The notes below the pieces were generated by a model, which did not search any database, was not told the origin of the DNA, and saw only the letters and a program-made list of their open reading frames with translations. A stretch of DNA of 64,000 nucleotides from Terramyces sp. JEL0728. Its lineage: Eukaryota; Chytridiomycota; Chytridiomycetes; Rhizophydiales; Terramycetaceae. The DNA lies in assembly GCA_027603945.1 (NCBI GenBank), contig JADIIU010000017.1, positions 1-64,000 on the forward strand. Reading direction: 5' to 3'. Positions 1-64,000 of this stretch are shown here, piece by piece. The translations under genes were made by a program, and so were the position numbers. The number at the start of each line of letters is the position of its first letter. The first letter of the stretch is position 1.

Positions 1-483
1 TTAATATCGGATTGATTTTGCAAGAGTTGATTGTTCATTTATGGTTTTGTCACGAGATATCCAAGATCATCTCGTACACAAAATTAGAGATGGAAGAATA
101 TCTTGAATATCTTTTAGAATGGGTTACAGAAAGAGATGAAAGCTTTGAAACAGAAATTCCCAGACACCAGTTCCAGTTTCAACTAAAACGGTTTATAAAA
201 TAAAGGAATGGAATTACCAACAGAGCAGGGATTAGCGTCAGACCGGATCATTTTGCCAATGCATTCATCAATACCTGCAAACAATATCTGGTGCCGCAAC
301 ATTTACTCGAGTTTATTTTGATCCAGAATCACGCAGGAGGATCGAAAAAAGTAGCTGTGGAAAAGACTGCAATGCTCAGTTTTACTAGCTGTATCTGGAA
401 AGAAACTAGACCCTTTGGTTATTTTAAAAAGAGTGCCAGATGGTTGCAGTACTAAAGCATTTAACACCTACGATAATAGTTAA
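1..483 (+). CDS. 3' end of an unrecognised gene (partial)
   Basis: The window opens inside this gene. The best supported part is 224-390, which encodes a helical stretch containing HFANAFINTCKQYLVPQHLL. A 19-nt GT-AG intron at 391-409 joins it to a last exon ending ...FNTYDNS at the TAA 481-483. The 5' boundary is unresolved: the frame open before 190 hits TAA at 201-203, so another splice is needed around 191-223 (a 33-nt GT-AG stretch fits, but is longer than the other introns here; a 15-nt one also keeps frame). I do not recognise the protein. Helical repeat-type C-termini of trafficking proteins look broadly similar, but no motif decides it. The intergenic part downstream to 654 shows nothing further. 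Confidence 0.45.
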
Positions 484-654
484 TTGATGCAGCAATGGAA
501 AAGCCTTCGCCAATCTAACCTATCATTAATCTCAATGTTTTCTAACCTTATTTCCAAGTCATATGACTATAGAATTTAGCATAAATTAACTGTAAAATTA
601 TTACGTAACGCATACACGAACGCTAGCTTAATCTAATAAATCGCGTCAAACTGC

Positions 655-1542
655 ATGCCTTTTACACCAGCGCAAAACAACTTAATTCAATTGGTTTCAA
701 AATGCAGTTGCAGTTTGGGTATTTTGGGATGTCTACTTACAATTCCTATAATTGTGTCTGGAAAGATTGACCTGAAAACTCCTTTGGGGAAATTGAATTG
801 TATTATATGGTTTGCAGATTTTCTCGACGCAACAATAAAGTTACTGGCATATACTCCAGCATTGCCAGTCCTGACGAATGAAGCCGCTTGCTACTTTCAA
901 GGTATAGAAGGAACATTTGCAAGCGGCATAAGTATTTGGGCCAATCTAGTTGTAGGAGCTTGGTGTTTCTATCTCTTTTACATTGGCGGAAGAAATCAAG
1001 TGTTCATCAATAACCAATTCTTATTGGTATTTGGCATATTTTTTTGTGCGGGTTCAATGGCTCTTATTCCAGTGATGACAGGTTCTCAACATATCTATGG
1101 AGGATTATTTTGGTGTTGGATTAACACTAATTATGCACAATACCAATTTTATACCTTCTTTTTATGGATGATGATTATCTGCGTGTTCAACATCGTCAGT
1201 TTGGCTTTGACGGTCTATCAAATTGGAAAAATTGGAATAGCGTCAAGGATTATAGCTAGGTTGTTCACTTATCTTGTGGTTTTTATTATAGTTTGGACCC
1301 CAGCTTTTTGGTATAGAATGGCCTTTTATATTACAGGAACTTCGCCATTTGCCATAGCTGTACTACAATATGCCACAATACCTGCAAGAGGGATGTTTCA
1401 TTATATAGCGTTGCAGATTAGTTTTGGAGTGAAATCTTCTATTGACGGAAATGATAGTATACAACCCGGAAATTCGCCAATGATTTCGTCTAATATTCAA
1501 TCTTGTAGTTCATTCAAGGAGGAAATAAAAGAAACTGTATAA
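655..1542 (+). CDS. cAMP-receptor-like seven-transmembrane GPCR
   Basis: Single-exon gene of 295 aa. Seven hydrophobic segments fill residues about 15 to 270. An extracellular loop carries HIYGGLFWCWI (about residues 143-153), which resembles the conserved Gly-x-x-x-C-W-I region of the Dictyostelium cAR / GCR1 class of receptors, and a Cys at about residue 79 could form the usual disulfide with the loop Cys. The cytosolic tail (from about 258) is Ser-rich (SIDGNDSIQPGNSP and SCSSF), a typical site for regulatory phosphorylation. The role inferred from the family is a plasma-membrane receptor coupled to heterotrimeric G protein for nutrient or chemical sensing; the ligand cannot be told. The start is the first ATG of the open frame. 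No intron signals interrupt it. Confidence 0.7.
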   Translation: MPFTPAQNNLIQLVSKCSCSLGILGCLLTIPIIVSGKIDLKTPLGKLNCIIWFADFLDATIKLLAYTPALPVLTNEAACYFQGIEGTFASGISIWANLVVGAWCFYLFYIGGRNQVFINNQFLLVFGIFFCAGSMALIPVMTGSQHIYGGLFWCWINTNYAQYQFYTFFLWMMIICVFNIVSLALTVYQIGKIGIASRIIARLFTYLVVFIIVWTPAFWYRMAFYITGTSPFAIAVLQYATIPARGMFHYIALQISFGVKSSIDGNDSIQPGNSPMISSNIQSCSSFKEEIKETV

Positions 1543-1970
1543 CTTTCTTTGCCCTCTCTATTTAAACTCGATATTATCCAAAGTGTTAAACATCAGATAA
1601 AAGCACCATTAAACCCTGCAGGAAAGGTAGGTTAATAGCATCATAAAATGGAACCGAGACCAAAAAGAGTTTGAATTTGCAGCACTTGGTTGATCGTTCG
1701 ATATCCTCACAGTTTTTTTAATTCCGAGATACCATGAAATAGAGTACCATTCCGGTTTTGATCACAAATCAAAAAGTTGCCAAAGAACAGCTTTTATCTT
1801 AAAAATATCGACAATACTTGTGATAACATGCCGTACGAAATATCTATTGAAATATTCTTTCAAGGCTATTTATCTCAAGATTCCCGCAGATAGTTTGCGG
1901 CGAGCGCACTCCAATTTGGGACAAAGGTAGGGTCCTGCCTATAAATAACCTGCTGTTTGTAACCTCAATA
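1543..1970. other. Intergenic region, AT-rich
   Basis: No supported gene on either strand. It holds the terminator side of the GPCR gene and the promoter of the secreted protein that starts at 1971, including the TATA element annotated separately. Confidence 0.6.
1937..1947 (+). promoter_or_regulatory. TATA box of secreted-protein gene
   Basis: GCCTATAAATA; TATAAATA starts 31 nt before the ATG at 1971, so the 5' leader must be only a few bases long. The same 11 bases recur before the paralogous gene at 2992. Confidence 0.65.
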
Positions 1971-2408
1971 ATGCTTTCTCTCTTTGCTCTCGCTGTTTCT
2001 GTCTTTGCCGACCATGCAGGTAAATTCTCAATTGCTGGCGATGTGACTTTTGTTCCACCAACCGACAAGGATACTCTAAAATCCTACGGTATTTATCTCG
2101 ACAACTGGGGAGTTGACTATGAAATTACTTCAGAAAACAACTTTATTTATACCGCCGATTCTGATGGAGGGTTTACTTTTGCAGTTAAAGATGATAGCGG
2201 CAACTACTGCACATTTATTTTCGACTGTAATCCGTTTGCCGATATCTGCAATATTGTCAATCATGAATTGTTCAACACTACCAAGGCATTGCCAAGTAAA
2301 GGACTCGCCTGCCAGACCGCTAGACAGAATGTGACTGAATTGGGTCTATCTTACAAGGACGAAGCTATAATTGAACAAATTGTCGTCGCCGCTTTCCCTG
2401 CTATCTAA
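1971..2408 (+). CDS. Small secreted protein, family A copy 1
   Basis: 145 aa, single exon. The N-terminus MLSLFALAVSVFA is a signal peptide with predicted cleavage after FADHA or nearby. The mature part has paired cysteines (GNYCTFIFDC and FADICNIVN) and the signature TADSDGGFTFAVKD. A paralog lies 584 bp downstream (2992-3396), sharing W(G)-(V/I)-DY, (A)DSDGG-TFA, G-C-F/L-I-(F/L)-C and a conserved LNH/VNH stretch. The fold looks like an all-beta extracellular domain with two disulfides, but I recognise no named family. The TATA box 31 nt upstream suggests strong or regulated expression. A secreted wall-associated or effector-like protein are both possible; nothing in the sequence decides. 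Confidence 0.6.
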   Translation: MLSLFALAVSVFADHAGKFSIAGDVTFVPPTDKDTLKSYGIYLDNWGVDYEITSENNFIYTADSDGGFTFAVKDDSGNYCTFIFDCNPFADICNIVNHELFNTTKALPSKGLACQTARQNVTELGLSYKDEAIIEQIVVAAFPAI

Positions 2409-2991
2409 ATAAATTATTTTCTATGCACTTGTAATTACATTGTTGGTTTCTGTTATTACCACTGTGCGTGCAAAAGTTGGAGATAAATACACAGCAAGGA
2501 TTGTTTCAAGACCAGCATTCAATTATCTTGGATTTGAATAGTACTCTCAAACACAAATCAATAACTGATCACAGAAATTTAATAATCTAACCGTGAAGGT
2601 CTGTGCAGCTGCGGCATTTCCATTTTTATCATCTAAACAAGCACCAATGGAAACATCTATGGCCATCTAACCGCAGTTTGAAGGCAAACTATCTCGAAGC
2701 TGTAATCAGATCGAACCCGGAATGTAAGGTTTCCTGGATAATAGAGAAGCGAATAGCAGTGCCAGTCGATTCTCTGTGGTTTGCGGGAAAGAGATTGCGC
2801 TGACATTTTCAACTTGAAATAAACGAAAAGCAAGGTTACTAATGAACCTGTTTCCGATATTCTAGAGGTACTCGTACAATTAGAACAGCATGTTTACTAA
2901 ATATCTGGTTGATTGATGAATCGAATTTAGTCAGAGCCACCACGTCCATTTTGCCTATAAATAGCAGCGATATTTCAGCAATCCAACTCAA
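2409..2991. other. Intergenic region between secreted paralogs
   Basis: Only a 66-codon ATG frame at 2603-2803 is open, with no family signal. The 3' end of the region contains the TATA element of the next gene. Nothing else is seen. Confidence 0.55.
2953..2963 (+). promoter_or_regulatory. TATA box of second secreted paralog
   Basis: GCCTATAAATA, identical to the element at 1937-1947; TATA starts 36 nt before the ATG at 2992. Confidence 0.65.
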
Positions 2992-3396
2992 ATGCTCAAC
3001 TTTCTGCTCTCATCTGTACTTTGCCAACACTTTGGAACCATCGATATCGCCGACTTGGCTGTAGTGCCATACCCAGACTCTCTTGGAAAAGTACCGCTGG
3101 TTTCTTGGGGAATAGATTATAACGTGACTGCCAACGAAATCACTTACTTTGCAGACTCTGACGGTGGTTGCACTTTTGCGTTGCAGGACACCAAAGGCAA
3201 CTTGTGCACATTGATTCTAAACTGCCATCCTGAAGATGACACTTGCGAACTCTTGAATCACCAGATTTATTATCCAGAAAAAGAACTGATTCATAAGGGA
3301 ATCCTATGTGTTCCTGATAGAGTGGCTGCAGACCAAGTTGAGGATGGGAAATTGGTCACTGAAAAGATGTTTGTTGGTGTATATCCTTCAAAATAA
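2992..3396 (+). CDS. Small secreted protein, family A copy 2
   Basis: 134 aa, single exon. The N-terminus MLNFLLSSVLCQH is a short signal peptide. It is the diverged tandem paralog of 1971-2408: both keep VSWGIDYNVT / DNWGVDYEIT, YFADSDGGCTFALQD / YTADSDGGFTFAVKD, the following Cys pair and a ...LNHQIYYP / VNHELFN segment, and both end in hydrophobic-Ala/Tyr-Pro. The protein family is unknown to me. Duplicate copies with the same promoter core suggest recent local duplication followed by relaxed divergence, common for extracellular proteins. Function not assigned. Confidence 0.6.
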   Translation: MLNFLLSSVLCQHFGTIDIADLAVVPYPDSLGKVPLVSWGIDYNVTANEITYFADSDGGCTFALQDTKGNLCTLILNCHPEDDTCELLNHQIYYPEKELIHKGILCVPDRVAADQVEDGKLVTEKMFVGVYPSK

Positions 3397-3431
3397 AGTA
3401 TTTATTAAGACATCTTTGAATCATAATTATA

Positions 3432-5665
3432 TTAACTGCGTTTAGACACCATTTGCCCTATTAGCTCACAACAATACCCAAGCCGCTCCAGTACATCTCT
3501 ATTACCGCAGTTCACCCAATCCTCTATACATTTAGTTTCCATATCGCGTGTTTTGCTGATAAAAGTAATGGCTTTACCACCATCGCAAACGAGAATTTTA
3601 GTATGGTCAAACAAGTTCAACTAGGTTAGATATTCGTACTTGAATGGTGTGGTTGGATAGACGAAACAAGACTCCATTCTTGGTTCGCAGGTACTTTGTT
3701 AAAAATGTCAACGAATTCTCGGTTGTTTCTGAAAAGAAGGCTTTGGTGAGGTTTTCTTGCATATACCCTTTGAAATGATTCAAAAGCGTAACTTTTTTTG
3801 CCAATTCTTTTGGCGGATTCGACAAGTAACACGTTCGTTTGTGCATCGTTGTTTTCTCCCCTTCTTTTTCATGGTACAAGTATTCAAAGCGACTGTGTTA
3901 AACAATATTACTTGTTGTCCGTCGACAGTATTATTGATGTTCCATCGTTAAAATAAACCCCTACGGATCCATCTCGCAGCTGATAAGACAAGCCGTATTT
4001 CGTGCTATAATCTATCCACTTTGTTATAAATACAGTTGGATGCGTGTATTCTATGTTAATTTCGCGCACCTCTGGCAGTCACTTCTGCAGTGGATTTAGA
4101 GTCAAGGCCAGTTTTTAAAGTATTGTACATACTCTCCAATGTACTTGAGGTTTTGCGTCCTGCTATTAGCAACAGTTACTTGGCGACATTCCTACTTTGT
4201 TTGGCGTACCAAACGGAGAATTTGACTCTAAACTCTCCACGCTTGGCTTTCTAGCTAATTCTTGACTAGGTTTTCTGGACAACTCTGACATTGGACTTTT
4301 CAACTCCTGGCTTGGCTTCCTAGATACACCAACAGCTCTATTTATTTGCTGATTTATCTTTGCAGACTGTTTTAGTGGTGAAGTATTGACTGACAGTCCC
4401 AACTTTTTTGAATTTGTCCTGGCCAATTCATTCAACTTGATTTCCTTGGTCTCCTTCAAATCAAACAGCTGGTCCAAGTCAACTTTTTCATTCTCTATAT
4501 TTTCTTTTTCTACATTTGCAACTATTTTCAATGATTCCACAGAAGGTTTCAATTCCAGCTTCCTGTTTGAATCCAGTCTAGGTGACTTCCATTGCTCTCT
4601 ATTCATGTTACTGATCGATATCATTCTAGATGGCTTTCTTGGCTCGACTATCTTTGCCTTGTGTTCAAAATCAGCGTAAAGCTCATCTGGGAAACTAGGC
4701 ACACTTGTTAGAGCTGACACTGGAATACTCTTTGGTGTATGCTCTTTAAAAAATTGGTGATTCATCACTTCATCGATGCTAGGTCTACATTCAGGCTTTG
4801 TGTGTAATAATCCAGTAATAATAAACCTTGCATTTTCAGTGATCTGGATTTCAGGTGGAAATTCATAACTATTATCCCTTATTTTTCTAAATCAACACAA
4901 ATTACTTGTAAATAGCTTTGACTTCCTTTGTTTGAAAAGGCGGCTGGCCAATAATTAAAGTGTACATGACAATACCAGCCGACCAAGTATCAACCTCAAA
5001 AGAATGGCCGTTCTTGGTATCAAACAAGATTTCTGGCGCAATGTAGTTGGGAGTCCCACAAACCGTTTTCCTACGATCTCCATCATTCTCAATAACAGCT
5101 GCTAAACCAAAATCGCCAATTTGAAGATTCATGTTTTCATCCAGAAACAAGTTTCCCAATTTGATATCTCTATGAATATATCCATTTCTATGCATATACC
5201 TGTGTTAAATAAGCGTACCTGATTCCGTCCAGTAACTGCCACATGTAGAACCGCACTTCGATAGTCACCAGTCGCTTTCGTTTCTTTAGCAAATCGACAA
5301 ACGTCTTGTTGGTGCACAACTCTAGTATAATATAAACATTCTCTTCGTCTTCAAAGCAATCAACAAAGCGACAGATGTTTTGATGTATTAAATGCTTGTG
5401 AATTTTAATTTCCGACAATAATTTAGATCGTTGTTTTTGCGTCTTTAAAGATGGTTTATAAACTACTTTACAAGCAAATGTATTTATATCGTTCTGCACT
5501 TTGTAGCATTTTGCAAATCCTCCCTGGGTTAGTAAAAGTTACTTGTCCAAGAAGTTCAAGGCGTGTAAAGTGTTTCTGATCTTGCTTGTCTTTGATTATT
5601 GGTGGTGGAGTGGGAGGCCTCTTTGTTGTTTTCTTTGGTGGTTCTGGTTTCTTTTCCGATTCCAT
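3432..5665 (-). CDS. PLK1: Polo-like kinase (kinase plus two polo boxes)
   Basis: Serine/threonine kinase of the Polo family, controlling mitotic entry, spindle poles and cytokinesis. The spliced product is 699 aa. Kinase domain: Gly-loop [11 protein letters not shown] (split by intron 5524-5542), Lys in FACKVV, catalytic [15 protein letters not shown] and activation segment [12 protein letters not shown] Ser/Pro/Lys-rich linker follows, then polo box 1 ([29 protein letters not shown]) and polo box 2 ([29 protein letters not shown]). Seven introns, all 19 nt except one of 20: 5524-5542, 5200-5218, 4887-4905, 4160-4179, 4051-4069, 3893-3911, 3621-3639. Every junction restores the family alignment and the total closes in frame. 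The ATG at 5665 precedes a Pro/Lys-rich N-terminal arm. Confidence 0.93.
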
Positions 5666-5857
5666 TTTTAGATTTCGGACAATTTGATCAAGTTGATTTC
5701 ACAGGATGCGATTTGCAAATTCGTTTATTGGAATGAAATCAACAAGAGGAGGACCAACCTTGATCTGTTCTGAAACCAGCCATTTGCTCAAAGAAACGCT
5801 AAATAGGCAGTTAAACCGCAGAGCAAATACAAGATCAAATACAGGCTAAAAGGGGAA

Positions 5858-7078
5858 CTATATTTCAAAACTAGACTTGTTGGGGAATATATGTTCAAAC
5901 CTCGAGATAATACGATTAGTCTGTTCGTCAGTCATATCATAATCAACATCGTCATTGATACATGCAATCAAATCTTGTGTAGTTGGCAGTATTTGATCAA
6001 ATATTTCTTCTTCATTGTATCCAAAATACATTATAAACTTTAGTTTTGATTCTGTGGTCGCGTTTTCGCCGCCAGCAGTGTATATATCATAGTAGTCTGT
6101 GTAGCCTATTAGTGAGTAAAGGTATTGGATCGCAGGGTCGCTTAATAACCGAAACGAGTTTGTTGAAATTGTATGCATGCGGTCAGGCAAAGCTTTCCAT
6201 ATTTGCTTTCCAATCTCTGGATACATCATGAACGGGCCATGCTCGATTTCCCTTGCCCACTGTCCCTTGTACGCAACAAATGTATTTATAAAACTATCTA
6301 CAAAGCCTTTTCCCCTGATCTCTTCGCCCACATCAAGCGCAGGTGATCTCAGGATTGCCCATTTCACTTTTTCAAATATTATCCTTGCTTTTGCAGTTTG
6401 CTGGTTAAAGTAGTAATCCAGGGGAGTTGGATGCAAGAAAAAGAGATCGTCGTCCATCAGCAAGAATGGCGAGGAAATTGTTGGTATTTGATGAATCATA
6501 CTGTGTATGGCTATGCTGCTATATACTGCGTCTGTCCTTTGTATCTTGTTGTATCTGTACAAATCCGAATGAGAAACCATTCTGATCCTGGTATGGTTAG
6601 AGACTAGGAAGGAAGGCGTTTGATTGTCAGTGACTAGAAATATCCTTCTGATCCAAGGTGTGTTGAGCTCTATTGATCTTAGTGCAGTTCGCAACTGCAA
6701 AAAGTCTCTGAACCTCCTGGCTGTGTTTGCACCCAGTTGGAACTCTCCAGTCTTGTTTACCCACTTTTGACTGACTAGTTCTCTAGTTTGCTGCCACTGA
6801 GCGTCACTTCCATTTACCCAAGTAATAACGACATCCACGGTACTATCGCAACTAAACCCGCACACGGATTGTATTTTTGCACATTCAATAGAAGTCATTT
6901 GATGTATATTGGCGGCATTCCAGTGAGAAACCAAGCTGTCGCATTCAACTTTGGCGTCATAACTCTGCATAGACATTTCAACATCCAACGGAAGATTATC
7001 TACACCGATGAATAGGAAAATGTCGATTAAGAGGAATATGGTTATAACGATAAACAGGTGTAATTGGTTTTTTCGCAT
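5858..7078 (-). CDS. Stealth-family sugar-phosphate transferase
   Basis: About 406 aa, single exon, type II membrane protein. An N-terminal anchor lies in MRKNQLHLFIVITIFLLID. The Stealth conserved regions follow in order: CR1 DVVITWVNGSD; CR2 RRFRDFLQLRTALRSIE with IRRIFLVTDNQTP and the acidic motif LLMDDDLFF; CR3 around HGPFMMYPEIGKQ; CR4 near INDDVDYDM. Known members transfer hexose- or pentose-phosphate onto glycans (human GNPTAB, bacterial capsule enzymes, Cryptococcus Xpt1), so a Golgi enzyme adding a sugar-1-phosphate to N- or O-glycans is the likely role; donor and acceptor are not readable. I chose the ATG at 7078, just before the anchor; an in-frame extension of 30 codons upstream lacks conserved features. 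Confidence 0.85.
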   Translation of the reverse strand: MRKNQLHLFIVITIFLLIDIFLFIGVDNLPLDVEMSMQSYDAKVECDSLVSHWNAANIHQMTSIECAKIQSVCGFSCDSTVDVVITWVNGSDAQWQQTRELVSQKWVNKTGEFQLGANTARRFRDFLQLRTALRSIELNTPWIRRIFLVTDNQTPSFLVSNHTRIRMVSHSDLYRYNKIQRTDAVYSSIAIHSMIHQIPTISSPFLLMDDDLFFLHPTPLDYYFNQQTAKARIIFEKVKWAILRSPALDVGEEIRGKGFVDSFINTFVAYKGQWAREIEHGPFMMYPEIGKQIWKALPDRMHTISTNSFRLLSDPAIQYLYSLIGYTDYYDIYTAGGENATTESKLKFIMYFGYNEEEIFDQILPTTQDLIACINDDVDYDMTDEQTNRIISRFEHIFPNKSSFEI

Positions 7079-7658
7079 TTTGAGTCTAGATTTTTTCAAA
7101 AACCTACGCCTGCCTCTGTTCAGACAATGGGGTACTAGACTCGGCCCCCAAGCTTGAAACCGGCTCAATACCGTTAATTCAAAAGGAGAACACGCTCAAG
7201 TAGCAGCTTTATCGGAACAAAGTCGGCTATTATTCTCCAACCAGCTTTGGGCTTGCTTGCATTTCAATTTATCTCTAGTGATTAGACCACATGAACAAAA
7301 TGAGCCACGGGGTTTCATGCTACACAAATGTCAAGGTACTTTAGCGGACTTGCAAATAACCGCGATATCCTATTCCTGCCAGGTTGGGTTAGCATAAGAT
7401 AAGGTGCTAGTGGACACGAGCAATGTCCGGTGTCGCGCTACTTCAATATACCATTGGCCTACTCCTTGCGATTGTTACTTGCCTCCTATTATGCCTATAA
7501 GTGTATCTCGCGAATCCATGTGCAGTTATAAATTATTCCTCTACCTTGCTGTCAGCAGTGTGTAAGGATTGCAATGGCACGAGCGGAAATCAAACCAATG
7601 GTTTTCAAAGCAAATCCAGTCAACAAAAGTAGCCTGAATTTTTGTGCATTTTTCCCCA
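7079..7658. other. Divergent promoter region
   Basis: Lies between the Stealth gene (minus strand) and the membrane-anchored protein (plus strand). TATA-like TTATAAAT occurs near 7525. An 80-codon frame from 7574 overlaps the start of the next gene in another frame and shows no family signal. No RNA gene seen. Confidence 0.5.
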
Positions 7659-8502
7659 ATGTTTATTTGGGTAGTTGCCCTTATACCGATTCTATTAGTA
7701 CTACTAATTCCACTGGTATACTATTTCAAGAAACAAAAGTCAAACCATTTCAATTTGGACAAACTCAATATAGTGCTGGTACAAGATCCAAGTTGCAACA
7801 GATCGATACTTAGTAGAGCATCAAAATACGATGAAGATGCAATTCAAGTGTGTGATTATCCTTTTCTTCCTAGAATTAATTCGGTTGATGTAGAGTCCAA
7901 CATTTCGTTAGATCACGACCCAATTAATTCGCTGATTGATGATTATAGACAATCATTGATTGACAATACCCCATTCGAAAAGAGTATTGCCTTTATCATC
8001 CAACCAACCCCACAATCAATCCGCATACTGGAAGAATTTCTCGAGCATTTCATATTCCCAATCAATATTTCGTTAACAGTACGCCATATTAACATAGGCC
8101 AATACCAATTACAATGATACAGTAAAAGGCGATCAGATAGATATAGTCAATTATGTGGACAAGTATTGTTTAGGCAGTAATACGACCACGAACCACAGAG
8201 GCTCATTTCCATTTTCAATCCTGGATATCCATCCGCAAATAACTGTATTATCACTTGGTGACATTGATTCAAATTTGTTACAAACGAGCATTGAGTTTGG
8301 AGTAGAGTACAGGAAACTGCCTGTTTACCACGAGAATACCGTGAATACCCTTCGAGTAGAGTCTGACTTGGTTTTGCTGTGCGGAAGCAATCAAATGCAG
8401 TATTTTATGGAAACACTACTGCTGCGAATGTCAATGCTGTATGAAAGACATTATGACATCATCAAGCTGCAAAACGATCAAGGACTAATAAACGTAATGT
8501 GA
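7659..8502 (+). CDS. Membrane-anchored protein of unknown function
   Basis: 274 aa after removing one 19-nt intron (8079-8097). The N-terminal 25 residues form a single hydrophobic anchor (WVVALIPILLVLLIPLVYYF) followed by KKQK, so the rest is probably cytosolic or lumenal with one membrane pass. The body alternates predicted helices and strands, including ITVLSLGDIDSNLLQTSIEF and LVLLCGSNQMQYFMETLLLR. I do not recognise the family. The spliced frame is supported because the unspliced frame stops directly after the donor region, while the intron has the standard GTAC...TTAAC..AG form. ATG at 7659 chosen; the frame is open a little further upstream without another ATG. Confidence 0.55.
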
Positions 8503-8600
8503 TTATTGCATTTGTGTGGCGATACCTCAAGATGATGTACAAAAGTGTTTCTAATCGGAATATCATTCGCTGCCATCCTCCAACCAAGCGCGTGATAGTG

Positions 8601-8608
8601 TATAAAAG
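8601..8608 (+). promoter_or_regulatory. TATA box upstream of heme peroxidase
   Basis: TATAAAAG. It lies 178 nt before the assigned ATG, unlike the 30-50 nt spacing at the other TATA genes here, so either the leader is long or a leader intron exists. Confidence 0.5.
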
Positions 8609-8778
8609 CTGGCACTGCCTGTCAACGGGGACTGTCTTCCCAAGCCGGGAGTTTCCAATTAATCCTAGTCACTAGCGCCAATTGAAATACGTAATTGGAA
8701 CAATCATTTTCGGAACAATGCAGTATGCAGAACAATGCATTGCGCGGTATTTAACTAATAGTAGGGACGAACCTCTTA

Positions 8779-9486
8779 ATGAAGATTGAATTACTAGTAG
8801 GGGTAGTTTCAGCGGTTCAGCATCCATTACATAATGGAATGTGCCAGAAATACAAAGCACCAGTTCCGTCTGACGTGAGATCGCCATGCCCAGCACTAAA
8901 CACACTGGCAAACCATGGCTACATTGCACACTCTGGTAAAGCAGTCGATTTGCCAATCCTTGAACAATCAATTACTCGGGTATACGGAGTAGGACCTTCC
9001 ATAGCAAAGACGCTTGTAAACGCACTTGACAAGTTCAAGAATCCTGACGGGACGTTTGATTTATCAGCATTACAAAAACATAATGCGATTGAACATGATG
9101 CCTCGCTAGTACACGATGACACTGGATTAGGTCCAAACTGGGTCACTAATCAAACACTTGTTAGAGCGCTAACAAGCAACAAGACTGAATTAACAATCCA
9201 GGAACTAGGCAGATTCATGAAGAGCAGACAAGCAGATTGCCAAAAGAATGATCATTTCTATTCGTACGGGTTAAAGAGCCAACTCACGGGTCTGGCAGAA
9301 GCAAGCACGTTGATGACTGTTTTTGGAAATGATAAAAGCGCTCGAGTTGATTTCCTGCTTGAATTTCTTGGAAAAGAAAAGCTGCCTGATGGGTTTGTGC
9401 CAAAGAGTGGAGATCAACTAGTGTCTGTATTTGAATCGGCTATGGTTGCATTGAAACTTAAATGGTACGCGTTCTTTGCTCAATAA
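8779..9486 (+). CDS. Secreted heme-thiolate peroxidase (chloroperoxidase/UPO type)
   Basis: 235 aa, single exon. Member of the fungal heme-haloperoxidase / unspecific peroxygenase family. The axial-thiolate motif is RSPCPALNTLANHGYIAHSG (Cys about residue 37), followed by the Mg/heme-propionate motif IEHDASL (about residue 108). Short-type UPOs are of similar length. The N-terminus MKIELLVGVVSAVQ can serve as a signal peptide, so the enzyme is probably extracellular and uses H2O2 to oxygenate or halogenate organic substrates; aromatic or lignocellulose-derived substrates are common in the family. The start is the first ATG in frame; a long AT-rich leader precedes it. Heme supply connects it to HEM13 elsewhere in the window. 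Confidence 0.88.
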   Translation: MKIELLVGVVSAVQHPLHNGMCQKYKAPVPSDVRSPCPALNTLANHGYIAHSGKAVDLPILEQSITRVYGVGPSIAKTLVNALDKFKNPDGTFDLSALQKHNAIEHDASLVHDDTGLGPNWVTNQTLVRALTSNKTELTIQELGRFMKSRQADCQKNDHFYSYGLKSQLTGLAEASTLMTVFGNDKSARVDFLLEFLGKEKLPDGFVPKSGDQLVSVFESAMVALKLKWYAFFAQ

Positions 9487-9569
9487 ACTGAAGCGGTTTC
9501 TATTATTATTGCTAGTACTGTTTTTAATTATGCAAGTAGATTAAAACGCGCAATGACTTTAAATTAAAA

Positions 9570-9599
9570 ATGGAAAACTTGTCCTACTTCAAGCACTAA
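9570..9599 (+). promoter_or_regulatory. Nine-codon upstream ORF abutting the main start
   Basis: ATG at 9570 opens nine codons (MENLSYFKH) and its TAA (9597-9599) directly touches the ATG at 9600, in the same frame. If this lies in the transcript leader it would reduce translation or require reinitiation. Transcript start not known. Confidence 0.3.
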
Positions 9600-10316
9600 A
9601 TGTTCCTACTACTAATCGCAACGGTTCAAGCATTAGTATTCCAATACTATGGCGGGCCAATCCTCCATTCAGTCCAAGTAGTCCCAATCCTACTAGGAAG
9701 AAACAAAGGTAACCAATCCTAACCAATAGGCACATTTCCATTCAGGAGTACTATTAGCCACTACTATTCCTCGCTATTGAACTCGACATTCATCTCCAAA
9801 GTCCAAGAATATTCAGTACCATCGACCCAAATCATCACTGGCAAAGCGTGGACACCAAAGTATATCATTTATCCTTCGAGTACGATTGATGATACGCAAA
9901 TACAAGCTGCTTTGATCGACCTTGTTGGCCAGACCGTAATCAGCCCATCCGTCAATACTCTTTACGTTGTTCATGCGTCACCTGGGATTAATGTTACAGT
10001 TCACGGCAGAACATCGTGCTCTGATTACTGTGCCTATCATTCGAATGTAGCTATACCCAACCCACCTAACGTGTTGTACTATGTAGTGGTGCCTTACTTG
10101 AGTTGCAGTTCATGCAATCACGGTCTTGATGATTTTAATAGTGTTGCAATGTGGGCTAGTAAGGAGGTAGCGGAAGGCATTACCGACCCCTATAATAACG
10201 GGTGGTCTGATCCTGGTGTTGGTGATATTGGTCAACCGTGCATTGGACAGTTTGAATTGGTTGATGGTCTTCCTACCCAAAAAATCTTTTCCAACCAATT
10301 GAATAGTTGTCACTAG
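9600..10316 (+). CDS. EXORDIUM/phosphate-induced-1-like secreted protein
   Basis: 231 aa after removing a 21-nt intron (9709-9729). The signal peptide is MFLLLIATVQALVFQ. The family layout is clear: GGPILHSVQVVPILLG after the signal, TLYVVHASPGINVTVHG, then CSDYCAYHS, a VVVPYLSC block, and the C-terminal block EVAEGITDPYNNGWSDPG with VGDIGQPC and a last Cys. Relatives in plants (EXORDIUM, phi-1) and in fungi are apoplastic or secreted proteins linked to growth and nutrient response; the biochemical activity is not settled. Here the usual SHE(L)-A-E motif reads WASKEVAEG, so the conserved His is replaced by Lys. The spliced junction restores the family's N-terminal block, and no second ATG competes inside the signal. 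Confidence 0.68.
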
Positions 10317-10453
10317 TTTGAATAAAACATTGATTTTAATCGTTCGATTTCGTATATCTGGTAGTAGTATTTTACCAATCTGGTAAATAGCAAATCTGTT
10401 CTGTGATGGTCAAATTTAATTCTCTAAACTACTCGTTGAACATACTGCATTTA

Positions 10454-11092
10454 TTAACGTAGAATATTTCCGTGTACATCTGTTTTTGCATAACAGTCAT
10501 TTGCCCAATGAGAACTTCTTCCACATCGAAAACAGGTTTCGGAATCATCGATTGAACCAAAAGAATCGTTTGAATCTGAATCATCCATTGATTCTGAAGG
10601 GCTGTTTGAATCTGAATCAACGAGTGATTTGCCATTCACTGTTGTCTTTGTACAGCATTGTTCAATAAGATGAGAATTCCCACCACATCTTGTACATATT
10701 TGCTGTTTTCTCTGCGTCGAGTTAGCCGGCATATATTTCTTTTGTCCCTTTGTCAATTTGGCTGGCATATTAATCCTCTGTCTCTCTATCAATTTGGCTG
10801 GCATGTTAAGACCTTGTCTCTCCAACAGTGCTGGCGGACAAGAATTCATTTCAACTTGACACCAGCTGCCTCCACGAACATTCCACCAGCCATATAGGTC
10901 CATCATTTCCAGCGTCATCTCATTCTCTTCTTTCATGCCGCCTTCAAGGATACGGAGTACTTGTAATGGCCGATACAATGTGGTCCATTTCGATCCATTG
11001 TAATTAAAGTGCTCCAAGAATCGCTCGCCAATTGGTCTTTCCGAATATCCAACGTAAATCTTGTTTTGTTCCAGTAAGAGGACGTAGATCAT
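10454..11092 (-). CDS. GIY-YIG-like domain protein with two CCHC zinc knuckles
   Basis: About 212 aa, single exon. Residues 1-80 resemble a GIY-YIG nuclease-like fold: MIYVLLLEQNKIYVGYSE, an Arg in IGERFLEHF, a WTTLYRP strand, acidic KEENEMTLEMMDLYG and the VRGGSWCQVE end block often seen in small GIY-YIG proteins of algae and large DNA viruses. Next come three degenerate 12-residue repeats (NMPAKLIERQRI-type, DNA about 10725-10830), then zinc knuckle CTRCGGNSHLIEQC, a Ser/Asp linker and a second knuckle CFRCGRSSHWANDC. The combination suggests a nucleic-acid-binding protein, perhaps with nicking activity; catalytic competence is uncertain because the first motif reads VLL rather than GIY. 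ATG at 11092. Confidence 0.6.
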   Translation of the reverse strand: MIYVLLLEQNKIYVGYSERPIGERFLEHFNYNGSKWTTLYRPLQVLRILEGGMKEENEMTLEMMDLYGWWNVRGGSWCQVEMNSCPPALLERQGLNMPAKLIERQRINMPAKLTKGQKKYMPANSTQRKQQICTRCGGNSHLIEQCCTKTTVNGKSLVDSDSNSPSESMDDSDSNDSFGSIDDSETCFRCGRSSHWANDCYAKTDVHGNILR

Positions 11093-11273
11093 CACGAGGT
11101 GAGTAGATGAAAGGAAAAGAAAACTTGGACAAAATTCCCAAATGGGTTCGTCCAGTGCAATATCTACAGTTAACAGTCAGACATCAAACCGTTGATTTTT
11201 CGTTTTGGTATGGAATAGTGGCTTAGTATCTATTCCATATTTGATTCAACTGAAAAATATTTCGAGATTACAA

Positions 11274-11441
11274 ATGCAACCAGAAAAGTTCACAGTTGGC
11301 AATATTAAATCAACTTATCAGTCACAGTCACCGAGAACTAGATTATACTTGTCGATAGGACTATTTTGCTTTGCTTTAGGCGGAACTGTTATGGCCTACA
11401 AACTGGAAGAAATGTACCCAGCAAAGAAATCAAAAGTGTAA
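11274..11441 (+). CDS. Small single-pass membrane protein
   Basis: 55 aa. A central hydrophobic segment LYLSIGLFCFALGGTVMAY follows basic residues (SPRTR) and precedes KLEEMYPAKK. The size and layout fit small mitochondrial inner-membrane assembly or subunit proteins, but no family is recognised. The first ATG of the frame is at 11274; the frame is open upstream to about 11205 without ATG. Short length makes it uncertain. Confidence 0.4.
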   Translation: MQPEKFTVGNIKSTYQSQSPRTRLYLSIGLFCFALGGTVMAYKLEEMYPAKKSKV

Positions 11442-11658
11442 TTTATTCTTGAAATTTAACGAATATATTATTAATGGAATTTAAGATATTTAAAATTGGA
11501 TTATGTAATGCAAAAACGAGTATCCTGCTTGTTTACTGGATTACGTAATAAATGTTGATTCTCTTTACTAAATTTGAAACACTTGCAAAGCTTGAAGGTA
11601 GACATGTCTGTAGGGAGTCAGGTGTAGGATTGATGACTTGGCATGTCTCAGTATTATT

Positions 11659-11711
11659 GGATATAACCAGCCGAGATAGTATTATCGGATATAACCAGCC
11701 GAGATAGTATT
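11659..11711. repeat. Tandem direct repeat, 25 bp identical, period 28
   Basis: GGATATAACCAGCCGAGATA plus GTATT occurs at 11659-11683 and again unchanged at 11687-11711, in the 334-bp gap upstream of the gene at 11776. Could be a duplicated regulatory site; the rest of the gap shows nothing. Confidence 0.7.
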
Positions 11712-11775
11712 GGCGTTGAAATAAGAGAAGCGCAGTTGCTAATATAACCTTTCCAAAAAAGTTTTAATCTCAAAA

Positions 11776-14594
11776 ATGTCTGTGGATTTTGTTAGGGATT
11801 TGGAAATATCTTTAAACAACGCTACAGTACTACTAGAACGAACAAAACAACGAACAAGAAAGTCTCCTATAACAAATATTCGTGTGGAGGATCCGCCAGG
11901 ACAAGATCAGATACGAAATAAACGAGAGAAAAGAAATCTAAAGGAAATAGAAAACACAAACTTCAATCAACTCTTGGAAATCACACGCATATCAGAATCA
12001 CTCCACAAACTACAATCGCGTATTATAAAGCAGCACTCTTTATTACTAAAAGAACAGTCCCAGTCCCTCCAATATCAAAACATCATTCAATTGGATAACT
12101 TGAACGAACTGCAAAAGAGACAAACTATGCATCAAATGAATAATTATCAGCATATGATTGTATTTGAAGTTAATATAGAAAATGAATAACAATCTCGCAA
12201 GTATTCCTATTCAACGACCAATAGTAGTGGAGAAAGCTAGTTATAAGGATGCGTTTGTAAAACAGAAATATTCTGCTGATAAAGTGGTTGATGCAGTCAA
12301 ATCGGCCCATGCCGAAGCAACCTCATTAAACCCAGACGATCTAATTTCCAAACAGGGGTTATCAAGTCTTAGTGATCCAATTCAACCCCAGGAACCAGCT
12401 GTATTAGACCCGGAAATTGCAAAAACAGCCGTACCTATCCAGAATGAACCTGTTGGAACAAAAGAATCCACAGCCCACAAACTAGAATTGAATGAAATTA
12501 AAGACAAGGTGCAATTCTTGATTTCGCTTGTGCAAAAAGAAAACGAAAAACAGTTGGATTCATTTGATTACAGTTTAATCAAAAATGTCGTTCATTCTGA
12601 GCAAATTAATATGGAATTGAAAAAGATTGATGAATTGATTGAAAATATTCCTAAAAAGAATAGTAGACTACCGAAATGGAGTGTACCTAAAAGCAAAGCT
12701 GGTGTTACTCCAAGAGCAACTCCAAAGGTCAACGTAGCTTCACCAAAGATTACATCAACTAAATTTACAGCGCAAAAGAAACCTATCGTAACCAGTGCTC
12801 CGACACCAAAGAAATCGGTAATGTCGCCAGTCAAACAACCAATAGTAATATCTAAAGATCCCATATTCTTGAGGAAAACAAGTATTAGACCAAAGTCACT
12901 AGAATTTTTGAAATCAAACCCTGTTATCTTGAAAAAACCATTTATTCAAGAAACAAGAGACATTTCAACAAGTCCAATAGAAAACGAACCAATTGCTACC
13001 GAAAGTAAGGCTAAAGCTACCCCAATTCAAGTAGCTGTAAAAGAAACTAGGGACTCGGGAACCAGTACTTTGCCTGAACCGATACCCCCATCAAAAACAG
13101 AATCCACACAAATATCACCGTTATTCCACCAATCCAAAAGTGTGCAATTTCAGTCTCCTACAAAAGATGCGTCGATTCAACACGACTACTCTCCCCCGCC
13201 TGTATTTGAATTGAGGAAACCAGTAAAAGAGCAAAATGCGTTTGAAATCCCCAATATTCCAGCCCCTGTTTTTGAAAAATCACTGCAAGATAGGCTGGCA
13301 GAATGGATCAAGAGCGAGGTGTTGTTGAAAGTTATAAAAGAGACGGAAAGTGTACCGCTTGTAACTGTTAAACCACCAGCTCAAATAGAGAAAACTGTTG
13401 ATTTGCAAGAAAAAGAGGAAATTGTAAAAGATGCCAAGCCTGTACTGGATATTAAAGAACCTGAAATTGTGGAGCAAGAAACGCAACCCCAGCCTGTAGA
13501 TCTGAAGGAAAAGGTTGTTAAAGAAGTAAAGTTTAAAGAGACTTTTTTCCCAGCAGTTGATGAACCTGTAAAACAAGTAGAAATAGTCAGCCCGGAAATC
13601 AAGCCCGAGAATGTAATAGAAAACTACCTGGAAGATTCATTCAACTCTGTATCAACGCCATATACACACAAATCATACGATCTTTCGGAATACGACCCAA
13701 TTGTAAACGAAGATGAACCTTCACATCTAATGGATAGCACAATCGACGAATATTCATTGGATATTATATCGTCTGTAATCAAGGAAGTTAAAGTACAAAT
13801 ATTGCCACCAAAGGAAATCGGCATTCAAACAAGTGAAATGGAAAAGACAGAAAGTACAAGTGCATCGTCTCTATCGTCAGCTTACCCATTACCCGATCCT
13901 CCAAAAGAAAAAGCAGTTCCTACACTGCCCGATTCTATCATACATCAGTCAATCGATCAACTGATTTCTGATGAATTGAATATACAATTGCTAGAAGCTA
14001 TAATTGAAGCAAGGGAGGATAGATACAAAACCCAAGCTGAACAGCTAAAAACAGCTCAGTTAAACTTATCGCCAGAGCCAACTCCAGTCCTTGAACCAGT
14101 AGTGAAATTCCATGGATTCCAAGAAGCGCAACAGCTATCAGAACGTATATCTAGACTAGAAGAATCGCTAATAGAACTAGAAAAGTCAAAATCAATAATT
14201 GATCCAAGTATTTCTTTCATTATTGAATCCCTCAATCAAAGCGACAGCAGTGATTCAAGCAGGACACCTAGTGTATCACAAATCATCAGCGATAATACGT
14301 CTAGTTTATCGTTTACTATGACTAGCATTCCTACATTGTCTGAAGGAGAGATTATTACAGGGCTGTACAGTCAGGGACAGATTATTCCAAGAAAGCAAGT
14401 AATTGCAGAAAGAGATGTCGAAACCAATAATGATACAGGCAGTTCTGAAAAGACATCTTCAGGGCAAGTATCTATTGGACTGGTCAAAGGTAAGAGTAAG
14501 CTAACTAGATTCTATTCAAGTTGGCGATCATGTAGAACGCGCAAGAAGGATTCCTTTGCCTAGTTCAGAAGATGAAACGGAAAGTAGTATCTGA
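11776..14594 (+). CDS. Long, mostly disordered protein with coiled-coil ends; possible ciliary protein
   Basis: 926 aa after removing two 19-nt introns (12160-12178 and 14490-14508), which fuse what look like two separate frames. Residues about 1-130 are charged and helical (ISESLHKLQSRIIKQHSLLL). Residues 300-750 are Pro/Glu/Lys/Val-rich low-complexity sequence with short helical islands, for example LQDRLAEWIKSEVLLKVI and SIDQLISDELNIQLLEAIIE. A coiled coil lies near LSERISRLEESLIELEKSKS, and the tail is Ser/Thr-rich. No catalytic domain is visible. The paired short W/L-rich helices remind me of the centriolar protein TALPID3, and CC2D2A in the same window makes a basal-body role conceivable, but this is a guess. 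The start ATG at 11776 is the first in frame. Confidence 0.6.
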
Positions 14595-14995
14595 TTTTGT
14601 CTCATAAATTAATATTGTAAACAAATTTGGAATTTCTTTGCGTTTACAAACTTTCCGCTGGAAAACAAATGAAATAACAGAGTGCCATTGTAAATTTAAC
14701 TGCCTTAAAGCCTCCCTTGTTTACATCTTCAAGTTTCATTTATTCAAAAAAGGCAAATTTGAATGACCTTCCCCCAAATCAGTATTTTTTCATTCTTTCA
14801 ACTCTCCTTATACCTATCGATTGATTTCTGGATTTGCAGATGCCTTTTACTTTGTGTTCAAACGAATACGACGGGTTTGTTTGGACTGTACCTGGAAATA
14901 CGAAACCCGGACAGCGCTAATACAGTAGAAGCAGGAAATACTTGTAGACTTTACTTTATATTTATAAATAGAGGGGGCTTGATAGGTTTCCGCGT
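14595..14995. other. Intergenic region between convergent genes
   Basis: An 83-codon frame (14763-15014) with Phe/Leu-rich start is open on the plus strand but overlaps the 3' end of velvet gene 1 and has no family signal. Nothing else is seen. Confidence 0.5.
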
Positions 14996-15675
14996 CTATC
15001 CGCTGTCAGGATAATAGCGGTGAGAAACCTTCTTCGCTTCCATAGAACATTCTTCTTCGAGATGCTTCATAAACTGCTTGCCATTCTTGTTGATAATGCC
15101 CTGCCGCTCAAAGGACTGCTGAAGATACGTTTTCAGCTTGTTTTTCTTGAAGGATCGAACGGAAAACACTCTGAACGACGTGGTTTTCACTACAGACACC
15201 GCAAATCTACAATTAACGATAAAATACGTCTGCAGGTCAATTATCTGGCATTGGAATCTGTAAAAACCTTTTTCCCTTATCCCTAGACAGTTGAAAACAA
15301 AAAATAATTTTTGCCTCCCGTCGTTAGGATCTTTCAGTAGAACAGTCGGAATAGATTTCTCTCCTATAAAGTTTTCTGTATATATTGGCTCCAAGCCTCC
15401 TGTTACTTCAGGATCTTCAATAAGGGTATCACAGTGTTTGTTTTCGATAGATAGCAGGTTAATGTTGCATATAAACTTTTTACTCGCCAACTAGCGTTAG
15501 TCCAATAATTACTTCATCTTCCGACAGTTCCGCACCAAATCTGATTTCCAAAACAAGCATTGGGTCTCTAAAATTAAATCTCTCCGTACATGCAACTGTC
15601 TATTAATTCAAAATCCTTATTCTCGCAGCAGCGGGCATTTTTAGGCTCTTGTCGTATAAATATCTTGTAATCCAT
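14996..15675 (-). CDS. Velvet-domain transcription regulator, copy 1
   Basis: 204 aa, introns 15568-15589 (22 nt), 15491-15512 (22) and 15207-15227 (21). The whole protein is a velvet domain (VeA/VelB/VosA type): start MDYKIFIRQEPKNARCCENK corresponds to the family's RQxPxxAR-CG motif, then IDPMLVLEIRF, LKDPNDGRQKLFFVFNCLGI, REKGFYRFQCQIIDLQ and TTSFRVFSVRSFKKNKLKTY with FERQGI. Velvet proteins are fungal NF-kB-like DNA-binding factors coupling development and secondary metabolism to light and stress. The long VeA C-terminal extension is absent. The last about 25 residues differ from copy 3, although the 285 nt just before are nearly identical. Each intron restores the family alignment. Confidence 0.88.
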
Positions 15676-16688
15676 TGTAGCGTTTGAAAATTGTACAGAA
15701 AAATTTGGAAAGATTTTCGAGACCAAAAATCAAAAAAGCAGATATTATTCATGTATTGAAAGAAAAGAGTGGTTGGATAGATGGGCATTTGAATATTTTA
15801 TAAACTTGAGGCTTTGGCAGAGATAACTTGCGGTGGGAGTAAACACCGCTTATGCCCGCTTCGGTAAAAATTTATACAATTTGAGCAAGAGAGTATTCTG
15901 GCAGATTGTTTCGCATTTTTTTACTGGATTTTGCAATTGAATTCGACTTTGTCTCAGTCCTATTTGAACTACGTCAGCACGCTCTCCAATACCAACGGCA
16001 AAGCGTCAATGGTAGAATCTGTCTGTCGCAATCCAACTTGACGGAAAAGTCATCCTTTCACCTTGAGACTGACAACGAAGCAATAAGCTGTCCATAATCC
16101 CTTTCAATGAGCTGCGCCATCAATGGAAATAAAATACAAGATATAACCAGTATGATATCACAAGAAATTGCTTTCTCTCTGAAAAACTAATTGAATACTC
16201 ACTGGTGGCGTTTTATCCTTTTATTGCTTTTTTTCATTTTCTTCCCACTACAAAATAAATATGGCAGGCTTTTGCAAGATCCTTGGCCTTGGAGAGGTTG
16301 AGTTGCAGCTAGTATTGGTTGCATATCAGTGCTTTTTCATAGTACTGTCCGTGCGTGGCGAGAGTTTGCGATCCTGTTTATTTTGCAGCGATTTGGAACG
16401 AGGTCCTGCAGACGGATCGACAAACCAAGAAATACATCAACCAATGGAATTATACGGTGGCTGGTTGACGACGAATACTATAAAATATAATTCTCTTTCG
16501 TTATCCATGACGTTATGCAATTTGAATTTCCAAATCCAGTTGGCTATTTGAATATCAATTGGCTGCCAATAGACAGTTTGGAAATACGTTGCGAATTAAA
16601 CTCACAGCCAGCCTGCACCAGTAACTCTTGAACGGGAATTGCACTAAACTAGCATTATAAGAATTTATTAAATAGTACAATATAAACA
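15676..16688. other. Region between velvet genes 1 and 2; unresolved plus-strand frames
   Basis: About 1 kb without a confirmed gene. Plus-strand frames near 15906-16040 (containing QSYLNYVSTLSNTNGKASMV in one frame) and 16261-16551 (one frame reads TSTNGIIRWLVDDEYYKI) look protein-like but cannot be joined with certainty. A small multi-exon gene may lie here. The promoter of velvet gene 1 occupies the left end. Confidence 0.35.
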
Positions 16689-17353
16689 TTATTCTTCTCC
16701 AATAGACTGGTGGTACCACTCCAACAACGTATCTTCTTCAGTCAGCCTTCTCCTGTATTCCTTCCCATTCTTGTTAAACACTCCTTGCCGCTCAAAGGCA
16801 ACCTGCAGAATAGTCCTTGTTCGGTTTGGCTTAAAAGACCGCAACGTGTACACACGGAAGGAAGTAGTAGTTAGTTCAGTGACATGGTTGCTTAAATTAC
16901 AATCTGATTACCTTTCAATGTCGACCACATGGCATTTGAATCTATAAAAGCCCTTTTCTCTAATACCAAGACAGTTGAATACGAAAAACAGTTTGGCCTT
17001 TCCATCGTTCGGATCGTTCAGAATAGTTGCCGACACAGTTCGCTCGCCAATCAGATTATGCAAATACGTGTTTTCATTTCCAACTATATCTGGATCTTCT
17101 ACAATAGCACCAGCTGGCTTATGATCGACAGTGAGTAGTGATATATTACAAATAAACTGCTTACTTTTCAACTGGCGTTAATTTTAGGGTACTTGTTGCT
17201 CTGTTTGGTCTTGCAGGAACCGAATTTCCAGGATAAGCATGGGATCGCTGGATAAAAATAATCTTACATGCAACTGTCGATAAAATCCAGCTCTTTGGTT
17301 TCACAGCATCTGCACATCTTTGGTTCTTGACGAATAAATATTTTGTAGTCCAT
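16689..17353 (-). CDS. Velvet-domain transcription regulator, copy 2
   Basis: 200 aa with three introns of 20, 21 and 21 nt at the same positions as in copies 1 and 3 (after the ...IDSC Cys, before the KQFICNI block and after the VVDIE block). The start MDYKIFIRQEPKMCRCCETK is the velvet RQxP motif; the core keeps NDPNDGKAKLFFVFNCLGI, REKGFYRFKCHVVDIE and TTSFRVYTLRSFKPNRTRTI, and it ends EDTLLEWYHQSIGEE at TAA 16689-16691. It is clearly more diverged than copies 1 and 3 are from each other over the C-terminal half. Likely a nuclear dimerising DNA-binding factor; which velvet subfamily (VosA/VelB/VelC) it matches is not decidable by eye. Confidence 0.87.
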
Positions 17354-18467
17354 GAAATTAGGAGTGTAAAAAAAAAAGAGTTCTTGAAAATTAGTATGGA
17401 AAGCCAAGTGGAAACCATTGTTCTCGGAAAAACAGTTATAAAGCATCTTGATCAAACTGCCATGGCTATTCCACTGTGTCTGTAGTCACAGGTACGCATA
17501 AGTTGTTCAACAGACTTTTTGCACACTGCTCTTGAAAAATAGATGGTCTCGGTTTCAATATTCATATGTAAGACTTCCAACACCTGCCTTGACTTAATAA
17601 TAGCGCTGATCTGTTGCTATGAAATGCCTCCTTTGCAGCGTAAAGCAATAAACCAAACTACAGATTGCTCTTATCCAACTGATAAAACTGGCTTTCCATA
17701 TAGCTTGAAATTGCCCTAAACAAATACCTGCAATTCCACCCTAAAGCACAGGTGAAATGCTTGGTAAATGTGCAATGGTCCCTTTTTCTCAAGTTTCATT
17801 ACCAGGTGGCGATTTGTCCCCCGCCACGATTTTTATATTTTAATTCAATGTTGGCTGTATACTACAAACACTAGGTTAATAAAATGCATTTTTTGTCGCA
17901 ACAGGCAGATGAGTGTTTTGGATCAATTAAATTCATTTTTTAAAATTTCACTACGAATCTGCGGTTCAAGTGATATTCTTGGGAGGTGTACGAACTATTC
18001 TTTATACTTTCCAGCTCGATCTTTGTATTCTATGCAAGGATTTTGATATCTTTTTTGGCGTTTAGAAACAAAACTTTTAGTAAACACAGATACCTTACCT
18101 TGTTGGAACGAAAGGCGTAAACCACTATCGATTTTCACGTTGCGATATGAAAACGTTTGGGATGTCGTGATGCCTGTGTGATCAGCAAAACTACGAGATC
18201 TCTTGCGATGGCAAGAACTGATGTTGATGAACAGATAGTCAATTGTAATAAAGAAAGTGAGAGGAAGCTATTCCGTCCATAATTATTGTTGTAACCAGCC
18301 CTGTTTATGATAATTGTAATTCTTGCTCTTTTTCACGGCGGAAAACAAATTCCGCCTTTGTTGCAGCAACAGGTGCCTAAAGTATCTCAAAACAACAAAG
18401 TACGGATATTACATGTACTATTAATTAGGGATATTACAAGTACTATTTATTGATATACATTCAACAG
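17354..18467. other. Long intergenic region between velvet genes 2 and 3
   Basis: 1.1 kb, AT-rich. A 92-codon frame at 17768-18046 is open on the plus strand without recognisable content. No splice-joined family match, RNA gene or repeat found. By position it contains the promoter of velvet gene 2. Confidence 0.5.
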
Positions 18468-19131
18468 CTAATTAGCGAACCCTATTAACGCCATGGTATT
18501 TTCTTCTTCGAGATGCTTCATAAACTGCTTGCCATTCTTGTTGATAATGCCCTGCCGCTCAAAGGACTGCTGAAGATACGTTTTCAGCTTGTTTTTCTTG
18601 AAGGATCGAACAGAAAACACTCTGAACGACGTGGTTTTCACTACAGACACCGCAAATCTATAATTAACGATAAAATACGTTTGCAGGTCAATTATCTGGC
18701 ATTGGAATCTATAAAAACCTTTTTCCCTTATCCCTAGACAGTTGAAAACAAAAAATAATTTTTGCTTCCCGTCGTTAGGATCTTTGAGGAGAACCGCCGG
18801 GATAGATTTCTCTCCCACAAAGTTTTCTGTATATCTAGCCTGTTTGTCTCCAGTCAAACCAGGATCTTCAATAATGGTATCACAGTGCTTGTTTTCAACA
18901 GATAACAGGTTAATGTTGCATATAAACTGCCTGCTGCAAAGCTATAGGTTAATTAATACGCTTACTTGCGTTTCCGTCTGCTCCGATGCGAATCTGATTT
19001 CTAGGATAAGCATAGGATCTCTATAGTTATGTATCTTGTTACATGCAGCTATCAATTATTTCATTATCCTTATTTTCACAACTCCTTGCAATTTTTGGTT
19101 CTTGTCGTATGAATATCTTGTAGTCCAACAT
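18468..19131 (-). CDS. Velvet-domain transcription regulator, copy 3
   Basis: 198 aa with introns of 22, 24 and 21 nt in the same places as the other two copies. The start MLDYKIFIRQEPKIARSCEN matches the velvet RQxPxxAR motif; IDPMLILEIRF, LKDPNDGKQKLFFVFNCLGI and REKGFYRFQCQIIDLQ follow. From 18501 to 18785 the DNA differs from copy 1 (15050-15334) at only five positions, including an intron, while both flanks are clearly diverged. This points to recent gene conversion. The C-terminus after the shared tract is short (NTMALIGFAN). Function as for the other velvet factors: a nuclear regulator that may heterodimerise with its siblings. Confidence 0.87.
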
Positions 19132-19848
19132 TTGTATAATATTACAGCAGTACGATATTTTTCTGGAAAGCTCACGGAAATGTTGATGCGGAATAAGTAC
19201 CCCGTGACCTTCGGAAAATGATTGGACAGGAAACAATCTTCTTTTTCGAATGTGAACCACGAAACAGTTCAGGGAACAGGAATGCATGGAATAAACCAGT
19301 ATTCTTGTAGTATCATTGTTTTGGGTTTGGTACATGCGGAATAGTTTGAATTTGGCTTGCTCTTATTTGATTCAGTGTCTAGGGCTGAAAAAAGCAAAAC
19401 TGGTTCGTCCCCTCAAAAATATTCAAGCCATGGCAAGCAAGCAGCATTCTTGCCATTCCTAGGAAATAGTTGCAAATTAATAGCATTTATAAAGTATTAT
19501 TAGTGGTGCAGAGAGCCAAAGCCAATACTTTTTCTATCCATCTCCAGCTTTTGCTTTACAGCAGCCACAAAAAAATAAGGGTGGCGGAAAACACAAAATA
19601 AATAATGAAAAGTGAAAAGTAAATTGCAGCGAAATACGCTTTTGTAAGCAACGGTTGAATCAAAAAATCCATTCTACTCCACAGAATCAAAAAACAGGGT
19701 ATGAGTAATGATGGATCATACTTTTTTCCACATGTGAGAGAATAAGCATGTCTGTGGAATAAGGGTAATCGGATATTGCTAACCTTGCGACACCTCCGAG
19801 CTAATCCGCCTTGATTCTCACATATTGCAAGTAGCCAGTTTTCCGTGA
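19132..19848. other. Intergenic region upstream of velvet gene 3
   Basis: Contains the velvet 3 promoter. A minus-strand frame (19556-19915) has a hydrophobic end (IYFSLFIIYFVFSATLIFLW) but no coding support elsewhere; treated as unproven. Confidence 0.4.
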
Positions 19849-20039
19849 TTGACTTCAGAGCGAGAATTAATTGGTCCTTATCAGTATCCGGACATAGAAT
19901 CCGGGAATGTGACACTTTTGTCTTTCAATTACAGATCGTTGGAAGATACAGCAACGGCTGAAATTATCCGTTTTGATGAATATCAACGAATCTATTCTTA
20001 TAAACCCGCTTTATTCCATGAAATTGGGTATCTTAAAGA
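19849..20039 (+). CDS. Possible exon of an unplaced gene
   Basis: An open plus-strand segment encodes a protein-like sequence including GPYQYPDIESGNVTLL, DEYQRIYSYKPALFHEI and GYLKDQ, then runs on as antisense to the end of the PEHE-domain gene. No ATG, splice partner or family could be fixed. Recorded as a lead only; part of an exon of a gene reading rightward is the simplest idea. Confidence 0.25.
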
Positions 20040-20690
20040 TCAAACATGCTGTTTTATTAAGTTATATAATTCAGGACTATCTTCAAAATCTAATTTTGAT
20101 ATTCTGGGAAGAGGATATCCAAAAGCCAAGCTGGATCGATTAGATCTCCGTTTCTGAAGCTGCTCTTTCTGCGGCTCCAACAGGATACATTTATTGGGCT
20201 GATCTTCTACTTTAAATTTTAATATCAGTTTAGGTAGCTTGTAAATTGGTTTTATGCGGCTGGCAAATATTCCTTTTAGTTTCAGACGTTTCTTGATTTT
20301 TCTTGGTTTGTACTTTACAGGAGCAGGAATATATTCACCTACATCGTTACCTTTAAGTTCCAGCGTACTGTAGTATCCGTCTGGTTTAATGTCTCTTTCT
20401 ACATACAATTTATGCAGCAGCATTTCTCGATCTCGTGCCTTTATTCGCTTTTCTGTCATTTCCAGCCGTTTATGCCTCTGCACCATCGCTTGCTCTGATT
20501 CTTCAATTTCCCTGGTCTCAATCAATTTCACTGGTTCAAACGACGGTATCTGAATCTTTTCTTTGATAATATCCTTTTCAACGATTATATGGTTGTAATC
20601 GCCTTTTCCAGGCTGTATCTTTAGGTCATTTGTTAACCCTAGTTTTTCTATAGTTGTTTCTTGCTTTTGTCTAGGTCGCAATTTCAACAT
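20040..20690 (-). CDS. PEHE-domain-like protein (MSL1/NSL1 type)
   Basis: 216 aa, single exon. The middle holds a block resembling the PEHE domain, which binds the MYST acetyltransferase MOF in MSL and NSL complexes: IQIPSFEPVKLIETREIEES followed by VQRHKRLEMTEKRIKARDRE, matching the pattern PSF/W ... E(D/E) ... RHxxxExxEKR. A basic stretch follows (KPRKIKKRLKLKG). The role inferred from the family is a scaffold subunit of a chromatin-acetylating complex in the nucleus. The ATG at 20690 gives MLKLRPRQKQ; the frame is open upstream through a hydrophobic stretch that belongs to the shared promoter with SFM1 (divergent, 134 bp apart). Similarity is by motif only, so the assignment is moderate. 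Confidence 0.5.
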   Translation of the reverse strand: MLKLRPRQKQETTIEKLGLTNDLKIQPGKGDYNHIIVEKDIIKEKIQIPSFEPVKLIETREIEESEQAMVQRHKRLEMTEKRIKARDREMLLHKLYVERDIKPDGYYSTLELKGNDVGEYIPAPVKYKPRKIKKRLKLKGIFASRIKPIYKLPKLILKFKVEDQPNKCILLEPQKEQLQKRRSNRSSLAFGYPLPRISKLDFEDSPELYNLIKQHV

Positions 20691-20824
20691 TTGAGATTCT
20701 AAAAAAACAAAACTCAAGAGGTGAAAAAGATTTATTCTGCTTGAAAATCTGGCTGTCAATTCAACTATCAATGAAATCAAACTGCACTGATTTTCAGTTA
20801 TTTTTTCTTTTTTTTTCAGCAGAA

Positions 20825-21431
20825 ATGAAGCAATTCACATATGTAATTGAACACATGGAGCCAGAAATAACAGGATGGCCAGAACTGGAATACAAGAATA
20901 TGCTCAAACATGTCAAACTACATTTATCCCATCTCGACCCTAATTTAATGAAAAACATTCCAGAAAGTTTACAAGGTGCTCAACTTTCCGCTGATTCTGT
21001 TTCTGATTGGCCAGCAGAATCGCAGAAGAGAGTACTGCTATTGGACCCCGCATCGCCTCATGAATTATCGCCAGAAGATGCTGAAAACTACGATTATTTG
21101 CTGTTTGGCGGTATTTTAGGTGACGATCCTCCACAAGATAGAACAAAGTACTATTTACTGATATAGGATATTGAGAAATATGGGATTTGCAACCAGACAC
21201 TTGGGACCGAAGCAAATGACTACAGATACCGCTGTGCTGGTATCACAAAGAGTGTTGGAGCATGGAATCAAGCTGGGCGATTTAGAGTTTGTAGATTTTC
21301 CTGAAATCCCGTTAGGAAAGAAGCAGACGGTCGAATTGCCATTCAGATACTTGGTTGAAGACGGCAAACCAAAGTTGCCGGATGGGCTACTGGATTTACT
21401 AAGAAAACAAAATGACGAACCATTGTTCTAA
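20825..21431 (+). CDS. SFM1: Protein arginine methyltransferase SFM1 (SPOUT family)
   Basis: 195 aa after removing one 19-nt intron (21148-21166). Matches yeast Sfm1, a SPOUT-fold methyltransferase that methylates ribosomal protein Rps3. Visible family blocks: YVIEHMEPEITGWPELEY at the N-terminus, VLLLDPASPHELSPEDAENY, the knot motif LLFGGILGDDPPQDRT, RHLGPKQMTTDTAVLVSQRV and ELPFRYLVEDGKPKLPDGLL near the end. The unspliced frame stops inside the intron (TAG), and splicing restores RTK-ILRNMGFATRHLG. Substrate Rps3 and cofactor SAM are inferred from the family. It is divergently arranged with the PEHE gene. Confidence 0.93.
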
Positions 21432-21475
21432 TAAACGTTGATCCAACACCGTAAATGAAGAAGCTATTTATTTCG

Positions 21476-22999
21476 CTAATAATCTTGAATAGGTACTATA
21501 GGATTATTTTTTTCATCAAACATGCCATATGATGGAATAATATAAGGTTCTTCTTCGTCACCATCAAACGAAAAGCTGTTCATCTTAGGTGACACCGAAA
21601 GTGCACTAACATGCCATGGCTCGTTCCAAATTGTCTGTGAGCTTTGGCGCTCCATGGTTGGGGATTGGAATGAGGACCAAGTAGAAGGTATGAGTGGAGA
21701 GTATTCTTTTTTTAGTATTTGGTCCAAGGTTCGCTTGTCCCATCTTTCTTCGGGTTTCTTGGTTTCCCATAATTCTTTAGGTTCAGTTACTTGCTTCCTA
21801 TGTTCCCAGAACTCTGGATCTGCCTTCTTTTCCCAAAGCTCATTGTTTTCGGAAGATTGTCTTTTTACTTGCCATTCTGGAGACGGATAGTAATGACTAT
21901 TAGGATCCCATTCGCTAGCTTCTGCAATCTGGTTAACTGTCCAATCAGGTTCTTTCTTTTCTTTATCGATATCAGGCAGAGAAGTGTGCCGCTTTAAATT
22001 ATTCTTTTTAAAGATCTCTACTTGAGTCTTTGGTCTATCGCTGTGTACACTACCTTCAGAAGGAGCCGCAAGAGTAACCCAGGCTGTACCACCGTTCCCG
22101 CCTAAAATGATAAAGCCTTGTTTTTCAGCATGTTCGGCATAGGTCTTGAAATTTTCAAACCCCAGTTGTTGATAAATTTGAGGGTTTTTAGAAGATAAAG
22201 CCATTCCTACTTGGCTGCGAAGAGGTTGGGCAACGCCTTTTGATTGAAAGGATTTAACAACAGATACAATAACTTCAAAAGGAGAGTCGATGGAATATTT
22301 CTTTCTTTTTTCTTTGGGGATTTTAATATTCTTGTCAATCAGTTCCATCCAGGCAGTCCCACCATTGCCTCCAAGCTGCACTATGCCAAGCTTCTCGGCT
22401 TGTTCTGCATACATTTTAAATCCATCTACACCCGCCTTGGCGTAGGCTTGGCTATTTCTTGTGCTGATTTCCAAACCTACAAAACTGCGTAATGGCTGAG
22501 TGTTGCCCTTAGCTCTAAGTTCTTTAAGGATTTCTATTAACAAAGTAAAGTTTTGGATTTTAGACTTTCTAGCGCTGATTTTCTGGTCAACTTCAGGTTT
22601 GAAAAGACTGTGCCAGTCGTAGCAATTTGGTTTTTCTTTTTGTTTTTCTGAGTATGGAGAATATACTACAGTCTTGAAGCTGCGATTAGCGAGAGCAGAT
22701 ATCGTGCTGGTGAAATCTTTATTAGTGATAAGCATTAGTGTGAGTTTCCCCTTTCTGTGGTCTAAGCAGCAACCGAACATGTCGATAATCATATTCCGTT
22801 CAATATTTTCCTTTTTGTGCATATCAATTACTACTTCAGGATGACGAGCTACATCTTTTGAGGTAAATATGGAGAATTTCGCAATTTCCTGGCCCTTCAA
22901 TTTCTCCAGAATCGCTTCAATACCTAGCAAAACCGATTTGTCTGATGGCGGTTTACAGGATTCGTAATCCCAAAATACAGCATATCGACCAATGACCAT
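21476..22999 (-). CDS. NYN-domain protein with two OST-HTH/LOTUS repeats
   Basis: About 507 aa, single exon. Residues 1-140 form a NYN (PIN-like) domain: GRYAVFWDYESCKPPS, a second acidic strand NMIIDMFGCCLDHRKG and LTLMLITNKDFTSTISALAN, the layout seen in MARF1-like proteins. Two OST-HTH/LOTUS-like repeats follow: LIEILKELRAKGNTQPLRSF...YAEQAEKLGIVQLGGNGGTA, and a second copy with VVKSFQSKGVAQPLRSQVGM...HAEKQGFIILGGNGGTA. The C-terminus is disordered and rich in Trp/Glu/Lys repeats (ELWEKKADPEFWEHRKQ). The likely role is an RNA-binding, possibly RNA-cleaving post-transcriptional regulator. I start at ATG 22999, right before the NYN domain; the frame extends upstream without ATG. Confidence 0.78.
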   Translation of the reverse strand: MVIGRYAVFWDYESCKPPSDKSVLLGIEAILEKLKGQEIAKFSIFTSKDVARHPEVVIDMHKKENIERNMIIDMFGCCLDHRKGKLTLMLITNKDFTSTISALANRSFKTVVYSPYSEKQKEKPNCYDWHSLFKPEVDQKISARKSKIQNFTLLIEILKELRAKGNTQPLRSFVGLEISTRNSQAYAKAGVDGFKMYAEQAEKLGIVQLGGNGGTAWMELIDKNIKIPKEKRKKYSIDSPFEVIVSVVKSFQSKGVAQPLRSQVGMALSSKNPQIYQQLGFENFKTYAEHAEKQGFIILGGNGGTAWVTLAAPSEGSVHSDRPKTQVEIFKKNNLKRHTSLPDIDKEKKEPDWTVNQIAEASEWDPNSHYYPSPEWQVKRQSSENNELWEKKADPEFWEHRKQVTEPKELWETKKPEERWDKRTLDQILKKEYSPLIPSTWSSFQSPTMERQSSQTIWNEPWHVSALSVSPKMNSFSFDGDEEEPYIIPSYGMFDEKNNPIVPIQDY

Positions 23000-23350
23000 C
23001 AGAAAGTTGCTGCTATAGTTGGTTTGTAATTTTTCAAAAAAAGTAAGCGTCAGGTGTTTGCCACTTGAATTACACAGACAGTCCGAGCCCCAATTCACAC
23101 AACCAATATTATGCAAGAATTTCAATTCACAGGACTAGAAAGCAGCCGTCTCTCAATAGAGCAATCTTAATCTCGACTATTTTTCATTTTTTATGCATTA
23201 CATCACCGTTTAGCGTTTTCAGCGGAGCATAAAAACAAGGAGCGAGATACAATAGCCCTATGCTTGAAAATTATGTTAAACAGAACGATTCTAGTACGAT
23301 CTGCTTGTTTGGACACGCTTCAAATTACTTGATTTTTTTCAATCAGAAAA

Positions 23351-25725
23351 ATGGCAAAACGGTCCATAGAAGAGGATTCTTCAGATGACGAGCCAATGGT
23401 AGGGTAAGCCTAATCTAGGTAAACTCTGTGAAAGTAACCGTATTGCTAACTTGAAGAAGGAAAAACAAGACAGGGTAATTTTTATCTCACCCAGATATCC
23501 AAAAAAGACGATTCTGATCAAGTTATCCCTCCTAACATAGGATGAAAAACCAAAAAATAAAAAGATTAAGGTGCAAAAGGAGAAAGCAAAGCCAGAAAAG
23601 GCTAAAAAGGAAAAAATCAAAGTGGAAGTCAAGAAAGTAGTCAAGAAAGAAATCAAGCTGGAAGTCAAGAAAGAGGATTCACCAGAGAAAGAAGACGACA
23701 ACGAAGAGGAGGAAGAAGAGGAGCGCAAGTGGTGGTTGGAAGAAAAGGCGGACAATGGGATAAAGTGGACCTCTTTACAACACCAAGGACCCTTGTTCCC
23801 ACCTCCTTACGAGCCTCATGGTGTAAAGATGCTCTATGATGGTATAGGATTGTCTAACGATAGGTATTTGTTAGTTGATGTTAGGTGCATACATACTTAT
23901 ATTAGGGAAAGCAGTGGATTTGACTCCAGCTGCTGAAGAAGTCGCTAGTTTCTATGCAGCTTTATTAGGCACTGATAATGGCAACAATCCTGTATTTCAA
24001 AAGAATTTCTTTGCGGATTTCCTTAAAGTAATCAAGCAGGAAAAAATCGCAAATTGTCCAATTAAAGAGTTTGCAAAGTGCGACTTTACTCCAATATTTG
24101 ATTTCCTCAATAAAGTAAAGGAGGAAAAGAAGCAAATGACCAAAGAAGAAAAAAAGAAAATCAAGGAGGAAAAAGAAGCAATTGACGAAATTTATGGGTG
24201 GTGCCTAATGGATTCGAGAAAAGAAAAGGTTGGCAATTATCGCATTGAACCTCCTGGTTTATTCAGAGGACGAGGTAGGCTTCAACTTATGATAGGCGAG
24301 CATCCAAAGACCGGCTGTCTCAAACTACGCGTTCAACCTGAACAAGTCACGATTAATCTTGGTGCTGACGCAAAGATACCTGAACCTCCGAAAGGACATA
24401 GCTGGGGAACTGTTTCCCACGACAATACGGTGACTTGGTTGGCAATGTGGAAAGAAAACGTCAACGAAAGTACAAAATACATCTTTTTGGCTGCTACTTC
24501 GTCATTAAAAGGCCAGTCTGATATGAAAAAGTTTGAAAAGGCTAGAGAGTTAAAGGTAAGCGTCATTAATTCAGAAACATATTGATCACATCCGTAAATC
24601 TTATGAAGAAGACTTGAAAGATAAAGTAATGCAAGTACGTCAATTGGCGACATGTCTCTATTTCATCGACAAGCTCGCATTAAGAGCTGGCAATGAAAAG
24701 GGCGAAGATGAGGCTGATACCGTTGGTTGTTGTTCCTTGCGATATGAACACATTACTTTGGAACCGCCTAACAAAGTTGTTTTTGACTTTTTGGGTAAAG
24801 ATTCTATCCGTTATGTGAACACTGTTGAGGTTATTGATCAGGTGTACAAGAACCTGAAAATCTTTAAAAAGGAGCCGAAAACTACCGGAGATGATCTATT
24901 TGATAGAATCAACGTAAACCATATTAATCTAGACTACTTTATTAAACAAACACCTCAATTCACTAATGCCTGGCTTGACTGCTAAAGTATTCCGTACTTT
25001 TAACGCATCGTTCACATTCCAAGAAGAACTGCGCAAAACCCCAGTAGATGGGACTATTGCCGAGAAAGTACTTGCGTACAATAGGGCAAACAGACAAGTC
25101 GCCGTCTTGTGTAATCACCAACGTGCGGTATCAAAATCCCACGGTACGCAAATGACCAGACTTTCCGACAAGGTAATTTGAACTGATGCAGATTTTGACA
25201 GTAAAATACCAGAGACAAGAAGTTAAAACCCTAATGTTGGAGCTGGAGCCATCTTTGAAAAAGAAGAAGCCAGAACTACTCGACCCAGAGTCTGATCTGG
25301 ATGATGAATTTATCCAGCGCCATCTAATTGCACTCGAAGAAAAAGAAAAAGAGCGATTAGAAAAACTATTGATAAAGGAAAACGAAAAGCGCAATGAAAG
25401 TGGAGAAAAGCCTCTCACCTCCCTTCCAGAGCAAAAGAAAAAGCAAATAATTTCTACAATGGATAAGCTGGAAAAGAAACTTCAAACTCTTACCGACCGT
25501 ATACAAGCGCAAAAGATGCAGCTTGTAGACAAAGTACAATCTGATTAACTCTAGGATGAAAATAAACAAACCGCGCTTGGTACGTCCAAGATCAACTATA
25601 TCGATCCTAGAATCTCTGCTGCGTGGTGTAACAAGTATGGCGTGCCTCTAGACAAAATATTTAACAGAAGTTTGAGGGAAAAGTTCAAGTGGGCTATGGA
25701 AACTGACAAAGACTGGGTATTCTAA
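23351..25725 (+). CDS. TOP1: DNA topoisomerase I (type IB)
   Basis: 716 aa over ten exons. A nuclear enzyme that relaxes supercoils by transient single-strand cleavage. An acidic/Lys-rich N-terminus leads to the core: [90 protein letters not shown], then a Lys-rich linker and the catalytic C-terminal domain with tyrosine in SKINYIDPR. Introns: 23399-23418, 23434-23456, 23475-23494, 23522-23540, 23842-23905 (64 nt, three joined mini-intron units), 24556-24574, 24914-24932, 25173-25191, 25534-25554. The N-terminal intron choices are less certain because that part is not conserved; the others are fixed by the family alignment. Confidence 0.94.
23842..23905 (+). other. TOP1: Compound intron: three head-to-tail mini-introns
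   Basis: The only intron above 24 nt in the window. It divides exactly into 23842-23863 (22 nt), 23864-23884 (21) and 23885-23905 (21), each beginning GT and ending TAG, with a branch-like element (CTAAC, TTGAT, TTATA) shortly before. Removing all 64 nt restores the TOP1 motif [10 protein letters not shown]. Confidence 0.75.
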
Positions 25726-26312
25726 TATACTTTTGATTTCATTCGATTATTATTGCTGTCAAAGCTTAAAATAAATGTTTCTTGCATTTGCCGGCGTGAA
25801 TCTGAAATGTTATACAGACAAAAGCCAGCACAATTTGCCCTTGATTACCCCGTTCCCTTACGTTAGCATACCTTCTTCAGCTTGTATCACAAGCATCAAC
25901 CAGATCAGTAAATTTCATTCAAGGTATATTTCCAGGGAATGCTAATTGAATCCGCAATTAACAATTTATCTTGCAATAAACGACAATCTATCCGCTAATT
26001 ATACTGCAATAAATGACGATTTGTCTGCTAATTATATTGCGGTAAATGAATGGAAATTTAAAGCTTGTGAGCATACCCATTCACATTTTCAGACTGGAGT
26101 AGACAACCTCAGTGGGAATCCACATCTCGTTTGCATTCCGACAATCAGTGCGGAACAATTATCCTAATCTCCCAATGGGGTCGTTCCTTTCACAAGGTAC
26201 CCAACCGGAGATTTGTTACTCATCAAAGTTTTCTTTTAATTTTTTTTCTTTAAAAGGAAAGTCTTATTTTTTTCGAACCTAAAACCTTATTTTCTTAAAA
26301 ATCTGTGTCATG
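25726..26312. other. Intergenic region with a short degenerate repeat
   Basis: Includes a 33-nt unit repeated at 25973-26005 and 26006-26038 and partly after 26039. Each unit can be read as AINDNLSANYT / AINDDLSANYI, but no gene model fits around it. Otherwise no features. Confidence 0.5.
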
Positions 26313-26320
26313 TATAAAAG
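26313..26320 (+). promoter_or_regulatory. TATA box of expansin-like gene
   Basis: TATAAAAG, 31 nt before the ATG at 26344. This spacing argues for 26344 rather than an in-frame codon further upstream as the start. Confidence 0.6.
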
Positions 26321-26343
26321 GAAGCGGATTTATTGATCAGTAC

Positions 26344-27201
26344 ATGTTGTTTTTGTTGATCCAAACTATTGCAGCTCAATGGAGCACCGGACTTTGCACT
26401 TACCACGATTATGAAGGCGATTACTCCAGATTTGGAAAAGCTTTGGATAATAACCCAGGCTGGTGTGGTATTAGATATTCAGTACTGAATGTTGCCCGTA
26501 TCACTGCTATGCATGGTGTTTCTGCCTCTGGCTGTAACCAGTGTTTGGAATTTGGTGCTGCTGATGGATCTGGCCCTTCTGTATTTGTTCTAGTGGTAGA
26601 TCAAAAAGGAGCAGAAGGTTTGGATGTTGCCCAATCTTCATTTGCTGCTGCATTTCCTGGAAAGAATGCTTTAGATCCAGAAACTTGCAGATGGAGAATC
26701 GTTGATCCATCCAAGTGTGGTACAATCTGTTATGCTGCTGATGATGAGTGCAATGTCGGAGAAAGAAATATTCTGGCTCCAGCCCAATTACCTCCAGCCA
26801 GTCAGGCACCAATTGGGCTAACTGCTGGAGCGGTATCAAGCTCATCCTCTTCCTCCAGCTCAAACTCTTCTGGAAATTCAAGCAGTTCTTCCAATTCAAA
26901 TAACTCTTCAAACAACTCCAATATTTCCAACAACGCCAATATTTCCAACAACGCCAATAGCAACTCAAATGGTAATACCAGCTCTGGAAACTCCCAAGGC
27001 TCTTCCAGTTCTGGTAGCACCTCAAGCAATTCCAATTCCAATTCCAATCCATCTGCAGCTAGTACACAGTCGGCTCCTGGTTCTATCCAGACAGTTGGAC
27101 AGTCATTCCAAATCATTGGATCTAATCCTTTGCAATCTAAAGCTTTCTTAGACTCACCATACCTGTACAGTATCTTGTTACTTATTCTATTAATAAATTA
27201 A
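26344..27201 (+). CDS. Secreted expansin/barwin-like protein with GPI-type tail
   Basis: About 285 aa, single exon. The signal peptide is MLFLLIQTIAAQ. Residues about 13-130 form a double-psi beta-barrel of the expansin/barwin class with six or more cysteines: STGLCTYHDYEGDYSRFGKA, WCGIRYSVLNVARI, SGCNQCLEFGA, VLVVDQKGAEGLDVAQSSFA and CRWRIVDPSKCGTIC. A long Ser/Asn low-complexity stalk follows (about residues 160-245), then a hydrophobic C-terminal end (LYSILLLILLIN) typical of a GPI signal. Family members bind and loosen or modify wall polysaccharides without hydrolysis. The layout (globular domain, stalk, GPI) suggests display at its own cell surface. No expansin C-terminal CBM63 is present. 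Confidence 0.75.
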   Translation: MLFLLIQTIAAQWSTGLCTYHDYEGDYSRFGKALDNNPGWCGIRYSVLNVARITAMHGVSASGCNQCLEFGAADGSGPSVFVLVVDQKGAEGLDVAQSSFAAAFPGKNALDPETCRWRIVDPSKCGTICYAADDECNVGERNILAPAQLPPASQAPIGLTAGAVSSSSSSSSSNSSGNSSSSSNSNNSSNNSNISNNANISNNANSNSNGNTSSGNSQGSSSSGSTSSNSNSNSNPSAASTQSAPGSIQTVGQSFQIIGSNPLQSKAFLDSPYLYSILLLILLIN

Positions 27202-27277
27202 GTTATTCCCTAAGTTTTCGTATTTATCACAAATTACAGAGAGTTAAGCCCGAGGAGTTTCGCAAAGTATTATTAAT

Positions 27278-29256
27278 TTATTCAATGATTTGCTTTTCCT
27301 TTAATCTCTTCAATGCTGCTTTCTTCATTTCCTTCTTTTCACTACGTCTCAACTGTGTCTTTTCAACTTCCGGTCCAGGTTTAGGTAAGACTGCCTTCTT
27401 TTTCTTCTTTTCCACAGTCAATTCTACGTTAATTTAGACTACCTTGCATGACCTTTTCATCTTCATCATCGTTAAAAGCGATTTCTGTTTCCTTCTTTTC
27501 AGGAGCAGTCGGTTTATCCGCCTTTTCTTTGATTTTGTAGGCGTTGCTGGTTTTCTGAAGCTTGGCAACAAAGAAGCCGTCCATGTTGTGTGTATGTGGG
27601 TAGTATCTCTTTGTCAAGTTCATGTTTTGGTGGAATCTTTGTCCTCGGAAATTAGTGAATCCGTCTTTGCCAAACTCCAACCCAGTTGATACGAGTTTGA
27701 CATTTGGTCTCTTTTGGAGTGCGTATTGGATAACTTGTTCGTTTTCTTCTACAGTGATGGAACAGGTAGAGTACACTAAATAACCTCCAGTCTTGGAATT
27801 GGCATCAATCGAATCAATTGCAGCCAAAATCAGTTCTTTTTGCACATGAGTCAAGAATTGGAAATCTTCTTTGCTCTTGTTCAATTTGACACTTGCATCC
27901 TTGGAAATAACCCCTGTACCGGAACACGGAGCATCTAATAAAATACGATCAAACCCACCAATGATTTCAGGGAATTCTCTGCCATCATAATTACACACAA
28001 CGGTATTTCTAATCCCTAAACGATGTACGTTACCAATTAGCGCCTTCATTCTGTCCTTGCTAATGTCGTTGGCAAATACACATCCTGTATTTTTCATCAA
28101 GGAAGCGATATAAGTGGTTTTACCACCTGGAGCCGCACACATATCCAATACTCTTTCGTGTTCTTGAGGTGCAAGTGCCATAACAGGTAAAAACGAAGCT
28201 GCTGCTTGCAACATATAATGCCCAGCAAGATATTCAGGGGTAGCACCGATAGGAACAGGAGAATCAAAGATTTGGATACCAACTTTCGACCATTTTCCAA
28301 TTGGCTCCAAGTTAACACCTCTGTTGATTAACGCCTGTGCTAAATCTCTTCTTCTGGTTTTAAGAGTGTTTGCTCTGATAACCACCGGTCTTGGCACTTC
28401 GTTAGCTTCAAAGAATTCAACAACTTCGGATAGAGGGAACAAGTGGAACAACATTTCAACCAAGAAAAAGTTATATCCATAGTAGAGTGCAATGTCTTTT
28501 AATAATTGGTCTACATATTCTGAACGGGACCTACATTAGAGCCGAATACCTGTCAGGATCTCGTAAATCGTTAAAGCTGCTTAGAGTACGTATAATTTCA
28601 CTTATTCTCGCATGAACAACTGTGATATCTTCTACATCCTCCTCTTCACCTTCACCTTTAGGTTCTGGCAAAATCAATTTTTCTCTTTCTTCGATATTAT
28701 CCATCATTTCTTGATTTGCTAGCTCTTCATCTTCCAAATCCTTTTCATCTTCTAGTTGGGCTTGTCTTTCGAATTCAGTTGGGCCTTCGTCATCAGAATC
28801 AGCAAACATTTGTTTAACTTCCATATCTTCGTCTGAATCGGCGTTGGAATCTTCTACTTCAATATCAGATGGAATATCTTCTTCCTCTTCGTCTGAATCG
28901 GCGTTGGAATCTTCTACTTCAATATCAGATGGAATATCTTCTTCCTCTTCTTCAGAATCCTCTTCTTGTTCTGATTCACCATTGTTGTTCGTTTCGTCTT
29001 TGAATTCATCTTCCTCAAATTCGCCTTCAGATTCCTCTTCTTTGAATTCTTCTTCAGATACAGGTTCGGCCTGTTTTTTGGCTTTTCCATTCTGATTTTG
29101 CAGTACTTTGTGTTTCCCATTAGTTTCCACCTTCTGAATTTTATTTGGCTGCTCCAAATCCGGGTTCTTCTTTCTCTTTAGCTGGTTGAATAGCTCATCA
29201 GACAGTGGTAATGGGTCTCTCTGTTTGTTTTTTGCTTGTCTGCTTCTGTTGCCCAT
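27278..29256 (-). CDS. NOP2: 25S rRNA cytosine-C5 methyltransferase NOP2
   Basis: 646 aa, introns 28531-28549 and 27424-27442, both 19 nt. Nucleolar enzyme making m5C in large-subunit rRNA and needed for 60S assembly. N-terminal 200 residues are acidic and Lys-rich; the methyltransferase core includes ANEVPRPVVIRANTLKTRRR, GATPEYLAGHYMLQAAASFL, the SAM loop LDMCAAPGGKTTYIA, catalytic LLDAPCSGTGVISKD and YSTCSITVEENEQVI. The YPHTHNMDGFFVAKL block is typical of the Nop2 subfamily. The C-terminal exon is basic (VEKKKKKAVLPKPGP). The acidic region contains a 60-bp in-frame duplication, perfect over 65 nt (28826-28950). Both introns are fixed by the yeast-like alignment. Confidence 0.95.
28826..28950. 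repeat. NOP2: 60-bp tandem duplication inside NOP2
   Basis: 28826-28890 and 28886-28950 are identical at period 60, adding 20 residues (DIPSDIEVEDSNADSDEEEE unit) to the acidic arm. No base changes between copies, so it is recent or homogenised. Confidence 0.85.
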
Positions 29257-29412
29257 ACTAAAAAGAAAAAAAAATATCGAGTTCAGAAAAGTTGAAAAAT
29301 TGTTTTTTGTATTTTTGTATTTGGCGCTGAAGGAATATATTGTCTTGTCACTAAGAGCGTTATTGTGATAGTATTTACTTGCTAATTCTGAATATTTTTT
29401 TTGTTTTTTTCA

Positions 29413-30286
29413 ATGCAAGTGGGATTTGCAGGTTCAGAGACAAACGAAGATACCGACAAAATAGGAGGATCTCCATACGGAATACAGAATCCACCATGCC
29501 CGCACTGTGCGAAATTATGTTATTTGCTGACTCAGATATATTCAATGGACAGGACAGTACTTGTTTTCATTTGCACAAACAATTCCTGCAAATTGTAACT
29601 ATTATTGACATAGTGTAATGGCATATAGGATTAGACTCAAAATAACAGTAGTAGAAGAAATTCAAGTCAGTAAAACCGGACCGCTGTTTAAAGTCGACAG
29701 CTGGTCCGATTCAGAAGATGAACTGGATACCATACAACATACAAGTCAGGTAACAACAAAGAAAACGAGCACAAAAATAATAGACCTTGAATTATATGAA
29801 GCACAATCTAAATTCCCATGTTTCGAATTGTACTTTGAAAATGAAGAGATTTATAAAGAAACATTCAACCGCGAAGAACAGCTATTTAAAGAATATTTGA
29901 AAAACAATCCGCAAGATGCGCAGATACTGAATGGCGGAGTAGAAAAGGGCGATTGGAAGGAAAGTTACGAACCAGCTGATATTTCAATGAAGCTGTTCAA
30001 GAAATTTACAAAGATATTGCAGAGTAATCCTACACAAGTAATGCGGTACGAATACAATGGTACGCCGGTGTATTACAAGCAGATGCAGTCCATACCCAAC
30101 TGCCAATGTGGATCAAAACGTGTATTTGAATTTCAGATCATGCCATATGTACTAACTATGATCCAGACTATTGGTGCAATCAAAGATTTTATTGAAAACG
30201 GATTGGATTTTGGCACTATATTGGTATTTGTGTGCGAAAAGAATTGTGATGCAAGAGAGGAATATTCGATTATGCAATATGAATAA
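29413..30286 (+). CDS. TSR4: TSR4/PDCD2-family ribosomal protein chaperone
   Basis: 284 aa after removing a 19-nt intron (29595-29613). Family members are co-translational chaperones of Rps2 (uS5) and are needed for 20S pre-rRNA processing. The N-terminal block is VGFAGSETNEDTDKIGGSPY, followed by the zinc motif PCPHCAKLCYLLTQIYSMDR and VFICTNNSC; the C-terminal PDCD2 block has QVMRYEYNGTPVYY, IPNCQCGSKRVFEFQIMPYV, GTILVFVCEKNC and a final short acidic end. The first ATG at 29413 (MQVGF) is very close to the family's start. The intron is demonstrated by a stop in the unspliced frame directly after the cysteine block. Confidence 0.88.
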
Positions 30287-30415
30287 ATTATACGCAGCGT
30301 GTTTGCTTCCTGCATTGACATTGCTCTATTACTAATCCTCGCATATAAGAAAAATAAGGTGAGTTAATTTATTATGTGCTGTGGTTATTTACACAATAAT
30401 TATAGGTGGAGTCAT

Positions 30416-31012
30416 TTAAAGAGCCAAGAAAGCGACAGCGATAGCAGCCAAAGAGAACCCGGTGGTTTGAGCACTGGAGATGATTGGGCTGTTTGCACCG
30501 TATCCGTAAGCAGCAGTGGTTGCAGCTACAGCAAGGTCAACGGAAGCAGTTCCGTAAGCGTCAGGAGTAGCGTAACCAGTTGGAGCAGCTACTGGGAGGT
30601 CTTCGTCACAAGGAGTAGTAGTGGCGGCAACTGGAAGGTCTTCGTCGCAGTCGGTGGTGGTTGGATAAGCAGCAACTGGGAGGTCTTGGTTGTAGGCTGG
30701 GGTTGGAGCAACCTTTGGGAGGTCTTCGTCACATCCAGTGGTGGTTGGATAAGCAGCGACTGGGAGGTCTTGGTTGTAGGCTGCTGATGGAGCAGCTTTT
30801 GGAAGGTCGTGGTTGTAACCGTGGTTGTAAGAGTCAGTTGGAGCAGCTTTTGGGAGGTCTTGGTCGTATCCATGGTTGTATCCGTGAGTTGGAGCAGCGA
30901 CTGGAAGGTCTTGGTTGTAACCTTTAGTTGGGGCAGCGACTGGAAGGTCTTGGTTGTAAGCATTGTAAGCTGGAGCAGCAATAACAGCGGAGGCGATGAT
31001 GAAGAATTGCAT
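30416..31012 (-). CDS. Repeat-rich GPI-type cell-surface protein 1
   Basis: 198 aa, single exon. The signal peptide is MQFFIIASAVIAAPA. The body is made of degenerate repeats built on YNQDLPVAAPT (about eight units), giving way to versions with TTTxCDEDLPVAA, then an Ala/Tyr-rich part and a hydrophobic end (ISSAQTTGFSLAAIAVAFLA) typical of a GPI signal. It is a paralog of 31551-32078, which shares the signal region, DLPV motifs, Ala/Tyr/Thr composition and the AQTxGFS tail. Likely a wall or surface structural protein, O-glycosylated on Thr. A TATA box lies about 43 nt before the ATG. No enzymatic domain. Confidence 0.62.
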   Translation of the reverse strand: MQFFIIASAVIAAPAYNAYNQDLPVAAPTKGYNQDLPVAAPTHGYNHGYDQDLPKAAPTDSYNHGYNHDLPKAAPSAAYNQDLPVAAYPTTTGCDEDLPKVAPTPAYNQDLPVAAYPTTTDCDEDLPVAATTTPCDEDLPVAAPTGYATPDAYGTASVDLAVAATTAAYGYGANSPIISSAQTTGFSLAAIAVAFLAL

Positions 31013-31550
31013 TTTTATTTCTATTTGTTGGTGATTACTTTCAAAATTGTCTTCTATTTATAGTTTGTGATTGACAGGGAGGCGTCTGTGCAATTGGTTG
31101 CCTCGTCCCAGGCGTTTGATACGCCATCCAAAGTTCACTGTTCGTGGAGTCTGTTGGTTGGTTTTATGTTGAAGCCTTGCAAATAATTTGTTTCGGGTCT
31201 CTTTTAATTTAACGGAGCCAGCAGTGGTAAAATAGCATGTTCGCGAGGTAGCTTTGGTATTTGCTGATATTGGCTTGATAACACATCAAGTGCTAATATT
31301 ATGTTGGCTCTCAAATTTAATAATTGATGAGCTACGGTATACTAATCCGCGAGAGTCATGGAGGCGTCTTAAAATAGAAATACACAGGCAGTAAGTTTCT
31401 GGTTGATTGAAATTATTGCTGGTATGCCACTGTAAATTGGTTTTCCATTGGTTTACTATGAGAACGCAAAAATATTATTCATAATCTGATTTTATTAAAA
31501 TGATAAGCTATTATAAACAATTTCTACAGATTCCAAATCATCAAATTTGT
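31013..31550. other. Promoter region of surface protein 1
   Basis: TATTTATA at 31055-31062 is the minus-strand TATAAATA. Farther out, CAATTGGTTGCCTCGTCCCA (31091-31110) resembles an element before the paralog at 31551-32078. No gene seen. Confidence 0.5.
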
Positions 31551-32078
31551 TTACAAAGCAAGGATGAAAGCAGCAGCAGCAAAGACTGAGAAACCGGCAG
31601 TTTGTGCGTTGCTGATTACGTTAGCACTGTAAGCAGATGCTGTTGTAGCAATGACTGGGAGGTCTGCAGTTGCAGTTCCATAGGCGACTGGAGCGTCATA
31701 AGCTGGAGCAGTGGTGACTTCAGCTTGATCCTCTTCACAGTCATCGTCATATGCAGCTGTAGTTGGTTGAACTTGGGGTAAATCTTGTTCGCAAGGTGTG
31801 GTGGTAGCTACAACTGGCAAGTCTTGGGCTCCATAACCGCCATAGGCTGATGGAGTAGCGATGACAGGAGAGTCTGTGGTTTGCGCTCCGTAAGCTGCAC
31901 CATAGTTTGCAACTGGAGCTTGAGTTTGAGCAGCATCATAAGCTGCAACTGATGTAGAATAAGCTGCCATTTCTTCTGAACAATCAGTGTTGGTTGGGAT
32001 AGCGACTGGAGCTTGTTGGCCATAAGCACCGTAAGCAGGGGCAGCGATAGCGACGGAAGCGAGAACAATGAATTTCAT
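31551..32078 (-). CDS. Repeat-rich GPI-type cell-surface protein 2
   Basis: 175 aa, single exon. The signal peptide is MKFIVLASVAIAAPAYGA. Composition is Ala/Tyr/Thr/Gln-rich with scattered acid-Cys motifs (TDCSEEM, TPCEQDLPQV, DDDCEEDQAE) like the CDEDLPVA units of its upstream neighbour, but with less regular repeats. The C-terminus ISNAQTAGFSVFAAAAFILA is a GPI-type signal nearly the same as in protein 1. Tandem paralog, likely a structural surface protein. The TATA box (TTTTTATA read on the plus strand, 32118-32125) is about 40 nt before the ATG. Function beyond the surface location is unknown. Confidence 0.6.
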   Translation of the reverse strand: MKFIVLASVAIAAPAYGAYGQQAPVAIPTNTDCSEEMAAYSTSVAAYDAAQTQAPVANYGAAYGAQTTDSPVIATPSAYGGYGAQDLPVVATTTPCEQDLPQVQPTTAAYDDDCEEDQAEVTTAPAYDAPVAYGTATADLPVIATTASAYSANVISNAQTAGFSVFAAAAFILAL

Positions 32079-32479
32079 TTTAAATCTAGGTGATGTTCAA
32101 GAATGGTGATTCACAGCTTTTTATATCATTGCCTGTGAGGTTCCAGACTTTTATGTCTGAACGCCCCCAATTGCCTCATCCTGAGGTGAAGCCTATGAGG
32201 GCTCACTCTGTGCCTTTGCTGCTTTTGGCCTTCACACTATTATATAATCAATAATGAAAAGAATAGCAGACATGGCGGCTGCATTTAATTAGCGGGGTTT
32301 ATTTGGTATGCACTGCACATTTAATCGGATTCCTGAGGCGCGTTTAATATATTGTACATAGGGATGAAACAGTATCACCTTTACGGCCTACGGGATCTGC
32401 CTACGTAGTCATCTGGTATGTAATGTAATCCCGGTTATTTGAATGCTCATGTACAATGTTCCTAATATGTTGTGGATAT
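32079..32479. other. Promoter of surface protein 2 and convergent gap
   Basis: Holds TTTTTATA (32118-32125) and CAATTGCCTCATCCTGAGG (32168-32186), the latter similar to the element before surface protein 1. Nothing else seen. Confidence 0.45.
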
Positions 32480-32800
32480 TTATTTATTTCCTAAATATTT
32501 TTTAGCTTCTTGGCCAACTAGAGTTCGTCCTGGGTTACCACCAGCAATCCATTCATCAACACTAAACAGGTCAAATAACCCCACTTTGTTTAGAGTAGGA
32601 ATCGAAGCGACAAGTTCACCCGTTACTCCAAGATCGCCCGCATTGTATTTGCTGATATTGACCAGCATTGTAGCTACTGTACCTGTTTGCACTTTAGTTC
32701 CATCAGCAAGAGTAACGGCAGGAAGCGATGCGCTATCAGCAGCCAAAATTTTGGAATTAATAGTCTTCAAATCGGCAGTCAAGTCTTTAATTTTTGTCAT
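32480..32800 (-). CDS. Small soluble protein, unrecognised family
   Basis: 106 aa, single exon, ATG at 32800. No signal peptide or membrane segment. The sequence is orderly and conserved-looking: SASLPAVTLADGTKVQTGTV, ATMLVNISKYNAG, VASIPTLNKVGLFDLFSVDE and GGNPGRTLVGQEAKKYL. It reads like a single-domain cytosolic protein of the sort found in bacteria as well as fungi. I could not name a function. Absence of introns is compatible with transfer from bacteria but many genes here are intronless. Confidence 0.6.
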   Translation of the reverse strand: MTKIKDLTADLKTINSKILAADSASLPAVTLADGTKVQTGTVATMLVNISKYNAGDLGVTGELVASIPTLNKVGLFDLFSVDEWIAGGNPGRTLVGQEAKKYLGNK

Positions 32801-33387
32801 TTCTATCTGTATTGAATTCTTGCATTCTTTATACTTTTCGGAAATTCGGGTATACTACCGGCAAATTAGTTTACAGGTTTAGATGGCTAAATGATGACCA
32901 GGTCGGAATAAACCGCCAATAAGGAGTGGATACATGCAGTTTAATTAATATTGCTCAATAGTGGAGAAGCTCTATACCGTATTTCTGAGCACTCTAGCGA
33001 TATTTCGCAAACTACAATAATTGGAATTAATAAGAATTTCCAAGAGTTGCTCCTGACGATCCTGTAAACAATTAAGTATCTTGCTCTGTATTTATTCTTA
33101 TCAGCGTATTACGTTATCACACTAGTTATCGATAACGAAATTCCATGCAAAATATTTGCACCATTTTCTTACGTAGCACGCAACCAAGAGACAAAACCAT
33201 AAAAAATTAGCTGTGGACTGGTTTGATAGCTGTATGGTCTCTGGCAGCGATGGAGACTGCAGTTCCTCGATATATTTGATATTCACCTGGTCAATGTATC
33301 TCGTTATCATTCTGTTATCTGCAAGAGATGAACGACGTCACATGACTTGCTCCAAGTTTAAATTCAAAAAAATCCTTTGAAAACAAA
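32801..33387. other. Intergenic region upstream of MET1
   Basis: A 62-codon minus-strand frame at 33122-33310 has no family signal. It contains the MET1 promoter. No repeats or RNA genes recognised. Confidence 0.5.
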
Positions 33388-34554
33388 ATGTTTAATGTGC
33401 AATTAAGAAACAAGCAGATATTAATCGTGCTAGGAGATGAGCTGCAGGATCACAATGATATGGCAATTGTCGGCAGATTGCTCCCCAGCGAAGCAAATAT
33501 CACTATAGCAACCAGCAAACAGCCAACATCAGCCTTGGAAGCATTAATTGCTACGGGAGAAGTAGGGCTGATCAATAGAGACATTGAACTGCAAGAGTGT
33601 CACAACTATCACTGGGTTATACTGGCCGGCGAGAATAATGAACTGGACAAATATTGCAAACACTCTAGAATTTGGATATCGTGCTTGAATGATCCAGAAC
33701 TATCTGATATTCAATTTGATTATGAAAAGTCTGGTGTAGAAATTGTAGAGGAGAATTTGGATACATTGGATGCATCTTCATATTCAGAAGAATGCAGCTC
33801 AGAATTTTCAGAAACAACACTATCTACACCGAATGAAAAGATTCCTACTCTATACTTGGTCGGTGTAGGTCCTGGATCACCAGATTTAATGACTGTACGA
33901 GCACAAAAGCTGTTGCAATCATGCCCAGTAATCATTTCCGATAGACTGGTGTGTAAAGATATATTCGATAATATCCCCACCAAAACCAGACTATTGTTTA
34001 CTAGAAAGGTGTGTGGTAAAGCAAATATGGCACAAAATGAAATCAATAATTGGATCATTGAACATTTGCAACAAGGTCAAGATGTACTCAGAATTAAAGG
34101 TGGCGATCCATTTGTATTTGGAAGAGGCGGTGAAGAATGGAATCTTGCAAAAGAACATGGATACAAAGTAGAAATGGTTCCTGGTATCTCTAGCTGTATT
34201 TCTGCTGGTGGGCTGGCAGGAATACCTGTAACTCAAAGAGGGGTAGCAGATTCCTTTGTAGTTGCAACCGGGCAAAAAGAAGACGGCAGTTGGTCTGGTG
34301 TCCCTAAATATTCGCCCACCAGAACGTTAGTTTTACTAATGTCGATTGGTGTGCTTGGCAAACTACAATCCAATTTGTTAAAGTACCATGACTATCCTAC
34401 AGATATACCAGTTGCAGTGATATATAGAGCTAGTTGGCCCGACCAAAGAGTAATCAGAGGGACTCTTACTGACATTGCTGCAAAAGTAAAAGAATCTGGA
34501 ATCAAAAATCATTCAACTGTTATAATTGGAAATGTAGTGGATTATTTGAAATAA
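33388..34554 (+). CDS. MET1: Uroporphyrinogen-III C-methyltransferase (siroheme synthesis)
   Basis: 388 aa, single exon. Residues about 150-385 are a classical SUMT domain: TLYLVGVGPGSPDLMTVRAQ, PVIISDRLV, VLRIKGGDPFVFGRGGEEW, MVPGISSCISAGGLAGIPVT and TLVLLMSIGVL. It uses SAM to methylate uroporphyrinogen III to precorrin-2, the first committed step to siroheme, the cofactor of sulfite (and nitrite) reductase. The N-terminal 130 residues form a separate domain (ILIVLGDELQDHNDMAIVGR) as in fungal Met1 and CysG-type fusions; it lacks an obvious GxGxxA nucleotide loop, so dehydrogenase activity is doubtful. Connects with HEM13 through the shared tetrapyrrole pathway. Confidence 0.9.
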   Translation: MFNVQLRNKQILIVLGDELQDHNDMAIVGRLLPSEANITIATSKQPTSALEALIATGEVGLINRDIELQECHNYHWVILAGENNELDKYCKHSRIWISCLNDPELSDIQFDYEKSGVEIVEENLDTLDASSYSEECSSEFSETTLSTPNEKIPTLYLVGVGPGSPDLMTVRAQKLLQSCPVIISDRLVCKDIFDNIPTKTRLLFTRKVCGKANMAQNEINNWIIEHLQQGQDVLRIKGGDPFVFGRGGEEWNLAKEHGYKVEMVPGISSCISAGGLAGIPVTQRGVADSFVVATGQKEDGSWSGVPKYSPTRTLVLLMSIGVLGKLQSNLLKYHDYPTDIPVAVIYRASWPDQRVIRGTLTDIAAKVKESGIKNHSTVIIGNVVDYLK

Positions 34555-34591
34555 ACTCGTATATTTTAATTGGAAGCTACAAGTAAAATAT

Positions 34592-36133
34592 TCAATATTT
34601 TTTCGCAAGCTCAGATTTCATAGAAGCAGTACCGACCTTGCTATGAGCTGTAGATTTCGAGCCATAGCTAAAAATCATATTGTTCTTGATGATGACAGAC
34701 ATTCGTTCAAACAACGCAGCAGTCAAAGCCCCATGAACAGCAAAAGCCAACGAATCCGCACTAAGAAACCCTAACCAAACCCGATCATCTTTCAACCACT
34801 CTGTCGAATTCTTTATACGATCTTCTAAAATAAAGAACGCAACCATGGTGAACTGGCACATAAAGTTGACGGCGAACCATTTATCTACTGCCCATACTAT
34901 CTTGAATACATCAGTGAATTTTTCGTAGTCTGGCGAAGAGGTTATTAGTTTGTAGATAATGAATAGTGGTGGGATGCAATCGATAAAGTAGTAGAGCAAG
35001 TACCAAATCAGGTTGGTGACGCTAATAACAGAGACTAGCTGCTGGTTAAAGTTGACATTAGGTACAACCTGCATGAACCTGACATAGTTATTCCAAGTAA
35101 GACAGACATTGACAGCAACAACAAGGAAATACGACCCGTATTCAACAGCCCAATGTACTGGTTGCACCGTGTAAATAATCCTGAAAGAAAGAATAATGGA
35201 CAGGATAGTAGCAACCAATAAACTCGTATAATGCAGCCCGTCAACCAATTTAGAGTAAAATCCAACATTAGCCATGAAAGCCACCACAACGAAAAACAAA
35301 AAGATTATTTGCGTGATAAAGTTGATCAACAAGTACGGTTTCCGTTGTCTCCATAGTTTTACGCCATGGTAATAGACAGAGTAAGATAATAGCAGCACAG
35401 ACACTAGTGGCATGAATATTGTCATATAATCTGCCCAGAAAGTAAAGTCGGGGATGAAGGGGTTGGTGGAAATCATGATTGTGTACGAGATTTTTGCCTG
35501 TCCGGTTCCTACAGGAATACCTAAATACTGAGCGTTTACAGTTTGAAGAGCCGCAGTGGTGATTGAAATTGGTCCGGCTGTCAAATCGTAGACAGTTGGG
35601 GTTCCAGTACATCCAGCAGATGGATAAATATTCATTGTGCCGTTAGAGTTGCAGATTATGTTTTCTGCGGGGGTACATTGACTATCTGCCAAATAATATA
35701 CATCCGCGTAACCCTTAAGTGATGTAGACGTGGCAGCAGTTAAGGCGCAATACTGTGTGTCTGAATTGAGTTGTGGAACGGCAGACAGCGGATTAGCATT
35801 CGGAGCATACACAGTTGCCACACTCTTGTAGTTACCGGCCTGAGTAAGGTACTGCGGATACCCATGCTGGACCAGTGGGTAAGCGCAGCATTGTTCAGAT
35901 AACACTGCTTTTAAAGTACCAAAACATCTCAAATTGTAGTATTTGTAATTCCTTGCTTGGAAAGAGTAACCAACCGGCCAAGTTTCGTTTACTGCTGCTG
36001 TTGCTCCTTCATTTGCAATTGAGTGGTGGTACATTACGTTTGGTGGTCCGTCATTGCATTTCCCTTGCCACCATTGCGAAGTTATAAACATCCGAGCATC
36101 CAAGGCTGCCGCGAGTATAGTCCAGGTGATCAT
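34592..36133 (-). CDS. Seven-transmembrane receptor-like protein with cysteine-rich ectodomain
   Basis: 513 aa, single exon. A cleavable signal peptide (MITWTILAAALDA) leads into an ectodomain of about 200 residues with at least ten cysteines and repeated aromatic/Gly-Thr strands (WWQGKCNDGPPNVMYHHSIA, CAYPLVQHGYPQYL, CTPAENIICNSNG). Seven hydrophobic segments follow from about residue 240 (MTIFMPLVSVLLLSYSVYYH to DSLAFAVHGALTAALFERM), with a short Ser/Lys cytosolic tail. The architecture suggests a membrane receptor sensing an extracellular ligand, but I know no named class. It is not similar by eye to the 7TM trio at 49.6-52.8 kb. Confidence 0.6.
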   Translation of the reverse strand: MITWTILAAALDARMFITSQWWQGKCNDGPPNVMYHHSIANEGATAAVNETWPVGYSFQARNYKYYNLRCFGTLKAVLSEQCCAYPLVQHGYPQYLTQAGNYKSVATVYAPNANPLSAVPQLNSDTQYCALTAATSTSLKGYADVYYLADSQCTPAENIICNSNGTMNIYPSAGCTGTPTVYDLTAGPISITTAALQTVNAQYLGIPVGTGQAKISYTIMISTNPFIPDFTFWADYMTIFMPLVSVLLLSYSVYYHGVKLWRQRKPYLLINFITQIIFLFFVVVAFMANVGFYSKLVDGLHYTSLLVATILSIILSFRIIYTVQPVHWAVEYGSYFLVVAVNVCLTWNNYVRFMQVVPNVNFNQQLVSVISVTNLIWYLLYYFIDCIPPLFIIYKLITSSPDYEKFTDVFKIVWAVDKWFAVNFMCQFTMVAFFILEDRIKNSTEWLKDDRVWLGFLSADSLAFAVHGALTAALFERMSVIIKNNMIFSYGSKSTAHSKVGTASMKSELAKKY

Positions 36134-36325
36134 TTTGAAAGTATAAATTCCCTTTGTCTGATTATGTCATCTTCTATTAATGATAATGACCAGAGGAAAA
36201 TTAGGTCCGACAATATACAGCAAATGACCGCGAGTTAATAGCGAAATATATCGGACCAAGTGGGATTAATCCTTGCTGTGTTGATTGACCTCTTGCTGTC
36301 ACTTTTTCACTTCTTTTTAGAACTA

Positions 36326-36856
36326 ATGAAAAAAGGAAATTGTCAGCTGGAAGCTATATCAAAAAAGAGAATAAAACTGGATCATCAAGACTCTGAGCAA
36401 GTGCTCCAGTGCTCAAAATGCAATTTTGTTTCGTTGAATTCCAACCATTTTACCCTGCACCAAATGGGACATGAAGGAAAGAGCTTTAGACTTAATTTAC
36501 AATTAAAGCGGAAATCTGTTGATTTGAACAAAGTGGATCAGCCGAAAACAACGGGAAAGGACTGCGATTCGATACTGCACAAACCAAATACCACCACTGT
36601 AGAGAAATATAGCGAGACACAGAGCAACAGCGACGATACACTTTCTAACCATGAAGAGGGATTGCCAGACTGCGAAATGGAATTAGACAGAGATCTAGTG
36701 AAGGATTCAATAAGCCATATTGATTTCCATTTCAAATCAAAAATCATTGAAGAGCAAGAGGAATGCGAATCTCTGAATTCTTTTGATTTGTCGTTCGCAT
36801 CGCTGGTCCCTGTAAACCAAGACAATTGTTCCAAATTATATCTACCGTATTTATAA
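36326..36856 (+). CDS. Single C2H2 zinc-finger protein
   Basis: About 176 aa, single exon, ATG at 36326 directly after a pyrimidine-rich stretch ending in AG, so a leader intron is possible. One classical finger: CSKCNFVSLNSNHFTLHQMG-H, spacing C-x2-C-x12-H-x3-H, flanked by basic residues (SKKRIKL and KRKSVDLNK). The rest is acidic and Ser-rich with LDRDLVKDSISHIDFHF and ESLNSFDLSFASLV segments that could be activation or interaction motifs. Probably a small nuclear regulator; a single finger alone gives limited DNA specificity. No ortholog recognised. Confidence 0.55.
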   Translation: MKKGNCQLEAISKKRIKLDHQDSEQVLQCSKCNFVSLNSNHFTLHQMGHEGKSFRLNLQLKRKSVDLNKVDQPKTTGKDCDSILHKPNTTTVEKYSETQSNSDDTLSNHEEGLPDCEMELDRDLVKDSISHIDFHFKSKIIEEQEECESLNSFDLSFASLVPVNQDNCSKLYLPYL

Positions 36857-36978
36857 TATATCTCTAATTCACTGCTTATTCGGCATTCTATTTCTAACTC
36901 TATTGATTTATCAGGCAGTTTATCTCTATTGCTCAAGCGAGGGAGATAGTTTGCCATTGTTCCAGTTCAACTTTCCAA

Positions 36979-37491
36979 ATGAAATCGCACTTACTACTGG
37001 GAGTATGCATTGGCTCTACATATTCCAGCAGCTCTGACAGTGTTTCCATCGAACAGTCAAGTTTTACCAGCGTATCTTTGAGTTTTACCAGCGTATCATC
37101 GAGTTTTACAAGCACACAATCGAATGTTTCCCCGCCAAGTGCAAATTCAATCACTGCGACTCAATCTACGACAACACTCAGTCCATCTACAACGACTACA
37201 GATACCATTACAGATCCAATCGCGCCTGTCATTTCCAGTTTTTCATCCATCGTTGCTCAGCTCCCAACAACTACCAATGAATCGTTAATTACAGATACGG
37301 TCCCAATTCCTACTGTTCATGCTGGTGCTGCATACGCAGATATCCAACCAGATGCGCAAGTTATTCCACAAACAACGAACGCAACTCAGCCAACTTACAA
37401 TACGTCCTTATTCGGCAACTCGATACTATCAAGCTCAAGCCAGCTATCTATTTCCATAGTTGCCCTGGTAATAGTTGCGATATTATTTTAA
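36979..37491 (+). CDS. Ser/Thr-rich GPI-type surface protein
   Basis: 170 aa, single exon. The signal peptide is MKSHLLLGVCIGSTYSS. The Ser/Thr/Val-rich body has repeated SFTSVSLSFTSVSSSFTST near the N-terminus and TTTLSPSTTTTDTITDP further on, consistent with heavy O-mannosylation, and a hydrophobic C-terminus (LSISIVALVIVAILF) fitting a GPI signal. No catalytic domain. The next surface gene starts only 72 bp downstream. Likely a wall mannoprotein; specific role unknown. Confidence 0.55.
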   Translation: MKSHLLLGVCIGSTYSSSSDSVSIEQSSFTSVSLSFTSVSSSFTSTQSNVSPPSANSITATQSTTTLSPSTTTTDTITDPIAPVISSFSSIVAQLPTTTNESLITDTVPIPTVHAGAAYADIQPDAQVIPQTTNATQPTYNTSLFGNSILSSSSQLSISIVALVIVAILF

Positions 37492-37534
37492 TAAACATCG
37501 TGTTTCACATTGACAATGGGTTTGGGTCTGGCAG

Positions 37535-37542
37535 TATAAATA
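37535..37542 (+). promoter_or_regulatory. TATA box of Thr-rich surface protein
   Basis: TATAAATA, 29 nt before the ATG at 37564, so transcription should begin almost at the start codon. Confidence 0.5.
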
Positions 37543-37563
37543 CTCGTACTACTGGGGTCGGTA

Positions 37564-38022
37564 ATGTTGATCGTTCCTTCTGAAGCTTGCACTGACATTT
37601 CCCTTGTGCCAAGGGTGTTAGATACCACGACTGCCTGCCAAGATAATCCATTTACAACAGTGTTGCCAGCAACCACAGAATGTCAAGATAATCCATTTAC
37701 AACTGCCTTACCCGTCACCACAGTACCAATAACTACAGAATGTCTAGATACTACTATCGCAGCAATAATCAATACCACTCCAAGCGCTGAACCAATACCA
37801 ACTTTCACTACCGCATGCAGTACTATTGCACCATTACCTTCAATCTCTTCTCAATGTGGTCCAGTCCCATCTTTAGACCCAGATTCGATTCCTCAGCTGA
37901 CAACTGCAGTGTACAATGATAGTATATTAACTACCATTAATCCTGATAGAGGAATTGTCTCTGGAGCGCAATCATTTGGATTTTCTCTGTTTATCATCTT
38001 ATTGCTGGCAATCTTTATCTAA
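37564..38022 (+). CDS. Thr/Cys repeat surface protein with GPI-type tail
   Basis: 152 aa, single exon. Two near-perfect repeats of TxCQDNPFTTxLPxTT lie near the N-terminus, followed by Thr/Ile/Pro-rich sequence with CSTIAP and CGPVPS cysteines. The tail VSGAQSFGFSLFIILLLAIF shares the AQ(S/T)xGFS(L/V) pattern with the surface proteins at 30416 and 31551. The N-terminus MLIVPSEACTDI is a poor signal peptide, so a short upstream start or leader exon may be missing, although the TATA spacing leaves little room. Likely a surface protein of the same general class. Confidence 0.5.
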   Translation: MLIVPSEACTDISLVPRVLDTTTACQDNPFTTVLPATTECQDNPFTTALPVTTVPITTECLDTTIAAIINTTPSAEPIPTFTTACSTIAPLPSISSQCGPVPSLDPDSIPQLTTAVYNDSILTTINPDRGIVSGAQSFGFSLFIILLLAIFI

Positions 38023-38062
38023 CAGAAATTATAAAATATTTTGATATTTTTTTTGTTTTTGC

Positions 38063-38620
38063 ATGGGAAAGAAAGTAAAGGACAGTAGTAAACTAAAAAA
38101 GAGCAGGACAGAGACAATTCCAGTCGAATCGCATTCAGAAGAGAAAGAAAAGATATCTGTGGAACCCCAACAGGAAGAACCCAAACCAAATCACTCTGCG
38201 GTAGAATCTCAAAAGAAAGAGGAATCCGTCAAAGCACAGACTAAGGAAACACAACAGGAGGAACAAGATACTCTAGAAACAAAACCGGTGAGAAAATACG
38301 TCCCGGGGCTAAACACTGCATTCGTTTATACAACAGAATACACCAAACAAAAAGTCTACGAACTTAATTGGCAAAATATCCCCGTAATGAGAAGGATATC
38401 AGATGATTACATGAATGCTTCAAATATTTTACAAGCTGCACAAGTTCCCAAAGACAAACGGAAAAAAATCATAAAGAAATTATGCTCTTTGGTTCCATTT
38501 GAGCGTATAGAAGAAGGATATTTTAAATATCAGGGTGTTTGGGTCCCATTAAAAGCTGCGAAATCGTTGGCGGAGAGATGGAATGTCTATGAATTCATTA
38601 AACCAATTTTTGACAAATAA
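38063..38620 (+). CDS. APSES/KilA-N-domain DNA-binding protein
   Basis: 185 aa, single exon. The N-terminal 80 residues are charged and disordered (Glu/Lys/Gln-rich). Residues about 87-180 match the fungal APSES (KilA-N) DNA-binding domain: VYELNWQNIPVMRRISDDYM, NASNILQAAQVPKDKRKKII, LVPFERIEEGYFKYQGVWVP and LKAAKSLAERWNVYEFIKPI. Fungal members (Mbp1, Swi4, StuA, Xbp1, Bqt4) regulate the cell cycle or development. Ankyrin repeats and other Swi4/Mbp1 domains are absent. Some short APSES-like proteins (Bqt4) are nuclear-envelope proteins, but no membrane segment is seen here. A sequence-specific regulator is the likely role. Confidence 0.82.
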   Translation: MGKKVKDSSKLKKSRTETIPVESHSEEKEKISVEPQQEEPKPNHSAVESQKKEESVKAQTKETQQEEQDTLETKPVRKYVPGLNTAFVYTTEYTKQKVYELNWQNIPVMRRISDDYMNASNILQAAQVPKDKRKKIIKKLCSLVPFERIEEGYFKYQGVWVPLKAAKSLAERWNVYEFIKPIFDK

Positions 38621-38719
38621 ACGTTTGGTGTTTATCCGTAGCTATTAAAGAAGCAGAAATGGTTTCTCCAGCAAACTTCTAATCCTGTAGTAGGAATCAC
38701 TTTAAATAGTATTTATTAG

Positions 38720-41561
38720 TTACATTTCATTAGAGAAAATTACAATGTCTCGTTGATCAACTCCTACTGAAAGTAACAAATCTACAACAGTTCCTTGCAT
38801 TGGATTAGGGCCAACAACGATTACTTTTTGTCTTTGAATTCTGCTGAAATCCCATAAATCAGATACCAGTGCCCCAATGATATTACGATCTATCCTTCCA
38901 TTTCCACAGACACCATATTTTTCCATTGCTGGTTGGTAAGATTTTCTTGTGAATGTATTGAGGATAGACGATTCAATTGGGTATGATAATAGCGCATGGG
39001 ATGTAATTTCTTGACCGAAAATATCTTCCTTTTTCTTGCATGTATTCAATAAAGCTACTTTGGTGGCCTGTAGAGGGAATGTGACTGCAAGCGGGAATAC
39101 ACCGGATTGGTTTGTTGTCATGTTCAGTCCGTAGCACCAGCCATCATAGTAATGGCTAAACACCATAAGATAATCTCCACTAGTTACAAATACTTCATCT
39201 CGATTTTCAGGAATATAATTTTGCCAGGTTTGCAAAGGAACGTTTGTAGGCAAAAGCAGGGAGTGGATGAGAGCCAAGGAAACCGAATATCCTGTTCCGC
39301 CCGTAATGCAAATGATTGTATCGTAGTTTGCCTGGACCATGCTATGGAAGGAAAGAGAGTTTCTACTATCCATACTGCTGAATCTGTTATTCATAGTGTT
39401 GGCTGAACCACTACGGTTGCTACTGGACAAAGACATCATAGGATCTACTATAGGATCACCAAATGGACCGCTGATTTGGAATTGTCTATCGCCGGGCTCT
39501 TGATCACACAAGAATCTTGATACATTGCCATCTGCGTACGATTTCACAAAGATTTCAAAAGTATTTAGCTCAGAGTTGATCGGAGTATAGTAATTTTGAT
39601 GGTACTTTCCATTTTTAAAGTATCTAATCAATACACTTTGGCCAGGCAATATTCTTGGTTGATTGACTCTAATATCGAATGGATACAAAATAGAGAACTT
39701 GATTCGGTAGATTGGCGTGTCAGACTTGGATTCGAGTGTTTTGGCCACAATTGCGTATCTCCGAGGTTCATAAATATCGAATTGCACTTCATCCTTGTTT
39801 GTTGAAATTTCCCCAACCACTAATTGCGATAGCTTTTGGATTGCTAGTCTTGAGTGAACATGAGTTCTTCTTGCCCGTAGAACATGTTTCCATTCAGTTT
39901 CCGTGATCAGACTTGGATCCAAATCCATATCGTGTTTGAATGTTGGTCTTTGGCTATTGCTTGCCATGCTACCTCGTTTTGATACTTCTGCTGTTACTGG
40001 CGTGTAAGCCTTCTTTTTGTTTGCTTTCTGGTTTTGCTTAGGAATGAACGATTCAATATCAAATCCACTCTCATTGAAATAATCCTGCGTGATATCCGTT
40101 CCAGCAACAGAGTTTAATATTAGCGCACCGCCAGGATGGCTGTTTATCCAGCTGTCGATTCGAATAACATATTTGCCTTCTGCGACTACTAACCAATCTC
40201 CATTTTGTAGAGCTTCTCCAATTTCCTTCCAAGTATAACTCTTGAGATTCTGCTCTTTAGGAATTAATGGTTCTGCGTTTCCATTCATTTTTTTCAGACG
40301 GTTTCCAATCTTTTCATATCTGAATCCTGGCAATTGAAGTCTGTATTGCTTGTAAATTTCCGCAACCACGTACACAATAACCCAGAATGAAATGTCAATG
40401 AAATATAATATCCATGCCAGTAGTCCTCTGAACTTTGCTTCCTCCCAAGGGAATAGTACATTTAACCCCAAACCAGCTTGGATGAAAGCAGCAAGCAACA
40501 ATGATCTTCCGAGCCAATGGTGAACAGTGGATACCCACCAGAATCTACTTCTGTCAATATTGATTGATTCCAATTTCAAAGACATTCTATTGGCAATCCC
40601 AAAAAATCCTTGCACATATGTAAAGGCGACAACAAATATTCCCAGCAGAGAATGCGGTCTAAGAATAGTGCCATAGTTAGTATTGGAAATGTTTTCAGGT
40701 AAACTGAGGAATACGTACAAGGCCGACGCAAGTACACCAATGAACGAACCAAGCCCTTGGATATAAATGTGAATTTTCATCCATCTACATTAGAGCAGTA
40801 TTACTGGTTGAGAAATTTGAAATATCTGGTAACGAATATCGAAATAGGAAACAAGAATAGCCAGATGGTTGCCATGGAAATTGCGTGAACTCTTTTTTCA
40901 AAAAGACCATCCGAAATAGACAAGTTAATATCAGAAGAGAGATAATTGATAAATGTTCTTCCGCGATATTTCCCGTGCCAGTACATCCATCCATCTAAGT
41001 TAAAATTTGATTACTCTTTCCAGCTGGATCGGGTTGCAAGTTGAATGCCCACAATTGCGGAATTCTAGTGACATCCAAATTGCGGTGCAAGCCATCATTA
41101 GGGCTAGTGAGTCTGGTGAATTCTACAATAGCAACGTTCCTTCCCAAATCGCACACTTGAGTCATTGACACTAAATTGAAAACCTTGTTGTTTGGAGATG
41201 CAATTGGCGGTGCGTAACCGCCAGGATTGACGGCTTCGATAACTGTTGGTTTGGTTTCCCCTTCTTTGCAGTAAGCTATTAAAAATTCCCCTGTCAGCAT
41301 ACTTTGTCCGAATGCCATGCCAAACCAAATTCCTTCGACAGTAGTGTTTGGTGTATCCAGCGAGTACTGGGTAGCATTGAAAACCATTGCACCATGAATA
41401 GTTTCATTCGGCGTTCCGAGATTGAGTACGCTCCAGTAATACTGATAGCCCAAGCTGTCATCGAATGTGTCTGCCAAAAATTCAAATTTGTTGAGCAAAG
41501 GGTCTGCATTTGTATTCTTGAGACAGCATATAAATCCAGTTAGTAGCAAAATTAATATCAT
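38720..41561 (-). CDS. DOMON-cytochrome b561-cytochrome b5-reductase fusion with inserted SH3
   Basis: 933 aa, introns 40995-41014 and 40785-40804 (20 nt each). In order: signal peptide (MILILLLTGFICCLKNTNAD); DOMON domain (YYWSVLNLGTPNETIHGAMV, GIWFGMAFGQ); b561 membrane core with heme histidines in RVHAISMATIWLFLF, PHSLLGIFV and STVHHWLGRSL; cytochrome b5 domain with heme motif INSHPGGALIL; then a ferredoxin-reductase-like FAD/NAD part (FKNGKYHQNYYTPI, FGDPI, CITGGTGYSVSLALIHSLL). Between that glycine loop and the C-terminal VVGPNPMQGTVVDLL sits an SH3 domain (VFVTSGDYLMVFSHYYDGWC, YGLNMTTNQSGVFPL). A transmembrane electron-transfer role is inferred, from cytosolic NAD(P)H to an outside acceptor such as ferric iron. 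Confidence 0.85.
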
Positions 41562-42104
41562 AAATGAAAACCTGAAACCAAAAGTCTTTTTAAATGGATT
41601 TTCACAAAGGCTGAATCCCCCAGAGTTAAAGGCTAAGCAGGGTTGCACAAACAATGACGTCAGGACTGAGCAACATCCACGAATGAGGAAATAATACGTT
41701 AAAACTGCTTTTAAACGATAGAAATACTGTTATGTGCTGTAATTTGATTTAGGATTTGTGATTCGATTGACAGAGGGCTCACTTTAGTCTGTTTCCAAAG
41801 GGATGCCAGGGTACACTTAAAGAGAAGAGACCCATCTTTGTAGTCGTGCATGATTACCAGGAATGAAGCTGTCAAATTAATGACTCGCTTCAGATTCTGC
41901 GAATGGAGCCTTTCAAATCAACTAGAATGGCTGATTTTCATCCACGAATGACTGCACTCACCAACTTTAATACAAACTAAGAATATTGGATTGGTGATGA
42001 AGTAATAAAGAGACTGATATTTTACCCAACGTTGAATACTAAGAGAGATTTGCAGGATGCGCTGTCATTGAAGTTGACGAAAAACAAACAACGCGTGTTG
42101 CAAC
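41562..42104. other. Divergent promoter region
   Basis: Shared upstream region of the b561 fusion gene (minus) and CC2D2A (plus). No TATA box of the TATAAATA type and no small gene recognised. Confidence 0.5.
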
Positions 42105-45100
42105 ATGAATCCAGAGCGACAACAGCTTATAGATAGAGTAAAACAGCGATTAAGAGAACAAAAAGAAAAAGGGATTACTGTAACAGTAGAAAAAGTAACT
42201 GGGATGTTAAAATAGCCGCCAGATGAACTTGCAGAAATGAGATACCGTAGAACAAGTCTAATTGAAAATCTGGGCAAAATCCCCGGGATTCAACAGCCAG
42301 TAAATCCACCATCTTCGCAGGAGATAGATGATATTATAACACCGTTACCAAAGGAAAAGAAGGTTCTCAATCCAGTGTTGCAAAAGAATCCTTCGTTTAC
42401 TGGTCTGAAAAGGATTGTAATGAATTTTAATGAAGGACTCTAATGGAAAATCATCAAATGTCTCTACAACAAATTTACTCAGAATTGTAACCATTACTAA
42501 CCAAGAACTCGAAATTGTCATCGTCAAATATCACCAAAGTAACCTGTGTTAACAATAGTCGATTTATAAATTATTAGAACGGGGAGTTACGCTGTGTGAT
42601 AGCGCATACGATGGTGTTCAAGTTACACCACTGGTTCCAATAGCTGAACCAGACATAGTAAAGAGAAGGAAAGCATTGCAGAAACGGAAAAAGAAGGATA
42701 TCAATCAAGAGTTCACGATCGAAGGTTCATCTTATTAATGCAGAAATCCAAGAGATTACTGAAATAGAAGAACTGTATTCTCCAGCCGGCATGACTGCGC
42801 TGCAAAAGTGGAGTCCCAACACAGTCGTCTATTCAGAGCAGGTATATTCTCTTTAATAAGATTACTCCTTACACGTTTTATTATCCAACCCCGCTGGGAC
42901 TAAACGGAGAGATAAAAATCAAAGTAGATTTATACTAACTAGAAATCAAAAAGAAATGAAGGGTTTTATGAAGGTGATATACCAGTTATAGCACCGTGGA
43001 ATTACGATAGATTACTGCGAAGATTGTCCATTACAAAGCACAACAAGTGATTCATCGCTAATATGCAGTTCGTGGTTTACAAGCCCTGTGAATTTAAATA
43101 TTCTCCCTGACCCGCTAAATTATATCCACTATAAAGCATTACCGGACTATTCTCGATGCTCAGACATTGGACCTTTCGGGTACTGCGAAACTGTTCTTAC
43201 AAAAGCATCAATATCAAAGGTACACGAGCTGCTTCCGGAAGTTCTATCCCTAGTAGTCAATTTATCCAGTGTTGAATTCGAAATTCATCCCTTGATGCTA
43301 CAAGAAACAAAACTATGTATTAAATTGGAGAAATCCGTTCACGCTTATCAGCAGCGGAAAAGAAGCAGCAATATTGATTATTTAACTGCTAAAATTGAAG
43401 CAATAAGAGCGACTTTAGCAGAGGAGCATACTCAATTGGAAACACTCCGCTACACTCCTACAATTTCTGACGAAAATATCATCAGTCCGAAAAAACTGAC
43501 ACTCCGGCTGGGTAAACTTGAATCAGAAAGACTAAGACTCGAAAAAAACCAAGAGGATAAAATTGTTCAATTACTAAAAGATATCTTTGCTCTCCGCAAA
43601 CTGAGGGTATCCTGTCGATAATACTAGGACTCTGAATGTAAAATTAATCGTGATTTGGAATACAAGATTGTCAAATGCTGGGAAGATATCAAACTCGTCC
43701 GGAACAATCAGGGATTTTCGTCTAATGATTTGAAATTATCAATCAAACTAAAAAAGAGGAAAAAAGTAAGCTAAGAGTTGACACAGAATCTGATTCAAAT
43801 AGATGTGGAGCTGGAAAACGAACTGAATGAATACATGGATTTATGTGAAATTGAATATCAGCAAGAACTAAGAGATTACCATAAGCGAGAAGCAGGAGAA
43901 AGTATTTCACAGTCAGCTTCACTAAAGCAACTAGAGAATGAAGAAGATCGAAACTATTCCGATTCAGATATGCTGATTAGAAAAGAAAAACCACTTGGGA
44001 ACTCTAAAAACAGCTTGAGTGTTGAACCAAAGAAAAATGTTGTTTCAAAGACCCTAAAATCTTCAATTATGAAGAGATTGAGGAAATCGCATCCAGCCAA
44101 AGATAGCCATATTCTTGATTTCACTCTTGACCATTCGTCCCCAGTTACCATCTACATGGAATGTCCTGAAGTACTCAAATCTAACAATAGATTGAACAAC
44201 TGCGACGAAAACGCCAGGAAAACACATTCTTCCATCTTGTAATTAAATTCAACAACAAAACAATCACTCAAACAGTTCCCAAGCATTTAACAAATGATTT
44301 TTTGATCAAATTTAACGGGATTAGTGATTTGGCGGATGTTAAAAATGCCACAGATGCAGGCGATACAAATACTGCATTCAGTATACAAATCCGCGAAGTG
44401 CCTAGATCAATACAAGTACAGATCTTTGAAACTGTAAATCTGTTTTAAATTAGTGTTCGTTGGGAGTAAAAGCAATTAGCAAAGTAAATGTGCCTTTGCC
44501 GGCCAAATCAGATTTTTCAACCGCTCTAGATCGCGAATTGAATCAAATTGAATTTTCAGGAGAATCGTTTGAAGAGTTAAAGAGTTATGCATTTGCGCGA
44601 CATGGTAATGTTACAGGACTGCTGGCGGCAAATGTATCATGGGGAGCTGCGGACGCGGAGAGTGCAGTTGCATCGAAAGATATAATGTACCTTAATGTTT
44701 ATACTAGTCCGAAAAAGACCTTACCTCTTGGAGACCCGTTAAGTTTCCATGGCCCGGTGGGTTTATTGAACCTTCCTAAGATGATTGAATGGTTAGGAAA
44801 GACAATTGTTGATCCAAACGACCCTAGAAACCAGAATTTGCTGCAGATTAAACAACTGTTTGATACAGTGTATGGCAATTCTAAAAAAGTCATCAAGAAC
44901 AATTCACGATGTTTTTTCAGGGAAAATATTCCAAACTGGCTGCATGATATTACGTTGGGAGTTGGGGTTTCTATTTGACTAATACAGATACAAGTAACAG
45001 AAAACGTTGCCAAAAGATTCCAAATTTTAAAAGATCGATTTGACAGAAAAATTGTCCTGGATAAGCCAGTCCCGCTGCATATCACTGATGGATTGATAGA

Positions 45101-47174
45101 GTCAATAGCAGTGCCTAGTTCACGGAAAGATTTAGCTGTAACCAGTATTTTACAATTAGGAAGAGGAAACAATGAAGAAATGGAGTTCCAGAAGCAACTT
45201 GGATAAATTCCATGACACAGCTCCAGAGTTGGGATTTCTCAAGAGAGTCAGAGAGCTGCAGTTGATAAGAAAACTGGCTTTGGAAAAACCAAAGACAGTC
45301 GACGATTACGTGCGGGAAGAGAGAATTGCACCAGCTCCTGAAGCAGAATTCGATATTTTGACATTGTTCCGACCGCTTCGTCCGTTAAATCCATACAGAA
45401 ACAAAAAATCAAATATTGTTACAAGCAAAATTGAAAATTGTACCATATCTGTGCAAATATTGCAAGGACTGAATTTTCCTGTTCGTCAACATGACATCCA
45501 AGAAGCAAATCAGATCAAACTCAAACCGTTTGCCGAGATTTCGTTCCAAAAGAATAAAATTAAATCCAACGTAAGCGATGGAGTGCAGCCATTGTGGAAC
45601 CAAACAATGTTACTGAAAGTGCAAGCGCCGACTGGAGACTTCAGCCCTGAAACACTGATGGAAACAGATTTAGCTACCGAAATATTGTACATTAATCTTT
45701 TTGATGAAATCACGGTGGATTTATTGGAAGATAAGCGGGAAAAGGATCGGACTACATATGTACGAAGAGATAGAGTGTGGATAGGAAGCATCAAGATCCC
45801 ATTTTGTTTTATATGGGAGCGAGCTAGAGTACGATCCAGCTAATTTAGATTGACGGATATTTCCCTATTTCTCATCCTTGTGTATTACTGGGGTATGAAT
45901 TCCCAGAAACAGAAGAATCGCTGCCAAAAGTAGAGCTGATTCAACGTAGTCAATTGCATATGTTTATTACGCTAGATCCACCGTTGAATCAGCCAAAGAA
46001 TCTCATTTTCAAGGTAGATTAACATTGATCCTTAGTTTCAGAGTGATGAGGATCCAAAGTTCCTAAAACACTGTACATTTTGGCAAGAAACCGCCAGATA
46101 CCCTGGGAGACATGCACTTGCGATCACTCATGATATGGAAGGCAAAACAACATTCGTTTGCAAATACATTCGTCCGCAAAACCCACCGCCATCACTTACT
46201 ACAATATCACAGATACTGAGATTCGTGTCGATGGTTCCTTTTTTGCCCAACAGATCCGTATTTGCAATGACATGCCATTTATGGGCAACCACAGACCAAA
46301 TTTTGACTATCGGAGCAGCAGACGCAATCGAGCATGCAATATTACTATGTAACTACTTGCAATATTTGGACTATAAAGCGTGGGTAGTGTTGGGAAATGG
46401 AATTTTGGAGGGTAAAACCGCTGCAGTACTAGTGCGGCAAGAAAATATTGATCTACCACTAAACGAACAAAAGGCAATATACCGCCTGTATCATTCAATG
46501 ACTGGAAAGGCCTTTTACATTGATGACAAGCTATTTCCAATGATGGAAATTGATTTGATATTCAATCACGAAAATGTAAAACGAGACTCATTTAGATTTG
46601 GCTAAATATCCAACCGGAGTATTCCCCTGACAAGATTAAATACAACTTGAGCGACACAAGTTGCTGGAAGCCGTTTTTTGGCCACGGAGTTCAAAAACCG
46701 TCGTATGGAAGTATTCAGGTACGTCGCTTGCTAACAAAGCCTGCGCTCTTGGCTTATGAGGAAGTTTCAAAGAAATGGTGTGCCAATTTGGAGTGGAAAC
46801 TGGAAAGAGCGATCGTTTCCAGATTTGAAGAGTGGCGAAAAGGCAATATAACCAGATGGAACAGGCTGTGCAGTCGATCGCTAAAAGCCCTAATCAGTAG
46901 ATTCGAAGAGAACATTATTGCAGAGATATCGCTATCTAAAACAATTTTAGACTCGAGCGAGTTAAATTCTATTGGCAAAGTGTATAAATTGAACGGACAC
47001 CCTATTAATTTGCCATATACAGATATTGCAACTGTGTGTGACGCAATTTTTAACACCGAAATGCATACCAACGTATCTGCAGGTGTAGAGTTCGCATTGG
47101 CGGTACACGTAGACGGCTATTCGTCTCATATCGCCAGCGTATGGATCTTCTTGACCTCACTTTTGAAGAAATAG
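42105..47174 (+). CDS. CC2D2A: CC2D2A, ciliary transition-zone protein
   Basis: 1574 aa from 18 exons; 17 introns of 19-22 nt. Component of the MKS module at the base of cilia and flagella. Coiled coil: LRLGKLESERLRLEKNQEDK. The C2 region includes FHLVIKFNNKTITQTVPKHL and DRVWIGSIKIPFCFIWERAR. The diagnostic C-terminal block is strong: ILRFVSMVPFLPNRSVFAMT, ATTDQILTIGAADAIEHAIL, LCNYLQYLDYKAWVVLGNGI, NIWLNIQPEYSPDKIKYNLS, NITRWNRLCSRSLKALISRF. DPNDPRNQNLL is another family hallmark. The length matches human CC2D2A (about 1620 aa). The introns were chosen by repeated restoration of frame and family sequence; a few in the poorly conserved N-terminal third (42180-43080) could be off by a codon or two. 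Confidence 0.92.
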
Positions 47175-47246
47175 TAAATAAAATATTCAAGTAAACAATG
47201 TCCTTACAATGGAAATGTTGTCAGTCACGTCACTTTCCCTCAGCAA

Positions 47247-48275
47247 ATGGGCGAATTGAAAGCAGTGCAGCATACGCTGCCGCCATTATCACAATCGATA
47301 TTCCACGACTGGCCGACGGAGCAACTCTCACTATCGAAACTAAAGCCAATGCTAATCTCGCAATTGCCGTTCGTTATTACATCAAAGAAAAAGAAAAAAC
47401 AAAATCAAGATATAATTACAATGTATAAATCTATTAAAGTCACTCCTGTTAATTCTGCAAAACCAAGGAATACCAAAGACGAAACGTTACCGAGTATAAT
47501 TGTAAAAAACACGACTCTAGCCCTCTCAAAAATTAATTCAGATTTCATTACTGCTGTGGGACAGAGCACCAGACGATGGCACGCTCCGAAAGTGCTTTCT
47601 GAAAATACAAATCATCTGGTGTCGAAAAAGATGGGAAGTCAATCGTTGGTGCGGCCATTCCTTTCAGAGTCAATTAAAATGCCTCTGCTCCCAGACGAAA
47701 TAATAGAGCGAACAAACAAAACAGAATCCTTTTACAAGCACCAAAAGAATCCAAATCTATACTGTCATAATCGGAACGAAAAATCTATTAAAACGGAGCC
47801 TTGGAGAAGCCTACAAAAAGAATTGTTGACATGGGAAAGCGAATACTCGCCAATTCAATTACACAAGAACTTTAAAGGCGGCAATCCAGAAACATTTTAT
47901 TTGAAAAAACTTGAAGAATTTGAAAAGAAATGGAAACCGCCAATTCTACCTGTTAAAAACGATTCATTTGGTCCGTATCCATATCCAATTAGATTTTTGG
48001 AAAAGGAAGAACGAATGTCTATAAAGATGGATAGACCGCCAGCACAAGACGAAGCATCAAAACGGCTTGACTTGCTGCTCTCAATCTCCGAATTAAACTA
48101 CTGGGCAAAATTCACGATCGAACAACTGGAGCAAATCCTTGAAAAGGAAGAATCCGAGATAAGTAGAGAAAAAGAAAAACGGTACAGGGAATATATACAA
48201 GAATTTAAAAGAAAACATTGCTGTATGGTTGCTAAAATGTTGAAAAAGAATGATTTATCAAAAGTATCGAAATAA
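47247..48275 (+). CDS. Lys/Glu-rich protein of unknown function next to CC2D2A
   Basis: Up to 342 aa, single frame, no domains recognised. Rich in Lys, Glu and Pro with predicted helices in the C-terminal third (LEQILEKEESEISREKEKRY) and conserved-looking Trp/Pro motifs (STRRWHAPKVLSENTNHLVS, FGPYPYPIRFLEKEERMSIK). The start is uncertain: ATG at 47247, or MYKSIKVTPVNS at about 47418. A second frame (47198-47428, starting MSLQWKCCQSRHFP) overlaps the 5' end. It begins 72 bp after CC2D2A on the same strand; a flagellum-associated function is possible but has no sequence proof. Confidence 0.5.
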   Translation: MGELKAVQHTLPPLSQSIFHDWPTEQLSLSKLKPMLISQLPFVITSKKKKKQNQDIITMYKSIKVTPVNSAKPRNTKDETLPSIIVKNTTLALSKINSDFITAVGQSTRRWHAPKVLSENTNHLVSKKMGSQSLVRPFLSESIKMPLLPDEIIERTNKTESFYKHQKNPNLYCHNRNEKSIKTEPWRSLQKELLTWESEYSPIQLHKNFKGGNPETFYLKKLEEFEKKWKPPILPVKNDSFGPYPYPIRFLEKEERMSIKMDRPPAQDEASKRLDLLLSISELNYWAKFTIEQLEQILEKEESEISREKEKRYREYIQEFKRKHCCMVAKMLKKNDLSKVSK

Positions 48276-48315
48276 ATCATGTGCATTTTAAACAAATAAA
48301 ATGGTTTATAAGAAT

Positions 48316-49251
48316 TCAAGAGTCAGCAGTCAACACTTTTTGGATTTTTTCTTGATCTGGTCTTTCAGCAATCTGTTTCCCCAACGTATCTGTCAAAATG
48401 GCTTTTTCCAATTTTACTTTGGCTTCGGCCAAGACTGGAGAGACAATGGAATCTGCATTAATAGAGTTTACCTTTCAAGATGTTTAGCTCTTCTAATCTT
48501 GTTACGGATGGTCGGTTGGCCATGTTCTTTTTCAACTCATCAGTTGCTATTGATTTTTCCAGCTCGTGTTTTGGCCCGAGCAATGCTGGAGATAGCTTGT
48601 CAAAGTCTTCTGGGAGGATATTCCTGTCAATCAACGTTTGTGGTGATGGTCTGCGCAGCTGGGTTTGATGAATCTTATCAGCCACAATTGATTTCTCCAG
48701 ATCAACAGATGGTCCCAAGAGTGCGGGAGCGACTTTATCGTAATTTTCTGGTAAGATGTTACGATCGATTAGTTCTGCCTTGGAAGGTCTTCTTGATCTG
48801 TTTAATTTATCGGCAACAATGGATTTTTCAAGATCTAGCGCAGCACTCAACAAGCTAGGCGATAATTTGTCGTAATTCTCTGGTAGGATGTTTTGAGCAA
48901 TCAGTTCTGCTTTCGATGGACGTCTGTTTCTGTTCAACTTGTCAGCTAGCAATGACTTTTCCAGTTCCTTGGCGGCAGCTTGCAATTTCGGTGCTACAGG
49001 AGAGTCAACAATAATATTAATATCCACCAGTTCGGCCTTCTCTGGTCTGGCTTCTAATGAATTTTTGACTGCTAAATTCTTTAGTGCGAGATCCAAATCT
49101 GCAGCTTTTCCTTGTAATGCCGGATCTACACCGTAATCTGCGTTAATAAGCTCGCTAACCTTTAAGAATATTGTGATCGATCAACTATGGTTAATATAAT
49201 GCTTACCTGTTGTGTTGTTGGACGGTTTTCGAGTTTTTGTTGCAATTCCAT
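48316..49251 (-). CDS. RPEL-repeat protein (actin-binding)
   Basis: 290 aa from four exons; introns 49185-49206 (22 nt), 49138-49159 (22) and 48453-48471 (19). It consists of six or so RPEL-type repeats: ENRPTTQQLIDHNILKDYGV, RPEKAELVDINIIV, NRRPSKAELIAQNILPENYD, SRRPSKAELIDRNILPENYD, LRRPSPQTLIDRNILPEDFD and NRPSVTRLEELNIL, linked by L(E/D)KSIVADKL helices. RPEL motifs bind G-actin; fungal repeat proteins of this kind are small actin-binding regulators. The second exon is only 25 nt (49160-49184) and encodes the middle of the first repeat. The start could lie further upstream (ATG near 49365) if a leader intron exists. Confidence 0.82.
49160..49184 (-). other. 25-nt microexon of the RPEL gene
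   Basis: Flanked by two 22-nt GT-AG introns. It supplies LIDHNILK of the first RPEL repeat in the correct phase. Without it the repeat is broken. Confidence 0.8.
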
Positions 49252-49611
49252 CAGTGACGCCTTCAAAAGGAAAACTCGTGGAGCTTAAAATATTTAACAA
49301 TGAAGAAAAAATAGTTTTACCCTTTGACTGTTTGTTGCTGAAATTAATTCATTGGTGTCAATCATCTGCCAACCAGTGTAGGTGGCAACCCGAGCACCAA
49401 ATCAAACTATAATCGAATCACGCAGTCATGGCAGCCGCAAGTATCCCAGTTAATCTCATTTGCCTGCAGCTGCCCAACGATCGCGCAGTGCGTACACAGT
49501 CCATTAACTGCTAACTGGTAGGCCCCGTTCCAGACATGAAACTGAAATGTGCCACTCCAGAATTGGAAACTCAACACCTGATCTTTTCACAAGACTTTCT
49601 TCTAATTTTGC

Positions 49612-50508
49612 ATGAGTTCAAATTCAACTGTACCATTTTCAACAGCTTACTTACAGACATTCACCAAGAAGAGCCTGGTGTGGGCGGACTGCATAGGCTG
49701 CGTCCTCATCATTTACGGATACTTTATTTCAAATAGAAAGAACTTGTGGAAAGTGCTTTTAGCTCTTGGGATTACCGGTCTGTTTGGAACAATTATTGAA
49801 AACTTTTTCCAAGCCAAACAAACCTGCTGTCCAGACGAAAATTACTCTTTTTTGCTGGGGATGAATGAATTGAACTGGACCGTATTTGAAACCAGCTGTG
49901 TGATATATTCGTTGATCAAGTTGGAAACCACCATCACTTCAGTACCAGTTAAGCGAATTGTTAGAATGCTAATGGGGGGATTTTTGACTTGCTTCACCAT
50001 TGGTAGAGTATTTATAGGATATTTGCGAGTGCAGCGTAATACAATCATGGATAGTGATATAGGTACTGTTGATCTAATTGAAGGTAAAGCGCACTCGTAT
50101 GCGTACATTTTCTGGTTCCTGTCCGACTTTATAATATTTGGACTTTTGATCCACAACACAATGATCCACATGAAGAGCAAGAAAAAAGCGGTTACCCTCC
50201 TAATGCGAAATCTATTCAGATCCAGTATTCCTAGATTCCTTATCATTTCGCTGAATACTTTTTGCATTGCGGCCCTGTCATTTTCCGCACCAGAAGTATT
50301 TGTGGATTCCAGGATTACCCAGAGCCCTAGTTCTGTTACTCCACTGCAAGATCTAAGTGATTTTTTGTGGGCAATCAAAGGAACTTATCCAGTAATTTAT
50401 TTTTAATTGCAGCTGATTTTATTGTTTGATATCCATACTACAAAGTCAATGATTATGATGTCTGCAGAAAGTGAAATGGAGAAAAATGTAAACTTGAACG
50501 CTGCTTGA
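49612..50508 (+). CDS. Tandem seven-transmembrane protein, copy 1
   Basis: 284 aa, introns 50063-50083 and 50392-50412 (21 nt each). About seven hydrophobic segments. Shared core: TAYLQTFTKKSLVWADCIGC, KVLLALGITGLFGTIIENFF, FLLGMNELNWTVFETSC, KAHSYAYIFWFLSDFIIFGL, SSVTPLQDLSDFLWAIKGTY, DIHTTKSMIMMSA. Together with copies 2 and 3 it forms a local family. GPCR-like topology; no class assigned by eye. The intron near the end was confirmed because all three copies resume with PLILLFDIHTTKS. The last 93 nt before the second intron are almost identical to copy 3. Confidence 0.72.
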
Positions 50509-50749
50509 GATTCCCTTTAAATAAATTGTAATTTTAATTCCATGGCCGAGCCAGTTACACAGTCTGTCGCAATTGCTTTGTCCTCATCCGTGGCCAGTGC
50601 GTGAGGATGATTGCTTCAAACCACCATCTCCCTAATTAGCTGCAATGATTCACCAAGCAAGTCCACAGATTTGGTGACTTTAAATCTAAATGAAAACGAG
50701 CCACACCTCTTTGGTTTCCAAATCCAGTTGGATTGTTTTACCACAAATA

Positions 50750-51630
50750 ATGAGTTCAAATATATCGTTTTCAACTGCGTATTTGCAGACATTCACAAAG
50801 AAAGGACTGGTGTGGGCGGACTGTATTGGATGTGTATTATTAATTTATGGATATTTTATTTCAAACAGAAAGAATCTCTGGAAAGTGCTGCTGGCATTGG
50901 GAATTACCGGTTTGTTTGGTACGATAATTGAAAACTTTTTCCAAGCAAAGCAGGAATGTTGTCCGTCAGAGAATTACGGGTTTCTACTTGGAATGAATGA
51001 ACTGAATTGGATGGTGTTCGAGACTAGCTGTGTAGTATATTCTTTGGTCAAATTGGAAACTACTCTTACTTCCGTTAAGGTCAAACGGGCAGTTAGGTTC
51101 ATGATGGGTGTCTTTTTGACATGTTTCATTTTTGGGAGAGCGTACATTGGATACTTGCGGGTCCAAGAGAATACAATAATGAATCGCGATATCGGTAATT
51201 AGTACTTACAGAAAGGTCAAGCTCATGCGTATGCGTATGTCTTTTGGTTCCTTGCGGATTTGCTCATATTCGCGCTTCTATTATACAGCACTTTTGTGCA
51301 CATGAACAAGAAAAAGTCTGTTTCTTTATTAATGAACAATCTGTTCAAATCTAGTATACCTAGATTCATGATCATTACCATCAACACACTGTGCTTGACT
51401 ATAGTGTCATTCAGCTACTCTGAAGTCTTTGTGGATTCATCAATAGTGCAAGATCCCGCATCCGTTACTCCTCTTCAAGATCTGAGCGACTTTTTATGGG
51501 CTCTAAAGGGAACTTATCCTGTACTTGTTGTTAATTGTAGCTTATTTTATTATTTGACATTCACACCACGAAATCGCTGATTATGATGGCAGCAGAGAAT
51601 GAAATGGACGCAAAGTTGAATAAAGCTTGA
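50750..51630 (+). CDS. Tandem seven-transmembrane protein, copy 2
   Basis: 279 aa, introns 51195-51215 (21 nt) and 51521-51540 (20 nt) at the same places as in copies 1 and 3. It keeps AYLQTFTKKGLVWADCIGCV, LGITGLFGTIIENFFQAKQE, LLGMNELNWMVFETSC and AHAYAYVFWFLADLLIFALL, and ends in DIHTTKSLIMMAAENEMDAK. It is the most diverged over the segment before the second intron (SIVQDPASVTPLQDLSDFLW), the region where copies 1 and 3 are almost the same. Membrane protein of unknown ligand or function. Confidence 0.72.
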
Positions 51631-51907
51631 ATTTTTTGAAACACAAAGCATTTGTATTGGGACCTTCTGGAACCGACAGAAAGGTATTTACAGAGGAATT
51701 CCAACTGTAATGAGCAGGAATGCAATGGCAACGTTTGGATCACAATACCCTGCTCCCCCTGTTCAATCGCCTTTATTGTATGAATGAGCTCAATCACAAG
51801 TCCATTCGGTGATCCTTGCGAAAAAATTCAGGCTAAACTCGCTGCTTGTCTTTTAGGCATATGATCATCATTCGTCATATAAGTATGAGTGATTAAAAAT
51901 CTCGGCA

Positions 51908-52815
51908 ATGGATGTGCAGACATCATTTGCGACTGCATACCTGCAGACATTTACAAAGAAAAGTCTGGTTTGGGCAGACTGCGTAGGGTGTGCGCTGCTG
52001 ATTTACGGCTACTTTCTATCTAATAAGAAACACCTCTGGAAGATATTACTGGCGCTTGGTATTACCGGCTTATTCGGAACTATAATTGAAAACTTTTTCC
52101 AAGCAAAACAAACCTGTTGCCCAAACGAAAGCTTTTCATTCCTACTAGGGATGAATGAACTGAATTGGACTGTATTCGAATCCAGCTGTGTCTTGTATTC
52201 ACTAATCAAACTGGAAACAACAATCACATCGACTGAAATCAAACGGGTTGTAAGGATTTTGATGGGCATGTTCTTGACTTGCTTCACAATTGGCAGAGGA
52301 TACATTGGATATTTGCGTGTCCAGCATAATACAATCATGGATAGCGCTATTGGTAATTAAAGCTAATTCAAGGCCAGGCACATGCGTATGCGTACATCTT
52401 TTGGTTCCTTGCAGACTTTTTAATATTCGGGTTGCTAATTTACAACACTTTTATCCACATCAAGAGTATGAACAAGGCAGTTACAGTACTAGTACATACG
52501 CTGTTCAAATCCAGTATCCCGCGTTTCCTCATAATCACCATCAACACCTTTTGCATAGCAGTCATATCCTTTTTTTACGCTTCCGAGGTATTCATAGATT
52601 CCAGGATTACCCAGAGCCCTAGTTCTGTTACTCCACTGCAAGATCTTAGTGATTTTTTGTGGGCAATCAAGGGAACTTATCCAGTAATGGTCATTTAACT
52701 GTAGTTGATTCTACTGTTTGATATTCATACTACGAAATCGCTTATTATGATGTCGGCAGAGAATGAGATTGAAAAGACTGGTAATGCAACCACCACTCAC
52801 TTGAACACAAATTGA
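51908..52815 (+). CDS. Tandem seven-transmembrane protein, copy 3
   Basis: 288 aa, introns 52353-52372 (20 nt) and 52684-52704 (21 nt). Core blocks: TAYLQTFTKKSLVWADCVGC, LLIYGYFLSNKKHLWKILLA, FFQAKQTCCPNESFSFLLGM, GQAHAYAYIFWFLADFLIFG, and the C-terminal DIHTTKSLIMMSAENEIEKT. It shares a 93-nt tract (52597-52689) with copy 1 at two mismatches, while the preceding exon sequence is clearly diverged, so gene conversion is likely. Same-strand tandem array with about 240-280 bp gaps. Confidence 0.72.
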
Positions 52816-52903
52816 AATGCGGCTGAATAAATTCATTGTATAATTTGCTAAAAGTCGAGCCTCGCGATTTATTGAAAGTACTCTGGAATCAGACGGCGGA
52901 AGG

Positions 52904-54690
<1,787 letters not shown>

Positions 54691-54981
54691 TGCGCAAACC
54701 AAATTCGGGATCGCAAATTGTGTATCTGGTATTGGATTACTCATTATGACTCATTCTTCATTTAACCTCTAAATGGAAAGAGTGAACGAACTGGTTATAT
54801 GAAAGGTTGCATAATTGAAGAACAGGAGGGTAGAGGATAAGAGATTAATATTATTCAAGGTAGTCTAAACTTTATGTGAAATGCATCCAAAAGTGTTTGG
54901 CTATAGTGCAATGTTATGATTCATCTCAAATCCTACAGTGACATCATATTATAAACTCTCATCTACCATCACAAAGATTTA

Positions 54982-56255
54982 TTAAAACCCCTGGAAACAA
55001 GCGTCATAGTTTGGCAATTCATGACTTTCAAGTTCGCTGCCATCTATATCTTGCCATACACTCTTGATTCCATGGACCTGTCCTTTCTCCATCTTTCCAG
55101 GCTTAACCTTGCCGGTAGGCATACCTCCCTTGTAAATTCTATTCGCTCCAACAGTATTTTGGGCACTAATTTCTATACGATCCCAGAATCCCACCATGAA
55201 ACTTATTCGCCGTTTGTTGGTATCGCATACTCCTTTACCAGGCACCACCCCGTGCAAGTATTTGGAGTCAAAGAGCAAGACTCTGTTTTCCTTTGGTTCT
55301 ACCAACCACCCCTCGTCTGCTAAATCATCTCCCAGTCGCTGATTTGTTAGGATGGTTGGTCCGCCAACGCCTTCAGTCAAATATAGCACAGAAGACAATA
55401 GTGGATGTCGAAGTTCGCCTTTACCTTCATTATCGCTGTCGTAGTGGAATTGATGGCCCATAAAATGAGGTCTACAGTGTGCCCTACATAAATAAACACG
55501 TACCACCACTCTCCATATCTAATTTGCTTGAATTTTTCTGGAAATGTCTTTTCCAAATGTTGATACTGCAACCTGATGTACTGTTCTACCAAATTCGTAG
55601 GCTCTTTTGATAAATCATATACAAAGGAAAAGTATCCAGTGTTTTTGAACTCATGGTATCCAAAATCTCTCCAGAATTCCGACTGCGATTGGAAAACGTT
55701 AAACATTTGATTGAACGATTGTTTGTCGAGGAAATCGTCAAAACAAGCTGCATTTGGACAATCTAATGGCACAGTCAATCCATAGTCAAGTACAAATGAA
55801 GATAGTCTGCGAGTAAAGTTCATTTCGTTCAAAATTTTAAATGCCAGCCTGTCCTTTCCGCTCTGACAATAAATCAAACACAATTTCTCTTTCGCTCTGA
55901 CCAAATACTCTTGTTCCACTTCCAGCAACTGTCTGGGCAGACTTTCCATACTGTCTCTCATTTTAATAGCTCGTTTCAACATTAAAATAATCAACGATAG
56001 TTTTTCAGGTGTGTCTGCAAGTGCATGCATTCTATCTACCAATTTAAACCGGACCATAATTGATTCCTTGTACTCGTCTAACGCTAATCGGTTATATTTT
56101 GTAGCTTTTTTGAATTGGTAGTCTGAGAAATACAAGTCTGAAATCAAATGGTACACTTTATATTTTTGCATTGGAGTTGCGGTTGGTAAGAGCTGCTCCA
56201 GCGCATTTATTGGGTCTGGTTGGAATTGGGCTTTCTTCAATTTGATGCTGAACAT
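54982..56255 (-). CDS. 2-oxoglutarate/Fe(II)-dependent oxygenase with helical N-terminus
   Basis: 417 aa, one 20-nt intron splitting WW-AHCRPHF. The N-terminal 200 residues are helical, TPR-like (MQKYKVYHLISDLYFSDYQF, KATKYNRLALDEYKESIM). The C-terminal 170 form a prolyl-hydroxylase-type double-stranded beta-helix: metal ligands in HQFHYDSDN (HxD) and in YLHGVVPG (distal His), with Arg in RRISFMVGFW for 2-oxoglutarate, and SVLYLTEGVGGPTILTNQ between. Substrate not known; related fungal and algal proteins are mostly uncharacterised. The first ATG is at 56255. The gene is only about 110 bp downstream of HEM13 on the same strand. Confidence 0.75.
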
Positions 56256-56369
56256 TATTAGTTGGCAAAAAAATCAACTGAGGAATGTAAAATCGCAAAA
56301 ATGACTGTAAATCACTCATCTGGTCCAGGGCTGCAAAGAAATATGAATTACACACTGATTATTGAATGT

Positions 56370-57515
56370 TTATTTTACCCACTCTCTTGGCTTGCGAAGC
56401 ACTTGCAACAACTCGTCTTCTTTGCTTCCAAGGACTGGAGAATGGTTGTACTGCCATCTAGCAAGCAATGGTAAGCTCATCAGCACGCTTTCAATCCTTA
56501 CACCTGCATTAACAAAACAAACCTGGAGTAACAAGCCCAAATTTGGTTCCTCTGTCATAAACCAAATTGAATTCCACATATCTGCCTCTACGCAGCTGTT
56601 GCCATTCCTTTTCCTGCTTTGTATACGGTAAATCTTTGCGTTTTTGAACAATTGGAAGATACTGGTGAGCGAGAGCATGAGCGCAGTCATAAACAAAGTG
56701 ATAGGTCTTTTGCGGATCAGCATCCAAGTCGTCAAAGAAAATGCCGCCAACACCTCTAGACTCTCCTCTATGCGTGAGATAAAAGTATTCATCACACCAT
56801 TTCTTGAATTTAGGATAGTAGGTTTCGTCATGCTTATCACAGGCTTCTTTGATTACTTTATGGAAATGCATTGCGTCTTCAGGGTACAAGTATGAAGGAG
56901 TCAGATCAGTGCCTGCATTAATGAATAGTACCTCCGCCAAACCACGAAGCAACTCGTTCATCAGACTCGTCTTCTCTCAATTCAAAGTATCTGTAATTGG
57001 CATGGAAGGTAGGTGCGTGCGGATTAACTGGATGCATAACCATAGATACACCAGCAACAAACATATTGTACTTTTTGTTGTCGTCCACATTCATTGGTTT
57101 TCTTGCTCTCATGTGCTGCAACATTGGTTTAGGAGCAGGAGAGGAAATTACAGAGAAATTGACTCCAGCCTGCATTAATACAAAGTACCTTTTCAAATAC
57201 TTTGCCGTCTTGGAGTACTGCAGAAATACCATAACCACCTTCCTTCCTAGTCCAGCTATCCAATTCAAATTTTTTGCCATCTGGACCTTCAAATGCTTCC
57301 AATCCGCTAACCATCTCTTTCTGAATATCCTTAACCAATTGCTCCATTCTAATTGACAACGGAAATGATGAATTTACATCTGATTTTTCATTTTGAAAGT
57401 ATGGGATTACTAGTCTCTGTTCCGCTTTGACTTTTTGAATTGGGATCGCTGCAATTGTTATGCCTGCAACTGACCCTATGAAAAGGCGGGACGATAGTCT
57501 GTTCAAGATTCCCAT
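56370..57515 (-). CDS. HEM13: Coproporphyrinogen III oxidase
   Basis: 362 aa, three 19-nt introns. Oxygen-dependent enzyme converting coproporphyrinogen III to protoporphyrinogen IX in heme synthesis. Blocks: [127 protein letters not shown] and [20 protein letters not shown]. The first 25 residues ([18 protein letters not shown]) look like a mitochondrial or membrane-leader extension, unlike the cytosolic yeast form. The three introns are unusually alike (all end TTAATGCAG). ATG at 57515 chosen; the frame is open slightly further upstream without ATG. Confidence 0.95.
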
Positions 57516-57809
57516 TTTTACCAAACAATTTTTCAGGCAGGCTGATTTATACCAGAATCCTGTATGAATGAATATTACTCATAAATGAGGTGAGCTCTCG
57601 TACCACTCCTGCGGTGAATTTAGGATACCCGCAGCCAAGGAGTTAATTATACCTATGCCAGGGAACAAACCAAGCGCTCAATTACTTTTGCCCCAGCAGC
57701 CAGTTTTATTTGCTTGGCGGTTTAATCCTTACGCTATGAACTGAGGTTGCAATATTTTTGCTGTCCATTGCAACAATTCTCAAAAAAAAAAGTTTTCGAA
57801 ATCAACAAT

Positions 57810-58970
57810 ATGCCTCCAAAAAGTAAGAAAGCAGCAGTAGAAAGGAAGCAAAAAATTGTCGAAGATAAAACTTTTGGTTTGAAAAACAAAAACAAATCCA
57901 CAAAAGTAAAGAAATACGTAGAAGAAGTAACAAAGCAAGTGCACGTTGCAGGTAATTTATCTTGATGCTAGGGGACCGTAAACAGAGAGAAGCGCAGGAA
58001 AAAGCCAGGCAGGACCAATTGTTGAGGAAAAAGATGGAAGAAGACAAAAAGAAAGAAATGGCGGAATTATTCAATTCAGTTATTATTCAACAAAAAGTCC
58101 CATTCGGAGTCGATCCAAAGACAGTCTTGTGTGCTTATTTCAAAGCCGGCAAGTGTCAAAAAGGAGGTATTTATCATTTAAAAAGACCGTTGTAAATTCT
58201 CCCATGATTTGAATGTTGAACGTAAATCACAAAAAGCAAATATTTATCAAGATGCAAGAGAAGACGGTGACGAAAAGGAGGAAAAGGAAAAAGATACAAT
58301 GGAAAATTGGGATCAAAATAAGCTGGAAGATGCGATTAAACAGCGTGAATCCGGCAGAGAAAATTTCAACAAAGCAACTGAAATTGTCTGCAAATATTTC
58401 ATTGAAGCTATTGAAACGCAAAAATGTATTTTGTATTAACAAAGATGGCTGGTTTTGGGACTGTCCTAATGGGGTTACATGCAAGTACAGACACGCACTT
58501 CCTCCTGGATTTGTATTGAAAAAGAAGGAAACCGAGCAAGAGCGAAAAGAACGAGAAGAATACGAAAGGAAGAATGAAATTACAATTGAAGAATTCTTGG
58601 AAAAAGAAGTATTTGGTATTAATAGTAGCGACTTTCTCTTGGACCAAACCTTACTCCGGTGACAGCAGAATCGTTTGCTAAATGGAAAGCAGAGCGCACT
58701 AAACGCCAAGAATCAGTTCTAGAAGAACAAAACAGAAGCAAAAAAGAAGCCATGGCAAGAATGAAAGCCGGTCAAAAAACCGGAATGAAATTCTCTGGCA
58801 AGGATATGTTTGATTTCAATCCTGACTGGGCTGAAGAAGGAGATGATGATGCTATGGATGAATATATTATACAGGAAGAAGATGATGAGATGGAAATTAG
58901 TAGAGGTGTGAGTGCTGCTAGTTTGGAGGATATCCAGGAAATGCAAGTCGATGATGTTGAACAAGAATAA
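57810..58970 (+). CDS. TMA46: CCCH zinc-finger protein, TMA46/ZC3H15 (DFRP) family
   Basis: 360 aa, introns of 20, 19, 19 and 20 nt. The family stabilises DRG-type GTPases (Rbg1 in yeast) on ribosomes. Visible: N-terminal [30 protein letters not shown]; first CCCH finger [20 protein letters not shown] plus [25 protein letters not shown]; second finger ...[51 protein letters not shown]; acidic C-terminus. Splicing joins the zinc ligands, for example KGDRCKFSH across an intron, which confirms the model. ATG at 57810. Confidence 0.92.
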
Positions 58971-59046
58971 ACTGCAATATTAATGTTAATGATCCTGGTT
59001 AGTGTTTCTTCAAGACAAATTGCCAAAAGATTCTTTATTGCTGAAT

Positions 59047-59121
59047 ACCAATCACAATTGTTTCCAGATATAGCTCGCACCAATCACAATCGTTTCCAGA
59101 TATAGCTCGCACCAATCACAA
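59047..59121. repeat. 32-bp tandem duplication over a gene end
   Basis: 59047-59078 and 59079-59110 match at 31 of 32 positions, with a partial third start after 59110. The right copies encode the last residues (VIGASYIWKRL) and the stop of the minus-strand gene; the left copy lies in its 3' UTR. Confidence 0.8.
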
Positions 59122-59866
59122 CCAGCGCTAATCCAACAACCAGCTTTGGAATGTACCTCTGCATCCCCAGCAACAGCACGGTTCTAGCTTCAGTTCTAGG
59201 ATCCATAAACGAACCAAGACGAACGGTAGAATTAACGACTGCGATCTTGTTCACATACTTGCCGGCTGCTACTTCGTCATATATAACCCTAGCTAAATCA
59301 TCATAGGTAATCTGATTGGAAAACTCCTTCTTTGGCGCTTCGTAAGTCTGTTCATAAACAACAACACTGTGGTTAGGCTCAGTACTCCATATCTGAACAG
59401 GATGAAAGATTGTATAATTGATCTTTGACTGTTTGAGTTTCTGTTCCGCCATTTCCAAGTCGAGGTAGTTGTTTTTCAGTAGGATTGGATGTAGGATAAC
59501 TCTGTAAAAGAATGCCCTTTCAGATGTATCGGCACCAACCCCATTTGAAGAAATTAGTGCGATACGCTGAAGGGATTTTGTGGAGTGATCTAGGACTGCT
59601 TGCACCGAGTCTCGTACTATTGTTGTTGGATCAAGAGGAGGGCCGGAAGTGCCAATCAACACCAGTTCCGCATCTTGTAAAAGCTCTTTAAGTGCTTCAT
59701 GGTCGTAAATATCCCCCTGGACGAGCGACAAATTTGAGTGGGATTTCAAATCCTGAGGGAATTTAGATGGTGTACGAACCAACGCTTTGATTTTATGGTG
59801 GTCTAGTGCTCGTCGAATAAATGGGATGGCTGTTCTTCCTGTTCCGCCAACTACTGCAATTTTCAT
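59084..59866 (-). CDS. NmrA/SDR-type NAD(P)-binding protein with C-terminal anchor
   Basis: 260 aa, single exon. The Rossmann loop is MKIAVVGGTGRTAIPFIRR, followed by VRTPSKFPQDLKS, VQGDIYDHEALKELLQDAEL and ISSNGVGADTSERAFFYRVI, the pattern of atypical SDR (NAD(P)H-binding, NmrA-like) proteins. No YxxxK catalytic pair is obvious, as is common in this group, so it may be a redox sensor or isomerase/reductase of unknown substrate. The C-terminal end (LVVGLALVVIGASYIW) is a single membrane segment, suggesting a tail-anchored location. ATG at 59866 precedes the Rossmann strand. It is convergent with TMA46, whose stop is 114 bp away. Confidence 0.72.
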   Translation of the reverse strand: MKIAVVGGTGRTAIPFIRRALDHHKIKALVRTPSKFPQDLKSHSNLSLVQGDIYDHEALKELLQDAELVLIGTSGPPLDPTTIVRDSVQAVLDHSTKSLQRIALISSNGVGADTSERAFFYRVILHPILLKNNYLDLEMAEQKLKQSKINYTIFHPVQIWSTEPNHSVVVYEQTYEAPKKEFSNQITYDDLARVIYDEVAAGKYVNKIAVVNSTVRLGSFMDPRTEARTVLLLGMQRYIPKLVVGLALVVIGASYIWKRL

Positions 59867-60121
59867 CAAAGAATTTCGTGAAGCAAAGTCGGTCAAGTTG
59901 GAGATTCTGGGAGGCTTGAAATCATATAATCGATGCTGTTAGCTGCTAAACTAATCTTGGAATTTGTTTCAGATATTGTGCAGATTCCCATGCAGTTAAT
60001 CTCCAATCTCTTATCTAGATTGAGCTTACCTTGTCTGGCCATCTTGTCATTGTAAGACCTCCTTTGTGCAAATTGGCATTCCTTGTGTTGTAGCCACCAA
60101 TTAATCTTGACAATCACAAAA

Positions 60122-63100
60122 ATGGCTTACAACGACTATTCATATGGAGGGTATGCCCCAAAAATGGGGAGTCAAAAGATGGAAGACGAATTAGCGCAAG
60201 CAATCAAAAAAGCTCTTTCTCCTGAAGAAACCGCACCAAAGCAAAAGCACGTTCGATCATGTATCTTGTACACCTGGGATATGAAAGGATCTGGATCCAT
60301 CTGGAATGCATTAAAAGTATTCCCAATGCTGAGCGAAGACGTAATTGGGTTTAAAGCAATGATTTTGATTCATAAAGTTGCTCGACAAGGGCATCAAAAT
60401 GTACCTATTGCTAACATAGGCATTGAAGGATCTGGTTGCGGAAAATAATTGGCTGGACGGGATCGGAAGAGCGAGTAGTTTCCAAGGATCTTACGCCCAA
60501 CTCATTCAAGTTTATATCTCATTCTTGAAAAGCAAATTACAATACCACAAATTCCATCCTTACTTTTCTGGAACATTTGATTATGAAGAATACGTATCCC
60601 TAAAAGGAATTGAAGACCCGAATGAAGGGTAATTGAAACTGATGCAGGTATGAAACTATATTTGAATTGCTGGAGTTGTTGGAAAAGATTCAAAAGTTTC
60701 AGAAACTAATCTTTTCCAACTTGAGATCTTACGGTGGCCATAACGAAGCTAGGATTGGTGCGCTAGTTCCACTAGTTGAAGAAAGTTATGGCATCTACCA
60801 GTTTATTGTTTCAATGATGACAGCCATGCATACAAGTACTTGTAATTGACGATAGTTATTGGCTCTGTTGAGGTATTGGGGCCGTTGCGCGATTCTTTCA
60901 AGGCTCACCACTATGAGCTGGTTCAATTTTACGATGATTGCAATCAAATTCGGTACTTGACTTCCTTGATTTCCATTCCAAAGTTGAGCAGCGAGCCGCC
61001 AAACTTTTTGGCTCAAGGACCGCCAAGGCAGCAACCAAGGAATGCTCAAAGGAACAACGATGCAGACAATGAAAGGGAAAGAGAGAGAGAAAGAGAAGTA
61101 ACTGCTAAATAACCGTAGCGCCAAAGAAAGCTCGAAGAAGAGCGTGAAATGAAAGAACGCCAGCGATTACTCGAGCAGCAACAAGAGCAATATGAGCGCG
61201 AATTGCAACAGCAAAGGGACGCCGAGCTGAAAAGGATGCAAGAATTGCAATTGAGAGAACAAGAACAATTGCGGATGCAAATGCAACAACAAGAACAATA
61301 CAATATTGGGCAGCAATTGGAGTTCTACCGCCAGCAATCACTGAGAGATAGGGAAACTCTTGGTCAGTATGAGCTAGTAATTTAGTTTTAAATCTAGAAA
61401 GTAAATCAGCTCCAACAAGAATTGAATCGTGCATTGCAAAACCAGTCTGGGGATGCTCAAAAAACCGAAACTATCACAAGGCTTACGAACGAAGTTGATC
61501 AATGGAAGACAAAGTATGAAGCATTAGCCAAACTATACGCTCAGCTGAGAAAGGAACATTTGGATTTATTGACCAAATTCAAAGCTCTCAAAGATTCAGG
61601 GGCCAAAGTTTCAGAAGATGCTCGCAAGAACTTGGAAAAGGCACAAGCTGAATTGAAAGCAAAAGCGAATGAATTAACCGAAGTCATTGTCGAAAGAAAC
61701 CGTTTAAAAGGCGATACCGACAGAATTAGATTGCAATATGAAGAAGAATTTGCTAGATTAAGAAAAGAATTGGAGCAAAGCAAAGCTGCATTGACTGAAA
61801 TGTCACTTACTAGAGGGTCGGAAGTCCAGTCGCTGGTTGCAAGATTCACACAAGAACAGCAAAATTTGGAAAACATTCTCAAAGGAAAGCAAATGGAAAT
61901 TGCTCAGTTGACAAACCAACTGCAAGATGTGTTATCAGCAATGGAAAAATCCAAACTGGTATTTGTCCAATAACATAGAACTACGAAGAAGAAACTTCTG
62001 TTTTACAAGCAGGGCTGGATCAAGCTCTGGAAATCCTTCGTCAACATCAAATGGAGAGTGAGTCGGGAATGGGGGCTAGGGACGAAAGAATCCAAATACT
62101 GGAAGGAAAACATCAACAATTGCTCGATCAAATGATGGGTAATTAAATGCTTATGTTAGACAATGTGCTCCAAACCTGTGTCACTACTGTGTCTGAATCG
62201 CTGTTCCAGTTGGATGCTGTCGAAGAAGGAGCAAAAGTTTCTCCTGAATTTGTACTTTCTTTGATTGAAAGAGCTCAACAAAGATGCACTGAATTCTCTA
62301 CCAGTTTTGTAAAGTTTGTGAATGGCGGTGATCCAAAAGATGCAGTGACTACATCTTCCGCATTTGCTCAAGCTATAGCTGAACTGCTGCGCAGCGGTAA
62401 AGCTGCAATTGGCTTGGCTCAAGAAGAATCGGACGGAGATGAAATCCACAAGTCCTTGGCTCTGTCTGGGCAAGCAACTGTCCAATTCTTTGAAAAAGTA
62501 AAATCTGCAGTACTGTCCCAAATACCAGCACAAAAGAAACCAGAATACATTGTCAATATTTCAAGAGAGACCCAACAGCAAGTGAGCCGAGCAACGCCAT
62601 TATTAGAAAAAATTGTCGGGTCAAAGCAAAACAAAATCGAAGGAGATTTGGGAGATGCTGTCGAAGGTGCGATGGGTGCTGCAGCGAGAGCGATAGAAGA
62701 AGCTAGCAAACGTTTGCAAGCACTGCTTCAAAGCCAAGGACCAAACCTCAATGTCAACTCTGCAATTCTCCAAGCTGCTATTGCAATAACCACAGCTATT
62801 TCCAATTTAATCAAATGCGCAACTGCATCGCAACAAGAAATCGTCGCCCAGAACAAAGGAAATGCATCATCAACTGCATTCTACAAAAAGAACAACAAAT
62901 GGACGGAGGGTCTTATTTCTGCTGCCCAATCTGTAGCCACTTCTACCGTGTACTTGGTGGAGGTAGCAGACGGGCTTGTCCAAGGAGTTAAATCGTGGGA
63001 ACAACTTGTTGTCGCTGCTCAAGATGTCAATGTATCTACCACTCAACTAGTTGCTGCTTCAAGGGTAAAAGCAACACTGTATAGCAAAACACAAGATCGC

Positions 63101-63343
63101 TTGGAGGCAGCAGCAGTTCAAGTGCGCGAAGCAACCAAACTGTTGGTAAAAGCTGCAAAAGATGCGTCCAAGCTCTCTGCCGAAAGAGATGCCAGAGAAC
63201 AGGTTGGGAAAATGTCAAAGCACGAGGCAAAAGTCAAGGAAATGGAACAGCAAGTCAAGATTCTCGAGCTGGAAAAGGAGTTGCAAACTGCCAGATACAC
63301 TCTTGGCGAAATGCGCAAAGCTGGGTATCACGAAGAAAGCTAG
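60122..63343 (+). CDS. SLA2: SLA2/HIP1-type endocytic actin adaptor
   Basis: 1026 aa over eight exons; introns 60401-60419, 60629-60647, 60836-60855, 61098-61118, 61377-61397, 61959-61978 and 62139-62159 (19-21 nt). Links clathrin coats to actin. N-terminal ANTH domain: KKALSPEETAPKQKHVRSCI, YTWDMKGSGSIWNALK, ALKDLVAENNWLDGIGR, FDYEEYVSLKGIEDPNEGYE; it binds phosphoinositides. Central Gln/Glu/Arg coiled coil (EREMKERQRLLEQQQEQYER). C-terminal I/LWEQ (THATCH) actin-binding domain: WTEGLISAAQSVATSTVYLV, GLVQGVKSWEQLVVAAQDVN, LVAASRVKA, final helix VKEMEQQVKILELEKELQTA. All yeast-type domains are present. ATG at 60122. Confidence 0.94.
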
Positions 63344-63379
63344 CTTTTTGAATAAAGAAATCTTGTTCTTACTTTTTGG

Positions 63380-63394
63380 TTAGGGCTAGGGCTA
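63380..63394 (+). promoter_or_regulatory. Telomere-like TTAGGG element before RPL4
   Basis: TTAGGGCTAGGGCTA lies about 60 nt before the RPL4 ATG, followed by a T-rich tract and TTTTCAG just before the start. TTAGGG-type sites are bound by Tbf1-class factors at ribosomal protein genes in several fungi; binding here is inferred. Confidence 0.45.
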
Positions 63395-63445
63395 AATTTT
63401 TTTTTATTCCAATTCAGCACTTTTCCTTCTTTACTTTTCAGAAAA

Positions 63446-64000
63446 ATGGCTGCCAGACCAACCGTTACTATTTTCAACGTCAAAGGAGAACAAGCTGCTA
63501 CCGCTACCCTCCCAGCTGTGTTCACTGCTCCAATCAGATCAGATATCGTTCAATTCGTCCACACCAACGTCGCAAAGAACAAGAGACAAGCCTATGCTGT
63601 TTCCGTCGAAGCTGGCCACCAAACTTCCGCTATCTCATGGGGTACTGGTCGTGCTGTCTCTCGTATTCCTAGAGTTTCTGGCTCTGGTACCCACAGAGCT
63701 GGCCAAGCTGCTTTCGGTAACATGTGCCGTGGTGGACGTATGTTTGCGCCAACCAAGGTATTCAGAAAATGGCACGTCAAGGTCAACCAAAACCAACGCC
63801 GTTTCGCCACTGCTTCCGCTTTGGCTGCAACTGCCCTCCCATCCTTGGTTTTGGCTCGTGGACACAAGATTGAACAAATCGAAGAAGTCCCACTCGTCGT
63901 TGCTAGCGACATTGAATCATACTTCAAAACCAAGAAGGCTGTTGCTTTCTTGAAGGCTATCAACGCTTATGCTGATGTTGAAAAGGTTGTCGAATCCAAG
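63446..64000 (+). CDS. RPL4: 60S ribosomal protein L4 (uL4), 5' part
   Basis: The first 185 codons are present; the gene continues beyond the window (full proteins are about 360 aa). Blocks: [98 protein letters not shown] and [21 protein letters not shown] segments. It lines the exit tunnel of the large subunit. No intron occurs in the 555 nt seen, and codons are strongly biased to C-ending forms (GTC, ATC, TTC, GCC, CGT), unlike the AT-rich codons of its neighbours, as expected for a very highly expressed gene. Confidence 0.95.

Follow-up and report, generated by a model that had tools for sequence, protein, structure and literature searches.

Predicted spliceosomal introns of 19–22 nt in the chytrid fungus Terramyces

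Genes of the chytrid Terramyces sp. JEL0728 (Rhizophydiales) are interrupted by inserts, nearly all of 19–22 nt, that, judged from genomic sequence, are very probably U2-type spliceosomal introns, compressed genome-wide to about the physical minimum for the Terramyces spliceosome. An orthonectid origin, suggested by the 15-Mb animal genome of that group, was dropped on the strength of fungal genes and a protein search. At this size the introns would be among the shortest known in any nucleus, and a search of the open-access literature found no report of 19–22-nt introns in a fungus.

Results

Introns were called with a Viterbi gene finder based on a codon model. Given bare GT..AG ends and a flat 12–60-nt length prior, it returned 205 introns, of which 127 were 19–22 nt long; nine sham dinucleotide pairs run through the same finder gave 8–19 introns of this size among 143–174 (5–12%). 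When learned motifs were combined with the flat prior, 72 of 76 introns in the window (the whole 64,000-nt stretch analysed) measured 19–24 nt. Introns of 29–60 nt predicted in early runs were not taken at face value; by eye, many of them contain one of 19–22 nt, and some prove composite. The final window run, in which unit length was limited to 26 nt by construction, yielded 81 introns spread over 23 genes: 30 of 19 nt, 22 of 20, 18 of 21, eight of 22, one each of 23 and 24, and a single 18-mer of low confidence. Homology of DNA topoisomerase I (TOP1) adds two stop-free 21-nt introns, 23885-23905 and 24275-24295, for a total of 83. This is the count of the first-pass annotation, whose list of 31, 23, 18, 8, 1 and 1 introns of 19 to 24 nt, respectively, is nearly reproduced by the independent finder. 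The earliest called intron starts at 3893, with none called upstream in the window. The features, called by the gene finder and with any further evidence named, are as follows.

391..63343 (no strand): span of the first-pass annotation, 83 introns, the first at 3893
3607..5665 (-): Polo-like kinase (gene finder and Pfam), six introns of 19–20 nt: 3893-3911, 4051-4069, 4160-4179, 4887-4905, 5200-5218, 5524-5542
14996-15560: gene similar to that at 16689..17240, intron 15491-15512 (22 nt)
16689..17240 (-): presumably Velvet-like, introns 16891-16911, 17172-17192 (21 nt)
18468-19131: gene similar to that at 16689..17240, intron 18942-18965 (24 nt)
20771..21431 (+): gene with a single 19-nt intron, 21148-21166
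23351..25725 (+): TOP1 (gene finder and alignment to chytrid TOP1s), introns including 23475-23494 (20), 23522-23540 (19), 24275-24295 (21, stop-free), 24556-24574 (19), 24914-24932 (19), 25173-25191 (19), 25534-25554 (21); less certain N-terminal introns 23399-23418, 23434-23456
23842..23905 (+): composite TOP1 insert of 64 nt (TOP1 homology), three abutting GT..AG units: 23842-23863 (22), 23864-23884 (21), 23885-23905 (21)
27278..29256 (-): gene taken to be a NOP2-like methyltransferase, introns 27424-27442, 28531-28549, both 19 nt
38720..41561 (-): presumed cytochrome b5/ferric-reductase-like protein, introns 40785-40804, 40995-41014, both 20 nt
42105..47174 (+): putative CC2D2A-like ciliary gene (name from the first-pass annotation), introns 42195-42215, 42417-42435, 42487-42505, 42539-42558, 42725-42743, 42842-42860, 42924-42942, 43047-43068, 43607-43627, 43766-43786, 44171-44190, 44434-44453, 44967-44987, 45138-45159, 45829-45848, 46014-46035, 46576-46595, 46719-46739
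48316..49251 (-): gene with introns 48453-48471 (19), 49138-49159 (22), 49185-49206 (22)
52904..54744 (-): gene we take to be phosphoglucomutase, seven introns: 53510-53530, 53583-53602, 53697-53716, 53966-53985, 54241-54260, 54424-54442, 54659-54678
54982..56255 (-): gene with a single 20-nt intron, 55484-55503
56370..57515 (-): presumably coproporphyrinogen oxidase, introns 56504-56522, 56913-56931, 57170-57188, all 19 nt
57810..58970 (+): presumed CCCH zinc-finger protein, introns 57952-57971, 58167-58185, 58426-58444, 58609-58628
60122..63343 (+): SLA2 (gene finder and alignment to chytrid SLA2), seven introns: 60401-60419, 60629-60647, 60836-60855, 61098-61118, 61377-61397, 61959-61978, 62139-62159

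The same length class emerges from spacing counts, which need no gene models and were made on the window alone and on 264 kb of the genome. In the 264 kb, GTA..TAAY..AG matches, observed over Markov-4 expected, numbered 31/29 at 17 nt, 25/29 at 18, 131/26 at 19, 134/26 at 20, 68/28 at 21, 52/29 at 22, 33/25 at 23 and 25/29 at 24. The sharp excess is confined to 19–22 nt, with 17–18 nt at chance level, and the 19–22-nt peak is absent from a GC-donor control (GC..TAAC..AG); GT-AG ends exceed chance at a defined spacing, as U2-type introns would. The 13-nt spacing is also high (31/15); 11 of its 31 matches are nested, having their acceptor in common with a 19–22-nt match, which accounts for part of that excess. 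The sharp floor at 19 nt proposed in the first-pass annotation is thus upheld by model-free counts, sham controls and junction homology. A 17–18-nt intron class was not accepted: four of the six calls below 19 nt are tandem acceptors (...AG/CAG), equally readable as 20- or 21-mers, and the frame does not decide between them, so that rare 17–18-mers may exist.

The splice signals show a fixed geometry. The 5′ splice site is GTAWTT-like, with G at +5 rare (18%) and mostly replaced by T, and the branch site is RYTRAY. Among 216 introns with a strong branch motif, at unconstrained distance, the motif-assigned branch A lies at position 14 (113 introns), 15 (66), 16 (16) or 17 (7), and is followed by 5 (108), 6 (74), 7 (12) or 4 (8) nt. 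A later run of 317 introns, in which at least 4 nt were required after the branch A and overlapping opposite-strand calls were kept, placed it at 14 (158) or 15 (117), with 5 (156) or 6 (116) nt after it. Since the branch A seldom precedes position 14 (12 of 216 and 9 of 317 by motif assignment) and nearly always has at least 4 nt after it, two minimal arms, 14 + 5, add up to the 19-nt floor as read from these motifs. Most of this floor is the arm from the 5′ splice site to the branch (14 nt, against 10 in the ciliate Stentor), a point that the first-pass annotation had missed.

The machinery was surveyed for nine proteins and three snRNAs. U2 snRNA was found (140 bits) with a canonical branch-recognition site, GUGUAGUA, and its GUAGUA is complementary to the RYTRAY branch site. 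All nine proteins are present: Prp8, Slu7, Prp18, the large and small U2AF subunits, SF1, Cwc25, Yju2 and Isy1. Slu7, Prp18 and SF1 exceed curated cut-offs; the large U2AF subunit, searched exon by exon, reaches E=3.5e-74 and 251.7 bits, under its cut-off of 310.3. The genome search returned no U1 snRNA, the same search being silent in every control genome, and no U6, for which the Rfam matches seem to be spurious, scoring 27 bits where the cut-off is 44; a U6 candidate from a 21-mer match was rejected, having no Rfam match and appearing by eye to be coding.

A spliceosome cut down or remodelled to suit tiny introns, a proposal made for Stentor and a reported feature of mikrocytids, is an unlikely explanation, albeit one with some footing. 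The failure to find U1 and U6 and the T at +5 would fit it, as would the diverged N-terminal part of Isy1 (30%, E=0.06), the sole diverged-looking one among the parts checked. Against this, SF1 and U2AF are retained, the Yju2 N-terminus is kept at 61%, the two Prp8 segments tested show no remodelling, and Slu7, Prp18 and the GGG plug of Cwc25 (which begins MGGGDLNLKK) are all in place, unlike in Stentor as described in the source cited below. Loss of Slu7, Prp18 or U2AF had been predicted as the cause of the short introns and was ruled out by their presence. The first-pass interpretation accordingly holds in part. The evidence supports the existence, in a fungus, of ultrashort GT-AG introns whose branch point mostly lies 5–6 nt before their end, and the assignment to a fungus, reached from sequence alone, proved right. 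Adapted spliceosome surfaces are so far unsupported, U2 being canonical, the Prp8 segments ordinary and the factors encoded.

It is improbable that the short introns are only part of the complement and that the method missed longer, ordinary ones. The gene finder is limited to 60 nt, less than the 64-nt TOP1 insert, and with learned motifs and a flat prior (264 kb, penalty -7) 26 of its 338 predicted introns exceeded 24 nt. Spacings of 25–100 nt in the 264 kb have a mean count of 29.9 (sd 5.5), with mild highs of 47 at 43 nt, 47 at 47 nt (28 and 26 expected, respectively) and 44 at 94 nt. None of these comes near the fivefold excess at 19–20 nt, however, and Prp8 and SLA2 have only short introns (five and seven, respectively). 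Together with composites of 40–64 nt, the highs at 43 and 47 nt leave an absolute upper limit unproven.

These composites, found by a deliberate look for abutting units, constitute a new observation, one absent from the first-pass annotation: some longer inserts are built of abutting units of ~20 nt, every unit having a GT, a branch-like motif and an AG to itself. In TOP1 (22+21+21), taking out the full 64 nt gives the reading MLYDGKAVDL. A 20+20 composite in INTS4 is based on the reading frame alone, its segment having no match in Pfam, and a 22+21 composite in an SLC38-like transporter is based on Pfam and chytrid alignments, with no credible relative of the segment in the PDB. Isy1 carries a near-composite (20, a 1-nt exon, 20, a 3-nt exon, 21) whose junction lies inside the Pfam match; PDB matches begin past it. 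A simple simulation puts the chance of a composite split at 0.0004–0.0008 per 40–43-nt sequence; a Markov null for adjacency was an unfair control, as it contained 106 matches against 520. The arrangement suggests stepwise removal via zero-length exons. More tentatively, and perhaps somewhat short of an even case, introns much longer than ~24 nt may be removed inefficiently, so that longer inserts would persist only as head-to-tail arrays of ~20-nt units spliced singly through zero-length (or 1–3-nt) exons, their length being quantised.

Homology places the junctions independently. Prp8, rebuilt with five introns of 19–22 nt, gives a gap-free alignment with solved Prp8 at 5/5 junctions, and the Pkinase match (34-287) of the Polo-like kinase, which also has a POLO_box, crosses three of its six junctions. 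Two alternative contigs, 98.9% identical, have their introns in common; with these removed, the contigs encode the same two proteins, of 358 and 387 aa. Within the gene spans there are two 1-nt indels, each placed inside a predicted intron (21 vs 20 nt), and the other indels lie in the intergenic spacer or at the end of the locus. No second copy of the window stretch 42000–48300 turned up in a search for one.

Removal by other means, that is, ribosomal bypassing or DNA excision of IES-like elements, is very improbable: removal at the RNA level is itself an inference, but the GT-AG ends, the U2-matching branch site, and the encoded U2 snRNA and nine proteins speak against it. Systematic small insertions in the assembly, a draft of 231 contigs, can practically be dismissed, as the inserts combine GT and AG ends with a branch site complementary to U2, all at set distances, recur in both alternative contigs, and are taken as introns at six of seven SLA2 junctions by the deposited Terramyces model, which differs at the first.

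The deposited Terramyces TOP1 model is without some exons, Boothiomyces models are truncated or have an apparent retained intron, and the 120 best matches to the SLC38-like transporter include no Terramyces name; public gene models of the Terramyces family can evidently be damaged.

Discussion

Under the preferred reading of minimal U2-type introns, U2 would pair with the branch site and the first AG past a steric minimum would be used. The narrow upper bound (~24 nt) would make size itself a recognition cue, in a form of intron definition, and none of the splicing proteins sought would need to be lost. That a fungus whose introns measure 19–22 nt retains all nine proteins sought indicates that the second-step factors Slu7 and Prp18 need not be lost. 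In yeast, long branch-to-AG distances depend on Slu7 and Prp18, and the chytrid provides a fungal system for testing yeast-measured limits at the opposite extreme. In it the two arms determining minimum intron length can be told apart. With introns this short and splicing proteins that look ordinary among those checked, it is well suited to asking what sets minimum size.

Recursive splicing in Drosophila proceeds at zero-length exons. The proposed removal of a longer insert in successive reactions is common to recursive splicing, fungal stwintrons and the chytrid composites. The chytrid units, in contrast, are complete minimal introns of ~20 nt lying end to end, neither nested nor very long, and no internal intron interrupts an outer splice site as in a stwintron.

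Previously known tiny introns are those of ciliates, mikrocytids and an algal nucleomorph, where, in the portions of the sources considered here, splicing parts are described as reduced or altered. Stentor coeruleus introns are given as 15–16 nt long, starting with GTA, with the branch A at position 10 of 15 or 11 of 16, 5 nt from the end; the accompanying table enters Slu7 and Prp18 as N/A, and the Cwc25 GGG plug is described as lost (PMC9505925). On these data, the chytrid has in common with Stentor a narrow size range, the GTA start and a 3′ arm of 5 nt, but its 5′ arm is 4 nt longer (14+5=19 against 10+5=15), a strong consensus marks its branch site, and it retains Slu7, Prp18 and the Cwc25 plug. 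Mikrocytos mackini has introns of 16–17 nt with conserved sequence, and for the mikrocytids, obligate parasites, the part of the report used gives 17–19 spliceosomal proteins and 224 introns in 179 genes (PMC10245619). Tiny introns of very narrow range are common to both, whereas the chytrid window alone holds ~81 introns in 23 genes and all the proteins sought are present. Chlorarachniophyte nucleomorph introns, numerous and 18–21 nt long in the section consulted, have a nearly equal length range, but belong to the relic nucleus of an endosymbiont, whose U1 and U5 snRNAs are shrunken (PMC6461891); the chytrid case is a fungal nuclear genome. Paramecium introns, listed as 25–45 bp (PMC5014332), are also short and narrow in range, though longer than those of the chytrid and from another lineage.

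Intron length without gene models

The genome comprises 15.0 Mb in 231 contigs, the window being part of contig C17. Spacings of GTA..AG pairs, either bare or containing a TAAY branch motif, were counted against Markov nulls in a 264-kb set made up of the window and twenty 10-kb stretches, and also in the window alone. In the 264-kb set, GTA..TAAY..AG is at chance level at 17–18 nt and reaches a fivefold excess at 19 and 20 nt, which bears out the sharp lower limit of 19 nt proposed in the first-pass annotation; it stands at about twice chance at 21–22 nt and is near chance from 23–24 nt onward. The bare GTA..AG count peaks at the same place (observed/expected 585/423 at 19 nt and 552/430 at 20 nt). 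Counts from 25 to 100 nt have a mean of 29.9 and a standard deviation of 5.5, with mild highs of 47 at 43 nt and 47 nt. A 13-nt spacing of GTA..TAAY..AG is also found at about twice chance (31/15), 11 of these 31 being nested within a 19–22-nt match. The step from 18 to 19 nt is a property of the sequence, independent of any gene models.

Gene models in the window

Genes were called with a Viterbi finder combining a codon model, bare GT..AG boundaries and a flat 12–60-nt length prior. Of the 205 introns that it called, 127 measured 19–22 nt; with nine sham donor/acceptor pairs, 5–12% fell in that range. When the motifs were learned from the data, again under a flat prior, 76 introns were called in the window, 72 of them of 19–24 nt. 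Limiting single introns to at most 26 nt gave 81 introns in 23 genes, and homology added two stop-free 21-mers in TOP1, so that the total of 83 given in the first-pass annotation was reached. The CC2D2A-like gene becomes a single frame across 5 kb after intron removal, and the polo kinase retains both its kinase and its polo-box domains once its introns are removed.

Further genes of the window are as follows.

14996–19131 (-): three neighbouring genes that are alike, presumably velvet-like
26344–27201 (+): small, secreted-looking protein with a serine/asparagine-rich tail, which we take to resemble expansin/barwin
49612–52815 (+): tandem of three alike membrane-protein genes, short introns being called in all three

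Independent checks on intron removal

Prp8, which lies outside the window, was rebuilt by removing introns of 20, 19, 22, 21 and 21 nt, and its comparison with solved Prp8, in two segments that together cover all five junctions, has no gap at any of them. The rebuilt SLA2 and TOP1 align with proteins of other chytrids. Two contigs that cover the same region are 98.9% identical and encode identical intron-free proteins (358 and 387 residues), so the exon differences between them are synonymous. Both 1-nt indels inside their gene spans fall within predicted introns (21 nt versus 20 nt); the remaining indels are in spacer or at the locus end. Duplicate contigs were seen for stretches L023 and L024 (contigs C199 and C111) and also for C30 and C33, which both carry Cwc25 matches of equal score. 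Such duplicates may represent two haplotypes of a heterozygous genome.

The best matches of the rebuilt TOP1 and SLA2 were deposited proteins of the Rhizophydiales chytrid Terramyces sp. JEL0728, and the residues shown are identical outside the stretches where the gene models differ, namely the TOP1 N-terminus, dropped exons and end, and the first junction of SLA2. The deposited TOP1 is without exons present in the rebuilt protein. The deposited SLA2 agrees with six of the seven rebuilt introns, and therefore such introns are already in public annotation; the literature search found no report remarking on introns of this size in fungi. Deposited models of the Terramyces family (P0001 and P0003, TOP1; P0122, SLA2; P0250, transporter) drop exons, end early or seemingly retain introns, P0122 from Boothiomyces JEL0838 having a 7-residue insert that resembles a retained 21-nt intron.

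Composite inserts

At four sites, one in the window and three in stretches elsewhere in the genome (L-numbers), introns abut or nearly so, with intervening exons of 0, 1 or 3 nt.

Composite inserts, each made of complete GT..AG units of about 20 nt
Window 23842–23905 (+): TOP1, 64 nt = 22+21+21; removing all three restores the residues of relatives
L006 7576–7615 (-): gene we take to be INTS4, 20+20; frame kept only if both are removed
L025 7848–7890 (-): SLC38-like transporter, 22+21; TYQGLLRHCYG is obtained only if both are removed
L044 68–132 (-): Isy1, three units with exons of 1 and 3 nt between them

The transporter segment is gap-free against seven fungal relatives chosen among the 120 matches listed, and the Pfam Isy1 match spans the junctions of the Isy1 insert. 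Among 402 introns in 317 kb, exon gaps of 0 nt occur three times and those of 1, 3 and 8 nt once each, while gaps of 9–60 nt number 17 over 52 values, about 0.3 per value. In simulations, 0.04–0.08% of random sequences of 40–43 nt could be divided into two valid units. Judged by eye, no unit is a copy of another. On these small numbers, the simplest interpretation is that an insert exceeding a single unit is tolerated provided that its units can be spliced out singly; each insert may instead be removed as one single intron of 40–64 nt.

Branch site and splicing machinery

Branch sites were assigned by motif, with no distance constraint, and a strong branch motif was present in 216 introns measuring 19–24 nt. 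Among these, the branch A occupies position 14 in 113, 15 in 66, 16 in 16 and 17 in 7, and is followed by 5 nt in 108 and 6 nt in 74. A later set of 317, for which the A had to be followed by 4 nt or more and overlapping gene calls were kept, has the same peaks. The floor therefore corresponds to 14+5.

The branch-recognition site of the U2 snRNA is canonical. Slu7, Prp18 and SF1 are encoded, with matches above the cut-off; the U2AF large subunit, searched exon by exon, gave E=3.5e-74, under the whole-protein cut-off, and Cwc25, Isy1, Yju2 and U2AF1 were found with one joined query. Cwc25 starts with MGGGDLNLKKSW, and its plug is therefore retained. A genome search for the U1 and U6 snRNAs found neither. 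At position +5, the 5' splice sites carry T in 45% of cases and G in 18%, which may reflect altered, unusual pairing with U1 and U6.

Comparison with known systems

The ultrashort introns are genuine, occur throughout the genome and are surprising: they belong to a known type, here in a kingdom for which the literature search found no earlier report. The abutting intron array is possibly a new form. In Stentor (PMC9505925), the branch A is at position 10 of 15 or 11 of 16; the arms after the A are thus equal in both organisms, and the four-nt difference sits in the 5' arm, which is longer in Terramyces. The same paper describes the Cwc25 plug as absent in Stentor and its table gives Slu7 and Prp18 as N/A, whereas all three are present in Terramyces sp. 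JEL0728. For the factors searched for, the splicing parts list of Terramyces differs from those of both Stentor and the mikrocytids.
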